Of a stretch of DNA of 64,000 bases, positions 1-64,000 are shown one piece after another. A program made the translations under genes and the position numbers. The notes beneath the pieces are model-generated. The model searched no databases, was not told the origin of the DNA, and saw only the letters and a program-made list of their open reading frames with translations. Numbering within the stretch: position 1 is the first letter of the stretch; every line of letters begins with the position of its first letter. Source of the stretch: an alpha proteobacterium AAP38 (GTDB lineage: Bacteria; Pseudomonadota; Alphaproteobacteria; Azospirillales; Azospirillaceae); NCBI GenBank assembly GCA_001296005.1, contig LJHR01000035.1:62001-126000 (forward strand). The letters are read 5' to 3'.

Positions 1-538
1 AGGTGTCGGCGCTGACCACGTTGGTGACGCGGCTGTTCGACATGCCCTCGATGGAGTTCACATTGGCGCGGCTGCCGGCAGTGCTGTCCAGCGTCAGGCC
101 GTTGCCGACCAGAAGGTTCTTGCCCTGATAGCCGCTGTCACGGGCGATCTTGTCGATCTGATCCTTCAGGCGGTTGAACTGCTCGGCCAGCGACTTACGG
201 GTGGCGACGCTGGCGGCGTCGGTGCCCAGGTTGCCGTAAGCCGTGGTGGTCAAGCCCTTCGCCTGTTCGATCAGGCTCTCGATGGCCGTGATACCCTTGT
301 CGCCAGCCTGGATCGTGCTGATCGACTGGCCCATGCTTTCCTTCAGCTTGGACAGGTCGGTGGCACGAACGCTGAGGCCCTTGGCCGCGAAGAAGTTGGT
401 GGGACCGTCAAGGGCAGAGTTGATCTTGTTGCCCGTGGACAGACGGTTCTGAATGCTTTCCACCTGCTTGTTGGTCTTCTGGAGCAGCAGCAGGTTGTTG
501 CGCATTCCTGCGGTCAACTGAACGTCACTGGTCGACAT
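1..538 (-). CDS. fliC: flagellin, 3' end beyond window
   Basis: Reads as the N-terminal half of a flagellin, the structural protein of the flagellar filament, exported by the flagellar type III apparatus. The start ATG at 538 is preceded by a good Shine-Dalgarno (AGGAG, 7 bases upstream). The N-terminus MSTSDVQLTAGMRNNLL and the following helix-rich stretch with NRLSTGNKINSALD and FFAAKGL are the conserved D0/D1 hallmark of flagellins. About 179 residues are visible; the variable centre and C-terminal D0 lie left of the window. A sigma-54 type promoter sits about 280 bases upstream (820-835), fitting late flagellar gene control. The copy or class of flagellin cannot be told from this half. 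Confidence 0.93.
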   Translation of the reverse strand, partial: MSTSDVQLTAGMRNNLLLLQKTNKQVESIQNRLSTGNKINSALDGPTNFFAAKGLSVRATDLSKLKESMGQSISTIQAGDKGITAIESLIEQAKGLTTTAYGNLGTDAASVATRKSLAEQFNRLKDQIDKIARDSGYQGKNLLVGNGLTLDSTAGSRANVNSIEGMSNSRVTNVVSADT

Positions 539-819
539 GGTATATCTCCTTTTGAGCCGTGAGAGGGGCCGTTTCGGCCCAAATCGATCTCGTGGACTTG
601 TCAGGAAGGACGTCGCCGTAACCCGTGGAAGACGCCGGGTGCAGTGCATGACCGGCAGTTTCTTGTCGGATCGGGCAATCCGTTTTGCTGATCGCGGTAT
701 CAGGCTTGCTTGGCTTATCGCCTTAAAGGCTGGTCTGCACCGCTACTCGCTCAACGCCTTGTCCAGAGCTTCGGTCTCTTCCTCCTGAGGGTGAACACGA
801 TTGGGTTCGACAGGTGATA

Positions 820-835
820 AGCAGGAAGCGTGCCA
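820..835 (-). promoter_or_regulatory. sigma-54 (-24/-12) promoter for flagellin
   Basis: On the minus strand this reads TGGCACGCTTCCTGCT. The GG and GC doublets are separated by exactly 10 bases, the RpoN spacing, and TGGCAC matches the -24 element fully. Transcription would start near 808 and give a leader of about 270 bases before the flagellin ATG at 538. Sigma-54 control of flagellar genes is common in alphaproteobacteria. Confidence 0.7.
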
Positions 836-1042
836 AGTTCACAGACGCCCGAAGACCTATACTTAAGAGGTATATTGCAGGGTACACAGAGCCTGAAACG
901 GCGCATTCTTGCCGCCTTGGGGCCGGTCTGGACGGGGGCTCTGGGCGATTTTTGCCTAGGCAGGCATTTCCTGCCGAGCCCCGGAAACAGGCCAAGGGGG
1001 CAAGGCGGCGGCGGCTTTTGCCGCCTGGAACGGGTTCGCTTA

Positions 1043-1089
1043 GAGCTGTTTTCGGATGACCGGAAACAGCTCCGGCGGCGATCGCCGCC
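1043..1089. repeat. tandem palindromes in the flagellin/tRNA-Arg intergenic region
   Basis: The 690-base gap between flagellin and the tRNA-Arg terminator holds no convincing gene. It contains a hairpin at 1043-1072 (GAGCTGTTT paired with AAACAGCTC, with further pairing up to a 4-base loop) followed directly by a perfect 16-base palindrome GGCGGCGATCGCCGCC at 1074-1089. Neither has a T tract, so they may be REP-like or transcript-stabilising elements rather than terminators. Confidence 0.45.
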
Positions 1090-1174
1090 GCGCGGCACGT
1101 GCAGCGTAAGTCAAGCTGCGGATGCAGCGCCGACGCCTGAGGAAACGAAAAGCTAGAGCGTGGTTCCGGAAACG

Positions 1175-1209
1175 AAAAAGGGCCGCCCGTCACATCGGAC
1201 GGGCGGCCC
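1175..1209 (-). terminator. intrinsic terminator of tRNA-Arg
   Basis: A perfect 12-bp stem (GGGCCGCCCGTC with GACGGGCGGCCC, 6-base loop) is followed on the minus strand by TTTTT. It lies 16 bases past the tRNA-Arg CCA end and ends the transcript that runs through the complex I gene and the tRNA. Confidence 0.9.
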
Positions 1210-1224
1210 TTTCGATCAGATGTT

Positions 1225-1301
1225 TGGCGACCCCAGCAGGATTCGAACCTGCGACCGCTCGCTTAGAAGGCGAGTGCTCTATCCAGCTGAGCTATGGGGC
1301 C
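1225..1301 (-). tRNA. tRNA-Arg(TCT)
   Basis: Minus strand starts GGCCCCATAGCTCAGCTGG and ends GGGTCGCCA with an encoded CCA. The anticodon loop is CTTCTAA, giving anticodon TCT (arginine AGA). The T-loop GGTTCGAATCC is canonical and total length is 77 bases. It lies 15 bases downstream of the complex I gene, same strand, and is probably co-transcribed with it. Confidence 0.97.
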
Positions 1302-1316
1302 GGATAGGGGAAAGGA

Positions 1317-1622
1317 TCAGAACCGGCCGATGCGCGGACGGTCGGTGCGGAAATTATCCGCGTAATTCTTGGGGATTACCCGGCGTTCCTGCCATTCGGC
1401 GACATCGGCATCCCAACCCTTCTTGGCGACAAAGGCCAATGCTGCCTCCTTGGTCGGGAACTTGACGCGCACCTGGTTCAGCGTGTCGCCGGAGCTGGTC
1501 CAGCCCATCATGGGCTCCGGACGGCGCGGGGTGGCCAGTTCGTATTCCAACACCCAGTCACCGACCTTGCCGCGGCCGGACTGCATGGTGGTCTTGGACG
1601 GCTGGTAAATCCGGACCTTCAT
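1317..1622 (-). CDS. complex I accessory subunit, NDUFS4-like (ETC complex I family)
   Basis: A 101-residue protein of the ETC complex I / NDUFS4 (18 kDa) family, an accessory subunit on the peripheral arm of NADH:ubiquinone oxidoreductase in alphaproteobacteria and mitochondria. The sequence begins MKVRIYQPSKTTMQSG, has the core WVLEYELATPRRPEPMMGWTSS split into typical family blocks, and ends with the basic tail RTDRPRIGRF. Length fits the bacterial family. The start at 1622 has CAGGG 7 bases upstream. Only 25 bases separate the start codon from the left end of the Tn7-like element, so the native promoter has probably been displaced. Confidence 0.9.
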   Translation of the reverse strand: MKVRIYQPSKTTMQSGRGKVGDWVLEYELATPRRPEPMMGWTSSGDTLNQVRVKFPTKEAALAFVAKKGWDADVAEWQERRVIPKNYADNFRTDRPRIGRF

Positions 1623-1642
1623 GGCGAACCCTGTGACTGATG

Positions 1643-1647
1643 GTTGA
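1643..1647 (+). repeat. left target-site duplication (GTTGA)
   Basis: The five bases directly outside the left transposon end are GTTGA; the five outside the right end (35240-35244) are ATTGA. Tn7-family transposases duplicate 5 bases, so this is read as a duplication with one later substitution. Confidence 0.7.
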
Positions 1648-1665
1648 TGTCATTCATAGCATAAC
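1648..1665 (+). repeat. left terminal inverted repeat
   Basis: TGTCATTCATAGCATAAC matches the right end (35239 to 35222, minus strand) at TGTC, at three inner positions and over the final CATAAC with no gaps. The pattern TGT..GAT..CATAA also resembles the terminal TnsB sites of other Tn7-like elements. Confidence 0.8.
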
Positions 1666-1718
1666 GAGCCTCGCTTGCTACCCCAAGCCCTTGATTTTGT
1701 AAAGGGGGGATTTAGAGT

Positions 1719-1730
1719 TGATACCATAAC
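1719..1730 (+). repeat. left inner TnsB-site-like repeat
   Basis: TGATACCATAAC; its partner near the right end is TGACACCATAAC on the minus strand (11 of 12 identical). It shares CATAAC with the terminal repeat, so it is probably a second TnsB-binding site. Confidence 0.65.
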
Positions 1731-1778
1731 AATACAAAAATTAAAACATAATATTAACTCGACTAGATTAAAAAAATA

Positions 1779-1800
1779 GCCCGAAACTGATCGTTCGGGC
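1779..1800 (-). terminator. intrinsic terminator of the tns operon
   Basis: GCCCGAA and TTCGGGC form a 7-bp stem with an 8-base loop; on the minus strand it is followed by TATTTTTTT. It sits 27 bases past the tniQ stop and would shield the complex I gene from tns transcription. Confidence 0.85.
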
Positions 1801-1826
1801 CAGTTAAATTGTAATAATATTACACA

Positions 1827-3677
1827 TTAAATCATCTGCAATTCCATTCTGGAATAAAATGGCTGCGACCCATTATCTGATTGGATTACGGGTTTCACCC
1901 CCTGCCGCAGGTAGTTTTCTCGAATATATTCATATCCAACTTCCTTCGCTGCACCGCCGAGCGTGACATACTCCCTATCGAAGCATTCCAAATCGTCGCG
2001 GTGGATGAAAATGCATCTGCGTTTGGTAACCGGGTTCGGCATCACCCGATGCGCCAACAGGCCCCTGAAAACCAATGACCTTGTCGTCCCGGCTCCCCAT
2101 GCCATCCGTTCCCTGACTTCATCGATCGTCAAGTATGGCCATGGCTCGTTCTCAGCTTCCACCTCGACAAGCATCCGGCGCACCTCGGCAGGATCGACGA
2201 CAACTGGAAGATCGCCATGGTGGACCTCAGACTTGGCAACCCTTGCCAGCCGACCTTCCACCACAAGCCTTACCACGCGAGCATATGCCGACCGGCAAAG
2301 CTTGGAGGCTATGGAGGGAGGTGTCATCCCTGGCAAAGCCGCCTCCATGGTCACCTGTCTGTCCACCTTCTCGATAAACCCGTTCAGATCAGCCTCCGTG
2401 AAGGCAGTTCGGAACGACTTCCCCTCTCCTCCCTTGAAGAATGGCACCAGCACCTCGTCGTCCATCAGATCCTGGAGCCGTTGCCTTGTGATCCGCAGGC
2501 GTTTGGCTGCATCCTTCGGGATCACCAGGGAGCGAAGCGGCTCCAGAAGCGGATCGACGTGCTCTACCGGGAAAACGATGCGCTCGTTCTGCAGTGCCTT
2601 GTTCGCATCGTTCACCAAACCCCGCATTTCCAGATAGTTGCGCATGCGCAAAGCCGTGACCCCGATATGTCGAGCAGCCGCGGCGATTGACCAGATCCTG
2701 CGTTGACCGACGGATACCCCGAAGATGGTGTCGGACGGCGCCAACGGCAATGTCGACAACATTTCCTCGCGGATCACGTCCCGAACTGGATCGAGGCCCT
2801 TCTCCTCGATCACCTCCAGCAGCCAATCATAGAGAACGCCGAAGAGGCTCGATCCGCCAGGGTCGCCGCTGCTATCCCAGAAGGCCGACATGGTAACGCG
2901 AACGAAATCCCGAAACGCCTCCTCACCCTTGATAAGGATATCGCAACCGACACCGGTCGCCTGCGCCGCAGCTTCCTCGTCAAGCTCCCGGACGGAGGCT
3001 TTCGCCCCGTAGATTGAGACTGCCCCGACTACCTCGCACAGCCTCACGGCGAGATACATCGGCACGCCATCAAGAAGCCAGGGCTTGGAGGAATTCTCCA
3101 GTCCATACAATCGGCTGAACAGGTACCGTTCCAAGCTGGTAGGCTGTCTGGCGGCTCCCTGCCCAGGATTTCCGCGGGTCTGTTCAACATATGGTGCAAT
3201 AGCCGATGTGAAATCGGCGATCACGGCGGACTTCCCCGGCTTGCCGCAAGAGATCAACCCGCAGCCATGGACCGGACAAGACCGGAACCAGGACAGCTGC
3301 CAATGGACACGTTGGAACGGAGCCGCTTTATTAAGGTCCGACCAGGCTGAGACATCCTCCGACAGGCATTCCGGGCAGAACCGGACATGATTCCGGCGCG
3401 AAGCAGCAGCGGTCACGATTTGCCCGCAGACCCGAAAAAGACGCTCGCCGACCTTCGTGAAGGAACGACCACGCAGGACTTCGACATCCACTCCCGACAC
3501 ATCTGCCAGGCCGACAAGCGCCTTCTCGTCTCCGTCCACCAATCCTGACAGCGTGAAGCCCATGTCCGAGCTGAACTCCCGCGCGTTGCACCAGTTCCAC
3601 GCAGCTAGGCGGGAACAGTAGCTGGTCGGTGTCTCGTGGGGATTCAGGGGAAGGGTCCTGGATAGGGTTCCGCTCAT
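1827..3677 (-). CDS. tniQ: TniQ/TnsD-family target-selection protein
   Basis: A 616-residue TniQ-family protein, the target selector of Tn7-like transposition that binds an attachment site and recruits TnsC. The N-terminal TniQ zinc finger is visible as CPEC (C101, C104) and SCPVHG (C134, H137). The long C-terminal part looks like a row of winged-helix/excisionase-like modules, as in TnsD proteins that read a fixed chromosomal site; short CRISPR-linked TniQ proteins lack this. The start is set by an ATGA overlap with the tnsC stop (ATG at 3677); the longer open frame upstream lies inside tnsC. The likely site read is the 3' end of tRNA-Pro at the right edge. Last gene of the operon, followed by a terminator. 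Confidence 0.9.
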   Translation of the reverse strand: MSGTLSRTLPLNPHETPTSYCSRLAAWNWCNAREFSSDMGFTLSGLVDGDEKALVGLADVSGVDVEVLRGRSFTKVGERLFRVCGQIVTAAASRRNHVRFCPECLSEDVSAWSDLNKAAPFQRVHWQLSWFRSCPVHGCGLISCGKPGKSAVIADFTSAIAPYVEQTRGNPGQGAARQPTSLERYLFSRLYGLENSSKPWLLDGVPMYLAVRLCEVVGAVSIYGAKASVRELDEEAAAQATGVGCDILIKGEEAFRDFVRVTMSAFWDSSGDPGGSSLFGVLYDWLLEVIEEKGLDPVRDVIREEMLSTLPLAPSDTIFGVSVGQRRIWSIAAAARHIGVTALRMRNYLEMRGLVNDANKALQNERIVFPVEHVDPLLEPLRSLVIPKDAAKRLRITRQRLQDLMDDEVLVPFFKGGEGKSFRTAFTEADLNGFIEKVDRQVTMEAALPGMTPPSIASKLCRSAYARVVRLVVEGRLARVAKSEVHHGDLPVVVDPAEVRRMLVEVEAENEPWPYLTIDEVRERMAWGAGTTRSLVFRGLLAHRVMPNPVTKRRCIFIHRDDLECFDREYVTLGGAAKEVGYEYIRENYLRQGVKPVIQSDNGSQPFYSRMELQMI

Positions 3678-4684
3678 TTCGCACCCCGGCGCTTGCGTGA
3701 GGAAGCCTGGAGAGGTGCCGCATCGAGGCGCGACACGGACGGGACGATCCGATCCCAATCAGATACCAGGAAGATGTTGTCTTCGGGAGAGCAGTCCCGC
3801 TCGTCGACGTAAGCCTGCCCGAAATCCGCCATGCCGACCATGGCGCCCGACCCGGCGCGGGAATACGCGGCAAGGATGGCCCTCCTGACAAGCACGATCG
3901 CGGACCCCAGGCCACGTTCGGACGCCACGATCAGGCGATGGGCGAACTCATCCGTCTGGATTTCGCTGCCAGCGACCATGGAGGCATGGTTCACAACGAT
4001 CCCATGGATGATGTCCTGAACCAGTACCGCGTCGTGGGGAAACGCCAGCGGGGCGAAGCGGAAAGTCTGGCTGCGGCGTTCGACCTGGCGATCACCGCAG
4101 ATGAAGGACGAAAGCACGGGCAGGCCGCTCAGGATCAGGCTCAAGGGCCAATCCCGTTGCTGCATGATGCTCTTGAAGGTGTCGCGCAGCCTGGTCAGTT
4201 CAAAATCGCTGCCGCGGCCCATTGTATGGTGGGCTTCATCCAGCCAGATGAACCTGACACCACGCTCCTTAACGTGGCGCCGAACCTTTTCCCAGATGAT
4301 GTGGTCCGGGAGGTCCCGGATCAGGGGGTAGCCGAGGCTTTCGAGGATTGTCCTGCCCAGCTGCTTGAGCGTGCAGGGCGATGGGGCGGTCAGCCGTAGG
4401 AAGTTGCCACTGTCTAGGCCGGTGATGCGCGGGACCGCCTTTTCGATCGTCCAGGTCTTGCCAGCTCCTGACGTGCCAATGACGGCCAACATCCGCCCTT
4501 CGGGGTGCTGACCGGCTGCTGCGGCATGGGTTTCGTCGACGAAGTCCTGAAGGTCCTGGCGGAAACGATCGTCGCGGTCCGTCTTGATGTATTTATCAGA
4601 GATCTGCGACGACAATGCCGCTCGGTTTGCAAACAGCGAAACAGACGGCAACGTCGACGGGGTGGAAGTCATCTGGGTGTCCAT
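3674..4684 (-). CDS. tnsC: TnsC/TniB-type AAA+ transposition regulator
   Basis: A 336-residue AAA+ ATPase that links target selection by TniQ to the TnsAB transposase. Walker A is GTSGAGKT (residues 70-77) and Walker B is FIWLDEAHH (145-153), typical of the TniB/TnsC family. Two starts are possible: TTG at 4690, which overlaps the tnsB stop, and ATG at 4684. GGAGG lies 7 bases before the ATG but only 1 base before the TTG, so the ATG is chosen. The length is shorter than Tn7 TnsC (about 555 residues) and closer to the compact TnsC/TniB of other Tn7-like elements. The stop overlaps the tniQ start. Confidence 0.92.
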   Translation of the reverse strand: MDTQMTSTPSTLPSVSLFANRAALSSQISDKYIKTDRDDRFRQDLQDFVDETHAAAAGQHPEGRMLAVIGTSGAGKTWTIEKAVPRITGLDSGNFLRLTAPSPCTLKQLGRTILESLGYPLIRDLPDHIIWEKVRRHVKERGVRFIWLDEAHHTMGRGSDFELTRLRDTFKSIMQQRDWPLSLILSGLPVLSSFICGDRQVERRSQTFRFAPLAFPHDAVLVQDIIHGIVVNHASMVAGSEIQTDEFAHRLIVASERGLGSAIVLVRRAILAAYSRAGSGAMVGMADFGQAYVDERDCSPEDNIFLVSDWDRIVPSVSRLDAAPLQASSRKRRGAK

Positions 4685-4686
4685 GT

Positions 4687-6867
4687 TCAATCCTCCGTAA
4701 TAAAGCTGGTTGATCCGATGCGGGCCCTGCCCGCCGTCGGCGTGGTGGGGGCGGGCGCCGAAAATGCCTCGTGCCGCAATTCAATGCTTTCGGTGGGCAT
4801 ATCCTCCGTCTCCATGCCGGGTAGTTCCCTGGCCCGGCCGCCCCGCGCCTTGAAGTCGAACTTCGTGAACAGGCGCTTTTCCATCCGCTCCAGGTCGTCG
4901 GCGCCAAGGATGGCACTACCCAGTTCGGCAGCATTTGCTGCCTCGTCCGCCTGCTCCCGGATGGACCGGATGGCATCGGCGACGATGTGCGACGACAGGT
5001 GTTCCATGTCCGCATTGCGCCGACCGAGGTCCTTTGCGGCGGTGGTCCATTCCCACCAGGTGACGCCATCGAGCGCCAAACCGTCCATGGCCGGCGGAAC
5101 GCTAATCCAACCATCCGGCGTCTGGACGGAGACCCTGCCGAGGTCCCAGCGGCCAACTTTTACGGTCACTTCGCCCAGTCCTGCCTTGCGACGCAGTTCC
5201 TGGAGTTCCCGGGACTGGTAGTGGATCCCCAGGATGCGGACGCCCTGGTTGGAGATCCGACGCTGGCACGGAATGCCGAAGATGCACCGACGGGTATCGT
5301 CATCTGGAGGCGGCAGCACCCCGAACTGGGCGACCAGCCGATTCCAGGTCTGGAGCGGCGTTGCCCCTGCCAGTTCAGCATGCGGGCGATTATGATAGGC
5401 ATCGACTACATAGCGGACGAGGGTGCGGTTAAGGGTTTCCAAGTTGACACTGGCATGGCCTTCGGCGTCGTAGTCCCCCCTCTCCACGGGATTGGAAAAG
5501 GTCTGGCCCTGGAAGTACCGGGCGAACTCACGCTGGAATGTCCCGAAGACCCGTTCAATCCGACCGCGCAGTTCGGGGACACCCGCCGGGGGGTAATGGC
5601 CACCTGCCCCAAGTGCGGCGATGGCCAGTTTTACCTGCTCCGCCCGGAAGGACGGGCCATTGTCCATGCTGACCGTCTCCGGAATGCCGTGCATGTTCCA
5701 CGGTGACCGACAGCCGACCGCACCGGCGATTTCGGACTTGTCACGGACAACCATCTCCAGCGTGGTAACTGCGCTCGCTGCCGACGGTGCCGTCGTGAAG
5801 CGCAGGGCCAGGATGCAGCGCGTCGCACAGTCGATTGCGACCGATACCCAGACCCGACCGATTTCACCGATCTGCTCCCGCTGCTCGTCAGACAGCGATT
5901 CCCAGATGCCGGACTTTGAGAGCAATACCTGGAGAGACACCTGCCATTCGTCCATCTCCACGACTTCAAGGGGACGCACTACAGGGTCGCGGCCATAGAT
6001 AATGTTGAACTTCTGGCGTGCAGCTTCCGCACCGTACCGACCGGCTGTTACCGTGAATGGATCCAGGGTTCGGTTCAGATGCTTCCAGAATGTCTGGTAA
6101 CTGATGCTTTCGATCGGCTCCAGGTTCGCGGCCAACCGTTCCTTGTTCTTCTCTTCCAGGGCCATCCGATAGTCGCGGTAGATCATGACCTTGCTGTCAC
6201 GGTTCGCGCTGGCATAGCGCCCGACATGCTGGTTCACCAAGGCCCAGGCATCGCCCGACTTCCGCGGGTTCCTGTTGCCGCGCCCCTTCGTATTTGAACA
6301 AAGCGCGACGGCGACGAATCCGCCGTCGCGGAAGTCGCGCAGCCAACGGCGCAGGGTGGATGGCGTAGGAGGAAGCGAGACATTGACCTGAACTTCGCAT
6401 GAAGCCCGGCGGCCGGGACGACTGCCGGAACTGATCGTCCGGGTTGCCGTTACCTCGTCTCCCAAGATCTGAGCATGGATTTCGGCAATGGCGATCTTCA
6501 TCGAAGCGTCCGAGCGAGTGACGTCCTTCCGCTTCGCCTCCATTTCCATGAACATCTCGCAGTAGGCCTTGCGGCGCAGGATCCGGCGCTGTTCGTCCTG
6601 AGGAAGGTCGAACAGCGCCACGTCCCGGCCCTTGGCACGGCGCGCCGCCGTTTCGGGAAGGTAGAACCCCTGCTTCACGACAAGGGTGCCGGCCTGGGCG
6701 AAGCGGGCGATCTCGCCATGAGGGAGGAACTCGCGGACGTCGTTGTCCTCGACGCGGGCGAGATGGTGACCTCGATCGCTGGTGGAAACCGGCCGGTAGG
6801 CCTGACCGTTCAGCACGACCTGGTCATGCTTGGCGAGCCGGTACTGCACTGAATGCTGCATCATCAT
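4687..6867 (-). CDS. tnsB: TnsB-type DDE transposase
   Basis: A 726-residue DDE transposase that binds the element ends, cleaves 3' strands and joins them to the target. The catalytic triad is D306 in VEMDEW, D402 in MDNGPSF and E438 in GRIERVF; D402 and E438 are separated by 35 residues, the D,D35E spacing of the Mu/TnsB/retroviral integrase family. N-terminal helix-turn-helix segments (around 95-260) should bind the end repeats. The start lies in a run of three ATG codons with AAGGA upstream; the third (6861) has the best spacing. Twelve bases downstream of tnsA and translationally linked to tnsC. Confidence 0.93.
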   Translation of the reverse strand: MMMQHSVQYRLAKHDQVVLNGQAYRPVSTSDRGHHLARVEDNDVREFLPHGEIARFAQAGTLVVKQGFYLPETAARRAKGRDVALFDLPQDEQRRILRRKAYCEMFMEMEAKRKDVTRSDASMKIAIAEIHAQILGDEVTATRTISSGSRPGRRASCEVQVNVSLPPTPSTLRRWLRDFRDGGFVAVALCSNTKGRGNRNPRKSGDAWALVNQHVGRYASANRDSKVMIYRDYRMALEEKNKERLAANLEPIESISYQTFWKHLNRTLDPFTVTAGRYGAEAARQKFNIIYGRDPVVRPLEVVEMDEWQVSLQVLLSKSGIWESLSDEQREQIGEIGRVWVSVAIDCATRCILALRFTTAPSAASAVTTLEMVVRDKSEIAGAVGCRSPWNMHGIPETVSMDNGPSFRAEQVKLAIAALGAGGHYPPAGVPELRGRIERVFGTFQREFARYFQGQTFSNPVERGDYDAEGHASVNLETLNRTLVRYVVDAYHNRPHAELAGATPLQTWNRLVAQFGVLPPPDDDTRRCIFGIPCQRRISNQGVRILGIHYQSRELQELRRKAGLGEVTVKVGRWDLGRVSVQTPDGWISVPPAMDGLALDGVTWWEWTTAAKDLGRRNADMEHLSSHIVADAIRSIREQADEAANAAELGSAILGADDLERMEKRLFTKFDFKARGGRARELPGMETEDMPTESIELRHEAFSAPAPTTPTAGRARIGSTSFITED

Positions 6868-6879
6868 TTTCCTTCTTGC

Positions 6880-7680
6880 TCAGGCAGCCATGGCCGGACG
6901 ACGGAGGCGGACCATCGCCAGGTCGCCGATATGCGTGCCGTTGGCGAGTTCGAGCCCACCCTCGTCGATCAGGTTGACGACGGCGTTCAGGGCGCGGGCG
7001 GGCGGGAGGCAGGACATCGCAACCAAGCTGCGGATCGGCACGGCCCCTCGGAGACCGGCGGCTACCTGCGACGTCGCGCGCACGTCCTCATGGTTCCGGC
7101 AGGCCCGTGCCCTGAGGATGTGGCGGGCGTCAGCGACCTTCGCCCGCGGAACATGCTGTTCGGTGCAGATCTCGAAGCGGTCGGCGAAGCCGTCGCCCGT
7201 CTGCCGGCGGATAAGGGCGATGGTGTCCTCAATCCCGGAGGACCCGACCTTGGCGAGCGGCTTGACGGCATATGCGATCCGCGCGCCGGACACGGTCTCG
7301 ACCAGGAAGTCGAACGTGTGCCGCGCAGCACGGCCGTCCCGCCGGACATAGGCGACGGCGGGCGGCTGGTCATGGACGGCGACGATGCGCCGGTCCGTCA
7401 GCAACAGGTATGCAAGGTCGCGCTCAAGGGCGCTTTCATAGACGACCGCCCTGCCCGACACGGGATCATGGATCGATCCGCGGCATGAGAAGCGGCTGTT
7501 GGCTGCCGGCTTCCTCGACGCGATGGACGGGAGCGGCGGATTCCATACCCCGTCGGCGGTCTTGCCAACGGCCGGCTGGTCAGGACGGAGGGCATTGTCC
7601 TGATCGGAGGGCCTGATCGAGAAGAGGTCCAGGCCTGCACGCCTGGCATGGAGGTGTTGGGAAACGAGGTACTGGCGCAT
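6880..7680 (-). CDS. tnsA: TnsA-like endonuclease subunit
   Basis: A 266-residue protein placed directly before tnsB, matching Tn7 TnsA (273 residues) in size and position. TnsA cuts the 5' strands so the element moves by cut-and-paste. The nuclease core reads YESALERD (E82/E86), HTFDF (D124) and AYAVK (K140). In Tn7 TnsA the last motif is Q-V-K; here the position two before the lysine is alanine (A138), so one metal-binding residue may be lost or supplied elsewhere. The ATG at 7680 has GAGG 5 bases upstream; a longer frame from a TTG at 7752 has no ribosome site. The family call rests mainly on context and this motif set. Confidence 0.8.
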   Translation of the reverse strand: MRQYLVSQHLHARRAGLDLFSIRPSDQDNALRPDQPAVGKTADGVWNPPLPSIASRKPAANSRFSCRGSIHDPVSGRAVVYESALERDLAYLLLTDRRIVAVHDQPPAVAYVRRDGRAARHTFDFLVETVSGARIAYAVKPLAKVGSSGIEDTIALIRRQTGDGFADRFEICTEQHVPRAKVADARHILRARACRNHEDVRATSQVAAGLRGAVPIRSLVAMSCLPPARALNAVVNLIDEGGLELANGTHIGDLAMVRLRRPAMAA

Positions 7681-7890
7681 GATCGCCTCATCGGGCTGCC
7701 GGCAACCGTATAGCGGTGTGAACCGGCCGAACTCGGGGGGCCATCGGGGCAAAGGGAGGGCGGCGCCGTCAGAAACGACGGCGTTCGGAAACCCAGACCC
7801 CGACGGTGGCGGGCAGGCAGAGCAACGCTCAGCCTATGAGGCGCACCGGACGGTGGTTAGTGGAGTGGATGGTGGTGAGGTGGTTGGCGT

Positions 7891-7913
7891 GGGCCGTGCT
7901 CATTGCACGGCCC
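7891..7913 (-). other. hairpin with the stop codon in its loop
   Basis: GGGCCGTGC and GCACGGCCC form a perfect 9-bp stem whose 5-base loop contains the TGA of the FtsH-like gene. No T tract follows, so it is more likely an mRNA processing or attenuation element between this gene and tnsA than a terminator. Confidence 0.5.
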
Positions 7914-9975
7914 CAGCGTCATAGGACATCGAGGCGACGATCTCCTCAACCTCGGCCCCGGTCAGGGTGCCACGGTCGAGCAGCAGGTCGGCAACGGCAT
8001 CCAGGGCGGACCGGTTGCGGTGGAGAAGGTCCTGGGCCGCCTTGTACTGTAACGCAAGCTCGGTCTCGACCTGGGCGGCAAGGCCTGGATTCTGGCGCAG
8101 GACAGCCGCGACATTCTGAGTGTGGACCTCGCCCTTCCAGGCCAGACCGTCCCCGAAGCCATAGCTGCCAAGCATCTCGGCCGCGAGGGCGGTGGCCTTG
8201 GCCAGGTCGCTGTCGGCAGGTCCGCCGGAACCGTTCGCCGGCGCCCCGTAGACGATCTCCTCGCCGGCGCGGCCGGCGAGCGTCGTGCGAATGATCGCCC
8301 TCATCGATGCGCCGGTTTCCATGCCGGACGGCCGGAATCGGGCACCGGAGCGGCCGGTGCTGACAGTGACGGTCATCAGCTGGCCGGGCAGTTCGACGGC
8401 ACCGGCAATGGCATGGGCCGCCTCATGGATGGCAATCCTGCGCTGATGGTGGATCGGCAAATCCAGCGCGGGAGAAACCTGTGCGAGGAGATCCGCGACC
8501 GTCATCTGGCGGCCTGCCCGGCGGGCGAGGCGCTTGGCGTTCCGAACCCAGAACTCGACATCGGCACCAGTCCCGCCCAGGCCTGCCGCCGCGACCTCAG
8601 AGAGGTCTGCATCCGGCAAATGGCGTTGGCCGAGGTGCTCCCTCAGGATGCCCGCCAAAGCGATTTCGTTCGGCGGGGAAACGTGGATGACGCGGTCGAA
8701 ACGGCCGGGACGGAGAAAGGCAGGGTCGATATTGAGCGTATTCGCCACCCCCAGGATGATGACACGGTGTTTAACCGCTTCGTCGATCCGCTGCAGGGCC
8801 TCGTTGACGACCTGGATGCTATACTCCCTGTTCCGACCTTCCATTTTATCGCGGATGCCGAATGAGTCAGCTTCCTCCAAAAGGAACAGGCAGCCGCCGA
8901 GAGCTTGCGCCCGCTCAAAGCTTTCGCGCATCGCCTTGAACATATGGCCTTGGTGGCCGGCTGACTGCCATTGTCCATAGGATCCGATCACCAGCGGGAG
9001 CCCTGCGCTTCTCGCCAGGCGCGCCGCAAAGGTGCTCTTGCCGGTACCTGGCGGTCCGACGAGCATGCATCCTTTGTCAATTTCATCAGCGGACAGGATG
9101 CCGGCGTTGTAGTCGGCCAAATCCTCGATCAGGTTGCGGCCCCACTCCACTGCCTCGTCCATGCCGCTAAGCCCGTCCAGGGTGGGGCCGTCGACGGCCG
9201 CCGTGCGGACCTTCGCCTCTGCCAAGCGCACCAAGCGCTTGATCCACTGGTCGGCATCTTCGTCGTAACGGTGGGCGAAGCGGAGGTCATTCGGGGTCAG
9301 GAGACGGCACAGCCAATCCGGGACGGAAACATCCGGCCGAACGCCGAACGCAGCCGCTGCCGCGTCAGCCAGCGTGGCAGCGTCGACCAAGGGGATCGAA
9401 ACCTGATGATCGGCCCCGTTTCGGACGATCTCGGGAGCATTGGCGTCAGGCGGAACCAGTACGAGAACGCCCTTTCCCTCATCCACGGCCCTGATGATGC
9501 CAAGCTCAACGGAGATGTCGCCCAGGGAGGTCCTGCCGAGGTCGTCGATGATCAACCATCTGTCATGCACCGACTGCGACTGGAAAAATTCAGCAGGCAC
9601 CTCGACGTCATCGTCAGGAATGTCGTCCTGACCTTTTTGCAACTCCGCAGCGTCGGCCTCCATTTCCCGTTGGATAAGTGCATTCGCATGAGTACGAAAC
9701 GCCTCGGCAATCGCCGGAACCCAGGCCCGTGAAGCAACGTTCAGGACAACGACCTGCCCTGGCTGTTCGAGGGCGGCAGCCGCGTCCGGCTTGCTGGAGA
9801 GAGCGCGATCCAACAGGACGGATGCCGTGGCGGCGTATGGGGTAGGACGATCAGTATGATCGGGTGCGACTGCATCGGCAGCCTTCTCGGCGTCGAGATG
9901 CTCAACGAACTGCTTGTGGTAAGCTTTTGATAAGGCCGACAGTGTGGTGGGCGGCCGATCAAGCTGCGAAGACAT
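7900..9975 (-). CDS. FtsH-like AAA+ ATPase with M41 metallopeptidase domain
   Basis: A 691-residue protein with an AAA+ module and a zinc peptidase module in FtsH order. Walker A is GPPGTGKS (307-314), the Walker B region is FLLEEAD (364-370), with arginine-finger type LRPGRFDR (421-428). The peptidase site is HEAAH (517-521), and the downstream PADSDLAKATALA segment resembles the FtsH third-ligand helix. Unlike FtsH there is no N-terminal transmembrane segment; residues 75-215 look like a second, degenerate P-loop domain. The ATG at 9975 has AAGGCAGG upstream; a TTG at 9996 is less likely. It is first in line with tnsABC-tniQ on the same strand, about 220 bases before tnsA. A role in controlling transposition is inference; it could also be independent cargo. 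Confidence 0.85.
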   Translation of the reverse strand: MSSQLDRPPTTLSALSKAYHKQFVEHLDAEKAADAVAPDHTDRPTPYAATASVLLDRALSSKPDAAAALEQPGQVVVLNVASRAWVPAIAEAFRTHANALIQREMEADAAELQKGQDDIPDDDVEVPAEFFQSQSVHDRWLIIDDLGRTSLGDISVELGIIRAVDEGKGVLVLVPPDANAPEIVRNGADHQVSIPLVDAATLADAAAAAFGVRPDVSVPDWLCRLLTPNDLRFAHRYDEDADQWIKRLVRLAEAKVRTAAVDGPTLDGLSGMDEAVEWGRNLIEDLADYNAGILSADEIDKGCMLVGPPGTGKSTFAARLARSAGLPLVIGSYGQWQSAGHQGHMFKAMRESFERAQALGGCLFLLEEADSFGIRDKMEGRNREYSIQVVNEALQRIDEAVKHRVIILGVANTLNIDPAFLRPGRFDRVIHVSPPNEIALAGILREHLGQRHLPDADLSEVAAAGLGGTGADVEFWVRNAKRLARRAGRQMTVADLLAQVSPALDLPIHHQRRIAIHEAAHAIAGAVELPGQLMTVTVSTGRSGARFRPSGMETGASMRAIIRTTLAGRAGEEIVYGAPANGSGGPADSDLAKATALAAEMLGSYGFGDGLAWKGEVHTQNVAAVLRQNPGLAAQVETELALQYKAAQDLLHRNRSALDAVADLLLDRGTLTGAEVEEIVASMSYDAGAVQ

Positions 9976-10457
9976 GGTGATACCTGCCTTGTCCAAAGTC
10001 GTCGGACCTTCGGCACAGAAGTGCGAAGGCGGCTACGCTTTGCGCAGGTCACAAGGACGGATGTCAGGAAACGACCGTGTTCCTTGCGCCTACGCGGCGC
10101 AGCATATCTTTCCCGACGCCAGGGACATGGCCGGAGCCATCGTGGCGTTCACGTTCAGGTGGGTGATATGTGAGGAAACGTTTGTCATAGTCATATAATG
10201 GCTTGGGCCGGGTAGGATGTCAATCCCAGAATTCCGGAGCGGTTGAAAAACTCGGTCCGCCTTGCCCTGCGCCAGCTTCCAGGGCTGCCAGGAGAGGTGC
10301 CCTGGCATCGAGTGACCCTACATACGCGGCCGGACAGGGCATCGCATCGTAAACGGCTACGATGGCCGGCGAAGGGATCGGGCGGTGAAGCAGTTCACCA
10401 TCCAATATTGACTCTATAGGATAACATATAAGAAGAAACACAATCATGGAGAGTCCA
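9976..10457. other. divergent intergenic region between tns and RHH genes
   Basis: About 480 bases between the divergent FtsH-like and ribbon-helix-helix genes, presumably holding both promoters. The part next to 10380-10445 is AT-rich (TTGACT at 10408, then an AT-rich stretch) but spacing to a -10 box is poor, so no promoter is claimed. No open frame here looks coding. Confidence 0.4.
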
Positions 10458-10859
10458 ATGCCGCCACTAAGCCGCCGTCGCACGACTATCACCAACGATG
10501 ATCCCGCGCTGGACGAAATGAGGCTGAGCCAGTCGTCTGAAATCCATAATGTCAACGTTGCTGGCAAACGGACCAGCCTTCGGCTGCGCGGAAGCGAATG
10601 GGAAAGCCTGCGCCTCATCGCCCACCGTGAGGGATGCGACCTCTCACAGGTCGTAACGGAAATCGACAAGCGCCGTGGCGACACGTCCCTCGCCGGTGCG
10701 TTGCGGCTTTTTGCGATCGCCTATTTCCGCGAACTGATGCGTCTCAAGGAAGATGTTGCAGGCGTCCGCCCGGTCCAGATCCTCCAGGCCCTGTCAGAGC
10801 CTCAGGACAATATCGGGGCGGAAGCGGTACGTGGCGACCGCGACCTGGTGCCGGCCTGA
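10458..10859 (+). CDS. ribbon-helix-helix domain protein
   Basis: A 133-residue protein with a central ribbon-helix-helix block of the RHH_4 type: TSLRLRGSEWESLRLIAHRE is followed by DLSQVVTEID and ALRLFAIAYFREL. Such proteins bind DNA as dimers and usually repress. The start ATG at 10458 has GGAG 6 bases upstream; the ATG at 10446 has none. It is divergent from the FtsH-like/tns genes, so it is a good candidate for a regulator of the transposition module; that is inference from position only. The N-terminal 30 residues and the tail appear disordered. Confidence 0.8.
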   Translation: MPPLSRRRTTITNDDPALDEMRLSQSSEIHNVNVAGKRTSLRLRGSEWESLRLIAHREGCDLSQVVTEIDKRRGDTSLAGALRLFAIAYFRELMRLKEDVAGVRPVQILQALSEPQDNIGAEAVRGDRDLVPA

Positions 10860-10872
10860 ACCACGGCGATGA

Positions 10873-11049
10873 TCAGCCCCAGTCCCAGATCATCGGCCTT
10901 GCAGGTTTGGCGGCGGAGACATGTTCCTGTATCGGAATCGGGGCGGGCCTCCGGCGCTTGACGGCGACCAGCCGGAAGGGACTGCCGACGAAGTCCTCCC
11001 CCGATATGGCATGCGGCACCACCGCGCGGCTCTCCTCGACTTCGTCCAT
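10873..11049 (-). CDS. small hypothetical protein (58 aa)
   Basis: Begins MDEVEESRAVVPHAISGEDF and ends with the aromatic tail RPMIWDWG. The start has GGAG 7 bases upstream and codon use is GC-rich at third positions like its neighbours. It is convergent with the RHH gene, with stop codons 13 bases apart. Middle segment FRLVAVKRRRP is strongly basic. No family recognised. Confidence 0.5.
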   Translation of the reverse strand: MDEVEESRAVVPHAISGEDFVGSPFRLVAVKRRRPAPIPIQEHVSAAKPARPMIWDWG

Positions 11050-11186
11050 GGCGATCTCCGTGTCGTCCTTGGATTATAGAACAAACGCGGAACATTTGCC
11101 AAGCGCCCGGAAAATCGCCCCCCGTGGTTGAACGGTCATGGAATAATCGGTAGCCCTGGCTCTACGCCATCGCCTAGGAGACCTGA

Positions 11187-12059
11187 ATGCGCCGCCTGCC
11201 CGCCCTTCTCGCCGCCATCCTGGCCGCTACGTTGCCGGTCGCCGCACTGGCGAAGGATGTTAAAGTTGCCACCTGGAACATGGGTTGGCTGACACTGAGG
11301 GCCGGCGAGATCAACGGGCCGAACGCCGACCCCAAACGGGCAATCTACCAACGCACGGACGAGGACTTCGCCAGGTTGCGCGGCTACGCGGCCAAGCTCG
11401 ACGCGGATATCGTCGCCCTACAGGAGGTCGACACCGTCGAGGCGGCTGCCAAGGTCTTCGATCCGAACGAGTACACGGTCATCCTGGGTGACGAAACGGA
11501 TTTCCAGCGCGCGGGTTGGGCCATCCGCAAATCGGTCAAGTTCACACGCATGCCGGACCTGGCCGCGTTGGACCTGCTGGACGGTCAGCCGAGGAGCCTC
11601 CGCAAAGGCGTCGAGGTCGTGTTCCATCTGCCCGGCGGCGACCTGCGCGCACTGGCCGTCCATCTGAAAAGTGGCTGCTTCTCTCCGAAAAGCCAGAATG
11701 ACGCCTGTCCTGTCATCGCCGAGCAGATGCCCATCCTGTCGAAATGGATCGACGCGCGGCAAGCCGAGGGAACATCGTTGCTGGTCGCTGGGGACTTCAA
11801 CCGACGGCTGCGCGACGAGGACCCGCTCTGGAAGGTGCTGGACAATGGCCCGTCGCCGCTGAAGCTGGCCACGGCGGGCAAGGCTAACCATTGCTGGGCG
11901 GGCGAGTATCCGGAATTCATCGACCAGATCATCCTTGGCGGCCCCGTCGTGCGCCGCGCCAAGGAGGGTTCCTTCGGGGTCCTGGTCTATACCGAAACAT
12001 CCAGGGACGATAAGAAGCGGGTCAGCGACCACTGCCCTGTTTCCATCGAGATCCGATGA
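11187..12059 (+). CDS. secreted endonuclease/exonuclease/phosphatase-fold protein
   Basis: A 290-residue protein with a clear Sec signal peptide (MRRLPALLAAILAATLPVAALA) and an endonuclease/exonuclease/phosphatase (DNase I-like) fold. Metal and catalytic motifs appear in family order: ATWNMGW near the mature N-terminus, DIVALQEVD (about residue 75), LVAGDFNRRL (about 202) and the terminal SDHCP (about 282). These enzymes cut phosphodiesters in nucleic acids or lipids; the substrate cannot be told. AGGAG lies 7 bases before the ATG. The stop overlaps the next gene (ATGA). A second protein of the same fold is encoded at 15226. Confidence 0.88.
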   Translation: MRRLPALLAAILAATLPVAALAKDVKVATWNMGWLTLRAGEINGPNADPKRAIYQRTDEDFARLRGYAAKLDADIVALQEVDTVEAAAKVFDPNEYTVILGDETDFQRAGWAIRKSVKFTRMPDLAALDLLDGQPRSLRKGVEVVFHLPGGDLRALAVHLKSGCFSPKSQNDACPVIAEQMPILSKWIDARQAEGTSLLVAGDFNRRLRDEDPLWKVLDNGPSPLKLATAGKANHCWAGEYPEFIDQIILGGPVVRRAKEGSFGVLVYTETSRDDKKRVSDHCPVSIEIR

Positions 12060-12274
12060 AGTTTCCGCCTCGTATCTCCCGCGCAGCCAGTGCGCTGGCA
12101 ATCGCATCCATCGCCGCCTTCATCGGCGGCGTCGCTGCGCTGTCGGCATCTGCTTTTTGGATGACGTCGGTGCTTCTGCCATTGGGGATCGCCAGCATTG
12201 TGGGCGGATGGCTGCTGTCCGAACTGTCGATGCAGCGCATCGCCAAGGATAACGGCATGGATGTCGGCAGGTGA
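12056..12274 (+). CDS. small inner-membrane protein (72 aa)
   Basis: Start ATG overlaps the stop of the nuclease-fold gene, so the two are translationally coupled. Two hydrophobic helices (about 11-33 and 38-56) with a short polar tail ending MQRIAKDNGMDVGR. No recognised family. Possibly an accessory to the secreted enzyme or a simple membrane anchor. Confidence 0.7.
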   Translation: MKFPPRISRAASALAIASIAAFIGGVAALSASAFWMTSVLLPLGIASIVGGWLLSELSMQRIAKDNGMDVGR

Positions 12275-12305
12275 CCGCGAAGGCAGACGACCAAAAATGG
12301 GCTCA

Positions 12306-12348
12306 AAGCCCGCCGCTCTACCGCTGTTGCGGGCAGCGCGGCGGGCTT
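12306..12348 (+). terminator. hairpin terminator after the 11187-12274 pair
   Basis: AAGCCCGCCGC pairs perfectly with GCGGCGGGCTT (11 bp, 21-base loop), followed by CTTC. It lies 31 bases past the last stop codon and between convergent genes, so it may act in both directions. Confidence 0.65.
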
Positions 12349-12405
12349 CTTCAAGTCCGGCACCCGGTCGAAACCTAAGCGGCACCACCGGTGATCACGA
12401 TCCCC

Positions 12406-12696
12406 TCATTCCCCCGCGTTGAGAGATGCCAGGTATTCTTGCGCTGCAATGTCGATGTTCCGGGCCAGTTTCCCGGACCGCCACACCATGAACAACCCCA
12501 TCACCATTGTTGGGATGCCGACGACACCTCCGATCAAGGTTGCCGTCAGCACGACGCCGACAACAACGATTCCCCACGCCATGCGTTTATGTAGCTTTGC
12601 TGCGGCAACGAGTTGCACGCGCACGGCTTCGACTTTGGCCGGGTCGGTACCAGCCTGCAGCACCAGGGTGCTTTTAATGTTACTCAGGTCTGACAT
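12406..12696 (-). CDS. small membrane protein (96 aa)
   Basis: A 96-residue protein with an amphipathic N-terminal helix (MSDLSNIKSTLVLQAG) then two close membrane segments (about 38-58 and 60-72) and a short cytoplasmic tail. Start at 12696 has GGAG 7 bases upstream. It is convergent with the 12056 gene. No recognised family; the basic cluster KLHKR before the first helix suggests an N-in topology. Confidence 0.65.
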   Translation of the reverse strand: MSDLSNIKSTLVLQAGTDPAKVEAVRVQLVAAAKLHKRMAWGIVVVGVVLTATLIGGVVGIPTMVMGLFMVWRSGKLARNIDIAAQEYLASLNAGE

Positions 12697-12774
12697 GTAG
12701 ATTCTCCAAGAGAGTGCGCGGGCGGGATTGGTGCCGCGTGTCGATCAATGGATTGAGAAGAGTGCGGCTGATGG

Positions 12775-14853
12775 TCAGCCCAGATATGTCCAGTCCAGGC
12801 CCAGGTCGCTGGTGGCGACCAGCAGGCGGCCTTCTCCCTGTCCATACTGGAGGTAATGGGTCAGGGGATTGACACCCGCGGCCTTCAGGTCGGCGTTGGC
12901 ATCCAGGTAGGCACTGACGTCCAAATAGGCGGACGGGTCGCGTCCCTCGCGCCAGCCATAGTTCATGAAATGGAACCAGGGGTCGACCTTGGCAGCGGCC
13001 ACGTCGGCGTTCTTACCCAGATAATAGGCGCTGTCGAACAACGGGGTCAGGGAGCGGCCTTCCGCCTTGCCATAGGCCAAGTAATGCACGTAGCCGCTCC
13101 GCAGCCCGCCGCCGGCGACCGCGGCCGCCACGTCGGGATTGGCGGCCAGGTAGCCCACCTCGTCGTAGAGCGGGTTGGCCCGGGCGTCGATGGCGGGCCG
13201 GCCCTCAGCCTGGCCCCACTGTTGCCAATGGGCAAAGCCGCTGGTCAATGCCCCGCGGGCCACGGCGGCCGCCACGTCCGGGTTCTTTGCCAAGTAGAAG
13301 GTTTCGTCGAACCCGCCGCCAAGCTTAACGTCGGCATTCATCCACAGGCCAACCTTGCCGCCATCGTTGAAGGCCAGAAACTCCGTGCCCAGGTAGGTGT
13401 CGGTGCCCTGCGGACCCACGACCTTGAAGCTGCCGTCAGCCTGTCGGGCGACCGTGTGGCTGGCGCGCGAGCCGAACAGGCCGGCGACGTCGATGCCGGT
13501 TCCGCCGTCGATGGTGTCGTTCCCGCTGCCGGCGACCACCCGGTCGTTGCCGGCACCCAGGAACAGCCGATCGTCGCCGGACCCGCCCCAGACGCTATCG
13601 TTGCCGCTGCCGCCGGAGATCTCGTTGGCCACGGCGTTGCCGTTGATCCGATCGTTGCCGGACCCGGCCCGGACGTTCTCGATGGTGCCGAGGATGGCGA
13701 GGTTGCCCTTGCCCGTGTAAGTGACAAGAGACGTCTGGTAGCCAGTCGACAGGTTGGTCCGCATCTCTGCGTCGGTCACTCGCATGTTGATCGACGACAG
13801 GTACTCCGCCGTCAGGTCGATCTCGGACTTCATCGTGCTGACCGAGAGGTCGATCATGTCCGTGCCCCCGGCATCGTAGATCACCTCTCGGAAACCGACC
13901 CTCTGATCCCAGGTGTATGTGTCGTTACCGATTCTGTAAGTCGTGTTGGGACCGTAGAGGTGCTGCAAAGCCATGATGTCTAGGACGCCCATGCCGGTCA
14001 TGTTCGCCTTGAGGAAGTCTCCGTTCGCGATGCCGTAATAGAGGTCGTTGGAATCGGGGTATGACATCATCGTGTAGAATTTGTTCTGGGCCGAGTCCGG
14101 CAGGACGGTCGGACCGTTGAACGGGTGGGAAAGGCCCAAAGCGTGTCCGATCTCGTGCCGGACTGTATCGGCCAGGCGGACGCGCTCCGCCTCGGTCAAG
14201 CCGCCGTTCGCAAACTCATCGGTAACCGAGCGGGAAAGGAATACTTCGCCTGCGCCGTCGGTGAAGCCGACGGAATCGAGGACCCAGCCCGCTGGCGTCG
14301 ACGAGTAACTGGTCGAGACATTCGGCGTGAACGCGGAGCCAGCTGTCCCGGCCGACAACGCGATGACGCTGAACCCGAGCGTCTTACCGACATTGGTTGG
14401 CGATTCCACGAACGTGATGCCGGTTACGTCGGAGATTTTCTTCAGTTCCTCAAGGACGACCTTCCTCTCGTCGTCGTTCAGCGGCCGGAAGTTCCAATCC
14501 CGGTCGCTTGCCAAGCCGGGAGCCAGGACCGTCTGGAAATGGTAGTTGAGCGTTACCGGTGTGCCGACGCCGATATTCGAATTGCGCGCTTGGTCCAGGG
14601 TCAGTCCCTTGCCGGCAAGCAGGTCAGCGTTCCAGCGCGTAAGGCCGTAAGTGTACACCCCGTCTGCCGTCTTTTCGTTGCGGCAAAACAGCAGCGCGCT
14701 GAGATCGAGGTCGCCGACCCTATGGAGGCCAGACGGGTACTGGACTGTCGGGGAGGTTCCGGCGGCATGGAGGTTCTCCACGCTGGACAGGGCGGCGCAG
14801 CACGGGCAGCCGCTTGGGTGAATGGATAAATGGTCAATCTCGTTGGTAGGCAA
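12775..14853 (-). CDS. secreted M10 (serralysin-like) metalloprotease with RTX and C-terminal repeats
   Basis: A 692-residue protein. The zinc site HEIGHALGLSH (residues about 237-247) with a following MSYPDSN Met-turn marks the metzincin M10 family. RTX calcium repeats follow (GGSGNDSVWGGSGDDRL and neighbours, about 435-485). The last 190 residues are four repeats of about 45 residues, each with a YLAxNPDVAAA-type start and a Y/WGxxEGR end. RTX proteases leave by type I secretion without a Sec signal, fitting the absence of a signal peptide; no type I transporter is encoded nearby. The start is TTG at 14853, fixed by a strong AAAGGAGGT (14861-14869). Likely an extracellular protease acting outside the cell. 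Confidence 0.88.
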   Translation of the reverse strand: MPTNEIDHLSIHPSGCPCCAALSSVENLHAAGTSPTVQYPSGLHRVGDLDLSALLFCRNEKTADGVYTYGLTRWNADLLAGKGLTLDQARNSNIGVGTPVTLNYHFQTVLAPGLASDRDWNFRPLNDDERKVVLEELKKISDVTGITFVESPTNVGKTLGFSVIALSAGTAGSAFTPNVSTSYSSTPAGWVLDSVGFTDGAGEVFLSRSVTDEFANGGLTEAERVRLADTVRHEIGHALGLSHPFNGPTVLPDSAQNKFYTMMSYPDSNDLYYGIANGDFLKANMTGMGVLDIMALQHLYGPNTTYRIGNDTYTWDQRVGFREVIYDAGGTDMIDLSVSTMKSEIDLTAEYLSSINMRVTDAEMRTNLSTGYQTSLVTYTGKGNLAILGTIENVRAGSGNDRINGNAVANEISGGSGNDSVWGGSGDDRLFLGAGNDRVVAGSGNDTIDGGTGIDVAGLFGSRASHTVARQADGSFKVVGPQGTDTYLGTEFLAFNDGGKVGLWMNADVKLGGGFDETFYLAKNPDVAAAVARGALTSGFAHWQQWGQAEGRPAIDARANPLYDEVGYLAANPDVAAAVAGGGLRSGYVHYLAYGKAEGRSLTPLFDSAYYLGKNADVAAAKVDPWFHFMNYGWREGRDPSAYLDVSAYLDANADLKAAGVNPLTHYLQYGQGEGRLLVATSDLGLDWTYLG

Positions 14854-15225
14854 GGCTTGTACCTCCTTTGCAAAAGGACAAGCGCAACCGTCCGCCGCCG
14901 GCCTGGCGCCGGGACGGTAGATACGTACAGCAAAGGTTGCACGCCCAGCCTATTCCCCCCGCCCGGGTAGCTACTCCCAGGCGTTGGTGGAGTGTTTTAT
15001 TCAGCTGGCCGCCCGACATAGGGGCTGTGCCTTTGCTTCACGCGCAGTTGCGCCCCCACCTCCGGTATCTAGCCGGGTGTAGGTGGTACATAATATGCCA
15101 CGGATGGGAACGCAGATGGAACAGGTTTCCAAGGGGGGAACGGCCTCATCCAGTCACGGGACGGAAGCGACCGCACAAGTCTGCGATCTGTCGGCGAAGC
15201 TGGATTCTCGGCGTTCGGTGATGAC
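14854..15225. other. intergenic region upstream of the RTX protease
   Basis: About 370 bases holding the RTX protease ribosome site (14861-14869) and presumably its promoter. Frames here have no start with a ribosome site and no family resemblance; nothing else is seen. Confidence 0.4.
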
Positions 15226-16254
15226 TTAGTCGTCGTCCGCGCCAGTGATGACCATCTGGAACAGCACCGGGCTGTGGTCCGAATAGACCTGGCGGAAGGC
15301 GTTATGGTCATATTCCGGCTGGGGGCCGCCTGGGTACGGCCCCGTCCCGACCTCGGACCAGCGGCCCCTCATCGCCTCGACCAGGCCGACCACCTTGAAG
15401 CCGAACGACTGGTCGATCTCCCGGTCGGTCGCCGCAGGGCGGTAGAGGACATGGTCGTAGGGCTTGGGACCGTTCACATTCGTGTTGGTGGGAACGCAGG
15501 TCGAGTTCAGGGAACGGTATCCCGGGGGCGTGGCTTCGGCCAGTTCCCCGCAGTCCTGGATGTTCGTGTCCCCAACGATGAGGTAGTCGCGCTCCGGCTT
15601 CCCGGCCTGGCTGGCGATCCATTTGGCGATCGAGGCGATCTCGTGCCGGCGGCGTTCCCGCCCCGCTGGATTGGCGTCTGGCTCCAGGTGGACGGATACC
15701 AGCACGAAGTCCAGCGCTCCCGAGCAGCTTCGGAACGGGAACGCGAAGGGAACCCGCTCGTAGTCGGGATGGTTCGACCGGTCGACCGCCAGGAACCCAC
15801 CCGGCAAGTCCGTCGCGGGAAGCGCCGCCTGCGGCTTGTAGAAGGCCACCCACCATTCGGTGGCGTTGGAATTCACGTGGATTTGGTCGCCAGTGCCGGT
15901 GTCCTCCTCGGACATCGTCCAGGAGAAGCCTCGCCTGCGCATAGCCTCGAAGAAGGCCGCCGCCTGGGGATCGGGCCTGTAGGGATCCACGGTGCCGTCC
16001 GGGTTGGGCGGGAAGCTGCCGGCGAAGGGCGGAGCCACCAGTTCCTGGACGAGCACGATGTCCTGGTCTTTCACGAGATCAGCCAAGCCGTCATTGTCCC
16101 GCTTGGCGGAGGACCCCAGGAACTGGATGTTGAAGGACGCCAGCTTCAGGGGCCCCGGTGCGCAGGCCGGGTTATCCGCCGCGGCGCCGGGGACGGCGGC
16201 CCAGGCCAGTAGGACGGTTGCAAGGATGACGGACTGGAATCGTCTGCAACGCAT
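15226..16254 (-). CDS. secreted endonuclease/exonuclease/phosphatase-fold protein
   Basis: A 342-residue protein with a Sec signal peptide (MRCRRFQSVILATVLLAWAA followed by a VPGAAA cleavage region). Fold motifs in order: ASFNIQFLG (about residue 39), DIVLVQELV (about 69), the central YLIVGDTNIQDCGE (about 219) and YSDHSPVLF near the C-terminus (about 327). These are the metal and catalytic blocks of the DNase I-like superfamily. Paired cysteines suggest disulfides, consistent with export. It is a different, longer subfamily from the 11187 protein, so the two are not a recent duplication. Substrate unknown; an exported nuclease is the simplest reading. Confidence 0.87.
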   Translation of the reverse strand: MRCRRFQSVILATVLLAWAAVPGAAADNPACAPGPLKLASFNIQFLGSSAKRDNDGLADLVKDQDIVLVQELVAPPFAGSFPPNPDGTVDPYRPDPQAAAFFEAMRRRGFSWTMSEEDTGTGDQIHVNSNATEWWVAFYKPQAALPATDLPGGFLAVDRSNHPDYERVPFAFPFRSCSGALDFVLVSVHLEPDANPAGRERRRHEIASIAKWIASQAGKPERDYLIVGDTNIQDCGELAEATPPGYRSLNSTCVPTNTNVNGPKPYDHVLYRPAATDREIDQSFGFKVVGLVEAMRGRWSEVGTGPYPGGPQPEYDHNAFRQVYSDHSPVLFQMVITGADDD

Positions 16255-16437
16255 CGTGGCCCCCGGGCGTTCATGAGGAACAGCTATACCGCATAGACCT
16301 TATACAGCATTCCTGTTGAAATTCCTGTGACAGCATTCACTATATCTGCGAAGGCTGGCCACTCCCGCATGGGCCTGCCGAAAATCGGCAGCCGGCATTG
16401 CGGCGGCTCTTCACCACGGCTACAGGGAGGACGGGCG

Positions 16438-16733
16438 ATGAACCGGATATGGCTTGTCGGCTTGTTGGGCGTGCTGCTGGCCATCCCGGCGCTTCCGGCC
16501 GCGGGCCTCAGCCAGACCGATGAGCAGATCCGGCAGGCGCTGATCCAGCAGTCGATCGCCAGCTATCCCGGCAACTCCCCTGCCCCTACAACACGGCCGC
16601 CAACGGCAGCCGGTGCGGGAAGCGCAGCGCCTACAGCAAGCCGGGTGGCCACGCGCCACTTTGCTTCCCGGCGGACGTGACGGACAAGATGGTCGAGGAC
16701 TATCGGCGGGCGAACGGGGCCAAACCGAAGTAA
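16438..16733 (+). pseudogene. small secreted cysteine-rich protein, frameshifted
   Basis: Starts with GGGAGG 7 bases before ATG 16438, then a signal peptide (MNRIWLVGLLGVLLAIPALP) and DEQIRQALIQQSIASYPGN. At about 16575 the frame breaks: the zero frame gives low-complexity SPAPTTRPPTA, while the +1 frame resumes as CPYNTAANGSRCGKRSAYSK, then PGGHAPLCFPADVTDKMVEDYRRANGAKPK and a stop at 16731. This joins a known-looking small exported family with CPCPYN, SRCG and PLCF cysteine motifs. The site reads AACTCCCCTGCCCC where AACTGCCCCTGCCCC would restore NCPCPYN, so a single G is missing. It may be a true mutation or an assembly error. Confidence 0.75.
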
Positions 16734-16799
16734 CGTCCAGGTAAGTGCCAATGGCTAATGGTCGGCAGATAACCACTGAACATTAGCAATATAATTACA

Positions 16800-17036
16800 T
16801 TAATCTACTAGGCAGTGATATCGGCCAACATCGATAGCAGCTTCGACAAATTTCTTTGCAGTTTCCCTATCCATAATGATCATCTTTCCATTCACTTTTA
16901 GATAAATACTATCCTCTCCGGTACCTCCTGGAATCTTGCATCCAGAATAATAGGATGATCGCCCAAACTGCACTTCCATTTTATCTTTGCCACCCTGGTC
17001 TCGGATAACCTCTTCAAAATACACCGTTGTCGCCAT
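16800..17036 (-). CDS. small hypothetical protein downstream of the caspase-helicase
   Basis: A 78-residue protein starting MATTVYFEEVIRDQGGKD and ending DVGRYHCLVD, predicted as mixed alpha/beta with no membrane segment. GAGG lies 7 bases before ATG 17036; the longer upstream frame overlaps the helicase gene and is rejected. It lies 55 bases after the caspase-helicase stop, same strand, and is AT-richer than that gene. Family not recognised. The position suggests the third gene of a DUF2158/caspase-helicase operon. Confidence 0.65.
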   Translation of the reverse strand: MATTVYFEEVIRDQGGKDKMEVQFGRSSYYSGCKIPGGTGEDSIYLKVNGKMIIMDRETAKKFVEAAIDVGRYHCLVD

Positions 17037-17091
17037 GTCACACCTCTTGATCTGTGGTTGATACTGGATTTCACAATAGTTAAATGAGGGC

Positions 17092-20000
17092 TCAAGCCAC
17101 CTTTGGGACGGAAACAACCGCCAACTGGTGCAGCTTCATGCCCTTCCCCCGGACAAGACGTTCAAGATCTGCGGGCGCAGCCACCGCAACTTGCTCCGGC
17201 GAGACCATCCCCTCCCGCCAAAGCGTAAGCAGTTCGCTACGTGTAAGTTCGAGCTTCAGTTGCGTCATCGGCAGCATGGCTTCGGGAATCCCGAGATCAA
17301 GCCGGCGGAACAAGGCCTCCACCCGCTCCTCGTCCGTCGGTCGCTCCAGCACGATGGATGCGATCCGCACCACGCTTTCCAATAGGTACCTGCTGCCGTC
17401 GACGTATCCGCGGATGTCGCCGTGGCCAACGCGCGAAAAGGTGTTCGCCGAATAGCCCTCCTCGATTTCCGTCACGGGAACGCCGTTGATCCAGTCGTTC
17501 ACGATCAGGGCCCGCTTGCAGCGAGCATAGTACGTGCGGTCAGCACGGGCACCGCGTCGCAGCGTACTGGCCATGTCATAGCCGAACCTGTTCGCCGCCT
17601 CCTGTTGCCACCTTGACTCTCCTTGCCTGGTCTGCGGCGTGTAGTCGTCGTCCCGCTCCTGGAGCAGTTCGATCAGGACTAGGAGAGACTCTGGACTGGC
17701 ATCCTCCGGACTGAGCTGGCGGATGACCTCGACGAGACGCAGCGCCGACTCCAGGGTCATCGGCGACTCACCACAGGCGCGGCCGAGCATCGTGAGATGC
17801 AGCATCCCGTCGTCGGCCTGCTCCACCAGCCCATCGGCAACCATGCGGTCAAGAATGCCTTCGAGTTGCTGCTCCATAGCGTCCCGCCATCGCGGATCGC
17901 GAAGCAGGCCCAGGTAGCCACCATACGTATCCGAGACGAGGCCGATGACCAGGCTCCGCGGCACCTCCTTGACCTGGGCTAGGAGGCGGACAACCCACGT
18001 CCCCGGCCTATGCTCGTCGAACGAGGACGAGATGGCCTCCGGATGTCCTTGGACGTAGGTACGGAATAGCCGCGAACGTTCCATCACCGTCTCGGCGATG
18101 ACGATCGCCTTGCCCTGGGCTTCGTATCCCAGGCGGCCCGCCCGGCCGGCCATGTTCTTGTACTGGGCCACGGCATATGGCGTCGTGTCCCCGCCCCCGC
18201 TGGGAAACCCGGTCTCGACGATCACCACGGTGGATGCAGGGGTGTTCACGCCGGCCGCGACGGTACTGGTCGCAACCAGCACCTTGACGCCGCCTTCGCC
18301 GTGGCGGAAGCCTCGCTCCACGGCCTGGCGCTCCTCGCGGTTCAGGTCGCTGGAGTGGAAGGCGACGCCGCCTGCAAGCGCCTCGCGTAGGTTGGCTGAC
18401 ATCACCGAGGGGTCGCCCTGGGGCAGGGCAGCGATCACATCGCCGGCGGCGGGCAGCCCCAGTTCGCGTGCAAGGTACTTCGCGCAGCCGCTTGCCGCTC
18501 CCCGGGAATTCCGGAATACGATGACCTTCTCGCCCAGGCCGACCAGATGTCTGACGAGCGGGACGATGACGTCCTGCGAGGAATGCTTGTCCCCCCGCTG
18601 CCGGATCGCGACCCGGTCCAGGAGCTGCGCGGTGTAGACCTCACCCGCCGGTGAACGGAATTGCCATGTGCCTGTTCGGTCGATCACCCCCTCGATGAGG
18701 GGCACCGGCCTCTCGGTGGTCAGCAGCAGTCCGCAGTCGAGCCACCGGTCGAAGCCGTTGATATGGCCGATGACCGCGCTCAACGCGACGAGCTGAGGCG
18801 CCACGCCGCGCCGACGCGCTGCGATTAGGTTCGTCAGCAGCAGTTCAACCACCATGCCGCGGCCCTGCTCGGTGATGAACTGTGCTTCGTCCAGCACCAC
18901 CAGCCCGATCTGGTTCAGGATGTGGGGAGCCGCCATCATGAGGGCGAGGAACTTCTCATAGGTGAAGAAAGCAAGGTCGTACTTGCCCCGCATCACGTCG
19001 CCGACCTGATCCTGCCAGTCGCCACTGCATCGGGCGACACGCAGGTGGAGCTGGTCCTGGTAGATGGCGGTGAAGTCCTCGAACTTCTCGTTCACAAGCG
19101 CCTTGTAGGGCAACAGGAAGACGGCCTTGCGACCCTCGGCGACAGCCTTGATCGCGGCCATCTCGCCCACGAAGGTCTTGCCGGCACTCGTCGGCGCGAC
19201 CGTCAACAGCGAATTGCCACCAAGCACGTTGTGCTCGTTGACGGCCGCGATCTGGAGCTGGTTGAGCCCGGCGGGGTAACGCCTCTGCCAGGCCTGCAGA
19301 ACCTCGTCCGGAATTCCGTAGCCGGCCAGCTCCACGAACTGCCCCGTGGTCCGGATGGGCGCCCGCTCGGGGAAAGCAGCATAGAAGTTCGCCCCTCGCC
19401 GACATGCCGGCAGGGACAGCTCCCCTTCCACATGGCCGAACATGACGGGCGTCTGTTCATACCCATAGCTGGCGGCCGCTGCACGGACCGCCTTGACTAC
19501 GTCGTCCACCATGCCCACGACGCTGATCGGATCGCCGTCCTGGAGCAGGCAGTCGAGGACCGCCTTGGTGAAAAGGCCGTGGCGGGTATGGTGGTCTTCC
19601 AGCGCAGGCTGGTCGGGAGCGGATGCCGCGAACAGAATCCTGCCCTGCCCGGCCACGTCCACCAACGGGATGCCGATGGCGCGGGGCGCGACGCCGATGT
19701 CCAGGACGCGGGCGGTGGCCCCGCCGCTGAAGCAGCAGTCCAGCAGCATGAGCACGGCGCGGGCGCGCGTTCGCCTGAACCGATCGGCAAGGTTCTCCAT
19801 GCAGAAGGTCGTGGCGAAGAGATCGCTGGTATCCGTGTCCGCGACGACGAGGCGATGGTCCGGCGTCCCGTGCCCCGCGAAGCTGATAAGCACGACATCG
19901 TCGGGACCGGCTTCGCCCAGCGTCGCGTCGAGGATTGCGTTGAGCGCCTCCAGCGTCGCGGCCTGGTCCGTTATCAGCGCACCGGACATGTCCTGGAGCG

Positions 20001-20109
20001 TATCGGAAAGGACCGCCCAAAGGGCGGTTGCATCCCGAACCGCGCCGTTCAGGTCGGAGATCCTGCTGTCGGCGTAGCGGTCGATTCCGATGAAGGCAGC
20101 GCGGATCAA
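17092..20109 (-). CDS. caspase-like peptidase fused to a Ski2-type DExH helicase
   Basis: A 1005-residue two-part protein. Residues 1-240 are a caspase/metacaspase (C14) domain: SFAGHGT gives catalytic His80 and MLLDCCFSGG gives catalytic Cys126. From about 265 a superfamily 2 helicase follows: Walker A APTSAGKT (305-312), DEAQ box (407-410), a VATSTVAAGVNTPAS motif V and QYKNMAGRAGRLG motif VI, the Ski2/Hel308/HelY pattern; the C-terminal 300 residues are helical. Start is TTG at 20109, 3 bases after the DUF2158 stop, with GGAG upstream. A nucleic-acid motor coupled to a death-type protease suggests abortive-infection defence, by analogy with other bacterial caspase systems. I do not recognise a named system with this fusion. 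Confidence 0.85.
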   Translation of the reverse strand: MIRAAFIGIDRYADSRISDLNGAVRDATALWAVLSDTLQDMSGALITDQAATLEALNAILDATLGEAGPDDVVLISFAGHGTPDHRLVVADTDTSDLFATTFCMENLADRFRRTRARAVLMLLDCCFSGGATARVLDIGVAPRAIGIPLVDVAGQGRILFAASAPDQPALEDHHTRHGLFTKAVLDCLLQDGDPISVVGMVDDVVKAVRAAAASYGYEQTPVMFGHVEGELSLPACRRGANFYAAFPERAPIRTTGQFVELAGYGIPDEVLQAWQRRYPAGLNQLQIAAVNEHNVLGGNSLLTVAPTSAGKTFVGEMAAIKAVAEGRKAVFLLPYKALVNEKFEDFTAIYQDQLHLRVARCSGDWQDQVGDVMRGKYDLAFFTYEKFLALMMAAPHILNQIGLVVLDEAQFITEQGRGMVVELLLTNLIAARRRGVAPQLVALSAVIGHINGFDRWLDCGLLLTTERPVPLIEGVIDRTGTWQFRSPAGEVYTAQLLDRVAIRQRGDKHSSQDVIVPLVRHLVGLGEKVIVFRNSRGAASGCAKYLARELGLPAAGDVIAALPQGDPSVMSANLREALAGGVAFHSSDLNREERQAVERGFRHGEGGVKVLVATSTVAAGVNTPASTVVIVETGFPSGGGDTTPYAVAQYKNMAGRAGRLGYEAQGKAIVIAETVMERSRLFRTYVQGHPEAISSSFDEHRPGTWVVRLLAQVKEVPRSLVIGLVSDTYGGYLGLLRDPRWRDAMEQQLEGILDRMVADGLVEQADDGMLHLTMLGRACGESPMTLESALRLVEVIRQLSPEDASPESLLVLIELLQERDDDYTPQTRQGESRWQQEAANRFGYDMASTLRRGARADRTYYARCKRALIVNDWINGVPVTEIEEGYSANTFSRVGHGDIRGYVDGSRYLLESVVRIASIVLERPTDEERVEALFRRLDLGIPEAMLPMTQLKLELTRSELLTLWREGMVSPEQVAVAAPADLERLVRGKGMKLHQLAVVSVPKVA

Positions 20110-20112
20110 TCG

Positions 20113-20337
20113 TTATCTCCGGCTCAACGCGATGGCACCCACGGTGGGCTTGGAGGAAATTTCCAGGACAGTGGGCGGAAAAGTGTCGTTCTTGGCGACC
20201 TGCCTACTACCGTCTTTCTCAAACCAGACGCACCAAACGGCGGGCTCCTGCGTCATCGCCAGCACGCTCACCTTGTCAACGGTCATCAGCGGTCCGCCCG
20301 ACTTCACTCGGACCAGATCACCAGCCTTGAAATCCAT
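20113..20337 (-). CDS. DUF2158 (YodC-like) small protein
   Basis: A 74-residue protein of the DUF2158 family: MDFKAGDLVRVKSGGPLMTV with a later WCVWFEKDGS is the family signature (Kow-like small beta-barrel that often sits beside other genes in accessory regions). AAGGAG lies 8 bases before the ATG. The caspase-helicase starts 3 bases after its stop, so the two are one transcript and translationally linked. It might be a small partner or regulator of the helicase; its biochemical role is unknown. Confidence 0.8.
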   Translation of the reverse strand: MDFKAGDLVRVKSGGPLMTVDKVSVLAMTQEPAVWCVWFEKDGSRQVAKNDTFPPTVLEISSKPTVGAIALSRR

Positions 20338-20474
20338 GGGGTATCTCCTTCAAATAGCAGTTCTTGGTTTGTTCGATACTGGCATGAAACTGATCCGGGT
20401 GCTAGTGATTCGTAAATAGCCCTGTCGCAGGTATCTGGGATAGGCGCCCGTTTACGGCATGGATGAGGGACCGC

Positions 20475-21152
20475 ATGGATATCCGCTTCTGGCGACGGCC
20501 GCCGATAATCGCCAAGCTGGCCGATGCACCTCCATCATGGACGGGGGTGCGTGACGAAACGGCTCGCGAGATCTTGCGGCAGGGTGAGGCCTACCTGGCG
20601 GCGCAGCTGCAGTGCGCCATCGCCGCCGACCAGCGGGCCATGACGATGGCGACCATGTACGCGGCCTTTGCAACCGGCCTGATCGGCGGTGGCGCGACGT
20701 TGCTCCTAGGGAACCTGTCCAGCCCGATTGGATGGGGCGCCTCCGCAGCCGGGACAGTGTTCCTTGCCGGCTGCGGGTTGCTCACCTATGCGGCCCGCCC
20801 GATCGACTTCCATTATGCTGGCGCCCACCCGGCGGCTTGGTTCACCGAGGAGGACCTGCGGGGGGATTTGGTCGTCGCCATCTGTGAATCGGCGAGGCTC
20901 TACCAACGCCGCATCGAGAGGAACGACGGGATCATGGACCGCAACGGGAAGTTCACGAGATGGGGCAGTTGGTGCGCCTTCACTGCCCCACTCGTGGGTG
21001 CGCTTACTTTTTTGGCGGTTTGGGCGGCGGTGGGGGCGGTGGCGGCGACGGGCGGGGCGAAGGCGGCGGAACTCCGCGGCCCGGTGGCAGAATGCGGGCG
21101 GGCGGAGGAGCTTTTTTGCCCGGCGGCGTCTCTTGCGGGAGGGCATGCATGA
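20475..21152 (+). CDS. membrane protein with three or four helices
   Basis: A 225-residue protein divergent from the DUF2158 operon. Start ATG 20475 has GAGGG 5 bases upstream. A helical N-terminus contains AAQLQCAIAADQRAM just before two membrane helices (about 60-82 and 88-108), then a cytosolic segment with WFTEEDLRGDLVVAICESAR, and a third helix (about 175-200). The layout (helix with AxxADxxA leading into paired TM segments) is reminiscent of the membrane effectors of nucleotide-signalling defence systems, but I cannot confirm it. The last 30 residues run through a GGC-rich stretch where another frame is also open; the C-terminus is uncertain. Confidence 0.7.
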   Translation: MDIRFWRRPPIIAKLADAPPSWTGVRDETAREILRQGEAYLAAQLQCAIAADQRAMTMATMYAAFATGLIGGGATLLLGNLSSPIGWGASAAGTVFLAGCGLLTYAARPIDFHYAGAHPAAWFTEEDLRGDLVVAICESARLYQRRIERNDGIMDRNGKFTRWGSWCAFTAPLVGALTFLAVWAAVGAVAATGGAKAAELRGPVAECGRAEELFCPAASLAGGHA

Positions 21153-21295
21153 AGAACCTCGCAAAAACGATCACATATGGATAGTCGGGACAAGGTTGGC
21201 TGGGACCGTTATATCACAGGAGCCCAGCGCAAAGCTTAGGTACCATAAACCCCAATGCTCCAAGCACCACAGATCGGAACACCGGGTTGCCTAAT

Positions 21296-21325
21296 TTTGG
21301 CATATATAGTACCATATATACCAAA
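21296..21325. promoter_or_regulatory. palindromic operator candidate
   Basis: TTTGGCATATATAG and CCATATATACCAAA are inverted copies (12 of 14 positions) around a 2-base centre, ending 32 bases before the start at 21358. The AT-rich core could overlap a -10 box. It marks the edge of the AT-rich block and may be the autoregulatory site of the next gene pair. Confidence 0.55.
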
Positions 21326-21357
21326 ATCCTTTTGGTTGTACGCATGTGAGGTTTGCA

Positions 21358-21528
21358 ATGTCGTTGATATCGTATATCCATAACCCCATCCCTCCAAATG
21401 TTGACAAACTCGACCCCACAGATGCACAGCTTTTAGCGGCTATGGAAAAAGCAAAAGATCGAGCCCAGAACGTACGTATCCTTTCAGATAAAGAGCTTAT
21501 TGAGCGCTTTCTTAAGAAGAAAGCATAA
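21358..21528 (+). CDS. small hypothetical protein (56 aa), AT-rich
   Basis: Begins MSLISYIHNPIPPNVDKLDP and ends ELIERFLKKKA. GTGAGG lies 6 bases before ATG 21358; a GTG at 21346 is less likely because it falls on this ribosome site. Followed after 43 bases by the 21572 gene. Preceded by a large palindrome. Charged, helical, antitoxin-sized; family not recognised. Base composition is clearly lower in GC than the rest of the element. Confidence 0.6.
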   Translation: MSLISYIHNPIPPNVDKLDPTDAQLLAAMEKAKDRAQNVRILSDKELIERFLKKKA

Positions 21529-21571
21529 GATATACTGTTTATTTGGTATCAATACATACTTGAGTATTATT

Positions 21572-22012
21572 ATGGATGCTGATATTTTTGAAGCTATCAT
21601 TTCTGAATGTGCAAAGATGTCAATCGACAGTATTGCTGAAGAATACAAAGTAAGTCCCCAGCGAATGGAGTTATCTCTTCAGCCAGATAAAAGCAAGATT
21701 TCTTTTTTAAAAGGCCGATTTGAAAAGAGAAAGAACTCAGATAAATTTCGTGGATATGGTGATGCTCCAATTATTGCTGAATTCGTTAGCCTCATAATAA
21801 GTAAAAATCCTTATTATTTTGGATATGATAACGAACGATACAGGCACACATTTAATGCGATTGTTGCGGCTTTTTTCTTTTCGTGTATAACAGGGAGTAA
21901 AGCCCAGAATGATGAAATATTCAAATCGCATAAAGAGCTATTGCAAGCACCTTCTTATGAAAAGATATACGAAGTAATACTCAATTGGTGCGAGCGATAT
22001 GATCTTGTATAG
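21572..22012 (+). CDS. hypothetical protein (146 aa), AT-rich
   Basis: A 146-residue protein starting MDADIFEAIISECAKMSIDS; the longer frame from 21500 overlaps the previous gene and lacks a ribosome site. Mostly helical; the FNAIVAAFFFSCITG segment is hydrophobic but short. The codon use is strongly AT-biased, unlike flanking cargo, so it came from a different source. Together with the 56-residue gene and the upstream palindrome it has the layout of a toxin-antitoxin or regulator pair. No family recognised. Confidence 0.65.
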   Translation: MDADIFEAIISECAKMSIDSIAEEYKVSPQRMELSLQPDKSKISFLKGRFEKRKNSDKFRGYGDAPIIAEFVSLIISKNPYYFGYDNERYRHTFNAIVAAFFFSCITGSKAQNDEIFKSHKELLQAPSYEKIYEVILNWCERYDLV

Positions 22013-22056
22013 ATTATTTTAAATTAATTACTGCGCATTCTATACATTCAATTCAA

Positions 22057-22332
22057 TTATTTTATAAAAAACAGTTTAGGTTTAATCATTTTTGCCACGC
22101 CCATCATGAAGTTCTTAAATTTGATCCCAAATAATGAATTGTGTATATTTTGATGTAATTCTTCAGAAAAATCACCTGAGATTATCCCATTATTAATAGG
22201 ACCACACTCTAGTGCGCCTTCATTTTTTATGTTTTTGCCAATTCTCTGGTTGATTTTTATTTCAAAATTTACTCTTAGAAGCAATAAAGCCTCCTGAAGA
22301 GAGCGATTTCCATATTCGTCAGAATGCCTCAT
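22057..22332 (-). CDS. small hypothetical protein at the end of the membrane-complex operon
   Basis: A 91-residue protein beginning MRHSDEYGNRSLQEALLLLR and ending MIKPKLFFIK. Its ATG at 22332 lies inside the end of the preceding gene (14-base overlap), so it is translationally coupled to the MotB/ExbD-like gene although its composition is AT-rich. Function unknown. It is the last of five same-strand genes (26812 to 22057). Confidence 0.6.
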   Translation of the reverse strand: MRHSDEYGNRSLQEALLLLRVNFEIKINQRIGKNIKNEGALECGPINNGIISGDFSEELHQNIHNSLFGIKFKNFMMGVAKMIKPKLFFIK

Positions 22333-23350
22333 CTAAAATCTCCTTCTTATAAAATCTAGTCTCCAGAAGACGCATTATTATCTTGTATTCTTTCTTCTGA
22401 CTAGGTGCAGTAACGTCGAATGCGCGCACAAAGAACCTGCATTTGTTCTCAACTGACCAATTGTAGAGTGCCAGCGCCTCGGCCTGGAACCGAGCAGCCG
22501 GAATTTCAGTGTTGAAGGTCATGGCCTGGATCGGAAGCTTGGCCTGATCCCTCGCCCGGTGCGGCAGCGCCCGATCCCGCACGACCATGCCTGTCGTCGT
22601 CAGGGCGACGTCGAAGATGAACTCAGGACGGCCTGTCTTTTCCTCCCGCCAGCAGGGAGGCATTTCGGTACCCGGGCCAACCCTGCGCAACGCCTCCTCC
22701 AGGTTGCCGACCTGGCGCCGAAGCTTCTCATTGTCGGTTCGCATCGCCTCCCGGCCGGCGAGCGCCTGCCTTATCGCTTCAGCCGGCGTGCTGCCCGGCT
22801 TGGAGGCATCCAGGGCCGACTTCAGCGCATCCTCAACAGCTTTGGCCGCCTCTGCCATCTGCGCCGGCGTCGGGTCCTTGATGCCCCCCTCCTCCATGGC
22901 GTTCCTGATTGCCGCGGCGAGTTGGGCCTCCTGGATCAGCTGATCCGCGGCGGCGTCCGGGCTTGCCCCTGAGGGAAGCCTGGACTGCAGTGCCGCCGCC
23001 ATGCGGTCCCATTGTTCCGCCTTCGGCTTGACTTCCGCCAGTTGGGCTTTCAGGGCCTCCGCTTCCGCAGACTTCTGGCGAAGGAGCGCGATCTCTTTGA
23101 ACAGGTCGTCGAGCGGCGCCTTCGCCCCAACGAACGCATGGAGTTTCTCCTTCATCACGGCGAGTTCCGCGACCTGGGCCCGGGCCTCATCCCGCAGAGC
23201 CTGGACGACCTGCCGTTCCTTCAGCGAGCGAGCAGCGAGGGCCAGCAGGAGGCAGAAGATTATGAGGGTGATGATCTCCGCCAGCGTGAAGCCGAGGATC
23301 AAGCCTCGCCGATATTCCACTTGCTGACGATCGATGGAGCCGTAGGCCAT
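22319..23350 (-). CDS. single-pass membrane protein, MotB/ExbD-like stator partner candidate
   Basis: A 343-residue protein with one membrane helix (about 17-40: LILGFTLAEIITLIIFCLLL) containing a buried acidic residue, Glu25, as expected for the proton-carrying partner of an ExbB/MotA-type channel. A long coiled coil follows (about 41-125 and 200-222), then a C-terminal domain starting with PPCWREEKTGRPEFIFDVAL and ending in a compact alpha/beta region. ATG 23350 is preferred; a GTG at 23356 overlaps the upstream stop. Directly downstream of the channel-like gene with overlapping signals. Resembles ZorB in logic, not in an obvious OmpA-like domain; no named family assigned. Confidence 0.65.
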   Translation of the reverse strand: MAYGSIDRQQVEYRRGLILGFTLAEIITLIIFCLLLALAARSLKERQVVQALRDEARAQVAELAVMKEKLHAFVGAKAPLDDLFKEIALLRQKSAEAEALKAQLAEVKPKAEQWDRMAAALQSRLPSGASPDAAADQLIQEAQLAAAIRNAMEEGGIKDPTPAQMAEAAKAVEDALKSALDASKPGSTPAEAIRQALAGREAMRTDNEKLRRQVGNLEEALRRVGPGTEMPPCWREEKTGRPEFIFDVALTTTGMVVRDRALPHRARDQAKLPIQAMTFNTEIPAARFQAEALALYNWSVENKCRFFVRAFDVTAPSQKKEYKIIMRLLETRFYKKEILDEAF

Positions 23351-23352
23351 GG

Positions 23353-24519
23353 TCACGCCCCAGCCATGGCCGAAGCCGGTTCAGGGCCGAGCTGTTGTGC
23401 CAAGGTGCGGGACATGTCGACCAGGGCACGGTGGACCTGGACCGTGGCGTCCCGCGAATGCTCCAGTTCGGCGGCAAGCTCCTGGTTGTGCCCCCGCACC
23501 GCCTCCAGCGTCATCGACGTGGCCTCGCCGATCCGTTTGGTGGCATGGGAAAGCTGTTCGACCTCGTTGGCAAGTGACCGCAGGTTGCCGCCAACGCCAT
23601 CGATCATCCCTCCAATGTCGGCGACGGACTGCAGGCGCTGGTTCAGGCCCGCCATCCCCCGGACGACCTGATCGACAGACCTGGCGATCTCGTCGATCCG
23701 CTGCCCCTCCATTTCGGAACGTTGCCCCATCCTCTCCATGATGGCGTCGATCTGGTCGACATAGGGCATCAGGCGCTGTTCGATAAGGTCCCGGGGTGGA
23801 TTGATGTTCTCGATGCGATCGACCAGCTTCTCCAACGCCGTGACGGACTTGGTCGATGTCTGGGCGATCTTCTGGGCATTCGCCGTATGGATCCCCAGAG
23901 TATGGCCGACGGTCTCCGCCATCTGCTCGCTCACCCTTCCGAAGGCAGCGATGTTCTCCTTCATCGCATCCTCGCTGATCTTGTGAAGGCTTCGCATGGC
24001 CTCCTCGATCGACTGTTGGGTAGCCTGGCGAAAGGTGTTCATGCTGGTGGTAGCGTCAAGCAACTGGTTTCGTAGATGGCTGGCGGCCTCGGCCAACTCC
24101 ACCCGAACCTCCCGCTCAATCTCCACCGGATCCTGGCGCATCTGCGCCATCATAACCCGCAGCATTACCCCGAAGATCGTGGTCGTTAGCGCAACGCCGA
24201 AGTTCGCGATGATGTCATCGACGCTCTCGGGGTTTCGTCCATAGCGATAGAGGGCGATCCCAAGGCTCGTCAGCGTATAGAGCAAACCGAGGTAATAGGC
24301 ATTGTCGCCCGCCTGGTCTTCCCGGAGCCGGAAGCGCTTTGTCCGCCATACGTAGCCGGTATAGCCCAGCATGATAAGGACGGGAAAGAAAGTTACCCAT
24401 AGTTGGCTACCGCCGAGGGATTTGAGAGACAGGATGCCGACGGCGCCGATGAAGAAGGCGAGGAAAAATAGAAAGCGGTCATCGAACTTGCTGAAGGGGT
24501 CTATATAGCGGGCTTTCAT
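23353..24519 (-). CDS. MotA/TolQ/ExbB-like channel with long coiled coil
   Basis: A 388-residue protein with four membrane helices (about 16-33, 40-57, 74-91, 102-124). The last helix carries GVALTTTIFGVMLRVMM, close to the conserved GxAxxTTxxG helix of TolQ/ExbB/MotA proton channels. Residues 130-388 form a long coiled coil, rich in Gln/Glu, comparable to the cytoplasmic tail of ZorA in Zorya defence. The start at 24519 follows the VWA gene stop by 12 bases; the stop overlaps the next gene. Probably forms a multimeric inner-membrane channel with the 22319 protein. Function inferred from topology and motif. Confidence 0.72.
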   Translation of the reverse strand: MKARYIDPFSKFDDRFLFFLAFFIGAVGILSLKSLGGSQLWVTFFPVLIMLGYTGYVWRTKRFRLREDQAGDNAYYLGLLYTLTSLGIALYRYGRNPESVDDIIANFGVALTTTIFGVMLRVMMAQMRQDPVEIEREVRVELAEAASHLRNQLLDATTSMNTFRQATQQSIEEAMRSLHKISEDAMKENIAAFGRVSEQMAETVGHTLGIHTANAQKIAQTSTKSVTALEKLVDRIENINPPRDLIEQRLMPYVDQIDAIMERMGQRSEMEGQRIDEIARSVDQVVRGMAGLNQRLQSVADIGGMIDGVGGNLRSLANEVEQLSHATKRIGEATSMTLEAVRGHNQELAAELEHSRDATVQVHRALVDMSRTLAQQLGPEPASAMAGA

Positions 24520-24531
24520 CGTTCGAAATCC

Positions 24532-25299
24532 TTAAAATATGGATTCAGCGCGGAAATCGGACGCCCCTTGGTCCACGAAGTACGAGGACCAGAAGCCTAT
24601 GTGGCTCGCACCTTGGATGGTCTTGCCGGTTTCGCGTCGGATGTAGAGAACCTGGACATTCACGTCCGACAGGTTGGCCTTGACCTTCCGGTACGCCGCC
24701 GTGCCTTTGAAGCTCTCGAACGCCGGCGCCCCCTTGTACTGGCTGGCCGCTTCGGAGTGTTGGAGCAGGTCCGAGACCACCACCAGGTTCTTGTCGGCCG
24801 CGTCCGCGTACGGGGCGAACGCCGTGGAGGCGACGCTCTGGATCGTCTCCATTATAGGCGACTGGTCGGCCTGTCCTGCCTCCAGCATTCCGTCCAGGAC
24901 ATGCCGCAGCGGCTGGTCGAACACCGTGGCCCATGTCCTCTTGGCCAAGCGGGGATTCGCCGTCCATTGGCTGAGGTCCTCCCCGCTGCCCGGATTGCAC
25001 AGCGAGAAGTCGGGTTTCAAGACGTCCGCCTTGATCGGCCCGACGGTGTAGATCTGCAGCAGGCCGTGCTTGGGCACGGATTGCCGGGTTTCTTCGAAGC
25101 GGGTGGTCAACAGCTGACGCTGCACGGGCGTCACGCTGTCCGTGCGGTCGATGACGAAGGCCGTTACCGAGACAGGCCCTGCTTCTGGGCACAAGGTCTC
25201 CGCGTTGACCTTGACCTTGCCGCCGACAGCCTGGACGTAGGCGAACACAGCCAAGGCGAACACCAGCCCGACCAAGCCGATGAGAAGCTTGCCTTTCAT
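24532..25299 (-). CDS. membrane-anchored VWA-like (MIDAS) protein
   Basis: A 255-residue protein with an N-terminal membrane anchor (LLIGLVGLVFALAVFAYV, about 5-22) and then a domain starting VTAFVIDRTDSVTPVQ. The D51-x-T53-x-S55 triad is a MIDAS-type metal site in a von Willebrand A-like fold; the later NLVVVSDLLQHS is the matching strand with an acidic residue. Topology places the domain outside the cytoplasm. Start ATG 25299 lies 19 bases past the upstream stop; a longer frame overlaps the 497-residue gene. Probably an adhesion or assembly subunit of the membrane complex. Confidence 0.72.
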   Translation of the reverse strand: MKGKLLIGLVGLVFALAVFAYVQAVGGKVKVNAETLCPEAGPVSVTAFVIDRTDSVTPVQRQLLTTRFEETRQSVPKHGLLQIYTVGPIKADVLKPDFSLCNPGSGEDLSQWTANPRLAKRTWATVFDQPLRHVLDGMLEAGQADQSPIMETIQSVASTAFAPYADAADKNLVVVSDLLQHSEAASQYKGAPAFESFKGTAAYRKVKANLSDVNVQVLYIRRETGKTIQGASHIGFWSSYFVDQGASDFRAESIF

Positions 25300-25318
25300 G
25301 TCGGCCTGCGCTTTGCGG

Positions 25319-26812
25319 TCACGCCGCGACGGTCGTTGCCTTGCCTGCCGTACCATCCTCAAAGTCCTTGGTGGTCAGTTGGTCGATGCGCTTGAATTCC
25401 GCCATGGCCTCCAGAAACGCCGAGTTCATGTCGGCGATGCCTTTCTCAAGGGCGGCCACCACGTTGTCCGTCTCATTGTCGAACATCGTAGGCGTTAGGC
25501 CGGCGAATGGATCGATTGTCGGTTCGGCAGGCCTGGCAAGGCACCATTTCTCCGCGAAATGGGCGGGTCTGGGCGTCGTGCGCGCCATGGAGTTGGCATC
25601 CCGGTAGGTACGCAAGAGATCGTTGGCGCAAGATTCCAAATGCTGCAGGTGCGTTTCGTACGTGCTGCGCAAATGATCCCGCGTGCCGATCAGGTTGATG
25701 AAATGGCCCTTCCCTTGGGAAACTTCCTTACGGACCCGCCCCATCGCCTCGACCTCGGCACCCTTGGCATCGGTCAACTCTGCGACGAGGTCGTTCTTCT
25801 CCGCTGCGTAGCTGTCCGTTGCTTCCCGCGCACGTCGAGACAGGGGGCCGTAGCCTGGATAGGGATCGTCCATCAGGTATGCGTCGTAAGCTGCGCCCAG
25901 GGAGCAGGCGCAGCCGAGAATGATCAGGAACCAGCTCTCTATGTCCTTAATGTCCCAGACGTTCGCCTGGAGCGACGCGAGGGCGAGCTTGGCAGCCATT
26001 TCCGGTGCATCGCCGCCGAGGGCATCACGATAATGGGCCACGCCGACGTTGAAGAAGAGGATCGCAGCGGGCAGAACGATCAGGGACACAAATCCCATGA
26101 ATTTCCGGAAGATGCCCCGATGGATCGTCGATGGTACGGCCCAACGGCCGAGAAGGACGCCTAGGGCCAGATTGGCTACCGCAACCGCGATGGCAATGCC
26201 GGCACCACCGATAAGGCCGGCGTCACTGCCACGGGCAAAGAAAACCCCGTTCAAGGCAGTCTCTGCCATGATCACGAAGCCCAGGATGCCGATATGAAGC
26301 AGCTTTGAAAGGGGGTACCTGGCAGTCCTCGATAGCTTGTGCATGTCTCGGAACGAGCGCAATTCGTCCTCGATCTCGATCACATGCCGGCGTTCATTGA
26401 AAAGGACATCCTGGCCTTCATGCACTTGCCGTCGGAACTCGGTGATCGCGTTCTGGGCACCGGTGCTTATCTCGACGGCCCGCCCGCGCAGGTCGAGGTT
26501 GGCGACACGATGGGCCAGGGTATGCAAATGGCTGGAGTAGGATTCGCTGGCCGCTTTGGCCTGCGTCTCGATAAGGGTGGCAACTTCCTGCTCGACGGCA
26601 TCGAGGCTAGTTTCGTCCGGCGAGGGCTGGTTATCGCGACCCCGGCTCAAGCCCTTGTCCGAGAGGCGTTGCTCCGCCTTGATTTGCTCGACATCCAGCG
26701 CCTGGAATCTATGAGTGGAGGGAGTTTCGCTATGTCCCTCGTGCTCAGGAGTCAGGACTCCCTTTAGAAAGCTTGCCAGACCGGATTTACGTTGCATTCC
26801 TATTGCCGCCAT
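25319..26812 (-). CDS. four-helix membrane protein with coiled-coil flanks
   Basis: A 497-residue protein and first gene of the operon. About 165 N-terminal residues are soluble and helical (coiled coil about 70-160), four membrane helices follow (about 171-193, 199-221, 237-259, 292-313), then a helical cytoplasmic tail of 180 residues with AREATDSYAAEKNDLVAEL. No enzymatic motif is visible. The start at 26812 lacks a clear ribosome site; the ATG at 26797 is an alternative. It is divergent from the DUF3883 gene (110 bases apart). Family not recognised; context says it belongs to the channel/VWA complex. Confidence 0.7.
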   Translation of the reverse strand: MAAIGMQRKSGLASFLKGVLTPEHEGHSETPSTHRFQALDVEQIKAEQRLSDKGLSRGRDNQPSPDETSLDAVEQEVATLIETQAKAASESYSSHLHTLAHRVANLDLRGRAVEISTGAQNAITEFRRQVHEGQDVLFNERRHVIEIEDELRSFRDMHKLSRTARYPLSKLLHIGILGFVIMAETALNGVFFARGSDAGLIGGAGIAIAVAVANLALGVLLGRWAVPSTIHRGIFRKFMGFVSLIVLPAAILFFNVGVAHYRDALGGDAPEMAAKLALASLQANVWDIKDIESWFLIILGCACSLGAAYDAYLMDDPYPGYGPLSRRAREATDSYAAEKNDLVAELTDAKGAEVEAMGRVRKEVSQGKGHFINLIGTRDHLRSTYETHLQHLESCANDLLRTYRDANSMARTTPRPAHFAEKWCLARPAEPTIDPFAGLTPTMFDNETDNVVAALEKGIADMNSAFLEAMAEFKRIDQLTTKDFEDGTAGKATTVAA

Positions 26813-26921
26813 TCACTCGAACGGGATAAGCCAACCGGATTATAGTGCCACATTCGAGATGGATTGCAGCGCTGGAATCTGGAAGTGGAGCCTTTCATCG
26901 CCATTCATACCGGGAGCGTCG

Positions 26922-27764
26922 ATGACCGCTGACTGGACCGACAATGAGAACGACGCCACCGTTGCGGACTACTTCGCGATGCTCGACGCCGACATTGCAG
27001 GCCGGCCCTACAGCAAGGCCGAACACAACCGCCGGCTCCAAGCGGTAATCGGCCGGCGGCGTGGCGCGATCGAGTTCAAGCACCAGAATATCAGCGCGAT
27101 CCTGATGGGCCTCGGGAAGCCTTGGATTCCTGGGTACAAGCCGGCGTCCAACTACCAGATGTCGCTGGAACCCGCGGTCTTGCTATGGCTGGAACGCCAT
27201 CCGGGTTGGCTTGCGCCGGCGGCGCCAGACCTGACGGTCGAGTTCCAGTCCGTGCCCGTCAGCGAGAACGAACTCTTGCAGTTTCTGCCGTCACCCACGC
27301 ACAGCAACGCACCTCCGCTCCCCGAGATTGGCCGGATGGCCGCCATTGCTAGGAAGTACGACGTGGCAGGGCGCGACGCACGCAACCGGGATCTCGGCAA
27401 AGCGGGCGAACAGCGCGTGCTGGCCCACGAAAGGGCTGCCCTACTCTCGGCTGGCAGGACGGACCTGGTGAACGGGATCCGCTGGGTATCCCACCTCGAC
27501 GGCGACGGGGCCGGCTACGACATCCGTAGCTTCGACGCCGACGGCCGTGACCGACTGATCGAAGTAAAGACGACCAACGGCTGGGAACGCACACCCTTCC
27601 ACGTCACCCGCAACGAGTTGGCCGTTGCCGACGAACGCCGCGACGAATGGTGCTTGGTGCGACTCTGGAACTTCGCGCGGGAGCCCAAGGCGTTCGAACT
27701 GCGTCCACCGCTGGAAGCGCACGTCTCGCTGCTGGCGACCAGCTTCCAAGCCAGTTTCTTATAA
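26922..27764 (+). CDS. DUF3883 domain protein (nuclease-like)
   Basis: A 280-residue protein. The C-terminal half fits DUF3883, a PD-(D/E)XK-like fold frequent in defence islands: GEQRVLAHERAAL, then GAGYDIRSFDADGRDRLIEVK with the acidic pair and the E-V-K motif, and later FHVTRNEL and WCLVRLWNF. The N-terminal half (MTADWTDNENDATVADYFAM, then a helical part with HNRRLQAVIGRRRGAIEFKHQNISA) is a typical DUF3883 companion region. ATG 26922 has GGGAG 6 bases upstream. Divergent from the membrane-complex operon and convergent with ietS. Could be a DNA-binding or cleaving component; activity unproven. Confidence 0.8.
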   Translation: MTADWTDNENDATVADYFAMLDADIAGRPYSKAEHNRRLQAVIGRRRGAIEFKHQNISAILMGLGKPWIPGYKPASNYQMSLEPAVLLWLERHPGWLAPAAPDLTVEFQSVPVSENELLQFLPSPTHSNAPPLPEIGRMAAIARKYDVAGRDARNRDLGKAGEQRVLAHERAALLSAGRTDLVNGIRWVSHLDGDGAGYDIRSFDADGRDRLIEVKTTNGWERTPFHVTRNELAVADERRDEWCLVRLWNFAREPKAFELRPPLEAHVSLLATSFQASFL

Positions 27765-27868
27765 TGGCGGGCTTCCACTAACAGCGGAAACCACCGGTAA
27801 GAAAATCTGCACAAGGAACTGGATTTATGCCATTTGCGGTGTCGCACCGGCAGCCGTTGGAAAAATAT

Positions 27869-30124
27869 CTACAATTCAACATCTTGCTCAATAATCGGTT
27901 CAATAACGGCAGTTTCCACCAGCTGACCCATGCCGTTAACGAACTCCTGGTAGACACGATGCTCTGCATCGAAAGATTCCAACATTACAACGAAAGTCGC
28001 TGTCACGGGCCAATCTTCCGTGCCACCTGTATATAGATACCGATCCCGCCAGAAGAGTCGCGCTCTTAGGCGCAGTTCGTTTTGGCCAAGGGTCTTCCCT
28101 CGCGGGAACTGTTGTGAGTACACACGGATCGGCTGCCATTTAGCGTCATGCGTACGCGCCACGCCCTCTGGCGTTTCCAGTTCCATTGAACCGACAAGCC
28201 TGTCCCATTTGCCTGCATTGGTCCGGAACTGGACGGTGGCTTCCAACCGTGTGGACGCATAGTTGGTTCCCATTGCATGCGTAACAGGAGCGAGAATGGC
28301 GACCAACTTGACCCTGCCCTTGAATTTGCCACCGCGGGTCAGGGAAGGAGGTAGCTGGATACCTGACCAATAGTAGTTCCGCTTCTCGACAATCGCCTGC
28401 TGCCAACAGAAAATTACGGCATTGTCGCTGCTACGCCAAGGTTTGATGGGCGAGATCGGGCTGCCGTAGCCGGTACGGTAATGGAAATCCTCCTGGTCTG
28501 CCGCGTTGATGAGCAGTGCCTTCACCAAGTCAGGTGTTGGCTGCCGCAGGTTGGCCCAGGTATGCGCTGCAATCCGGCTAACCAAGGGCGCCGCAAAGCT
28601 GGACGCCGTGCTACGACGACCGCCCAGAAGGCGCTGACGTGAAAACCAGCTCAGTTCGGGCTTCAACATGCCCTCGGGACCGAGCCCTACCCGCGAGATT
28701 GGGCAAGGGTTGCCGACGCGCCCAACCTCATCGTGAAGCCGTCCGCTCACGGTAATAGCCGCCTCAGCGTCGGCCGGTGGGGCAACTCTTTCCTCAGTTC
28801 CTTCAGAACGGTTGCCGGAGGAAATCACAAACACCACCCCGTGCTTCCGAGCAAGCTGCGACATTTGATGACCGAACTCGCTCACCCGCATACGGTCGCA
28901 GGCTGCCGGCACATTCGCTGAGATGTTCCACACTTTGGTATCGGGGTGCGCGGCGATGACGCGATCCAGATACGCCAGAAGCCCCGGCATGTCCCATGCG
29001 CCAACGAAATCCGGTCGAGGAACGACGGGAACATCACCCAGCCGAACCGGGTAACTCTCGATGTCCAGGTGATTATTCCAACCCTCGGCTTCCCGCAGGA
29101 CACCAGCGACACAGTTCGCATGAGGGTGATCGAGGACAGGTGTGGGCAAAAAGTTGGGAGCCCGCCATACGATATCCGCCTCATAGCGACGTGCGGTGAA
29201 GCCTCCGTCGATCGTTCCAACAATGGGAGCCGTTGGCGGAAGCGGGTTTTCGGGATCAGGTTCTGGTTCCCGCCCGTCACCGGGCGGCTTTCCGACCATC
29301 GGCGCGATCGGATCCCATCTGACGATCGTTCCGCTCCCGATCAATCTTGAAAGCTCTGCCTGCTGAGCAACCGCGGCCACAAGTCGTGGATAGTTACCAT
29401 TCCGCATACTGGCTTTGGCCAGATCAAGTAGGCGAGCCCGAGCCGCACCGACGGCAACCGTAGAACTCCCAGTGACGGCCGGTAGATCGGGTATCTCATC
29501 TACCCTGCCTGACATTAGAAGCGAAGCGCTTGGGTACGACGATACGATCAGGCCAAGACCAGATGCTGCTAGGCGGTCAATTACTTCACCGCGCGCGCCC
29601 CAATCGACAAACGGTGCCAAATAAGCAATGAACCGCCGTTGCCCACCGTCATCAGTTGCAGCTGTCTGCCATGTGGGAGCAATATCTTGCGCCGCGACTG
29701 CTTCCTGCAACGGGATGATTGCTGCGATCCTGGAAATATCCACTCTCTGGGCGACAGAGCTGGGATTGCGGATTCGATCCAACAATCCCCTCCGGCAGGA
29801 TAGAGGCACCTCGACCGCATAGCCGCCGTTCCAAGGGGCTGCGAAGGCGATCCCCAAATCACGACCTAGCAGATCCTTAGGTGTCCAAGAGGTTGCAAGA
29901 GAGCCGTCGGCCATCTTGACCCAGAAAAGCGCTCGACCAGCAAACCAGCGCACGCGCCCGGAGTTCTCGTCCAGCAGTTCGGAAAAAGCAGCGAAAAGCG
30001 CGCGTGCCCTGACCAAATATTCAGGCTGGATGTCCTCTTCAGACTTTCCCCGTCCCTCGACGCCTTCCCGAGTTGCGACCACCTTGAGCCGCAGAATTGG
30101 ATTGTCCGGCACTGCCCACCTCAT
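27869..30124 (-). CDS. ietS: subtilisin-like serine protease of an IetAS pair
   Basis: A 751-residue S8 family protease. The triad is visible as GTIDGG (Asp), HPHANCVAGVL (His) and STASSFAAP (Ser); the oxyanion region is FVISSGNRSEG. About 300 N-terminal residues precede the catalytic domain and no signal peptide is seen, so it acts in the cytoplasm. It overlaps the upstream AAA ATPase gene by 86 bases. This gene pair matches IetA/IetS: first described as a toxin-antitoxin stability locus on an Agrobacterium Ti plasmid and later reported as an antiphage system, with the protease as toxin. Start MRWAVPDNPILRLKVV at 30124 looks genuine though its ribosome site is weak. Confidence 0.87.
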   Translation of the reverse strand: MRWAVPDNPILRLKVVATREGVEGRGKSEEDIQPEYLVRARALFAAFSELLDENSGRVRWFAGRALFWVKMADGSLATSWTPKDLLGRDLGIAFAAPWNGGYAVEVPLSCRRGLLDRIRNPSSVAQRVDISRIAAIIPLQEAVAAQDIAPTWQTAATDDGGQRRFIAYLAPFVDWGARGEVIDRLAASGLGLIVSSYPSASLLMSGRVDEIPDLPAVTGSSTVAVGAARARLLDLAKASMRNGNYPRLVAAVAQQAELSRLIGSGTIVRWDPIAPMVGKPPGDGREPEPDPENPLPPTAPIVGTIDGGFTARRYEADIVWRAPNFLPTPVLDHPHANCVAGVLREAEGWNNHLDIESYPVRLGDVPVVPRPDFVGAWDMPGLLAYLDRVIAAHPDTKVWNISANVPAACDRMRVSEFGHQMSQLARKHGVVFVISSGNRSEGTEERVAPPADAEAAITVSGRLHDEVGRVGNPCPISRVGLGPEGMLKPELSWFSRQRLLGGRRSTASSFAAPLVSRIAAHTWANLRQPTPDLVKALLINAADQEDFHYRTGYGSPISPIKPWRSSDNAVIFCWQQAIVEKRNYYWSGIQLPPSLTRGGKFKGRVKLVAILAPVTHAMGTNYASTRLEATVQFRTNAGKWDRLVGSMELETPEGVARTHDAKWQPIRVYSQQFPRGKTLGQNELRLRARLFWRDRYLYTGGTEDWPVTATFVVMLESFDAEHRVYQEFVNGMGQLVETAVIEPIIEQDVEL

Positions 30125-31286
30125 GTTGGACGACTTGCCGACCCGACTTCAAGCTTTTCTCGGCGCCCTGTCTCGTGATTTGAAAGAGAGCACCAACATC
30201 ACCTGAAGCCAGACTATGCAGTTCCGCGACCTTTCTCCTGAGGTCCCGTAGCCGCTCCGCCGGCAAATCACCCATACGTGGTAATATAAACTTTCCGCTA
30301 GTACAACTGACTACCGCCTCCACTACTGTTGAAAGTTGGACAGGCTCGCCGCTTATTAACGACGTTCGGCGGGCCGCGAGTGCGACTTCGCGTATGTCAG
30401 AGCATGACATGCTATCGGATATGCGAGCTAAAACCTCCGCCGCCTTCGCCTTTCCAAGATCGAGATAGTAACTCCACAGCTCACGCCGCAAATCAGCCCC
30501 CGGTAGTCTCATATCGAGACGGTATGGGAAGCGGCGCCATACGGCGGGATCGAGCAGTTGCGGGTGATTTGTCGCCGCAATGACGACGCAACGATGGTCT
30601 AGCCGGTCGAGCGCTTGAAGCAGGGCATTCACTACGCGCTTGAGTTCCCCGACGTCCCGGGCATCGTCACGTTGCTTGGCGATTGCATCGAACTCATCAA
30701 GAAACAGAACACCACCCGATCCCTGTACGAAGTCGAGCAGCATACGGACGTTCTTGGCCGTATCGCCGAGCAGCGATGAGACGACCGCATCCAAACGCGC
30801 AACGTAGAACGGGCGGTTCAGTCGGGCAGCAATATATCCAGCGGTCAACGTCTTTCCGGTACCAGGCGGGCCTGACAGGATCAAGTTCAGTCTTGTGCCA
30901 AGCCCTGCCTGTGCAAGCCTGTCCGCAGCAGCGGCTTCCGCAAGGAAGCGAGTGAGCACGACCTCGTGCTCTTCCTCCATTAGCAGCGGTTCCTTGGGCC
31001 ACGGCAGCTCTTCAATGAGGGTTGTACGGCTTTTCGAATCGCTGGGCAATTCAACGGGGCGAGAGCGGGCCGCCCCGCGACCATTGAGGACTGCATGGAG
31101 GCGTTGCTGCCAGCTTCCCGAGTTATCACCTGCTACTCGTGAGACAAGGGCAGCGCCGAGCCTGCGAACGGAAGAAAAGTCAGAATCCAAACCCGCCGAC
31201 ACCAACTCCAAGACCATAGCTGGTGTTTCTTCTTCACGCCTGGGCATCTGAATAACATCAGATGCGAGAATCCCGCCACGGCCCAT
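30039..31286 (-). CDS. ietA: AAA+ ATPase of an IetAS pair
   Basis: A 415-residue AAA+ ATPase. Walker A SGPPGTGKT, Walker B VLFLDEFDA and the sensor/arginine region VIAATNHPQLLDPAVWRRF are intact and resemble classical AAA (FtsH/ClpX-like) unfoldases. The N-terminal 115 residues form a separate helical domain. Start ATG 31286 has GGAGGG 7 bases upstream. It is the first gene of the ietAS operon and should restrain or direct the subtilase. The C-terminal 30 residues are Ser/Gly/Arg-rich and overlap the ietS start; this end may be unstructured. Confidence 0.87.
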   Translation of the reverse strand: MGRGGILASDVIQMPRREEETPAMVLELVSAGLDSDFSSVRRLGAALVSRVAGDNSGSWQQRLHAVLNGRGAARSRPVELPSDSKSRTTLIEELPWPKEPLLMEEEHEVVLTRFLAEAAAADRLAQAGLGTRLNLILSGPPGTGKTLTAGYIAARLNRPFYVARLDAVVSSLLGDTAKNVRMLLDFVQGSGGVLFLDEFDAIAKQRDDARDVGELKRVVNALLQALDRLDHRCVVIAATNHPQLLDPAVWRRFPYRLDMRLPGADLRRELWSYYLDLGKAKAAEVLARISDSMSCSDIREVALAARRTSLISGEPVQLSTVVEAVVSCTSGKFILPRMGDLPAERLRDLRRKVAELHSLASGDVGALFQITRQGAEKSLKSGRQVVQHEVGSAGQSNSAAQGGRNSGRRRGTGKV

Positions 31287-31608
31287 GACACGCCCTCCAC
31301 TTTACCTGTATTCGCACAATACCAATCAACTTCAAGGCAACCTCGCAACATAGAGGTTTACATTTTTTTTCAAGATTTGCAACAATTAAAACTATAATTC
31401 ATAATTCTAAATCTTCAAAGTAATTAGAATTTATATGAGCAAGCAACTACGTATCCGATGCGATCAACATGCTGTCATGCCTAATTATCATCATTAAGGC
31501 AGTCCATAATGTTGGACGTTCCGTTTGCATGACCACCTTGTATCCATTCGATGAGAACCTCTGCTGGTTCCGAGATAGCGGCTTTGAGGGCCGACTAGAA
31601 CCGCTACG
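31287..31608. other. AT-rich intergenic region upstream of ietA
   Basis: About 320 bases, AT-rich in the middle (31350-31430), containing T and A tracts but no frame with a ribosome site longer than 30 codons. It presumably carries the ietA promoter. Nothing else recognised. Confidence 0.4.
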
Positions 31609-32298
31609 TTAGAATATCCGACGCACGAGGAATTCGACCCGGTTCACGCCATGCCATGCCGGCAGCGGATGAGACGACGCCGGAAAGACGGGGCTGCCTC
31701 GCAGGCCGTCCACGCGCTTTCTGAGGGTGCCGGCCGCCCTTGATCCCTGCCAGTGCAGGAATGCCAGCACGAAGAGGCCATGCGTGGCGAGGCCGGCACC
31801 CTGCATAGCTTCCAACCCGGCGAGGTTCCTTTCCCAGTCCCGGACCTGCTGGCCGGGCCTGTTGGAGGCCTCCTTCCCGGCCCAGGCCATCTTTACCCCG
31901 ATCGCGATCCTGTCGTCGCACCGGATGGCGAGCATGTCGCACCGGGCATCGCTGCCCATCGGCGACACCTCGGCCTGGACCGTCCAGTCGTCCTCGCTCG
32001 GCGAGCGGTACAGCGCGAACTTGACCTGCTCCTCGGTCGGTCTCGTATCCCGATGCCCAACGGCAGGACCAAAGCGAAGGTCGCTGACCGCATGCCCTAT
32101 GCCGGCCCGGATCGCGGCGACCGGGAGCCCGTTCGCCGCCTCGGCCGCCGCCGTCCTAGCGCGGGACGCAGCCTCGATGTGTTTTCGGGCGAGCATAGCG
32201 CCGAAAATGCGAGCGAGCTTGCTGATGCCTTCCTCCGCTGCAGCGGCATCGTAGCCCTCGTCGCTGAGAACGAGCGTCAGGCGCGACTCGTCAGCCAT
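31609..32298 (-). CDS. PD-(D/E)XK-like nuclease-fold protein
   Basis: A 229-residue protein starting MADESRLTLVLSDEGYDAAA. The central segment DARCDMLAIRCDDRIAIGVKMAWAG split by short loops looks like the core of a restriction-endonuclease fold: Asp in strand 2, then G-V-K in strand 3 where active enzymes have E-x-K, so catalysis may be lost. The HWQGSRAAGTLRKRVDG tail region is basic. The longer upstream frame overlaps the tyrosine recombinase leader and lacks a ribosome site. Divergent from the recombinase. Function uncertain; DNA binding is the safest guess. Confidence 0.55.
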   Translation of the reverse strand: MADESRLTLVLSDEGYDAAAAEEGISKLARIFGAMLARKHIEAASRARTAAAEAANGLPVAAIRAGIGHAVSDLRFGPAVGHRDTRPTEEQVKFALYRSPSEDDWTVQAEVSPMGSDARCDMLAIRCDDRIAIGVKMAWAGKEASNRPGQQVRDWERNLAGLEAMQGAGLATHGLFVLAFLHWQGSRAAGTLRKRVDGLRGSPVFPASSHPLPAWHGVNRVEFLVRRIF

Positions 32299-32586
32299 GG
32301 ATCGCCCCCAGTATCGTCGTCGATGTGGCCGAGGCCCCAGCCAGTTACATGGTGGGACCGGGCGTGCGGAATAGGGTCGTCGGTACATACGCCGTCAGCG
32401 CCGGCGGAATCGTGGGCTTCGCGGGCGATGTACCCAATTCCCGCCTTTGCCGATACCGCCCTACCTGGGCAGGCGCGCCCCTCTTGGCGGTTCGCGCGCC
32501 GAAAACAAAACGCAATGAGGCCGGTTACAGACTTTACTGCGGTCGAGGGAGCAGGGAAGCGCCCCATTTCCAACCAGGCAACCCAT

Positions 32587-34947
32587 ATGTCCCTGCGTCT
32601 TCACCGGATCATTACCGACTACGTGCGCCTTCGGCTTGAACCCATCATGCCGCCGCGCGAGGTCATGGCCCTGCGCGACCACCTGCTGGGGCTGGCGCGG
32701 GAAAGGCGCTGGCCAGCCAGGTCGGGCGGCGGCTTTGATTTCCAGGCCATCGCCGCGGCGGCCGGCATCCCACCTTCCACGCTGCTGGACACCAGGGTGC
32801 AGTTGAAGCCCCTTCTGGACGCCATCGTGCGGGAACTCCCCCGCCCTGCCGTCTCGAAGCCGAAGCGGGCCGTCCGGAAGGTGGCGCGCAAGCTGGCCCA
32901 GTCCATTCCGAAGCCGAAGCCCTTGGCCAACCCAACGAAAGAGCCGCCGAGGGCCAAGACGCAGTCCGTGCCGCCACCCCCGGCCAGGAAGCGCGGGCGG
33001 CCGAGGAAGGATGCCCCGGTTGTCGCGCCGGTGGCCAAGGCCCGGCGCCGGGGGCGCCAGCCCGCCCCGGTGGTCCGGTTCCCCCCGGCGCTGTGGCCGG
33101 AGGCACGCACCTTCGCCGACTTCCACCGGGAACTAGACCAGCAAGCGCGGCGGCACGGCGACAACAACCATGTCCTCCAGCGGGCCCTCGCCGCCGTCGG
33201 CATCGCGGTCAACGTCTCCACGATCCGCAATTGGCGAAGCGGAATTCGCCACCCCCGGACCGTCCGCAGCATGCAGGCGATCGCCGTCCTTGAGCAGCGT
33301 TACCGGCTACCGGCCGGGCATTTGTCGGGCCGCCTGCCCCACCCCGCCCGAGCCATCGCCGGCAACAACGTCAACGGGATCAGCAACGCCGAGCACCGGC
33401 GGCTGGCCTGGCATCTGCCAGACGACTTCACCACCCGACCGCCGAGGGAACGGGAAGAGATCCTGCGATGGGTGCGGGAGGTGATCGTGCGCGGCTCCAC
33501 CGCCTACAGGGCATACCAGGCGGCCGCCATGAAGACGCCCTTCGCGCTCCGGCTGCCCCATGCCAGTGCCATGGTGGACGCGCGCTGGAAAGACCAGGGG
33601 GGCCGGCGTTCGGAAGGTCCGAGGCTTGACGTCGCCACCATGGCCGACGAGGAGATGGACCGCGAGATCGCCGACCTGGTCGGGTTCAAGAGTTCCACCC
33701 TGACGCCCTTCGGGTACCAGCGGTCCGGTGCATGGGGCCGGGAGATGGCCCTGCAGCAGATCGAGCACCTGGGCCTGATGTTCGGGGCGCTGGCCGCTCC
33801 CGCCGCCGGGCCGGTCCGCGGCCTCGGTGCCGACAAGGGCAGCCTGTGCTTGGCGCTGCTCGCCTTCCCCCAGACCTGGGGCTGGTACGTGGACTGGCGG
33901 GAGCGCCGGCGTGGCTTCTATACCAGTTGGGAGAGTGGCGCGCTGTCGGTGGCGGCCGCATTGACGCGCCCCGAGACGGGCTGGCTGTGGCAGAACCCAG
34001 GCCTGGCCCGGCGCCTGCAGCCCATACCAGGCCTGCTGGCCCGGGACGATATCGACCGGGCACTGGCAGACTGGCGAGCCGCGTGCCAAGCCGCGCACCG
34101 GTACGCCGTCAGCCGGGGCAAGGAGGTGAAGCGGGTAGCCAAGGTTCACCGAGACCCGTTCGAGCCGATCCTGCCGGTACTGGAGGCGGACAGCCCACTG
34201 ACCGAGTACAAGAAGATCGCTGATGAGATCGTTAGGTTGATGCCGAGGGCTGACCGCTACCCCGTCGCGGCGGCCGAAGCGACGCGGGCGCTGCTGATGA
34301 TCCGCCTGGGGTTACACCTGGGCGTGAGGCAGAAGAACCTGCGCCAGCTGCTCTGGAAGCCCAGGGGTGCCATGCCCTCGACGGCACGGCACCTCAGCGA
34401 CCTCCGCCGGGGCGAGCTGCGCTGGAACAGCCGCGAGGGCGGCTGGGAGGTCTACATCCCAGTGGAAGCCTTTAAGAACGCCGGCTCGTCCTATTTTCGT
34501 GGCCAGGCTTTCCACCTGCGGCTACCCGACCTGCACGGGCTGTACGACCTGATCTCCGGCTACCTGGACCGGCACCGACCGCTGCTGCTGGGCACCGCCG
34601 CCGATCCGGGAACGTTCTTCGTGAAGACGGCGAAGCGGACCTCGACCGATGCTGAGTATGGACAGACCACCTTCTACGAAGCCTGGCGCCTGATCATCCA
34701 GCGGTACGGAATCCACAATCCCTTCACCAAGCGCGGTGCCATCGTGGGGCTGCTGCCCCATGGCCCGCACAACGTCCGCGACGTGCTGGCGACCCACATC
34801 CTGAAGAAGACAGGTTCGTACGAGCAGGCCAGCTACGCCATCCAGGATTCGCCGGAGACGGTCCAGGAGCATTACGGGCGGTTCCTGCCCGGGGACAAGG
34901 CAGCGCTTGCGGCCAAGGTGCTGAACGAGGTGTGGGAGGCGGCGTAG
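32587..34947 (+). CDS. large tyrosine recombinase with AT-hook and HTH-like N-terminus
   Basis: A 786-residue protein. The last 250 residues form a tyrosine recombinase domain: GLHLGVRQKNLRQLL (first Arg), VEAFKNAGSS (Lys), HGPHNVRDVLATH (H-x-x-R) and QEHYGRFLPG (Tyr nucleophile). The N-terminal half is unlike phage integrases: Lys/Pro-rich linker with KRGRPRKD, an AT-hook, then an HTH-like block (VNVSTIRNWRSGIRHP). Start chosen at ATG 32587 (MSLRLHRIITDYVR); an in-frame ATG at 32515 is possible and the frame stays open further upstream. It occupies the tRNA-proximal end of the Tn7-like element. Possible roles are resolution, secondary integration, or an older integrative element captured as cargo. 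Confidence 0.85.
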   Translation: MSLRLHRIITDYVRLRLEPIMPPREVMALRDHLLGLARERRWPARSGGGFDFQAIAAAAGIPPSTLLDTRVQLKPLLDAIVRELPRPAVSKPKRAVRKVARKLAQSIPKPKPLANPTKEPPRAKTQSVPPPPARKRGRPRKDAPVVAPVAKARRRGRQPAPVVRFPPALWPEARTFADFHRELDQQARRHGDNNHVLQRALAAVGIAVNVSTIRNWRSGIRHPRTVRSMQAIAVLEQRYRLPAGHLSGRLPHPARAIAGNNVNGISNAEHRRLAWHLPDDFTTRPPREREEILRWVREVIVRGSTAYRAYQAAAMKTPFALRLPHASAMVDARWKDQGGRRSEGPRLDVATMADEEMDREIADLVGFKSSTLTPFGYQRSGAWGREMALQQIEHLGLMFGALAAPAAGPVRGLGADKGSLCLALLAFPQTWGWYVDWRERRRGFYTSWESGALSVAAALTRPETGWLWQNPGLARRLQPIPGLLARDDIDRALADWRAACQAAHRYAVSRGKEVKRVAKVHRDPFEPILPVLEADSPLTEYKKIADEIVRLMPRADRYPVAAAEATRALLMIRLGLHLGVRQKNLRQLLWKPRGAMPSTARHLSDLRRGELRWNSREGGWEVYIPVEAFKNAGSSYFRGQAFHLRLPDLHGLYDLISGYLDRHRPLLLGTAADPGTFFVKTAKRTSTDAEYGQTTFYEAWRLIIQRYGIHNPFTKRGAIVGLLPHGPHNVRDVLATHILKKTGSYEQASYAIQDSPETVQEHYGRFLPGDKAALAAKVLNEVWEAA

Positions 34948-34962
34948 GGGGTAGACGGCACC

Positions 34963-34993
34963 TTGCGGCGAATAGCAACTCTATTCGCCGCAA
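34963..34993. repeat. 13-bp perfect hairpin after the recombinase
   Basis: TTGCGGCGAATAG and CTATTCGCCGCAA are perfect inverted copies around CAACT, 15 bases past the recombinase stop. No T tract follows, so termination alone is doubtful; it may be the crossover or binding site of the recombinase. Confidence 0.6.
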
Positions 34994-35118
34994 ACGATGC
35001 GGTGATTGTCGTCCTTGCACGTATCGCGCTGGGCTAATCCCAAGGGTCACACCGAGAAGCAACCATACCTGGGAAGACCAGCAGTCCGAACCTAGCGTAC
35101 GTCCGCAAGTCGCAGAGA

Positions 35119-35148
35119 GCTTAGAAGGGGCGAAAAGTTTCGCCTAAG
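35119..35148. repeat. inverted repeat near the right end
   Basis: GGCGAAA and TTTCGCC flank a 2-base centre at 35129-35144, with outer arms CTTA/TAAG. It lies about 90 bases inside the right transposon end. Could be part of the TnsB-site region or a terminator without a clear T tract. Confidence 0.4.
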
Positions 35149-35178
35149 ATTATCAACAACTTAGCTGAATGCATAAAC

Positions 35179-35190
35179 GTTATGGTGTCA
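35179..35190 (-). repeat. right inner TnsB-site-like repeat
   Basis: TGACACCATAAC on the minus strand, 49 bases inside the right tip; the left partner at 1719 is TGATACCATAAC. Confidence 0.65.
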
Positions 35191-35221
35191 GGATGGCATA
35201 CCATAGCCCTTCCAGGGAAAA

Positions 35222-35239
35222 GTTATGCCATTATCGACA
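35222..35239 (-). repeat. right terminal inverted repeat
   Basis: TGTCGATAATGGCATAAC on the minus strand, ending ACA on the plus strand at 35239. Same length and CATAAC offset as the left terminal repeat. Confidence 0.8.
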
Positions 35240-35244
35240 ATTGA
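35240..35244 (+). repeat. right target-site duplication (ATTGA)
   Basis: Five bases directly outside the right end, matching the left flank GTTGA at four of five positions. Confidence 0.65.
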
Positions 35245-35257
35245 ACCGTAAGGGAAA

Positions 35258-35334
35258 TGGTCGGAGCGAGAGGATTCGAACCTCCGGCCTGCTGGACCCA
35301 AACCAGCCGCGCTACCAGGCTGCGCCACGCTCCG
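35258..35334 (-). tRNA. tRNA-Pro(TGG), attachment site of the Tn7-like element
   Basis: Minus strand starts CGGAGCGTGGCGCAGCCTGG and ends CGCTCCGACCA with encoded CCA. The anticodon loop TTTGGGT gives TGG (proline CCA). It is 77 bases long and intact. Its 3' end points at the transposon: the right tip lies 18 bases beyond CCA. In the empty site it would sit only about 40 bases upstream of the complex I gene on the same strand. Confidence 0.97.
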
Positions 35335-35425
35335 CCAATTCAGCGGTGGGAATACACCACCGAAAGCATGGGGGCAAGTATCCGAACACGCGCGAAGTGC
35401 GCATGGCCCCAATCTTTATGCAGGA

Positions 35426-36331
35426 TCAGGCCAGCTGACGCCGCAGAAGGGCCCCCAATGAGGCCGGCGCCATGACCAGAAGATTACCCAGAACGGCCAG
35501 AAGCAGGCCGGCAATACCGGCAGGCGTCCAATGGTAATCCTCGAACATGGTCGAAATGACCAGGGCGACGACCGGCGTCATGATGGCCACATAGCCCGAC
35601 CGGCCCGGCCCGATACGGCCCAGCAGCGTGAAATAACACAGGAAAGCCGCGATGGAGCCGAACAGCGCCAGATAGGCCAGCGACAGGAAATAAGGGGCTG
35701 ACGGCACGATGGCAAAACTGGCGCCCTGCACCAGGGCCACGATCACCATGATGCCGGCACCGACCAGCATGGACCAAGCCGTGGTGCCGATCAGCGGCAT
35801 TTCCGCCTTGCGCGTCTTGGAGACGACCATGTTGCCCAGCGAAGCAGAGTAGTTCGACACCATCATCAGGCCGAATCCGATCAACGCCCCACCGGTCAGC
35901 ATCCCGCCATCCAATTCCGGTGTGAACAGCAGCAGGACGCCCACCACCCCCATGATGCCACCGGCCAGCACGGCGGGCCGCATCGGCTGTCCCAGGAACA
36001 GCCGGGCGTTGACGACATTCATCAAGGACAGAACCGACCCCGCCACGGCCACCAGACCCGATGGCAACAGAGCGGTGGCCTTATAGACCATGAAATAGTT
36101 CAACGAGAAGTTCAGCAGCCCCGCACCCAGAATCAGGCCCCATCCGCCCCGCTTCGGCAGGATCGGCTGCCGGCGCAGCGCCAGCCAACCCAGCAGCACA
36201 CCACCCGCCAGCAGGAACCGGTAAGCCACCGACACGGCCGGATGCACCGCCCCCAACTGGAACGTAATGGCGTACCAGGTCGAGCCCCAGATCAGGACGG
36301 AACAGAAAAACAGAGCGAGATTGACGGGCAT
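35426..36331 (-). CDS. EamA-family (DMT) transporter
   Basis: A 301-residue inner-membrane protein with about ten helices in two EamA repeats, the drug/metabolite transporter layout. N-terminal MPVNLALFFCSVLIWGSTWY has the WGSTW motif of the family; the second repeat begins near MVSNYSASLGNMVVSK. Such permeases export amino acids, metabolites or drugs; the substrate is not predictable. Upstream of and on the same strand as tRNA-Pro. Length is normal for the family. Confidence 0.9.
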   Translation of the reverse strand: MPVNLALFFCSVLIWGSTWYAITFQLGAVHPAVSVAYRFLLAGGVLLGWLALRRQPILPKRGGWGLILGAGLLNFSLNYFMVYKATALLPSGLVAVAGSVLSLMNVVNARLFLGQPMRPAVLAGGIMGVVGVLLLFTPELDGGMLTGGALIGFGLMMVSNYSASLGNMVVSKTRKAEMPLIGTTAWSMLVGAGIMVIVALVQGASFAIVPSAPYFLSLAYLALFGSIAAFLCYFTLLGRIGPGRSGYVAIMTPVVALVISTMFEDYHWTPAGIAGLLLAVLGNLLVMAPASLGALLRRQLA

Positions 36332-36442
36332 GAAGGCACCGGTGGCGGATATCCAGGCCCCAGCCTATAGACCCGCCACCCGGTGCGTCCAATCCGATTG
36401 TTGTGGGGGTGACAAGTCCAATGGAAACGGCCCCCCGGCACC

Positions 36443-39400
36443 TCAGCGGAGCATCACCTTATTATTGTCGGCGCGTGCTTCCACGGCCCCGCCATCCAAC
36501 AGGACATCCACCGACACCGCCCCCGCCGGAGCCTTCAAGGTGACCTTCGCGACCTTGGGCTTCAGGTCCAGCGGTGCCGCGATGGACGGCAGCGGCGCCT
36601 CCGCCAGGACAGAGCCATCGGCGGCCAACATCCTGACACGGCCCGTAGGGGCAGGCACCGAACCGATATTATGGACGGTCACATCCACCCTGCCCTTTAC
36701 CCGCACCACATCACGCGCCGCGATGGCAAGGTCCGGACGCTGTGTCAGATCCTGTTCAGGCCCTGACAGGACGAAATCGAACACGCTGGTCCGGCCCGGC
36801 GCCAGAGTGACCGAAACCGCCTGCCCCTCACCAAACGCGACCTTGCGGCTGGCGCTGCTATCCGCCTTGTCATCGCCGTCGGCATCAATGCCTTCGGCCA
36901 GCGCCCAATCGCCGGTGGCGACATCGGCACCGATGATCCGGGCAGTAACGGGCTTGTCGGACAGGTTATGGGCCAGGACACGGAATCCGTTTCGGGTCGG
37001 CTCCTTCACCAGGATGGCCACCTTCTCCGCCCCATCCTTGTCATCGAAATCCCATTCGATGCGGTTACCGCGCACGATGGCGTTGCGATAGAGCGCGACA
37101 CCGCCCAGACGCTGGCGCTGCAATTCCTGGGTCGGCAGTTCGACACGGTCGGTCCACCAGTGATCGGCGGTTATCATCTCCATGCGCAGCGCCGCGAACT
37201 GCCGCTGATTATCGTACTGCTTGACCAGCCAGGCCTTGTCGTCCGTCGCGATCCAGGCCGTGTGGTAGGTATAAGGGCTGGCATAGCGGTCGGCCTTTGC
37301 CTGCTCCAGAACAGCAGCCCGCAGGTCGGTGCGTTTCAGGTCGATGGCCAGATCGCTGCTGACGATCCCGGCCAGCGCCGACAGCCCGCCCTTGCGCAGC
37401 ACCTGTTCGATGGGCCGAAGATATTTGGCATCACCCGTCCAGCGATACGCCGCCCACATCAACAGATTGGTCTGTTCCGGCCCGGCACTGCCCCGCGTGG
37501 CACCATCGGGCCAGTTGATCTCCGACGGGAAGGTCCAGGTGCCGTCCGCGGCCTGCTTGCCATGGGCCAGGTAGCCATCGGCCAGTTCCAACAACAGCTT
37601 GCGGGTCGCGGGATCGCCATTGATCTCCACCAACCGGATGCCGGGATGGAAGATCAGGTACGAATAAGGCTTCGACCACTGCCAGGGCGCTTCCTTGACG
37701 ATGTGCCCGGCCCCGAAATAGTTGGAGACCAGCAGACGATTGCCCTTGGGATTGACCGCCGTCAGGTCTGGGAAGTTGGCCGCCGTCTCCATCAGCCGTT
37801 CCACGGCCTGCGGATCGCCGGGGGTCAGCAGCGACATCTGCGACTGCGCGTTGATCCCTTCCTCATAAACATGCAGTTCATCGGTGACGATGGTGCCCAG
37901 GCCGTCCTTCATCATGCCATTTGCATAAACGGCGTCGATCATCTCGGAAAGCGAGCGGGTCAGCTTCTCCCGGTCCACACCCATCAGGGCAAGTCCCGGC
38001 CACTGATTGGTCAGGTCGGTATCATCCGACAGGCCCCCGCCGAATTCCCCCTCCACCTGCCGGTGGTCGATCCACCAGTTCACGAAGGACCGGACCTGCG
38101 CCAGATAGCGGGTCTGGCCCCAGGCCCAGGCCGGCACACCCGGCGGCGGTGCCTCCAGATCGACGGGCGGAAGCGGCTGCTGCGGGTTCCATTCCGACCA
38201 GTAGCCATTGCCGACCTTGTTGTCGGGATCAATGCGCAGAAGGTCGGTTAAATCCTCATAAAAGCGCTGGAACAGACCCAGGTTCCGGCTGCTTTGCCGC
38301 TCCTCGACCAGGAAGCCGTAATTGTCCTGGATCTGGCGTTCACGGTCGAACGCATGCTCGACCTTGGCCTCTGCCTTGGTCTTGAACACCAGCCGCAACG
38401 CGGCACCATCCAGCTTTGCCATCGAAAAGTCTGGCGCAGACGAGGCGATGGTCAAGTATAGCGGCCTGTCGGACGGCAGGATGCGGTCGCGCGTATCCAG
38501 CCACAGGGTGCGCGCCTCCCCCGGCTTGACGGCGACATTGACATCCAACAGGTCGCGTTCGGGCGTCAGCGGGTCCTTGACGCGGATGTTCAGGGCGACC
38601 AACCCGCCCTTGTGCGTCGGCTTCACGTTCAGGGCCGGGATCACCAGTTCGATCCCGTCCAGCCCGCCGATATTCTCAAAGCCTTCTGTGCTGGCACGGT
38701 ACAGCGGCAGGCCCGGCTCCTGTCGGCGGAAATCCATGGGAATGGCGATATGGGCCACGGGCCGGCCCTTAGTTGCCGGCGGCGTCACGCGCTTGCGGGT
38801 CGGCACGCCGCCATCGGGAATGGCGACGATCACGTCGCGTTCCCCCTCCGGATAGCGGCCCTCGATAAAGTGGCGCAGCGGCAGGATGGCTGTGAAATCC
38901 GGTTCCGCCGCCAGACGCAGGTTGAAATGGAAATCACCCAGCCCGGCAGGCGCCGCGCCAGGGCCGACATGATAGGCACCGATCTCCTGGATCGGGGTTT
39001 CCTGTGCCTCGTTCACGAAGCGCAGGGCACCGCCAGCCGCCTCCTGCTTCAGGCGGGTGGTGCTGCGTTCAGTCCCCGCCCGGCGTTTGGCAAGCAGGTC
39101 GCCATCAACCGTGATCTGACCATTTCCTTCCGGAACCTTGGCCCCCTTCACCCAGCCCAGCTTGCCATAGGCAGCGCCCTGGATTTCGACTTGATTGAAC
39201 GGTTCATCGGGCAGGAACCAGGTCCCGGACTTGCCACCCATGGAATAGACATTCCAGTCCGGCAGGGTGAAATAATCGTGGCGGCCCGCAAGACGGGAAC
39301 GGTTATAGACGCCGGGCCAGGTGGTTTCCCGGATACCGTCATTGCCCTTCCACATGCGCTGCGCGATATCGCGCTGTTCGGTGAATTCGACCTTGCGGAT

Positions 39401-40255
39401 ACGTGTGCTGGCATCGGCCAGATAGGGCGGCGGATCGTCAGGACGGTCAAAGCCGTTGCGATGCGCCCACGCGGACCAGCCATCCGGCGCCGCCGGTACT
39501 GACGCCGGTTCCCCACCCCCGGCCAGGGTCTTGATGGATGCCGCGTCCAGGGCACGGTCATGAATGCGGATATCATCGATATCGCCACCGCGCAGGAAAT
39601 TATACCGGCTTTGCACCTGGATCGGGCTGATGATGCGGCTGTGCGGCCCTAACTGATCCAGGCTAGCATCCAGCGAGGTCGGTTGATCCTTGCGGGCCAC
39701 CAGGGCACCGTTCACGTAAAGCTGCACCCCTGTCGCTTCGTCCCAGGCAAACGCGATATGGGTCCAGGCGTCGGGCGCCGGGGCTGCGGGCATTTCCCAG
39801 GAAACCCGGACACGGGCGAGGTTCGTATCCGTCACGAATCCGTCGAACCCCTTGCCGTTCCAGTCCAGGCGCAGGAACACCATGTCCCAGCTGCTGTGAT
39901 TGGCAAAGGACACGCGAAACAGCGGAAATTGATTGCTGCCAACGGGATAGCGGGACCGCCAGAAGAAGCTGAGCGTCCCGCGCTGCGCCCTGATATTGCC
40001 GGGGGCTGCCCAGGCCAGGACCTGATCATCGGCGGCCTGAAGATAGGCACCGGACGCGCCGCCCTGCGGGACCACAGCCACCTTGTCGGCGAAGGTGGGA
40101 CGCGCGTCGCCCACGGCACGGTCGGCCACCAGCCCCCTGTCACCCGTGACCCGGAACAGCAACCCATCGGGCGCATCCGCCCCCGCCACAGGCAAGGCCC
40201 CCGTCAACAGGGCAAGCAGCGCCACCCCTGTCCGCAACCGTTTCGCATGCGCCAT
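36443..40255 (-). CDS. large secreted LamG-domain protein, probably glycan-related
   Basis: A 1270-residue exported protein. Signal peptide: AKRLRTGVALLALLTGALPVAGA. Residues about 35-260 form a LamG/concanavalin-like jelly roll (WRSRYPVGSNQFPLFRV; later WTHIAFAWDEATGVQLYVNG). A beta-rich middle follows, then an alpha-helical barrel-like region (about 730-1080: EEGINAQSQMSLL, NYFGAGHIVKEAPWQW, WAAYRWTGDAKYL) of the kind seen in polysaccharide lyases and glycosidases, and a beta-sandwich tail. ATG 40255 has AAGGA upstream; ATG 40291 is possible. It is divergent from a TonB receptor and mutarotase, so it probably processes a carbohydrate outside the inner membrane. Exact activity not recognised. 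Confidence 0.75.
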   Translation of the reverse strand: MAHAKRLRTGVALLALLTGALPVAGADAPDGLLFRVTGDRGLVADRAVGDARPTFADKVAVVPQGGASGAYLQAADDQVLAWAAPGNIRAQRGTLSFFWRSRYPVGSNQFPLFRVSFANHSSWDMVFLRLDWNGKGFDGFVTDTNLARVRVSWEMPAAPAPDAWTHIAFAWDEATGVQLYVNGALVARKDQPTSLDASLDQLGPHSRIISPIQVQSRYNFLRGGDIDDIRIHDRALDAASIKTLAGGGEPASVPAAPDGWSAWAHRNGFDRPDDPPPYLADASTRIRKVEFTEQRDIAQRMWKGNDGIRETTWPGVYNRSRLAGRHDYFTLPDWNVYSMGGKSGTWFLPDEPFNQVEIQGAAYGKLGWVKGAKVPEGNGQITVDGDLLAKRRAGTERSTTRLKQEAAGGALRFVNEAQETPIQEIGAYHVGPGAAPAGLGDFHFNLRLAAEPDFTAILPLRHFIEGRYPEGERDVIVAIPDGGVPTRKRVTPPATKGRPVAHIAIPMDFRRQEPGLPLYRASTEGFENIGGLDGIELVIPALNVKPTHKGGLVALNIRVKDPLTPERDLLDVNVAVKPGEARTLWLDTRDRILPSDRPLYLTIASSAPDFSMAKLDGAALRLVFKTKAEAKVEHAFDRERQIQDNYGFLVEERQSSRNLGLFQRFYEDLTDLLRIDPDNKVGNGYWSEWNPQQPLPPVDLEAPPPGVPAWAWGQTRYLAQVRSFVNWWIDHRQVEGEFGGGLSDDTDLTNQWPGLALMGVDREKLTRSLSEMIDAVYANGMMKDGLGTIVTDELHVYEEGINAQSQMSLLTPGDPQAVERLMETAANFPDLTAVNPKGNRLLVSNYFGAGHIVKEAPWQWSKPYSYLIFHPGIRLVEINGDPATRKLLLELADGYLAHGKQAADGTWTFPSEINWPDGATRGSAGPEQTNLLMWAAYRWTGDAKYLRPIEQVLRKGGLSALAGIVSSDLAIDLKRTDLRAAVLEQAKADRYASPYTYHTAWIATDDKAWLVKQYDNQRQFAALRMEMITADHWWTDRVELPTQELQRQRLGGVALYRNAIVRGNRIEWDFDDKDGAEKVAILVKEPTRNGFRVLAHNLSDKPVTARIIGADVATGDWALAEGIDADGDDKADSSASRKVAFGEGQAVSVTLAPGRTSVFDFVLSGPEQDLTQRPDLAIAARDVVRVKGRVDVTVHNIGSVPAPTGRVRMLAADGSVLAEAPLPSIAAPLDLKPKVAKVTLKAPAGAVSVDVLLDGGAVEARADNNKVMLR

Positions 40256-40340
40256 TTTCGGTGTCCTTCCCTGACCATGGCGGCGGTTCATCCGCCTGCC
40301 CTGTTTATCGCCGGTCGTTGGTTCGCATCCGTGCCACAGG

Positions 40341-40353
40341 AACAAAGTTTGTT
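40341..40353. promoter_or_regulatory. odd palindrome AACAAAGTTTGTT in the divergent promoter
   Basis: Perfect 13-base palindrome around a central G, in the 256-base region between the secreted LamG gene and the TonB receptor. Possible repressor operator. Confidence 0.4.
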
Positions 40354-40407
40354 TCGTTTCCTGTTTCCACCGCTTGCGTTCCGTTTCAAACCATGCATAG
40401 TTTCTTA

Positions 40408-40421
40408 TGACACCGGTGACA
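40408..40421. promoter_or_regulatory. LacI-type operator candidate
   Basis: TGACACCGGTGACA, near-palindromic around CACCGGTG. The pattern TGACACCGGTGTCA is typical of LacI-family operators upstream of sugar-inducible TonB receptors in alphaproteobacteria and relatives. It sits about 90 bases before the receptor start, able to control both divergent genes. Confidence 0.6.
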
Positions 40422-40511
40422 ATTGGCAAGCAAAATCGCCTGTCGCTGATGCAAAAAAGGGGATAAACGGTGCGACAAAGCACCGAGGTCCCGAACAGGA
40501 GGAGGAATCCC

Positions 40512-43382
40512 ATGTCCCGTATCCATCGTGGCCTTCGCCGCGCAATTCCTTATGGCGTCTCGGCTTTCGCCCTGTCCATGGCCGTTTCCGCCACGAATGC
40601 ACAGGCCCAGCAAGCCCCGGCCCAGACCGACAGCGGTGCGGTTCTGGAAGAAATCGTGGTTACCGGTTTCCGTGCCAGCCTTGCCAACTCGCTGAACATC
40701 AAGCGCAACGAGGCCGGTGTCGTCGATGCGATCAGCGCCGAGGATATTGCGGATTTCCCCGATACCAATCTGGCCGAAAGCATTCAGCGTATCCCCGGCG
40801 TTTCCATCGACCGCGACGCGGGCGAGGGCCGTTCGCTGACCGTTCGCGGCCTCTCCTCTGAATTCACCCGCACCCGTATCAACGGGATCGAGGCGCAGGC
40901 CACCACCGGCGCGACCGACAGCTCCGGCGGCACCAACCGTGGCCGTGGCTTCGACTTCAACGTTTTCGCATCCGAACTGTTCAACAACATCACGGTGCGC
41001 AAGACCGCATCCGCCGAGGTCGAGGAAGGCTCTCTGGGCGCCACTGTCGATCTGAAAACCTCGCGCCCCTTCGATTTCAACGGCTTCACCGCCGCAGCGT
41101 CCGCCCAGGCCGGCTATAATGACCTGTCGGAGAAGGTGGACCCGCGCGGTGCCGTCCTGCTGTCCAACACCTGGCTGGACGATCAGGTGGGCGCGCTGCT
41201 GTCGGTTGCCTATTCGGAGCGTGACCTGCTGGAAGAAGGGTTCAGTTCGGTGCGCTGGGGCCCCGCCAATGGCGATAACGGCTTCCAGAATCCGGCGGCC
41301 CTGCCCGGGGGCGCCTCTTCTGCCGGCGGCGTCTTCCACCCGCGCATCCCGCGCTATGGCCGTCTGGTCCATAACCAGGAACGCACCGGCGCCACCCTGT
41401 CCTTGCAGGCCAAGCCGAACGAGGGCAACACCACCGTCAGCTTCGACGTGCTCTATTCCAAGCTGGACAGCACGCGACAGGAAAACTTCCTGGAAGCCTG
41501 GTCGCTGAGCCGCAACGCGTCTCAGGGCGGCAAGCCGGAAGTGGACATTGTCCAGGCCGTTGTCGATCCCCAGACCGGCGAAATGGTCTATGCCAAGCTG
41601 GACGACATGGATATCCGGTCCGAACAGCGCTTCGACGTGCTGAAGACCGAGTTCACGCAATACACGCTGAACGTGGATCACGAGTTCAGCGAGACGGTGC
41701 GCGGCAGCGTGACGGGTGGTCGGGCCAAGTCGAAGTTCGACAATCCGGTCCAGACCACGGTCCTGATGGACCGGCAGAATACCGATGGGTATAGCTGGGA
41801 CTTCCGCGACAACAGCAACCTGCCGCTGATCGATTACGGGTTCGATGTTACGGACCCGACCAAGTGGGTCATCACCGGTACGACCGGCGCCAATCCTCGG
41901 TCGGAAATCCGCATGAACCCGACCTTCCAGACCAACACCTATGACACGGCACAGGGTGATCTGGCCTGGGACATCAATGACACGTTTAGCGCCAAGGGCG
42001 GTGTCAACTGGAAGCGGTTCAAGTCCGACGCCCAGGCCTTCGCCCGCCCCTCGGCCACCAGCAATGTCGGCCCCGCCCTGCCCACCGGCACTACCCTGGC
42101 CAGCATGACACAACTGCTGACCGGTTTCGGCAAGGGCCTGAACCTGCCTGATGGCACGCCGACCAGCTGGCTGGTCCCTGATCTAGCCGCGTTCGAGAAG
42201 CTGTTCAACATCAACTGCAACTGCGATACCGGCATTGCCGGCGGCGACTTCCGCAGCCAGGGTCTGGAAAACAGCGCCACCCTGGCCAATTGGCGCAATG
42301 TGAAGGAAGAGTCGCTGGGCTTCTGGGCGCAGGTGGACTGGAATACCGAACTGGGCGATATGCCGTTCCGCGGTAATATCGGCGTGCGTCAGGTGAAGAC
42401 CGACGTCACGGCCACCGGCTACTCCTTTGTAAGTGGCGCCACCCGCCCTGTGACTGGCAAGAACAGCTACAAGGACACCTTGCCCTCTATCAACCTGTCG
42501 CTGGAGCCAGTTGACGACGTGATCCTGCGCGCCGCCGCCGCCAAGGTGCTGTCGCGGCCGCCGGTCACCAACCTGACGCCGGTCTTCACCCTGTCGGCCC
42601 TGAACGCGCCGAACCCCAGCGCGTCGCTGGGCAATGTCACGCTGGAACCCTACCGTGCCGATACGGTGGACCTGTCGCTTGAATGGTATTTCGCGCCGGA
42701 ATCGCTGATCTCCGTCGCCTATTTCTACAAGGACATCTCCACTTTCGTGCAGACCACGCAGCAGACCATGACCTATGCCCAGCTGACGGCCATGAATCCG
42801 GAGGCGTTCCCGGCGGGCGGCGGGCGTGATCCCAACCTGTCCTATGTGTTCAGCACCCCCACCAACACGCCGGGCGGCCCGCTGAAAGGCTATGAGATCA
42901 GCTTCCAGGCGCCATTCAGCTTCCTGCCGGAAGGGTTCGACAAGCTGGGTGTGCAGGCCAACTACACGCATGTGTCGTCGAAGATCGACTATTGCTCGAC
43001 CGCAGCCTGCTCGGTCTTTGTCACCGCAGATCTGGTGAACCTGTCGCCAGACGCCTGGAATGCCACGCTTTACTATGATGATGGCGAGAAGCTGAATGTC
43101 CGCGTGTCGGCGGCACACCGGTCCGGCTATTACCAGCAGGTTCCGGCGGCCAATGGCGGTACGCGGGGCATCGTGGCGATCGGCAAGTCGGGCACCACTA
43201 CCTTCGACGCCTCCGCCTCCTATAATGTGACAGAGAATTTCTCCGTCTCGTTTGAAGCGCTGAACCTGACGGATGAAGCCAACCGCCAGTATCATGGCGA
43301 GTTGGATGGCGTCCGCAACTCCACCTACGTCTATCACCATACGGGCCGTCAGTTCTATCTGGGTGCCCGGTACAAGCTGTAA
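40512..43382 (+). CDS. TonB-dependent receptor, carbohydrate type
   Basis: A 956-residue outer-membrane receptor. A signal peptide ends near TNAQAQ; the plug domain shows LEEIVVTGFRASLANSLNIK (TonB box region) and ADFPDTNLAESIQRIPGVSI, the hallmark of the sugar-uptake TonB receptors abundant in Caulobacter and Sphingomonas. The barrel ends in YLGARYKL with no unusual tail. AGGAGGA precedes ATG 40512. Likely imports the sugar released or bound by the divergent secreted protein, with the mutarotase downstream. Followed by a strong terminator. Confidence 0.93.
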   Translation: MSRIHRGLRRAIPYGVSAFALSMAVSATNAQAQQAPAQTDSGAVLEEIVVTGFRASLANSLNIKRNEAGVVDAISAEDIADFPDTNLAESIQRIPGVSIDRDAGEGRSLTVRGLSSEFTRTRINGIEAQATTGATDSSGGTNRGRGFDFNVFASELFNNITVRKTASAEVEEGSLGATVDLKTSRPFDFNGFTAAASAQAGYNDLSEKVDPRGAVLLSNTWLDDQVGALLSVAYSERDLLEEGFSSVRWGPANGDNGFQNPAALPGGASSAGGVFHPRIPRYGRLVHNQERTGATLSLQAKPNEGNTTVSFDVLYSKLDSTRQENFLEAWSLSRNASQGGKPEVDIVQAVVDPQTGEMVYAKLDDMDIRSEQRFDVLKTEFTQYTLNVDHEFSETVRGSVTGGRAKSKFDNPVQTTVLMDRQNTDGYSWDFRDNSNLPLIDYGFDVTDPTKWVITGTTGANPRSEIRMNPTFQTNTYDTAQGDLAWDINDTFSAKGGVNWKRFKSDAQAFARPSATSNVGPALPTGTTLASMTQLLTGFGKGLNLPDGTPTSWLVPDLAAFEKLFNINCNCDTGIAGGDFRSQGLENSATLANWRNVKEESLGFWAQVDWNTELGDMPFRGNIGVRQVKTDVTATGYSFVSGATRPVTGKNSYKDTLPSINLSLEPVDDVILRAAAAKVLSRPPVTNLTPVFTLSALNAPNPSASLGNVTLEPYRADTVDLSLEWYFAPESLISVAYFYKDISTFVQTTQQTMTYAQLTAMNPEAFPAGGGRDPNLSYVFSTPTNTPGGPLKGYEISFQAPFSFLPEGFDKLGVQANYTHVSSKIDYCSTAACSVFVTADLVNLSPDAWNATLYYDDGEKLNVRVSAAHRSGYYQQVPAANGGTRGIVAIGKSGTTTFDASASYNVTENFSVSFEALNLTDEANRQYHGELDGVRNSTYVYHHTGRQFYLGARYKL

Positions 43383-43399
43383 GCTCGACTATACAAGGG

Positions 43400-43434
43400 G
43401 GGCCGGGATGCATGCCGCGTCCCGGCCCCTTTTC
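43400..43434 (+). terminator. intrinsic terminator after the TonB receptor
   Basis: GGGGCCGGGA and TCCCGGCCCC (10 bp, 11-base loop) followed by TTTT, 18 bases after the receptor stop. Read-through may still reach the mutarotase. Confidence 0.9.
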
Positions 43435-43460
43435 CATTGGATTTGGGGACCGTTCCGCCC

Positions 43461-44594
43461 ATGACCATCATCCTGTCCCGTCGCGCCCTGCTCTCCTCCC
43501 TGGCCGCCTTGCCACTGGCCGGTTGTGTCGCGCGGGTAGCCGGCAGGCCGGGCGTGACGGAACAGGTGTTTGGGCAGATGCCGGACGGGTCGCCGGTGAC
43601 GCTCTACACGCTGTCCAATGGCACCGGCGCCAGTTTACGGGTAATGACCTATGGTGCCGCTGTCACCAACCTGATCATGCCCGACAAGGCGGGGAATTTC
43701 GCCGATATCGTCCTGGGCCTGGATGATTTCGAAAGCTACCGTACCAAGTCCCGCAATTTCGGCACCCTGGTTGGCCGCTATGCCGGGCGCATCGGCAATG
43801 GCCGCTTTCCGCTGGATGGGCGTGAGGTGGTGCTGGACACGGGCGGGTCCAAACATTCCTCCCATGGCGGGCCGGTGGGCTTTGCCAAACGCAACTGGCA
43901 GGGTCAGATCCTGACCGGTGCCGCCGTGCGCATGACCCTGCTGTCCGCCGATGGGGATCAGGGGTTTCCCGGCGAACTGGGCATCAGCGTCACCTACAGC
44001 CTGACCCCGGATAACCGCTTCTGCCTGGAGATCGAGGCGCTGACCACACGGCCCACGGTTCTGAACCCCACCCATCATGGCTATTTCAACCTGTCAGGCG
44101 TGCCGGGATCGCTAATCCATGACCACCTGCTGACCCTGGAGGCCGATGGTTTCACCGCCTTCGGACCTGACAAGATGGTGACGGGGGAGATCAGGCCCGT
44201 GGCGGGCACGGCACTGGATTTCCGTAGTCCCAAACCCATTGGCCGCGACATTGCCTCGCCTGAAGAACAGATGCGCATCGGTGGTGGCTATGATCACTGC
44301 TTCGTGATCCGTGGCCCCCATGGCGGCAGCATGCGCAAGGCCGCCCGCCTGGACCATCCCGGTAGCGGGCGTACAATGGAACTCTGGACCACCGAACCCG
44401 GCGTGCAGCTTTTCACCGCCAACGGTGTGGACATGGTGGGCCGTGGCGGTGCGGTCTACAAACCCCATTGCGGCGTCTGCCTGGAACCCCAGCATTTCCA
44501 GAACAGCCCCAACCAGCCGGGATTCCCTGGCACGGTCCTGCGACCGGGGCAGCACTTCCGGTCGCTCAGTGAGTATCGGTTCAAGGTGGCCTGA
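43461..44594 (+). CDS. galM: aldose 1-epimerase (galactose mutarotase), lipoprotein
   Basis: A 377-residue enzyme that interconverts alpha and beta anomers of aldoses. The N-terminus MTIILSRRALLSSLAALPLAGC has a lipobox (LAGC), so it is a periplasmic lipoprotein. Family blocks: NFGTLVGRYAGRIGNGRF, HSSHGGPVGFAKRNW (substrate loop), PTHHGYFNLSG with the catalytic His, YDHCFVI, and a C-terminal CLEPQHFQNSPNQPGFPG with the catalytic Glu. The longer frame from 43437 would spoil the signal. Together with the receptor it completes a sugar-uptake set. Confidence 0.92.
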   Translation: MTIILSRRALLSSLAALPLAGCVARVAGRPGVTEQVFGQMPDGSPVTLYTLSNGTGASLRVMTYGAAVTNLIMPDKAGNFADIVLGLDDFESYRTKSRNFGTLVGRYAGRIGNGRFPLDGREVVLDTGGSKHSSHGGPVGFAKRNWQGQILTGAAVRMTLLSADGDQGFPGELGISVTYSLTPDNRFCLEIEALTTRPTVLNPTHHGYFNLSGVPGSLIHDHLLTLEADGFTAFGPDKMVTGEIRPVAGTALDFRSPKPIGRDIASPEEQMRIGGGYDHCFVIRGPHGGSMRKAARLDHPGSGRTMELWTTEPGVQLFTANGVDMVGRGGAVYKPHCGVCLEPQHFQNSPNQPGFPGTVLRPGQHFRSLSEYRFKVA

Positions 44595-44597
44595 GGT

Positions 44598-44616
44598 TGC
44601 GCCCATTTTGGGCGCA
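44598..44616. promoter_or_regulatory. palindrome upstream of higBA
   Basis: TGCGCCCATTTTGGGCGCA: 8-base perfect arms around TTT, 15 bases before the higB start. Likely the HigA operator; it could also end galM transcription, though no T tract follows. Confidence 0.55.
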
Positions 44617-44631
44617 TGATACCATCCAGAC

Positions 44632-44955
44632 ATGAGGATTATCGCCCGCAGCACCTTGCGCGCCTTCGTGGACAATCTGGCCGGTCACAAGGACCAGCCG
44701 GCAGTGAAAGCCGCATTGGATGCATGGTTCGCGGAAGCACAGAAGGCGCGCTGGTCCAACAGTGCGGACATCAAGCGATCCTACGCGACGGCAAGCATCG
44801 TGTCTTCTGACCGGGTGGTCTTCAATATCAAGGGCAACGCGTACCGGCTTGTCGTGGCAGTGGATTACGACAAAGGCATCGTCTGGATCAAATGGCTGGG
44901 AAGCCACCGTGACTATGACCGCATCGACGTGACGGAGATTGGATATGATGGCTGA
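44632..44955 (+). CDS. higB: HigB-family mRNA interferase toxin
   Basis: A 107-residue toxin of the HigB family (type II toxin-antitoxin), which cuts mRNA on the ribosome. Features: MRIIARSTLRAFVDNLAGH start, ALDAWFAEAQKARWSN, then VVFNIKGNAYRLVVAVDYD and the closing VWIKWLGSHRDYDRI, the conserved core with catalytic His and Tyr region. The antitoxin gene overlaps its stop. Reverse order (toxin first) is the normal hig layout. Confidence 0.93.
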   Translation: MRIIARSTLRAFVDNLAGHKDQPAVKAALDAWFAEAQKARWSNSADIKRSYATASIVSSDRVVFNIKGNAYRLVVAVDYDKGIVWIKWLGSHRDYDRIDVTEIGYDG

Positions 44956-45310
44956 GCTGAAGCCCATCCGCACCGAAGCAGATTATGAAGCGGCCCTGGA
45001 ACAGGTCGAACAACTCTGGGGCGCCGCCAACGGCACCACAGAGGGGGACAGGCTGGATATTCTCGCGACGCTGATTGATGCCTATGAGGCGGAGCATTAT
45101 CCGATGGACCCGCCCGACCCGGTGGAGGCCATCAAGTTCCGCATGGAACAGATGGGACTGACGCGCAAAGATCTGGAACCGATGATCGGTACCCGGACAC
45201 GGGTGGCCGAAATCCTGAACCGGCGGCGCAGCCTGTCCATCGGCATGATCAGGCGTCTTCATGAAAGGCTGGGTATTCCCGCAGAAATCCTGATCCGACC
45301 CTTGGCCTGA
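44945..45310 (+). CDS. higA: HigA-family antitoxin, HTH
   Basis: A 121-residue antitoxin. C-terminal XRE-type helix-turn-helix: AIKFRMEQMGLTRKDLEPMI then RTRVAEILNRRRSLSIGMIR. The N-terminal acidic part with EQVEQLWGA and DILATLIDAYEAEHYP is typical of this HigA group. GGAG lies 7 bases before ATG 44945; ATG 44948 is also possible. Overlaps higB by 11 bases and should bind the upstream palindrome to repress both genes. Confidence 0.92.
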   Translation: MMAELKPIRTEADYEAALEQVEQLWGAANGTTEGDRLDILATLIDAYEAEHYPMDPPDPVEAIKFRMEQMGLTRKDLEPMIGTRTRVAEILNRRRSLSIGMIRRLHERLGIPAEILIRPLA

Positions 45311-46927
45311 TCAGGCCGCCACCGCCACCACATCCGCTGCCAGAAACGCCGTCCACAGCGCCGGCAGCGGCTTCAATGCGGCGGCAGCGCGTTTGCGCAA
45401 GGCGTCGGCGGCGGTTGTCTGTTCAATCTTGTCCAGCAATCCCGCGGCGTTCATGTCATCCGCCACCTGCTTCAATGGTGTGCGCAGGGCATCCACGGCG
45501 CGCTGCAACGGGTCCACCCGTTCGGCGGGCCACACGGCACGGCAGAAATCCAGGTCGTAGCGCAGCTTGCGCAGGCGTTTATGCGCCTTGATGGCAGTCG
45601 CGACATCCCCCGGCAGACCGACAGCGCGCAGCGCGTCCAGCCGCAGGCGCAGCATGTCACCGGCGATTTCCGACAAGGTGGTGCCGAACGGGCAGCCATG
45701 GGGCTGCTGCGCCCAGTCACCAGCCTCTAACCAGGCTGCGAATTCCAGTTGCCAGCCCGTCCATTCCGGGGAGGACAGCAGGCGCATAGCCTTGTCCAGC
45801 GCCTTGGCGCGGGCCGCCGATACGGGTCCGACGGCGCCCTTGCGGGCCTCCTGCGGCAGTTCAGTCAGGGCAATGGCCAGCTTCTGCCAGTCGCGCGCCC
45901 TTTCCAGCTTGCGGCCCAGCACCTTCAACTGATCACGCAGCGCGTCACCCTGATCGGTATGGATCAGGTCGGCGAACAGGCCATAGGCGGTGATCAGCCG
46001 CCTTACCGCCGACGCCATTTCGCGAAGGGCCGCCGGATCGCCCATGGCTTCGGTAAAGGCCGGCTGATTGTCCAGAAGATGGGCCAGACCATTGCGACCG
46101 ATATGCCGAAACGCCTCCATCACGGTGGTGATGGGCGTGATGCCCAGGGGCCGCACGGGATGGGCACGGGGCTGCGCCCCCGTCAGCAGGGCCAGACCCA
46201 GATCGGCCTTGCTGCGCGTCGACAGGCGCAGGGGCACGCGGGCATGGATGTCGGCGGCCAACCGGAACAGGTCCGCCACCTCCCCCTGTTTCAGTTCCAG
46301 TTCCACCTCGCTGATCGTGTGACGGGCCGACGGCTGGCCATCCGGAGACATGACCAGGGCCTGCCCCAGATCCAGTGCCAGTTCCACCCGCCCCTCATCA
46401 CCCGCACGCAGCAGCAGGATGGTGCGCTGCACATCGGTGGTGAACAGGGGGGAAAGGCTGTCCAGCGCGTCGGCGGGAATCAGTTCCGACAGGTCCCCCT
46501 GACGCAGCAGGCCGGTATCCAGCCCGTCACCGGCCACATCCCAGCGCCATTCGCGGCGGACGGCAATGCCGGCGCCATCGCCCGCCTCGCCCGACGACAT
46601 GGTCTTCACCGACTGTTCGCGCCTCATCCCCTGCCGGCGCAGGCGCAGGGCCAGACCGCGCTTGGCCAGCGCCAGACCGGGCGTATCAAAATAGGCCGTA
46701 TGCTGACGCGCCGGCTCTGCCTGCATCACCAGCCGTTCGCGGATCAGCGACAGGGCCGCGATGCGGGGCAGATCCGCCGGATCGGCCAGCAGTTTGATTT
46801 CCACCTCCCGCTCCGGGCGGGGAATGCGGGGGGCCTTGGGCTTGGCGTTCAAGGGGGCTCGCGCCTCGGTTCCGTCGGGGAATGATCCCTTCACATACCG
46901 CAGTGCGGCATGGGACGGAAGGGGCAA
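45311..46927 (-). CDS. CYTH and CHAD domain protein (inorganic triphosphatase-like)
   Basis: A protein of up to 538 residues. Residues 40-230 are a CYTH triphosphate tunnel domain, with REVEIKLL holding the ExExK signature and the following LSTRSKADLGL strand; residues about 255-530 are a CHAD helical domain with the His/Lys-rich IKAHKRLRKLRYDLDF. CHAD domains bind polyphosphate, matching the neighbouring sixA, ppk1 and ppx genes. The start is unsure: the first codon is TTG with no ribosome site and there is no early Met. The stop codon directly abuts that of higA, in convergent orientation. Confidence 0.88.
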   Translation of the reverse strand: MPLPSHAALRYVKGSFPDGTEARAPLNAKPKAPRIPRPEREVEIKLLADPADLPRIAALSLIRERLVMQAEPARQHTAYFDTPGLALAKRGLALRLRRQGMRREQSVKTMSSGEAGDGAGIAVRREWRWDVAGDGLDTGLLRQGDLSELIPADALDSLSPLFTTDVQRTILLLRAGDEGRVELALDLGQALVMSPDGQPSARHTISEVELELKQGEVADLFRLAADIHARVPLRLSTRSKADLGLALLTGAQPRAHPVRPLGITPITTVMEAFRHIGRNGLAHLLDNQPAFTEAMGDPAALREMASAVRRLITAYGLFADLIHTDQGDALRDQLKVLGRKLERARDWQKLAIALTELPQEARKGAVGPVSAARAKALDKAMRLLSSPEWTGWQLEFAAWLEAGDWAQQPHGCPFGTTLSEIAGDMLRLRLDALRAVGLPGDVATAIKAHKRLRKLRYDLDFCRAVWPAERVDPLQRAVDALRTPLKQVADDMNAAGLLDKIEQTTAADALRKRAAAALKPLPALWTAFLAADVVAVAA

Positions 46928-46937
46928 TGACCCACGG

Positions 46938-47474
46938 TTACCGTTCTTCCAGATCGCGCGGTCGTATAAAGCCCGACAGGGTGCAGCTTCCCCAGCTCAG
47001 ATCCCGCCAGTTCATCCCGTCCGGAACGGTAATTTCTACAAACGAGCAGGTGGGCAGCTTGGTTGCCAGCGACTGGCGAAGCCCCGCCTCCCCCCGGCCA
47101 CACAGATCACGGGCCAGAAGCTGAAAGTCCGGATTATGGCCGACGAACAGGGCCGCCCCCACCTGTTCTGGCAAGGCCTTCACCCGGTCCAGCAGCAATT
47201 CCTCCCCACACAGATAGATGGACCGGTCGAATGTGGTGGGCGGCAGGTTGGTGCCCCAGGCGGCGGCCACAATCTCCAACGTGGCGCGGGCGCGGGTGGC
47301 GGTGGAGCAGACCACAAGGTCGGGGCGCGGCGGCCCACCCTTGCGCGCGGTCCAATAATTCGCCATCGTCGCGGCGGCGCGATGGCCCCGCGCGCTCAAC
47401 GGCCGGTCATGGTCCGCCAGCCGCGGGTCATCCCAGTCCGATTTGGCGTGCCGCAGCAGATAGAGTGTCTTCAT
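46938..47474 (-). CDS. sixA: SixA-type phosphohistidine phosphatase
   Basis: A 178-residue histidine phosphatase superfamily protein. The RH motif is [13 protein letters not shown] at the N-terminus; the second catalytic His is in FVGHNPDF and a conserved STATRAR block lies between. In E. coli SixA removes phosphate from phosphohistidine of the nitrogen phosphotransferase system. The start at 47474 is divergent from ppk1. Between two polyphosphate genes, so a link to phosphate metabolism is likely. Confidence 0.9.
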
Positions 47475-47610
47475 GACCACCAATGGCAAGGAAAGCGGAA
47501 CCGGAACAGCAGGGCAGCGTCGCCGCCCGCGCGGGACCCGTGTACCCAAAACCGTCACAGAAGCAACATATACTGCTCCGGCCCCACAGGACCAGAAGGA
47601 CGAGATCGCT

Positions 47611-49824
47611 ATGACCGCCGCCCCTGATACGCTGCCGACCACCACGCAACCCGATACGTTGCTGGCCGACACGCTGGTCGCCAACGCGCTGATCCCGTCC
47701 AAGAGCGGGATCGCGGCCGACAGCCCGGAACGGTTCATCAACCGCGAACTGTCCTGGCTGGCCTTTAATCAGCGTGTTCTGGAAGAGGCGTACAATAATC
47801 AGCATCCGCTGCTGGAACGGCTGCGCTTCCTGTCCATTTCGGCCAGCAACCTGGATGAATTCTATACGGTCCGCGTCGCCGGCCTGAAGGCACAGGTGGC
47901 CGCCAAGGTCACGACTCCGTCCGACGACAACCTGACGCCGGCGCAGCAACTGGCCGCCATCAACTACCGGGTGACGGAGGTGATGCGCGACCAGCAGGTA
48001 TGCTGGCTGATGCTGCGCAAGCTGCTGCGCACCAGCGGTATCGCGGTCGTCGATCCCGATGAATTGACCGCGTCGGAGCATGACTGGCTGGAAGCCCGCT
48101 TCATTGACGAGATTTTCCCCGTCCTGACGCCCATCGCGGTCGATCCGGCCCACCCGTTCCCCTTCCTGCCGTCCAGCGGCTTCGCCCTGGCCTTGCAGCT
48201 GTTCGACCCGCAGAAGGGCGCCAATCTGGACGCGCTGGTCATGCTGCCGACGCAGCTGGAACGGTTCATCCGGCTTCCCGGCAACGAGACACGCTATGTC
48301 CTGCTGGAACAGGTGGTTCTGACCTTCATTTCCCGGCTCTTCCCGCCCTTCGTGCTGAAGGGCAGCGGCGTATTCCGCGTGCTGCGTGACAGCGAAATGG
48401 AGATTGAGGAAGAGGCGGAGGATCTGGTCCGCACCTTCGAATCCGCGCTGAAGCGGCGCAAGCGCGGCAGCGTGATCCGGCTGGCCGTCAATGCCGGCAT
48501 GTCGAAGGAACTGCGCGCCTTCCTGGTCGATGAACTGAACGTCTCCAACGACGATGTGTTCGTGCTGGATGGGTTGATCGGGCTTGCCGATACCAAGCAG
48601 ATCATCGGCGATGATCGCCCGGACCTGCTGTTCCCGCCCTATAATGCCCGCTTCCCGGAACGTATCCGCGATTTCGGCGGCGATTGCTTCGCCGCCATCC
48701 GGCAGAAGGACATCGTCGTCCATCACCCGTTCGAAAGCTTCGACGTGGTGGTGCAGTTCCTGCGTCAGGCCGCCGCCGACCCCAACGTGCTGGCCATCAA
48801 GCAGACGCTCTACCGCACCTCCAAGAACAGCCCCATCGTGGCCGCATTGATCGATGCCGCCGAACAGGGCAAGTCGGTGACGGCGCTGGTGGAGTTGAAG
48901 GCGCGGTTTGATGAAGAGGCCAATATCCGCTGGGCCCGCGACATGGAACGCGCCGGGGTTCAGGTGGTCTATGGCTTCGTGGACCTGAAGACCCACGCCA
49001 AGGTGTCGCTGGTGGTCCGCCGTGAAAGCCAGGGGCTGCGCACCTATGTGCATTTCGGCACGGGCAATTACCACCCGATCACGGCCAAGGTTTACACCGA
49101 CCTGTCCTTCTTCACCTGCGATCTGGCGCTGGGCCATGACGCGGCCCACATGTTTAATTACATGACGGGTTACGCCACGCCCAGGGCGCTGGAAAAGATC
49201 GCCATCGCCCCCATCACCCTGCGTCAGCGTCTGTTCGAACTGATCGATGCCGAAATCGCCCATGCCCATGCCGGTCGCCCGGCACAGATCTGGGTGAAGC
49301 TGAACAGCCTTGTCGATGCCAAGCTGATCGACAAGCTGTATGAGGCATCGCAAAACGGGGTGAAGATCGAACTGGTGATCCGCGGCATCTGCTGCCTGCG
49401 CCCCGGCGTGCCTGGCCTGTCGGAGAATATCCATGTGAAGTCGATTGTGGGCCGGTTCCTGGAACATGGCCGCGTGATCTGCTTCGGCAATGGCCATGGC
49501 CTGCCCTCGCGTCAGGCGAAGATTTACATCTCGTCCGCCGACTGGATGCCCCGCAATCTGGACCGCCGTATCGAAACCCTGGTGCCCATCGAGAATCCGA
49601 CGGTGCATCAGCAGGTGCTGGACCAGATCATGGTCGCCAACCTCAAGGACAATACGCAAAGCTGGGTCCTGCAACCCGACGCGACATACCGCCGCGTGGA
49701 ACCTTGCCTCGAAAGCTTTAACGCTCATACCTACTTCATGACGAACCCCAGCCTTTCGGGTCGGGGCAGTGCCACGACGGAGGCGCGTCTGCCGCCGAAA
49801 CTGGTGTTGAGCAATTTCCCGTAA
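47611..49824 (+). CDS. ppk1: polyphosphate kinase 1
   Basis: A 737-residue polyphosphate kinase that builds polyphosphate from ATP. Family blocks: [20 protein letters not shown] near the N-terminus, RNA-binding-like middle, [13 protein letters not shown] with the autophosphorylated His, [11 protein letters not shown] and the phospholipase-D-like C-domain VSSADW-type [21 protein letters not shown] lies upstream of ATG 47611, giving the usual size; an earlier start at 47473 overlaps sixA. The ppx gene follows 15 bases later. Confidence 0.95.
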
Positions 49825-49839
49825 CCCGGCATTCTCCCG

Positions 49840-51369
49840 ATGTTGTCACTGAAAGCGGATCACCCCAACGTGGATCACGCCCATGCCGACGACCGCCTCG
49901 CGGTCATCGATGTCGGTTCCAATTCGATGCGCTGCGTCGTCTATGAGAAGCTGACACGCTCGCCCGTCGCCCTTTTCAATGAAAAGGTGCTGCCCAGCCT
50001 GGGCAAGACGGTGGAACGGACGGGCAAGCTGAACCCCGACGGGGTGGTGCTGGCGCTGGATAACCTTGTCCGCTTCCGCCGCCTGCTGGAGGGGATGCAG
50101 GTCCGCCGCATCGACGTGCTGGCGACCGCGGCGGTGCGCGATGCCGCCGACGGGGCCGATTTCGTGGCGGAGATCACGCGTCGCACCGGGTTTCATGTCG
50201 ATGTCCTGTCCGGTGAGGAAGAGGCGCGGCTGGCGGCACTGGGCGTGCTGTCCGGTGCCCCCAATGCCGAGGGGCTGGCCGGTGATCTGGGCGGTGGCAG
50301 TCTGGAACTGGTGCTGCTGGAGAAGGGCGAGATCGGGGCGCAGGTGACCACCCCGCTGGGTCCGCTGCGCCTGCTGGAGGCGACAGAGGGCAAGCCCGGT
50401 CCCGCCGCCAAGCTGATCGATCAGCATCTGTCCAAGCTGGACTGGCTGTCGCGTGGCAAGGGCCGGACCTATTACCCGGTCGGCGGCGCTTGGCGCGCGC
50501 TGGCCAAGATGCATCTGGAGCAGGTGAACCATCCCCTGCACATCATCCACCAGTACAGTGTGGATGGTGCCGCCATGGCGGAATTCGCCGGTACCGTGGC
50601 CCGCGCCGGACGCAGCAATCTGGAAAAGATGCAGGGCGTGTCGAAACGTCGCCTGGATACTTTGCCCCTGGCTGCCCTGGTCATGGAACGCGTGCTGAAA
50701 GCGGTGCAGCCATCGCGCGTCACCTTCTCGGCATACGGTCTGCGTGAGGGGCATCTGTACGACCTGCTGGACGCGACGGAAAAGCGGCAGGACCCGCTGA
50801 TCACTGCGTGTGAGGATGTGGCCGAACGGATTGGTCGCTTCGGCCATGCCGAAATCCTCACCGGCTGGACGGCGCCGCTGTTCGTGGGGGAGGACCCGAC
50901 GGCCCGTCGCCTGCGTCAGGCTGCCTGTCTGCTGTCCGATCTGGGTTGGGCCGAACATCCCGACTACCGTGCCGAACATGCCTTCCTGCGTATCTTGCGC
51001 ATGCCGTTTGCGGGCGTGGACCATGCCGAACGTGCCTTCCTGGCCACTGCCATCCATGTCCGCTATGCCGGCACTATGGACAGCCCCATCCTGGCACCGG
51101 CCCGGGGGCTGCTGAAAGAGGGGGCATTGGCCCGCGCCTACATCGTCGGGCTGGCCCTGCGTCTGGCCCATACGCTGACCGGCGGTGCGGCAACCCTGCT
51201 GCAGCGGACATTGCTGCGCCTGGGGGATCAGAAGCTGACCCTGCTGCTGCCCGAAGATGCCGCCATGCTGACCGGCGACAGCGTGCAACGCCGGCTGGAT
51301 GCGCTGGCCAAGGCCCTGAACCGCACCGGTGAGGTCAGCGTACAGTCGGGCCCGAAACTGGCCCGGTGA
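49840..51369 (+). CDS. ppx: exopolyphosphatase (Ppx/GppA)
   Basis: A 509-residue Ppx/GppA phosphatase of the actin/hsp70 ATPase fold. Glycine-rich motifs: VIDVGSNSMRCVVYE (phosphate 1), GDLGGGSLELVLL (phosphate 2), with RRIDVLATAAVRDA and the catalytic Glu in SGEEEARLAALG. It hydrolyses polyphosphate or pppGpp. Co-transcribed with ppk1, giving synthesis and breakdown in one operon. The C-terminal HD-like domain (residues 320-490) is present. Confidence 0.94.
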   Translation: MLSLKADHPNVDHAHADDRLAVIDVGSNSMRCVVYEKLTRSPVALFNEKVLPSLGKTVERTGKLNPDGVVLALDNLVRFRRLLEGMQVRRIDVLATAAVRDAADGADFVAEITRRTGFHVDVLSGEEEARLAALGVLSGAPNAEGLAGDLGGGSLELVLLEKGEIGAQVTTPLGPLRLLEATEGKPGPAAKLIDQHLSKLDWLSRGKGRTYYPVGGAWRALAKMHLEQVNHPLHIIHQYSVDGAAMAEFAGTVARAGRSNLEKMQGVSKRRLDTLPLAALVMERVLKAVQPSRVTFSAYGLREGHLYDLLDATEKRQDPLITACEDVAERIGRFGHAEILTGWTAPLFVGEDPTARRLRQAACLLSDLGWAEHPDYRAEHAFLRILRMPFAGVDHAERAFLATAIHVRYAGTMDSPILAPARGLLKEGALARAYIVGLALRLAHTLTGGAATLLQRTLLRLGDQKLTLLLPEDAAMLTGDSVQRRLDALAKALNRTGEVSVQSGPKLAR

Positions 51370-51450
51370 CAGGACTATTACCTCACGCGTAATCGCCCTG
51401 CCGTCGCCCCGCCCCTACCCTGCGCGTTGAATGACAAGCGGGAGGGGATG

Positions 51451-51837
51451 ATGGTGGAGAAACTGGCAAGGGCCGCGTGGCTGCTGCTGGCCCTGGTACA
51501 TGTGATGCCGGCTACGGTACTTTTCGCGCCCGATCTGTCGATGCGGCTTTATGGCGTGGACCCAATAGGGCCTGCCGGCATCCTGATCATTCACCGGGGA
51601 GCGCTGTTCCTTGCCATCACGGCAGCATCCCTCTGGGCGATAATCGATCCCTCAGCGCGCCGCGTGTGCAGCATGGTCGTGGGGATCAGCATCATCGGCT
51701 TTCTGGGGGTCTATGCCCGCGCCAGCCTGCCGGACGGACCGGCACGAACGATTGCCATGGTCGATGCCGTGGCCCTGCTGCCCCTGATCTTTGTCAGCTA
51801 TCGGGCCTGGGTAAGACCCGGCCTCACCGCTCCATGA
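51451..51837 (+). CDS. small membrane protein, four helices
   Basis: A 128-residue integral membrane protein: helices about 4-22, 42-62, 68-88 and 98-118. GGAGG sits 5 bases before ATG 51451; ATG 51448 and TTG 51427 are alternatives. It overlaps the end of cckA by 14 bases in convergent orientation. Family not recognised. No catalytic motif. Confidence 0.7.
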   Translation: MVEKLARAAWLLLALVHVMPATVLFAPDLSMRLYGVDPIGPAGILIIHRGALFLAITAASLWAIIDPSARRVCSMVVGISIIGFLGVYARASLPDGPARTIAMVDAVALLPLIFVSYRAWVRPGLTAP

Positions 51838-54007
51838 CTTCCTTCACCTTGCCGGCTAGCTGTTTCAGGCTGAAAGGCTTGGGCAGGAACTCCACCACCT
51901 CCCCGCCGCCGACGGAGCTGCGGAACCGTTCTTCGGCGTAGCCGGAGATGAAGATCACCTTCACGTCGGGCATGAACTCACGGACGGCGCGGATCATGGC
52001 CGGGCCGTCCAGTTGCGGCATCACCACATCGGTGACGATCAGGTCCACCTCCGGTCGGTCAGGACGGCGCAGCAGGTCAAGGGCGGCCTCACCACTCTTG
52101 GCTTCCACCACCTCATACCCCTTGTTGCGAAGGGCACGGGCGGAGAAGACGCGGACGGCATCCTCATCCTCCACCAACAGGATGCGGCCCGTCCCGGTCA
52201 GGTCGGCGCTGCCCTTCTCGCCCTTGTCCAGGGTAGCGGCCTGCACGCCCTCCTCCTGGTATCGTGGCAGATAGATAGAGAATTTGGCACCATCGCCGGG
52301 CGCGCTGTCGACAAACACAAAGCCACCCGTCTGCCGCACAATGCCATAGACGGTGGACAGGCCCAGCCCCGTGCCGGACCCCAGCTCCTTGGTGGAGAAA
52401 AACGGTTCGAAGATGCGTTGCAGGTTTTCAGCCGGGATACCCACGCCGGTGTCAATCACCTCGATCACCACATAATCACCGGGCGGCATCGTCTCTGTCG
52501 CGCGCTGCACCGGGTCGGCGACATGCAGATTGGAGGTAACGACGGTCAGGCGTCCGCCCGTCTCCACCATGGCGTCACGGGCATTGACGCAGAGATTGAT
52601 GATCACCTGCTCCAACTGCCCCTGGTCCACCTTGACCAGCCCAAGGTCGCGGCCATGCAGCATCTTCAGTTCGATATTCTCACCGATCAGCCGGCGCAGC
52701 AGGTTGGACAGCTCGGCCAGAACGTCGGTGACGGACAGAACACGCGGCTGCAAGGTCTGCTGTCGGGAGAAGGCCAGCAACTGGCGCACCAGATTGGCTG
52801 CACGGTTGGCATTCTGCTTGATCTGCATGATGTCGGTGAAGGAATGGTCACCCGGCTTGTGCCGCAGCAGCAGCAGGTCGCAGAAGCCGATCATGGCCGT
52901 CAGCAGATTGTTGAAATCATGTGCCACGCCGCCGGCCAGTTGCCCGATGGCCTGCATCTTCTGCGACTGGACGAACTGCGCCTCCAGGTTCTTCTGGTTG
53001 GTCATATCGACCATATGCAGAACCACGCCGGCAGCAGGCGCACCATCATCGCGGCGGGCATAAAGATGCACGACCGGGCCGTGGCTGCCGCGCAGTTGTG
53101 CCTCATGCACGGGCCCCCCCTCACCCCCATCGCGGATGGCCGACAGGCGCTGTTGAATGGCCGTCCGCTGATCCCGCTTGAACAGATTGGCCACAGGCCG
53201 GCCCTGCGCATCGTCCCGTGACAGGCCGGACAGGGCCAGGACAGTGTCATTGCATTCTGCCAGCCGTAGGTCGGCATCGATCAGCGCAATGCCGATGGGG
53301 GCATAATCGAAGAACCGCCGGAACCGCTCCTCAATCCGCGCCAGATCACAGCGCAGCCGCTCAATCTCCGCAAGATCGGCGGCAGGTGCGGGCAGCGCCG
53401 GGGTAGGCTCCATCACCGGGGCAGCGGCGGCCTCCACGGCCTGAACCTGCCAGACGGAGCAGCCCGCGATGCCGTCAAGCGGCCGGGCGGTTACGCGAAA
53501 CCGGCGTGCATCGGCAAAGCTGATCTCCGCATCCCCGTCCAACCCGCGCTCCACCGCCGCCAGCAGCCGTTTGATCTCCAGCGGTGCCAGACCGGTCCCC
53601 GCCGCAGCACCCAATGCCGACAAGGGCGGCTGGGTCCCCGGCTGTGCCAGATCACGGAAGGCGGGATTATAGTGAAGGGCACGTCCATCGCTGCCGATGA
53701 TGACGGTCGGAACCGGCGCCGCCTCCAACGCGCGGGCCAGAAGATGGCGGCGTTCCTCAACACCGCCTGCCCGCTCCGCCACGGTACGGACCAGCATGAC
53801 AGCCGCAAAGGCCAGAACGCCGCTGCCCAGCCAAACGGCCACACCACCCCGAAGCCCCGCAGGCCATTCCACCGGTGGCGGACCATCCAGCCGGGCCAGC
53901 CAGACCATGGCGGCAATACCCGCCAGCACCATCACCAATGCCCACAGGCCGGCAGCGCGCGCAGTCGGGTTCAGGCCGGAACGGGCAATAGGGGTGGATT
54001 TGCGCAT
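51824..54007 (-). CDS. cckA: CckA-type hybrid histidine kinase
   Basis: A 727-residue hybrid kinase. Two membrane helices (about 18-38 and 51-71), two PAS domains (about 90-190 and 225-345, the second with FDYAPIGIALIDADLRL), the H-box GGVAHDFNNLLTAMIGFCDL, the ATPase domain with NLCVNARDAM and GTGLGLSTVYGIV, and a C-terminal receiver with ILLVEDEDAVR and a DLIVTDVVMP phosphoacceptor Asp. The H-box and PAS-HK-REC order are characteristic of CckA, which in alphaproteobacteria phosphorylates ChpT and so CtrA, controlling cell cycle and often flagellar genes. Fits its position beside the flagellar operon. Confidence 0.93.
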   Translation of the reverse strand: MRKSTPIARSGLNPTARAAGLWALVMVLAGIAAMVWLARLDGPPPVEWPAGLRGGVAVWLGSGVLAFAAVMLVRTVAERAGGVEERRHLLARALEAAPVPTVIIGSDGRALHYNPAFRDLAQPGTQPPLSALGAAAGTGLAPLEIKRLLAAVERGLDGDAEISFADARRFRVTARPLDGIAGCSVWQVQAVEAAAAPVMEPTPALPAPAADLAEIERLRCDLARIEERFRRFFDYAPIGIALIDADLRLAECNDTVLALSGLSRDDAQGRPVANLFKRDQRTAIQQRLSAIRDGGEGGPVHEAQLRGSHGPVVHLYARRDDGAPAAGVVLHMVDMTNQKNLEAQFVQSQKMQAIGQLAGGVAHDFNNLLTAMIGFCDLLLLRHKPGDHSFTDIMQIKQNANRAANLVRQLLAFSRQQTLQPRVLSVTDVLAELSNLLRRLIGENIELKMLHGRDLGLVKVDQGQLEQVIINLCVNARDAMVETGGRLTVVTSNLHVADPVQRATETMPPGDYVVIEVIDTGVGIPAENLQRIFEPFFSTKELGSGTGLGLSTVYGIVRQTGGFVFVDSAPGDGAKFSIYLPRYQEEGVQAATLDKGEKGSADLTGTGRILLVEDEDAVRVFSARALRNKGYEVVEAKSGEAALDLLRRPDRPEVDLIVTDVVMPQLDGPAMIRAVREFMPDVKVIFISGYAEERFRSSVGGGEVVEFLPKPFSLKQLAGKVKEVMER

Positions 54008-54088
54008 GGGAACACCGGTCGGGTCTGTCGGCGGGCACACCATCCTACACGAAGGATAATATCAGGCACGACAAACAGTTAAGGTCGA

Positions 54089-55171
54089 TCACTGCCGGGG
54101 AATCGGCTTACGCTTCATCTTGAAGACGTAGGAGATGATTTCCGCCACCGCCTTGTAATGATCGGTGGGGATTTCCTCATTCACCTCTGCCGTTGCATAA
54201 AGCGCACGGGCCAGGGCGGGGTTGGTGATCAGGGGGACGTCATGTTCTTCCGCGATTTCGCGGATGCGCATGGCCAGATGGTCGACGCCCTTGGCCACCA
54301 CGGTCGGCGCCCCCATCACGGCGGGATCATATTTCAAGGCAACGGCATAGTGGGTGGGGTTGGTCACCACAACGTCAGCCGTGGGAATATTACCCATCAT
54401 GCGGTTGCGGGCACGTTCCATACGCAACTGCCGGATCTTGCCCTTGATCAGCGGGTCACCTTCCGCCTGCTTGAACTCTTCCTTGATCTCCTGCTTCGTC
54501 ATGCGCATCTGCTTCATGAACGTATAGCGCTGATAGATATAGTCGGCGCCGGCCAGCGTCAGCAGAACCAGGATGACGGCGAAGATGATCTTGGCCGCCA
54601 GATGCTGCGTCTCCTTCACGATGTCGATGATCGCCATCGAAATAAAGTGATCGACCGAGTCCCAAAGCGGCCGCAGCATGATGTAGACGACGATGGAGAC
54701 GATCACCAGCTTGGCCAGCGATTTCAGGAACTCCACCAGATTCTTCATCGAGAATTTCTGCGCCAGGGCCGGCAAGGGATTCAAGCGGTTCAAATCGAAC
54801 TGCATGAATTTCTCGGTCGTCACCAAAAAGCCGACCTGCACGATGGAGGCGGTGACCCCGGCGATCAGCAGAATGACCAGCGGCACCACCATAGAGATCA
54901 AGGTGCTGGTGATCAGGTCGGTGAATATATCAGTCAACGCGCCACCATCCATGATGATGGCGTGTGGCTGTTCAATGAATGGTGTGATCGATGCGGATAT
55001 GCGCCCGAATGACCAGGGCAGGACCATCAGGATCAGCACCAGCGAGGCGCTGAGCACGAACAGGTGGGTGAATTCCTGCGACTTCGGGACCTGGCCTTTC
55101 TCGCGCGCGTCCTGAAGCCGTTTACCAGTAGGTTCTTCTGTTTTGCTGTCATCATCCTGGTCTTCAGCCAT
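54089..55171 (-). CDS. flhB: flagellar export switch protein FlhB
   Basis: A 360-residue inner-membrane export protein. Hydrophilic start with EEPTGKRLQDAREKGQVPKS, four membrane helices, and the autocleavage site NPTHYAVALKYD in the cytoplasmic domain. Cleavage changes export from hook to filament substrates. Last gene of the flgB-flgC-fliE-fliQ-fliR-flhB operon, 15 bases after fliR. Length normal. Confidence 0.97.
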   Translation of the reverse strand: MAEDQDDDSKTEEPTGKRLQDAREKGQVPKSQEFTHLFVLSASLVLILMVLPWSFGRISASITPFIEQPHAIIMDGGALTDIFTDLITSTLISMVVPLVILLIAGVTASIVQVGFLVTTEKFMQFDLNRLNPLPALAQKFSMKNLVEFLKSLAKLVIVSIVVYIMLRPLWDSVDHFISMAIIDIVKETQHLAAKIIFAVILVLLTLAGADYIYQRYTFMKQMRMTKQEIKEEFKQAEGDPLIKGKIRQLRMERARNRMMGNIPTADVVVTNPTHYAVALKYDPAVMGAPTVVAKGVDHLAMRIREIAEEHDVPLITNPALARALYATAEVNEEIPTDHYKAVAEIISYVFKMKRKPIPRQ

Positions 55172-55186
55172 GGCGAGCCCTCCCCG

Positions 55187-55951
55187 TCACAGCTGCAGGA
55201 TATTGACAAGCTGACCCTCGAACCGGGCCAGCCAGAAGGTCATCAGTGCCGTCAGGCTGAGGCCCAGCAAAAGCAGGCCCAGCACGATCTGGATCGGCGC
55301 ACCGACAAAGAACACCTGGATCTGCGGCACCATGCGCGAGATCAGGCCAAGTCCCAGATAGAACAGCAGCCCGATCACAGTAAAGGGTGCGGATAACTGC
55401 ATCCCGATCAGAAAGCTGTCGGCCATCACGCGCGTCAGATGCTGTGCCACATCGCCGATAGGCAGCCATTGCCCCGGCTGAAACAGCGAATAGCTGTCAA
55501 CAACCGCCAGCAGCAGCATGTGATGCATGTCGGTGGCAAAGATCAGCATCAGGGCCAGCACACCCAGGATGGAGGATATCGCATTGCCCGGCGACGACAT
55601 GGCCGGATTGAAGGCCTGCGCCGCCGAAAGCCCCACCTGATTGGCGATCAGCATCCCCGCCGTTTCCAGCGCCGCCATCAGCATGCGGGTGATGGTCCCC
55701 AGAAAGATGCCGATCATCGCCTCCGAAATGATCAACAGCGTCAGATCAGCCGGACTGGCGGGTGGCTTCGGCATGGAAGGCAGCAGAATGGGCAGCAAGA
55801 TGAACGACACGGCCAACGCGAACAGCAGGCGGATGCGCGGCGACACAAACTGTTCGCCATAGCCGGGCATGATCAGAAAGGCGGAACCCAGCCGCACGAA
55901 AATCATCAGAAAAGCATAGACGGACCCGCCCAGGATCGCATCCAGCGACAT
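55187..55951 (-). CDS. fliR: flagellar export protein FliR
   Basis: A 254-residue polytopic membrane protein of the flagellar export gate. PGYGEQFVSPRIRLLFALAVS and MQLSAPFTVIGLLFYLGLGLISRMVPQIQVF are the family blocks. Start ATG 55951 overlaps the fliQ stop by one base. Works with FliP and FliQ as the export pore. Confidence 0.97.
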   Translation of the reverse strand: MSLDAILGGSVYAFLMIFVRLGSAFLIMPGYGEQFVSPRIRLLFALAVSFILLPILLPSMPKPPASPADLTLLIISEAMIGIFLGTITRMLMAALETAGMLIANQVGLSAAQAFNPAMSSPGNAISSILGVLALMLIFATDMHHMLLLAVVDSYSLFQPGQWLPIGDVAQHLTRVMADSFLIGMQLSAPFTVIGLLFYLGLGLISRMVPQIQVFFVGAPIQIVLGLLLLGLSLTALMTFWLARFEGQLVNILQL

Positions 55952-56244
55952 CAGCCATCATCCCCGTTATCGACGCCGGTTCCCACCGCGATGATCCGGT
56001 CCATGATCCGTTCGGTGAAAACCTTCAGGTGCCCGTTCATGAAGGGCAGCAGGAACACCATGGCCGTGAACAGGATCAGGATTTTCGGCACGAAGGTCAG
56101 GGTCTGTTCCTGCAACTGCGTCAGCGCCTGGAACAGGGAAATGGCAAGGCCGACCACCAGCGCAATCAACATCAAGGGCAGGCTGACGATGATCGTGGTG
56201 AACAGCGCATCGCGCACGATCTCGATGGCTTCGGCCTCATTCAT
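55951..56244 (-). CDS. fliQ: flagellar export protein FliQ
   Basis: A 97-residue two-helix protein starting MNEAEAIEIVRDALFTTI, with ISLFQALTQLQEQTLTFVPK, the conserved FliQ core. It is slightly longer than the usual 89 residues because of a C-terminal extension after TERIMDRI. Export gate subunit; overlaps fliR. Confidence 0.96.
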   Translation of the reverse strand: MNEAEAIEIVRDALFTTIIVSLPLMLIALVVGLAISLFQALTQLQEQTLTFVPKILILFTAMVFLLPFMNGHLKVFTERIMDRIIAVGTGVDNGDDG

Positions 56245-56265
56245 GATCCGGTCCTGGCCCCGCCG

Positions 56266-56574
56266 TCACATCGGCATGCGCAGGATTTCCTGATAGGCGG
56301 AAATCACCTTGTCACGCACATTCACCACCGCCTGCAGGGTTACCTCGGCATTGGTGACGGCATTCACCACATCGGCCAGATCGGCCTTGCCCAGCACGCC
56401 CTTGGCCGTCATCTCCTCGCCCTTGTGCATGGTCTGGATGGATTGCCCGACGGCACTTTCCAGCATGTCACCAAAGGACGGCCCCTCCGTCGGGCCGGAC
56501 CGGGAAGGTGCGCTGAGGCCGCGGGCGGCGGCACTGGCATAGGCGGCGGCGGCACCGCTGATGGGAATGGCCAT
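56266..56574 (-). CDS. fliE: flagellar basal-body protein FliE
   Basis: A 102-residue rod/MS-ring adaptor. SFGDMLESAVGQSIQ and the C-terminal block VNAVTNAEVTLQAVVNVRDK with SAYQEILRMPM are diagnostic. Gly/Ala/Ser-rich N-terminus as usual. It joins the MS ring to the rod; exported without cleavage. Confidence 0.96.
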   Translation of the reverse strand: MAIPISGAAAAYASAAARGLSAPSRSGPTEGPSFGDMLESAVGQSIQTMHKGEEMTAKGVLGKADLADVVNAVTNAEVTLQAVVNVRDKVISAYQEILRMPM

Positions 56575-56608
56575 GGCTCTGTCTCTTCTGTCCGGAGGGG
56601 CGGGTCAA

Positions 56609-57022
56609 TCAGTTGGAACGCAGCAGGTCGATGGTACGCATGATCATGGAACGGGTGGCGTCCAGCGTGTTCAGGTTCGCCTCGTATGAACGCTGCGCCT
56701 CGCGCATGTCCATGCTTTCCACCAGCGAATTGACATTGGGCAGCAGCACATAGCCATCGGCATCCGCCGACGGGTGGCCGGGATCGTACCGGCGCTGAAA
56801 GTCGCTGCGGTCCACATCGATCTTCTTGACCTGGACCAGATCGGTTTCCATTTGCTTGTCCAGCGCGTTCTGGAACATCACCACCTTGCGGCGGTACGGC
56901 AGATCGCCCGGTGACGGTGCGGTGGAATTGGCATTGGCCAGGTTTTCGGCGATGACGCGCAGGCGGGTGCCCTGCACCTTCATGCCGGCGGCCGATGCCG
57001 CCATCGAATTCATCAGATCCAT
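56609..57022 (-). CDS. flgC: flagellar proximal rod protein FlgC
   Basis: A 137-residue rod protein. MDLMNSMAASAAGMKVQGTRLRVIAENLANANST is split into the family start (Met-rich helix) and the NLANANST motif; ends DATRSMIMRTIDLLRS. Follows flgB by 35 bases. Exported by the flagellar apparatus. Confidence 0.97.
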   Translation of the reverse strand: MDLMNSMAASAAGMKVQGTRLRVIAENLANANSTAPSPGDLPYRRKVVMFQNALDKQMETDLVQVKKIDVDRSDFQRRYDPGHPSADADGYVLLPNVNSLVESMDMREAQRSYEANLNTLDATRSMIMRTIDLLRSN

Positions 57023-57057
57023 GTTCCGTTCCCCCTAACAGCCAGCAGCGGCGCGTC

Positions 57058-57462
57058 TTAACGCGGCGGCGTCATCGCGGTTTTCAGCATGCCAACCTGC
57101 TTGCGGTACAGGTTGGTGACGGTCTGGTACTCCATGGAATTCTGGCCAACCTTCATCATCTGTTCTTCCAGAACCACGGCATTGCCGGCGGGCGCGGTTT
57201 CATAGGGGTTGCGTTCCTGCCCATCCTTGAAACCCGTCTTCGACACGATGGTGCCGGACAGATGACCATTCTCACCACCAGCCAGCGGCATGCGGGCCGT
57301 CTCCCGCAGTTGTTTCTTGAAGTCGAACTGCACCAGATCGTGGGGACGGAATTCCGGCGTATCGGCGTTGGAGATGTTCTTGGACAGAACCTCCTGCCGC
57401 TGATTGTGCCAGGCCATCTTGTCCGACATCAGGCGGAATATGCCGCTATCCTTCAGATCCAT
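57058..57462 (-). CDS. flgB: flagellar proximal rod protein FlgB
   Basis: A 134-residue rod protein: MDLKDSGIFRLMSDKMAW start, VLSKNISNADTPEFRPHDL (family signature), C-terminal NLYRKQVGMLKTAM. ATG 57462 is chosen; the open frame continues to 57525 but has no family match there. First gene of the operon, about 60 bases downstream of a sigma-54 promoter. Confidence 0.97.
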   Translation of the reverse strand: MDLKDSGIFRLMSDKMAWHNQRQEVLSKNISNADTPEFRPHDLVQFDFKKQLRETARMPLAGGENGHLSGTIVSKTGFKDGQERNPYETAPAGNAVVLEEQMMKVGQNSMEYQTVTNLYRKQVGMLKTAMTPPR

Positions 57463-57531
57463 GGCGATACCCTTCTTCCATCCTTGCCCATGAAGGCACC
57501 CGACACGGCACCTTCTCAAGATCAAATTTAA

Positions 57532-57547
57532 TGCAATTTCCGCGCCA
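57532..57547 (-). promoter_or_regulatory. sigma-54 promoter of the flgB operon
   Basis: Minus strand TGGCGCGGAAATTGCA, a full match to TGGCRC-N5-TTGCW with GG and GC 10 bases apart. Start expected near 57520. Same promoter class as the flagellin gene, so both belong to the RpoN-dependent flagellar class. Confidence 0.82.
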
Positions 57548-57778
57548 TTTTCGGCTGTTCGGGTGGGTTTTCGACCACCCTGCCCGCCTTTTGCGGGGAC
57601 AAAACCACGGGGCCGGGGGCGGCCCAGCGGCTTTCATTCCCAACATAGCGCAAGTGCGACGCCAAGGAACGTGAAATCGCATGCGCGAAGCCGCCTCGCA
57701 CAGGACAATCGCATCTGCTAGGATGCTTTCTGCCGCAAGGGTGGTTTCGCGCCCGGAATGGCACATCCGACAAGGGCC

Positions 57779-58132
57779 ATGCCGTTGCCTCCACCGCCTG
57801 AAAGCCCCCCGCCCGCCCCCGCCCGCCGACAGGTGGCCGTGGCCCTGCGGCATGAACGGGGCGATCCCAGCCTGCCACGCATCGTGGCCAGCGGACATGG
57901 CGCGGTGGCCGAACAGATCCTGGAACTGGCCTTTGCCCATGGGGTAAAGGTGCGCACCGATGCCGACCTTGCGGAAATTCTTGCCGCCGTCGATGTGGAA
58001 AGTGAAATTCCCATTGAAGCCATCGCCGCCGTGGCGGAAATCCTTGCCCATGTGTACCGCGCCAATGGCACGCTGAATGAACGCGCGGGCGAACTTGACC
58101 TGAAGCCCCTGGATCGGCCGACAACGCCATGA
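57779..58132 (+). CDS. FlhB C-terminal domain homologue (FlhX-like)
   Basis: A 117-residue protein matching only the cytoplasmic domain of FlhB/YscU: VAVALRHERGDPSLPRIVAS, then HGAVAEQILELAFAHGVKV and IPIEAIAAVAEILAHVYRANG. The NPTH cleavage loop is absent. Such stand-alone FlhB-C proteins (FlhX) can replace or assist the cleaved domain during export. ATG 57779 chosen; an earlier ATG at 57758 is possible. First of four genes with fliO and fliP. Confidence 0.85.
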   Translation: MPLPPPPESPPPAPARRQVAVALRHERGDPSLPRIVASGHGAVAEQILELAFAHGVKVRTDADLAEILAAVDVESEIPIEAIAAVAEILAHVYRANGTLNERAGELDLKPLDRPTTP

Positions 58133-58476
58133 CCGACAATCCCACCATCCCCACCCTGCCCGCTCCCGACGATATCGGTCAGACGCTGGATAGCCTGCTG
58201 TCGCTGCTGACCCAGGGCGACAAGACCCTGGGCGAAGGAGAGATGGTCGATCTCTATGGTCTGGAGCGGGAGGTGAAGCCCATTCTGGACACCATCCTGG
58301 CCCTGCCACCGCCACAGGCGCGGTCGCTGCTGCCCCGGCTGGAACAGGTGATGGCGGCGCTGGATCAGGTGGCCGGTACGCTGGAACGCGTGCATGGTGA
58401 CAAGCTGGGGGGACGGGAGACGCACGCCACCCGCATGCGCGCCGCCCAGGCCTATCGTACCGGCAAGGATATGTGA
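58129..58476 (+). CDS. hypothetical protein in the fliOP operon
   Basis: A 115-residue all-helical protein starting MTDNPTIPTLPAPDDIGQTL. Its ATG overlaps the stop of the FlhX-like gene and its stop abuts fliO, so it belongs to the flagellar unit. Repeated Leu heptads (LDSLLSLLTQ, LERVHGDKL) suggest a chaperone-like coiled coil, comparable in size to FlgN, but the match is not clear. Confidence 0.65.
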   Translation: MTDNPTIPTLPAPDDIGQTLDSLLSLLTQGDKTLGEGEMVDLYGLEREVKPILDTILALPPPQARSLLPRLEQVMAALDQVAGTLERVHGDKLGGRETHATRMRAAQAYRTGKDM

Positions 58477-58797
58477 ATGGACGCGGCCAATTACCTGCGG
58501 CTGATCCTGGCGCTGGGTGCCGTTCTGGCGCTGATCGCGGTTTTCGCGGTTCTGCTGCGCCGTTATGGGCCCGCCGCCGGGCTGGCCGTACGCCGGAAAG
58601 GTGATAAAAGGCTGAACGTGGTGGAGGTGATGGCGCTCGACGCGCGCCGCCGGCTGGTGCTGGTGCGGCGCGACGGGGTGGAACATCTGCTGCTGCTGGG
58701 CATCGGGGAGGACCGGGTGGTGGAGACGGGGATCATTCCGCCGGGGGATTTCAAGGCGGCGCTGGACCGCCAGGAACAGGCGGGGTCCGCACCATGA
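58477..58797 (+). CDS. fliO: flagellar biosynthesis protein FliO
   Basis: A 106-residue protein: one membrane helix (about 7-30) then a small cytosolic domain with LNVVEVMALDARRRLVLVRRDGVEHLLLLG, the FliO pattern. It supports FliP assembly. It starts directly after the previous stop; fliP overlaps its end by 4 bases. Confidence 0.9.
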   Translation: MDAANYLRLILALGAVLALIAVFAVLLRRYGPAAGLAVRRKGDKRLNVVEVMALDARRRLVLVRRDGVEHLLLLGIGEDRVVETGIIPPGDFKAALDRQEQAGSAP

Positions 58798-59552
58798 TGG
58801 CGCCTATGCTGTTGCTTTGCCGCCGCCTTGCGCTGCCGTTGCTGGGCCTGATGCTGCTGTCGGCGGGGCCGGCAGCGGCGCAAAGCCTGTCATTGGACCT
58901 CGGTGACCAGGGGGCCAGCGGCACGGGCCGTATCATCCAGTTCGTGATGCTGCTGACGGTGCTGTCGCTGGCCCCCAGCATCCTGATCATGATGACCTGC
59001 TTTGTCCGCATCACCATCGTGCTCAGCTTCCTGCGGTCGGCGCTGGGCACCATGCAGGTGCCGCCCAATCAGGTGCTGGTCAGCCTGGCGATGTTCCTGA
59101 CCTTCTTCATCATGGCGCCGACGCTCCAGGCATCCTACGACCGGGGCCTGCGCCCGCTGATCAATGAAGAGATCGACGAGATCACGGCCTTCAAGCGGGC
59201 GGTGGAGCCGTTTCATGCCTTCATGACCCGGCATGTGCGCGAACGCGATTTGCAGCTGTTCATGGATATGTCGAAGACGGCACCCGTGGCCAAGCCGGAA
59301 GATGTGCCGATCCACGTCCTGATCCCGGCCTTCATGCTGTCGGAACTGAAGCGCAGCTTTGAGATCGGGTTCCTGGTTTTCGTGCCGTTCCTGGTTATCG
59401 ACATGGTGGTGTCATCGGTGCTGATGGCGATGGGCATGATGATGCTACCACCAGCGATGATCTCACTGCCGTTCAAACTGATCTTCTTCGTGCTGATTGA
59501 CGGCTGGTACCTGATTGTCGGATCGCTGGTCCAGAGCTTCGGGGAGCTGTAG
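58794..59552 (+). CDS. fliP: flagellar export protein FliP
   Basis: A 252-residue export gate subunit with a cleavable signal peptide (LLLCRRLALPLLGLMLLSAG). Motifs: MTCFVRITIVLSFLRSALGT, PPNQVLVSLAMFLTFF and LIPAFMLSELKRSFEIGFL. Length and order normal. Overlaps fliO by 4 bases. Confidence 0.97.
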   Translation: MMAPMLLLCRRLALPLLGLMLLSAGPAAAQSLSLDLGDQGASGTGRIIQFVMLLTVLSLAPSILIMMTCFVRITIVLSFLRSALGTMQVPPNQVLVSLAMFLTFFIMAPTLQASYDRGLRPLINEEIDEITAFKRAVEPFHAFMTRHVRERDLQLFMDMSKTAPVAKPEDVPIHVLIPAFMLSELKRSFEIGFLVFVPFLVIDMVVSSVLMAMGMMMLPPAMISLPFKLIFFVLIDGWYLIVGSLVQSFGEL

Positions 59553-59566
59553 CGCTCCCCCCGCCC

Positions 59567-60415
59567 TCAGCCGTTGTTCCGCCGCGCCAGGAAGGCCAGA
59601 CGTTCGAACAGGTGGACATCCTGTTCGTTCTTCAGCAACGCGCCGTGCAGCGGCGGGATCAGCTTCTTCGGGTCGCGCTGACGCAGCGTTTCCGGCGACA
59701 CATCCTCCACCAGCAGCAGGCGGATCCAGTCCAGCAGTTCTGACGTGCTGGGCTTCTTTTTCAGGCCGGGCACATCGCGCACCTCATAGAACAGGGTCAG
59801 CGCGTCGCGCAGCAGTTCGGCCTTCAGGTCAGGAAAATGCACCTCCACGATGCGGGCCATCGTGTCGGCATCGGGGAAGCGGATATAGTGGAAGAAGCAG
59901 CGACGCAGGAAGGCGTCGGGCAGCTCCTTCTCGTTGTTTGAAGTGATGATGACCACGGGCCGCTTGGCCGCCTTGATGGTCTCCCCCGTCTCGTAGACGA
60001 AGAATTCCATACGGTCGAGTTCCTGGAGAAGATCGTTCGGGAACTCGATATCAGCCTTGTCGATCTCATCGATCAGCAGGACGGGCGGCTCATCGGCCTC
60101 GAACGCGGTCCACAGGGGACCTTTGCGGATATAGTTCTTGATGTCCTTGACGCGCGGGTCGCCCAGTTGGCTGTCGCGCAACCGGCTGACCGCGTCATAT
60201 TCGTAAAGGCCCTGCTGCGCCTTGGTCGTGGATTTGACATGCCAGGACAGAAGCGGTCGGCCAAGCGCCTTTGCCACCTCCTGCGCCAGCACCGTCTTGC
60301 CGGTGCCGGGTTCGCCCTTCACCAGCAGCGGACGCTGCAACGTGATGGCGGCATTCACGGCGACGCGAAGGTCATCGGTGGCGACGTAATTCTGGGTGCC
60401 TTGGAAACGGGTCAT
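59567..60415 (-). CDS. MoxR-family AAA+ ATPase
   Basis: A 282-residue AAA+ ATPase. Walker A KGEPGTGKT (about 33-41), Walker B PPVLLIDEIDKAD, sensor VIITSNNEKELPDAF and the arginine-finger segment FLRRCFFHYIRFP place it in the MoxR group, chaperone-like ATPases that help insert metals or assemble complexes, usually with a VWA partner. No VWA gene is adjacent here. Convergent with fliP; the stop codons are about 14 bases apart. Confidence 0.9.
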   Translation of the reverse strand: MTRFQGTQNYVATDDLRVAVNAAITLQRPLLVKGEPGTGKTVLAQEVAKALGRPLLSWHVKSTTKAQQGLYEYDAVSRLRDSQLGDPRVKDIKNYIRKGPLWTAFEADEPPVLLIDEIDKADIEFPNDLLQELDRMEFFVYETGETIKAAKRPVVIITSNNEKELPDAFLRRCFFHYIRFPDADTMARIVEVHFPDLKAELLRDALTLFYEVRDVPGLKKKPSTSELLDWIRLLLVEDVSPETLRQRDPKKLIPPLHGALLKNEQDVHLFERLAFLARRNNG

Positions 60416-60514
60416 GGTCTCTGCTGCGCTCGGGCCATTGGGTTAGCGCGGCATCATTGCCGGAACGGCCCGGAATGGCTACCCTGAAAACATCGTCACG
60501 CGGAGGCCCCGGAC

Positions 60515-60703
60515 ATGCGGCAGGTTCTGAACGACGTCACGCCCGAACAATTATCAGAGATTTTCCAACGGCTGGGCATCGTGCCGGGCCAACGCCTGCG
60601 CATAACGCTGGAGACGCTGGACGAGGATGTAACCCTGCCGGGCGATGAGGAAGAAGAGGCGGCGGCCTTTGACTGGGCGCTGGAAGAGGTGGAACGGGCT
60701 TAA
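60515..60703 (+). CDS. small acidic hypothetical protein (62 aa)
   Basis: MRQVLNDVTPEQLSEIFQRL start and a strongly acidic tail (DEEEEAAAFDWALEEVERA). Looks like a small helical protein such as those found near toxin genes, but no toxin partner is present. GGAGG lies about 9 bases before the ATG. Family not recognised. Confidence 0.55.
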   Translation: MRQVLNDVTPEQLSEIFQRLGIVPGQRLRITLETLDEDVTLPGDEEEEAAAFDWALEEVERA

Positions 60704-60740
60704 GGTCAGGCCGCCACAGGCCAAGGCACAAGCGGGGCAG

Positions 60741-60776
60741 ATTAAGGTGGGGCGTCATCAATCGCCCCACCTTAAT
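60741..60776. terminator. bidirectional terminator-like palindrome
   Basis: ATTAAGGTGGGGCG and CGCCCCACCTTAAT are perfect 14-base inverted arms with an 8-base loop, placed between the convergent small gene and cysS. The arms end in A/T runs on both sides. Confidence 0.7.
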
Positions 60777-60786
60777 TCGACAAACT

Positions 60787-62160
60787 CTACCCCCGCTTCC
60801 AGGTCGTTCCCTTCGGCCCATCCTCCAGAATGACGCCCTGGGCGGCCAGATCGTTGCGGATGCGATCAGCCTCGGCAAAGTTCTTGGCCTTGCGGGCGGC
60901 CAGACGGGAGGATATGGCCTGTTCAATGGCGGCATCATCCAGGCCGCACGCGCCCGCCGGCTGCCACTTGAACCAGGCTTCCGGGGCTTGCGTCAGGAAA
61001 CCCAACAGGTTGGTAGCAGCCTTCAGTGCGGACGCGGCGGCCACACGCCCGGCATCGTCACCCGCCTTGTGATAGGCATTGGCCAGTTCATGCAGGACGG
61101 AAATAGCCAGCGGCGTGTTCAGATCGTCCATCAGGGCGGCCATGAACTCCGCCGGAATATCCCCCGCCGGCACATCGCCCGCCGTGCGCAGCACGCCGTA
61201 CCAGCGATCCAGCGTCTGACGGGCCTGGGCCACCTTCTCCTTGGTGAAATCCAGCGGCTGCCGGTAATGGGCCGACAGGATGGCCAGACGCAGCGCCTCA
61301 CCCGGAAACTCGTCCAGCAGCTCGCGCACCGTGTAGAAGTTGCCCAGGGACTTGGACATCTTGTCGCCGGCGATGGTCAAAAAGCCGGAATGCAGCCAGA
61401 CATTGGCCATCACGGCGGTGCCATGGGCGCAACGGCTCTGCGCGATCTCGTTCTCATGGTGCGGGAAGATCAGGTCCAGCCCGCCGCCATGGATATCGAA
61501 CACATCGCCAAAATGCGCCGCCGTCATGGCCGAGCATTCGATATGCCAGCCGGGGCGACCCTTGCCCCAGGGGCTGTCCCAGCCGGGTTCGCCATCCTTG
61601 GCCGGCTTCCACAGTACGAAATCGGCGGGCGACTTCTTGTAGGGAGCCACCTCCACCCGCGCGCCGGCAATCAGCTCATCCTGGCTGCGGCGTGACAGTT
61701 GGCCGTAATCGGACATGGAAGGCACATGGAACAGGGCGTGACCTTCGGCGGCATAGGCAAAGCCCTTGGCGATCAGCGCCTCGATCATGGCGATCATGTC
61801 ACCGATATGCCGCGTGGCACGCGGTTCGATATCGGGGCGCAGGAGGCCCAGATCATCCATATCGGCATGGAACTGCGCCGTGGTCCGCGCCGTCACGCTA
61901 TCGATGGGCTCGCCCGACTGGTTCGACCGTTCAATGATCTTGTCATCCACGTCCGTGATGTTCCGGGCGTAGGTGACCTTCGGGTACAGGTGCTTCAGCA
62001 GGCGTGCCAGCAGGTCAAAGGCGCTGAAAGTCCTGGCATTGCCGATATGGGCATAGTCGTAAACGGTGGGGCCGCAGACATAGAGCTTCACATGAGCCGG
62101 GTCGATGGGCGCGAACGCTTCCTTGGTCCGCAGCAGCGTGTTGTAAAGCGACAGGGTCAT
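60787..62160 (-). CDS. cysS: cysteinyl-tRNA synthetase
   Basis: A 457-residue class I synthetase that charges tRNA-Cys. Signature YVCGPTVYDYAHIGNAR contains the zinc Cys and HIGN; KMSKSLGNFYT is the KMSKS loop; the GWHIECSAM and GGGLDLIFPHHENEIAQS blocks complete the zinc site. ATG 62160 fits the family start (MTLSLYNTLLRTKEAF); a TTG at 62211 would extend it. It lies 54 bases after gltX. Confidence 0.97.
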   Translation of the reverse strand: MTLSLYNTLLRTKEAFAPIDPAHVKLYVCGPTVYDYAHIGNARTFSAFDLLARLLKHLYPKVTYARNITDVDDKIIERSNQSGEPIDSVTARTTAQFHADMDDLGLLRPDIEPRATRHIGDMIAMIEALIAKGFAYAAEGHALFHVPSMSDYGQLSRRSQDELIAGARVEVAPYKKSPADFVLWKPAKDGEPGWDSPWGKGRPGWHIECSAMTAAHFGDVFDIHGGGLDLIFPHHENEIAQSRCAHGTAVMANVWLHSGFLTIAGDKMSKSLGNFYTVRELLDEFPGEALRLAILSAHYRQPLDFTKEKVAQARQTLDRWYGVLRTAGDVPAGDIPAEFMAALMDDLNTPLAISVLHELANAYHKAGDDAGRVAAASALKAATNLLGFLTQAPEAWFKWQPAGACGLDDAAIEQAISSRLAARKAKNFAEADRIRNDLAAQGVILEDGPKGTTWKRG

Positions 62161-62214
62161 GGGAGCAGGCTTTCCGTCAGCAGAAAGGTCATGGTTAGAG
62201 ATAGCGGGCAAGCG

Positions 62215-63573
62215 TCAGGCCGTACAGCCCGACAGCCGCGCCAGGGCGCGGTCCCGCCCGATCAGCGGCAGCAGGGTCTTCAGCTCCGGCCCATGATCAT
62301 GGGCGGTCAGCGCCCGGCGCAGCGGCAGGAACAGGGCCTTGCCCTTGGCCCCCGTGGCCGCCGCAACGGCCTTGGTCCACACACCCCAGGTCGTATCATC
62401 CCAGGCCCCCTCGGGCAGCAGTTCCGCCGCCTTGGCCAGGAAACCGGCATCATCGACCAGCGGCGTCACCGCCTGCTTGGTCACGGCCCACCATTCCTTC
62501 GCGTCCGACAGGCGGGACAGGTTGGGCCGCACGGCCAGCCAGAACGCCTCGTCCGCGCCCTCCATGCCCAGCGCGACCAGACGGTCGGCAACGGCACTGA
62601 AAGCGGCAGCATGCAGCACCTGCGCGTTCAGCCGCATCAGCTCATCGGCATCGAACTTCGGCGTGCCCCGTCCGAACTTGGCAAAGTCGAAAGCTTCTGC
62701 CAATTCGGACAGGCTGCCGGCGGCGGCAATGGCGTCGGACGTGCCTAAGCGCGCCAGATAGGCGGTGAGCGCCAGCGGCTCCACCCCCTCCTCGGTGCGC
62801 AGCGACCGTACGGACAGGGAGCCTAAGCGCTTGGAAAGCCCCTCCCCCTCCGACCCTGCGACCAAGGGCAGGTGGGCGAAACTGGGGACGGTCCCCTTGC
62901 CTTCGACGCCGATCATCGCCTCGAACAGCTGCACCTGCACCGCCGTGTTGGTGACATGGTCCTCACCGCGCACGATATGGGTGATGGCGAAGTCCAGATC
63001 ATCCACAACGGAGGTGAGCGTATAGAGCGGGCGCCCATCCTCCCGGATCAGCACAGGGTCCGACAGGTCGGCACCCCGGAAATGCTTGTGACCCTGCACC
63101 AGATCGTCCCAGATGATATCGGCATGGTTCAGCTTGAACCGCCAATGCGGACGCCGTCCTTCGCCTTCCAGCCGCGCGCGGTCAGCCTCGCTCAGGCGCA
63201 GGGCGGAGCGGTCATAGATGGGCGGGCGATGTTGCGCCAGCATGGCCTTGCGCTTCAGGCCCAGTTCCTCCGGCGTCTCATAGCAGGGGTAAAGACGCCC
63301 GGCGGCCTTCAACGCTTCCGCCGCCTCAGCATAGCGACCATACCGGTCGGACTCGCGGGCAAAGCGGTCCCAGGTAAGGCCCAGCCAGGTCAGATCCTCG
63401 GCAATCGCATCGGCGAAGGCCTGGGTGGACCGTTCCTCGTCGGTATCATCCAGACGGAACATGAAGCTGCCGCCATGCCGGGCCGCGAACAGCCAGTTCA
63501 TGATGGCGGTGCGGACATTGCCGATATGCAGATGGCCGGTCGGGCTGGGCGCGAAGCGGACGGCGACGTTCAT
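62215..63573 (-). CDS. gltX: glutamyl-tRNA synthetase
   Basis: A 452-residue class I synthetase. [21 protein letters not shown] holds the HIGN box; GLSKRLGS is the KLSKR variant with Gly in first place; DYDER-type catalytic region [11 protein letters not shown]. Alphaproteobacteria often carry two GltX forms, and this shorter one may be the GltX2/GluQ-like or the main enzyme. Starts with a good family N-terminus ([13 protein letters not shown]). Confidence 0.95.
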
Positions 63574-63632
63574 GGCTCGGGATCAGGCTGGTCAGGGGAA
63601 AAGATGGGCGTGCAGCGATAGCATGGGCGCCA

Positions 63633-64000
63633 TCAACAGGGCACGAAAATCTCTTCCGGCTGATCCAATCCCCGCACCTCATGCACGCCGACCGACCGCA
63701 TCGTGCGACCGGAGCATCCGGCAAAGGCGGTGGAGACCACGAAATGGCTGTCCAGTTCCTTTGCCACCTCCAGCAGACGGCTGGCAAGATTGACGGCGGG
63801 GCCGACAACCGTGAAATCCAGCCGGCGCTTGCCGCCGATATTGCCAAAGGCGACATGGCCCAGATGCAGCGACAGGCCATAATCGATCCGGGTCTGCCCA
63901 TTGGGGCAGGCCTCATTCCAGGCGGTGACAGCATTATCCAGGGTCGCGGCGGCGGCCAGCGCGTGGCCGCATGCTTCCCGCGGGTTCATCATGTCGGCGG
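63633..64000 (-). CDS. class III adenylate/guanylate cyclase, N-terminus beyond window
   Basis: The C-terminal 122 residues of a class III nucleotide cyclase domain. LSLHLGHVAFGNIGGKRRLDFTVVGPAVNLASRL is split into the GxxxxGNIG strand and the DFTVVGPAVNLASRL motif (catalytic Asn/Arg helix). Ends EVRGLDQPEEIFVPC. The frame stays open to the window edge, so the upstream sensor and the metal-binding Asp lie outside. Probably makes cAMP. Confidence 0.85.
   Translation of the reverse strand, partial: ADMMNPREACGHALAAAATLDNAVTAWNEACPNGQTRIDYGLSLHLGHVAFGNIGGKRRLDFTVVGPAVNLASRLLEVAKELDSHFVVSTAFAGCSGRTMRSVGVHEVRGLDQPEEIFVPC

Follow-up and report, generated by a model that had tools for sequence, protein, structure and literature searches.

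A complete Tn7-like element beside a tRNA-Pro gene and a sister element that suggests exchange of its targeting genes

Attachment sites at tRNA genes and exchange of TniQ are already known for relatives of Tn7. In Tn7 itself, the tns genes start near the target-side end of the element. A tRNA-targeting branch of Tn7-like elements gave rise to the type I-B2 and I-D CASTs, and exchange of the TniQ partner is described for that branch (PMC11406308). The tail of TnsB in Tn7 is needed for contact with TnsC (PMC9371665).

Here we describe a stretch of 64,000 nucleotides from an Azospirillum-like bacterium (the window), in which positions 1648-35239, as judged from their borders and gene content, are one complete Tn7-like element of 33.6 kb. 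Comparison of its sequence with that of a close relative suggests that the address of such elements changes when a single block of targeting genes is exchanged.

Borders, ends and insertion sites

The features that delimit the element are as follows:
1317..1622, minus strand: gene for the complex I subunit NDUS4, across the insertion from tRNA-Pro
1643..1647, no strand: left copy of the target duplication, GTTGA
1648..1730, plus strand: left end, with the terminal repeat (1648-1665) and a second TnsB-site-like repeat (1719-1730)
35171..35239, minus strand: right end, with the terminal repeat (35222-35239) and internal TnsB-site-like repeats
35240..35244, no strand: right copy of the target duplication, ATTGA, with one mismatch to GTTGA
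35258..35334, minus strand: tRNA-Pro(TGG), intact, 18 bases from the right end

The initial annotation had reported TGT/ACA termini with matching 18-base ends, a second inverted pair and the flanks GTTGA and ATTGA, and we found all of these in place. The left terminus, starting at 1648, reads TGTCATTCATAGCATAAC, and the reverse complement of the right terminus, at 35239, reads TGTCGATAATGGCATAAC (14 of 18 bases identical), whilst the inner pair consists of TGATACCATAAC at 1719-1730 and TGACACCATAAC at 35179-35190 on the minus strand. The 5-base duplication claimed in the same note does flank both ends, albeit as an imperfect copy. Both ends carry repeated TnsB-site-like motifs, and the count of 15, against a mean of 3.0 in shuffles, is illustrative, as the motif was chosen after seeing these ends and one of eight stretches (G002L) was misplaced.

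We scanned the window for every TGT/ACA pair with a spacing of 10-60 kb, requiring 14/18 identity or better and allowing the 5-base duplication no more than one mismatch. Three pairs passed, the 1648/35239 pair among them, and they were equally good; the termini alone are therefore not beyond chance. The borders are proven instead by the comparison with relatives that have an empty site. A query in which both flanks were joined with one GTTGA was searched against 59 genomes, and it spans the junction in four genomes of the same genus (G005, G006, G007 and G009, at 99, 98, 91 and 91%, respectively). In all four, the junction from tRNA-Pro to the complex I gene is uninterrupted and holds a single GTTGA, which bears out the earlier expectation of one RTTGA at that point. 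All four empty sites have GTTGA, so it is probably the right copy, ATTGA, that has mutated. The probable attachment gene is tRNA-Pro(TGG). The earlier description of one intact element stands as regards borders, ends and core genes, but “intact” does not extend to observed movement.

The target duplication, which has one mismatch in the window, is exact in three relatives (G002, G063 and G059). In G063, AATTT lies on both sides and the right end is 18 bases before the nrdJ stop codon. Alignment to two genomes of the same genus resumes at that right end, and the flanks in these two genomes are separated by 1.1 and 1.4 kb of other sequence, which is not a clean empty site. The element in G059 is flanked by AGACG/AGACG, with no tRNA gene called nearby, so not every member is inserted at the 3′ end of a gene. 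Three of four elements lie at a fixed point downstream of a conserved gene (tRNA-Pro, 18 bases; tRNA-Lys, 17 bases; nrdJ, 18 bases), G059 being the exception.

Transposition genes, their companion and the cargo

All four of the core genes named in the initial annotation (tnsA, tnsB, tnsC and tniQ) are located inside the element, in a run headed by a further gene on which that annotation was silent:
1777..1802, minus strand: intrinsic terminator-like hairpin after tniQ
1827..3758, minus strand: tniQ/tnsD-like target selector, with a TniQ domain and a weak helix-turn-helix match in the C-terminal half
3674..4690, minus strand: tnsC (AAA/TniB)
4687..6867, minus strand: tnsB (DDE transposase)
6880..7752, minus strand: tnsA endonuclease
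7900..9996, minus strand: AAA+ ATPase joined to an M41 (FtsH-type) zinc peptidase, at the head of the tns run

The profile of TnsB matches TnsB structures, and D306, D402 and E438 are invariant in five aligned sequences, as found for a TnsB-type DDE transposase. The AAA+ TnsC and the TniQ-domain protein are encoded in the same gene run. The coordinates given for tniQ are ORF limits (643 amino acids) with the start not fixed, and a methionine codon near 3677 overlaps the tnsC stop. The predicted structure of TniQ has a middling pLDDT of 64, and the model had no Foldseek match at E ≤ 0.001. TnsA was recognized by its position and by weak matches, namely a Pfam TnsA-like match under the cut-off (20.8 of 26.5 bits) and an NCBIfam TnsA-like match of 3e-9 that is nevertheless far under its cut-off; a search of the PDB by sequence gave no match. 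E110 and D148, which, together with K164, we take to be the catalytic residues, are invariant, and K164 is present in eight of nine aligned sequences. Loss of these residues, which we had considered as an explanation for a resolvase, is not supported by that alignment.

In each of the four closest elements, the tns run begins with the AAA-M41 gene. It is not universal in the lineage, however, as it lies directly before tnsA in none of 14 more distant loci (G418, two in G462, L110, L111, L113 and L121-L128; tnsA itself was undetected in L127). These loci are a chosen subset, comprising 10 of 53 plasmid records with a TnsB match, L113 (one of 47 plasmid records with an AAA-M41 match) and three loci of two genomes. 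AAA-M41 homologues lie ~3.6 kb ahead of tnsA in L113, ~11 kb off in L110 and ~18 kb off in L127, and some occur without any tns match in the fetched stretch. Host ClpX unfolds or remodels the transposition complex for phage Mu. By analogy, this clade might have a fifth core gene of its own, coding for an AAA+ machine of the zinc-protease type that unfolds or remodels the transposition complex, so that disassembly would be transposon-encoded, an idea that we regard as speculative and unlikely. The G059 protein has HKAGH in place of the zinc-protease motif HExxH but keeps the Walker A of the ATPase, as would be expected if unfolding matters rather than cutting. The matches listed from the open literature make no mention of M41 with Tn7-like or TnsA transposons, and a search there for Tn7-like together with FtsH, AAA, protease and transposase returned nothing. 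For the present, we describe the gene simply as a companion of this clade's transposition genes.

The cargo includes the defence-like modules that had been proposed earlier, in the form of an IetAS-like pair, a caspase-helicase fusion and a weakly ZorA-like protein:
11187..12059, plus strand: endonuclease/exonuclease/phosphatase-family protein
12775..14853, minus strand: RTX-repeat protein with a weak metzincin match
15226..16254, minus strand: second endonuclease/exonuclease/phosphatase-family protein
17092..20109, minus strand: caspase domain fused to a Hel308/HamB-like helicase
22319..26812, minus strand: four-gene run with the weakly ZorA-like protein (23353-24519); three of the four genes are in the same order in G462 (27-33% identity)
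27869..31286, minus strand: IetAS-like pair (subtilase, 27869-30124; AAA, 30039-31286)

A sister element with a different tRNA address

A sister element of 39.2 kb in G002 (Azospirillum sp. RU38E), with the exact duplication TGATC/TGATC, sits 17 bases past tRNA-Lys, a site that is empty in G010 (95% match, one TGATT). Window and sister are ~92% identical across tnsB, tnsA and most of the AAA-M41 gene, but identity changes at 4810, from 92% on the right to 60% as far as the left end. The boundary falls within one gene:
4687..4810, minus strand: 3′ end of tnsB (last ~40 codons), with the change point to the sister at 4810

The divergent block, which could not be visible to the initial annotation, runs from the left end through tniQ and tnsC into TnsB, of which it covers the last ~40 residues. 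The proteins are still relatives (TniQ, 47%; tnsC product, 65%). Identity at four-fold sites is 40.5% in tniQ and 39.3% in tnsC, compared with 80.6% in tnsB, 87.4% in tnsA and 75.9% in the AAA-M41 gene; since these sites drop too, rapid protein evolution does not by itself explain the step.

The simplest reading of these sequences suggests that a recombinational swap of a targeting cassette changed the tRNA address. TnsA and TnsB would cut and join the TGT/ACA ends in a cut-and-paste reaction, the long C-terminal part of TniQ probably recognizes the 3′ part of tRNA-Pro (predicted binding), and TniQ with TnsC would set the right end at 18 bases past the tRNA, with duplication of 5 bases. The exchange would have replaced the left end, tniQ, tnsC and the putative TnsC-contacting tail of TnsB whilst keeping TnsA, the TnsB body, AAA-M41 and the right end, and would account for tRNA-Pro in the window and tRNA-Lys in the sister. 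For this explanation as a whole (a Tn7-like element, tRNA-Pro targeting set by TniQ, and block exchange), which draws on the observed borders, empty sites, gene content and identity step, we estimate a probability of roughly 0.85. As only two elements have nearly the same transposase, the change of target and the change of block are correlated once.

A history without exchange, in which selection for new targets simply sped up divergence in the left end, tniQ, tnsC and the TnsB tail, is unlikely. Rapid evolution would be no surprise in target selectors, and both blocks can still be aligned (47-65% protein identity), yet selection on protein predicts neither the fall at four-fold sites across the same boundary, from 76-87% to ~40%, nor a change as abrupt as that at 4810. 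A hotspot of divergence is nevertheless conceivable, since tnsC and tniQ are still relatives and the search for a donor carrying the window's tniQ-tnsC next to a different tnsB gave none.

Two further features lie near the right end:
32584..34947 (start not fixed), plus strand: tyrosine-recombinase-like protein, by residue pattern only
34963..34993, no strand: perfect 13-base inverted repeat with a 5-base spacer, after the recombinase-like gene

The pattern in question, R, K, HxxR and Y, is the one we assume for tyrosine recombinases. The protein had no family match, sequence searches of the PDB with the protein and with its profile gave no match, and its structure prediction was poor (pLDDT 39). 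The corresponding reading frame in the sister has only 352 residues, matching the C-terminal part, and the N-terminal part is missing. That the recombinase-like protein also differs between the two elements counts against the cassette reading.

Given that the gene adjoins the right end and has recombinase-type residues, and that the two elements differ in its N-terminal part, the protein could itself do the targeting as a TnsF-like selector in place of TniQ. We consider this very improbable: window and sister share 96% identity over the C-terminal 352 residues despite their different tRNA targets, TniQ is long here and short in Tn6022 (369 amino acids, PMC10293859), a stand-alone homologue in G009 (76% identical) has no tns genes around it in the 20 kb fetched, and nothing in the G063 or G059 stretches matches the protein. 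The tRNA neighbour, the recombinase-like gene near the tRNA end and a related gene near tRNA-Leu in the same genome might also recall a tRNA-integrating island moved by this protein, with the tns genes as cargo, but this is highly improbable, as the ends are TGT/ACA, what is duplicated in the flanks is a 5-base sequence and not the 3′ end of a tRNA, the insertion lies 18 bases beyond the tRNA, the ends follow the same rule in three relatives and the empty site is clean, with a single 5-base target.

The tRNA-Leu locus, on contig C3 of the window's own genome, holds a candidate for a second, partial relative. The flank predicted from G005 for its other end lies on contig C21, where the fetched stretch has no tns or recombinase-like gene. 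The sequence TGTGACGG after tRNA-Leu occurs also in G006, where ~38 kb on that side of tRNA-Leu contained nothing matching the tns or recombinase-like queries, so a second Tn7-like element at tRNA-Leu is only a lead.

Returning to the proposed cassette exchange, a near-identical transposase at two tRNA addresses, with a sharp boundary between what is shared and what differs, is a natural experiment on Tn7-like addressing. It predicts that the left end, TniQ, TnsC and the TnsB tail could be moved as one cassette to re-aim the transposase, a prediction that is directly testable and would be useful for site-directed insertion tools.

Comparison with known systems

Like Tn6022 (TnsF, comM), the window's element is Tn7-like and has a tyrosine-recombinase-related protein. 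It differs from the TnsF type, which combines a short TniQ, TnsF and insertion in comM, in its TniQ of 643 amino acids and its tRNA-Pro site, and most of the conserved part of its recombinase-like protein is constant across targets.

With the branch ancestral to the I-B2 and I-D CASTs it shares insertion downstream of tRNA genes, directed by TnsD/TniQ in that branch (PMC11406308) and probably also here. In contrast to that branch, its tnsA and tnsB are separate, and it has no CRISPR array-like repeat (the only repeats found are inside the RTX gene) or Cas gene among the ORFs scanned with Pfam, and hence not the makeup of a CRISPR-associated transposon. A weak Cas3-helicase match (E 0.004) in the caspase-helicase protein is its helicase domain, and the search for RNA families found none but two tRNAs.

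The element also resembles Tn7 (TnsABC plus TnsD, attTn7), with which it has in common TnsA and TnsB, an AAA+ TnsC, a TniQ-domain selector with a C-terminal DNA-binding part (putative in the window's element), the 5-base duplication, TGT/ACA ends, and insertion at a fixed distance past the 3′ end of a conserved gene with the right end towards that gene (Tn7 traits in part from PMC11406308). No tnsE match was found among the window ORFs scanned. The element differs from Tn7 in its address, which is tRNA-Pro (tRNA-Lys and nrdJ in its relatives) rather than glmS, in having its tns genes at the end away from the target, and in carrying an AAA-M41 gene ahead of tnsA.

Borders and empty site of the element

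The Tn7-like element of the window is a 33,592-base insert between the NDUS4 gene and tRNA-Pro(TGG), and its borders are marked by the following features.

1317-1622, minus strand: NDUS4 complex I gene
starts at 1648: left terminus TGTCATTCATAGCATAAC, outer flank GTTGA
ends at 35239: right terminus TGTCGATAATGGCATAAC (read inwards), outer flank ATTGA
35258-35334, minus strand: tRNA-Pro(TGG)

The termini alone do not distinguish the insert from chance, since a scan of termini found three TGT/ACA pairs of equal quality in the window. The borders and empty site proposed in the initial annotation were, however, borne out by a search of 59 genomes with a query comprising both flanks and one GTTGA. 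Four genomes of the same genus gave an unbroken match (G005, 99%; G006, 98%; G007 and G009, 91% each), with further genomes at lower identity, and a single GTTGA was read in the sequences of all four. The 5-base duplication, which had also been claimed, stands insofar as both copies are present at the ends, but they differ by one mismatch (GTTGA versus ATTGA); the right copy probably mutated after insertion. NDUS4 and tRNA-Pro now lie 33.6 kb apart, and the insert begins 25 bases ahead of the NDUS4 start codon. A search immediately inside the left end gave no promoter-like site.

Related elements and their addresses

A TnsB search of 99 genomes, followed by a profile search (E <= 1e-90) of 82 genomes of the family and 385 of the class, found TnsB proteins at least 40% identical in four elements: that of the window (genome G000), the sister element of Azospirillum sp. 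RU38E (G002), which belongs to the same genus, and those of G063 and G059.

G002 element: 39,243 bases; flanks TGATC/TGATC; right end 17 bases from tRNA-Lys
G063 element: 17.7 kb; flanks AATTT/AATTT; right end 18 bases past the nrdJ stop
G059 element: 22.3 kb; flanks AGACG/AGACG

The right end thus lies 17-18 bases beyond the 3' end of a conserved gene in three of the four. The tRNA-Lys site is empty in G010 (95% match, one TGATT); at the tRNA-Lys site of G000 itself, no right end was found in the sequence, and a 14-base sequence from the right end does not occur in the surrounding stretch. The gene beside the G063 element was named by eye as nrdJ, for a B12-dependent ribonucleotide reductase, and the alignment to two same-genus genomes picks up exactly at the right end. 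A clean empty site was rejected for this element, as the flanks are 1.1 kb apart in one of these relatives and 1.4 kb in the other, with other sequence between them. No tRNA gene was called near the G059 element, whose surroundings look phage-like and include a tRNA-Sec-like fragment, seen by eye only.

In two plasmid records, from Paracoccus seriniphilus (L122) and Rhodobacter sp. CZR27 (L128), the tnsA-tnsB genes end ~1.4-1.65 kb away from a gene annotated as B12-dependent ribonucleotide reductase. This is the same kind of neighbor as in G063, although it lies at the opposite side of the tns genes. A Tn7-like locus of Ensifer adhaerens (L111, 18927-22327) has two tniQ-like matches in tandem.

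The tns genes and a probable block exchange

Towards the left end, the genes run AAA-M41 (7900-9996), tnsA, tnsB, tnsC, and tniQ, all on the minus strand, with overlapping tnsB/tnsC and tnsC/tniQ reading frames and a terminator-like hairpin 3' of tniQ. TnsB retains D306, D402, and E438, and TnsB structures were matched by the TnsB profile. TnsA gave a weak match, yet E110, D148, and K164 are kept. TniQ has a TniQ domain and, in its C-terminal half, a helix-turn-helix match just below the cut-off; repeated helix-turn-helix-like units in this half are suggested by the secondary structure seen in a model of middling confidence. A promoter-like site (10/12 matches) lies ~200 bases ahead of the AAA-M41 gene, and a second (9/12), which could serve tnsA, lies within it on the same strand; as 0.6 such sites are expected by chance, they are weak evidence on an operon.

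DNA identity between the window's element and that of G002 is ~92% rightwards of 4810 (computed to about 9147), about 85-90% at the right end, and 60% between 4810 and the left end. The boundary falls within the last ~40 codons of tnsB.

Identity between the window's element and that of G002 (protein; four-fold-degenerate sites)
AAA-M41: 89%; 75.9%
tnsA: 93%; 87.4%
tnsB: 92%; 80.6%
tnsC: 65%; 39.3%
tniQ: 47%; 40.5%

So sudden a fall in identity at silent sites argues for recombination of this block with another element, and not just for faster protein change. In Tn7, TnsB cannot do without its last 22 residues for contact with TnsC, and in a type V-K element TnsC is bound by a C-terminal hook of 15 residues (PMC9371665). 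The stretch of TnsB expected to fit TnsC therefore differs along with TnsC itself, TniQ, and the left end. The address differs too (tRNA-Pro versus tRNA-Lys), and we infer from this one pair of elements that the block may have caused the change.

An alternative is that targeting depends on a recombinase-like protein of up to 787 residues, whose gene ends 292 bases before the right end. The residues R, K, HxxR, and Y follow one another in it as in a recombinase, but library, sequence, and structure searches gave no support for the name. G002 has only a 352-residue frame, 96% identical to the C-terminal part. A part so little changed across two different addresses probably does not select the target. 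The N-terminal part is missing in G002, which leaves this alternative some room. Located 3' of the gene, a perfect inverted repeat (13-base arms, 5-base spacer) is kept in G002, where two arm positions are unpaired.

At a contig end elsewhere in G000 (contig C3; L142, 8952-10017), tRNA-Leu(TAA) has a recombinase-like gene nearby, with 98% identity over 206 residues, and the contig stops inside this gene. There, a TGT stands 17 bases past the tRNA, and the offset of CCATAA matches that of the window's right end.

The AAA-M41 gene, cargo, and known systems

The AAA-M41 protein joins an AAA+ ATPase to an FtsH-type zinc peptidase. Its gene lies directly ahead of tnsA, on the same strand, in all four close elements. 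In the 14 more distant loci inspected, a selection from those that the searches turned up, it never holds this position. Its divergence roughly equals that of TnsB. An A. oryzae plasmid, G006, and G009, for example, have homologues with no tns match nearby. All four elements retain Walker A; at the first acidic position of Walker B, three have Glu and G063 has Asp, and the zinc motif in G059 is HKAGH. The plain reading is that in this clade a stand-alone gene was taken up in front of the tns genes, where it may aid transposition or be defense-like cargo.

A four-gene run in the window (22319-26812), in which one member is weakly ZorA-like and no match to a Pfam family exceeds the cut-off, is a possible unnamed defense module. 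Three of its genes occur in the same order in Mesorhizobium (G462), ~40 kb from a Tn7-like tns run. A 1005-residue protein (17092-20109) fuses a caspase domain to a Hel308/HamB-like helicase.

For other Tn7-like branches, tRNA genes have been described as TnsD/TniQ attachment sites, as has exchange of TniQ partners (PMC11406308, PMC10293859, PMC8649781). The window's element likewise sits at a tRNA address and, since both features have been described, belongs within the known Tn7-like kind, to which we add a sister pair with a bounded block exchange and an additional gene ahead of tnsA.
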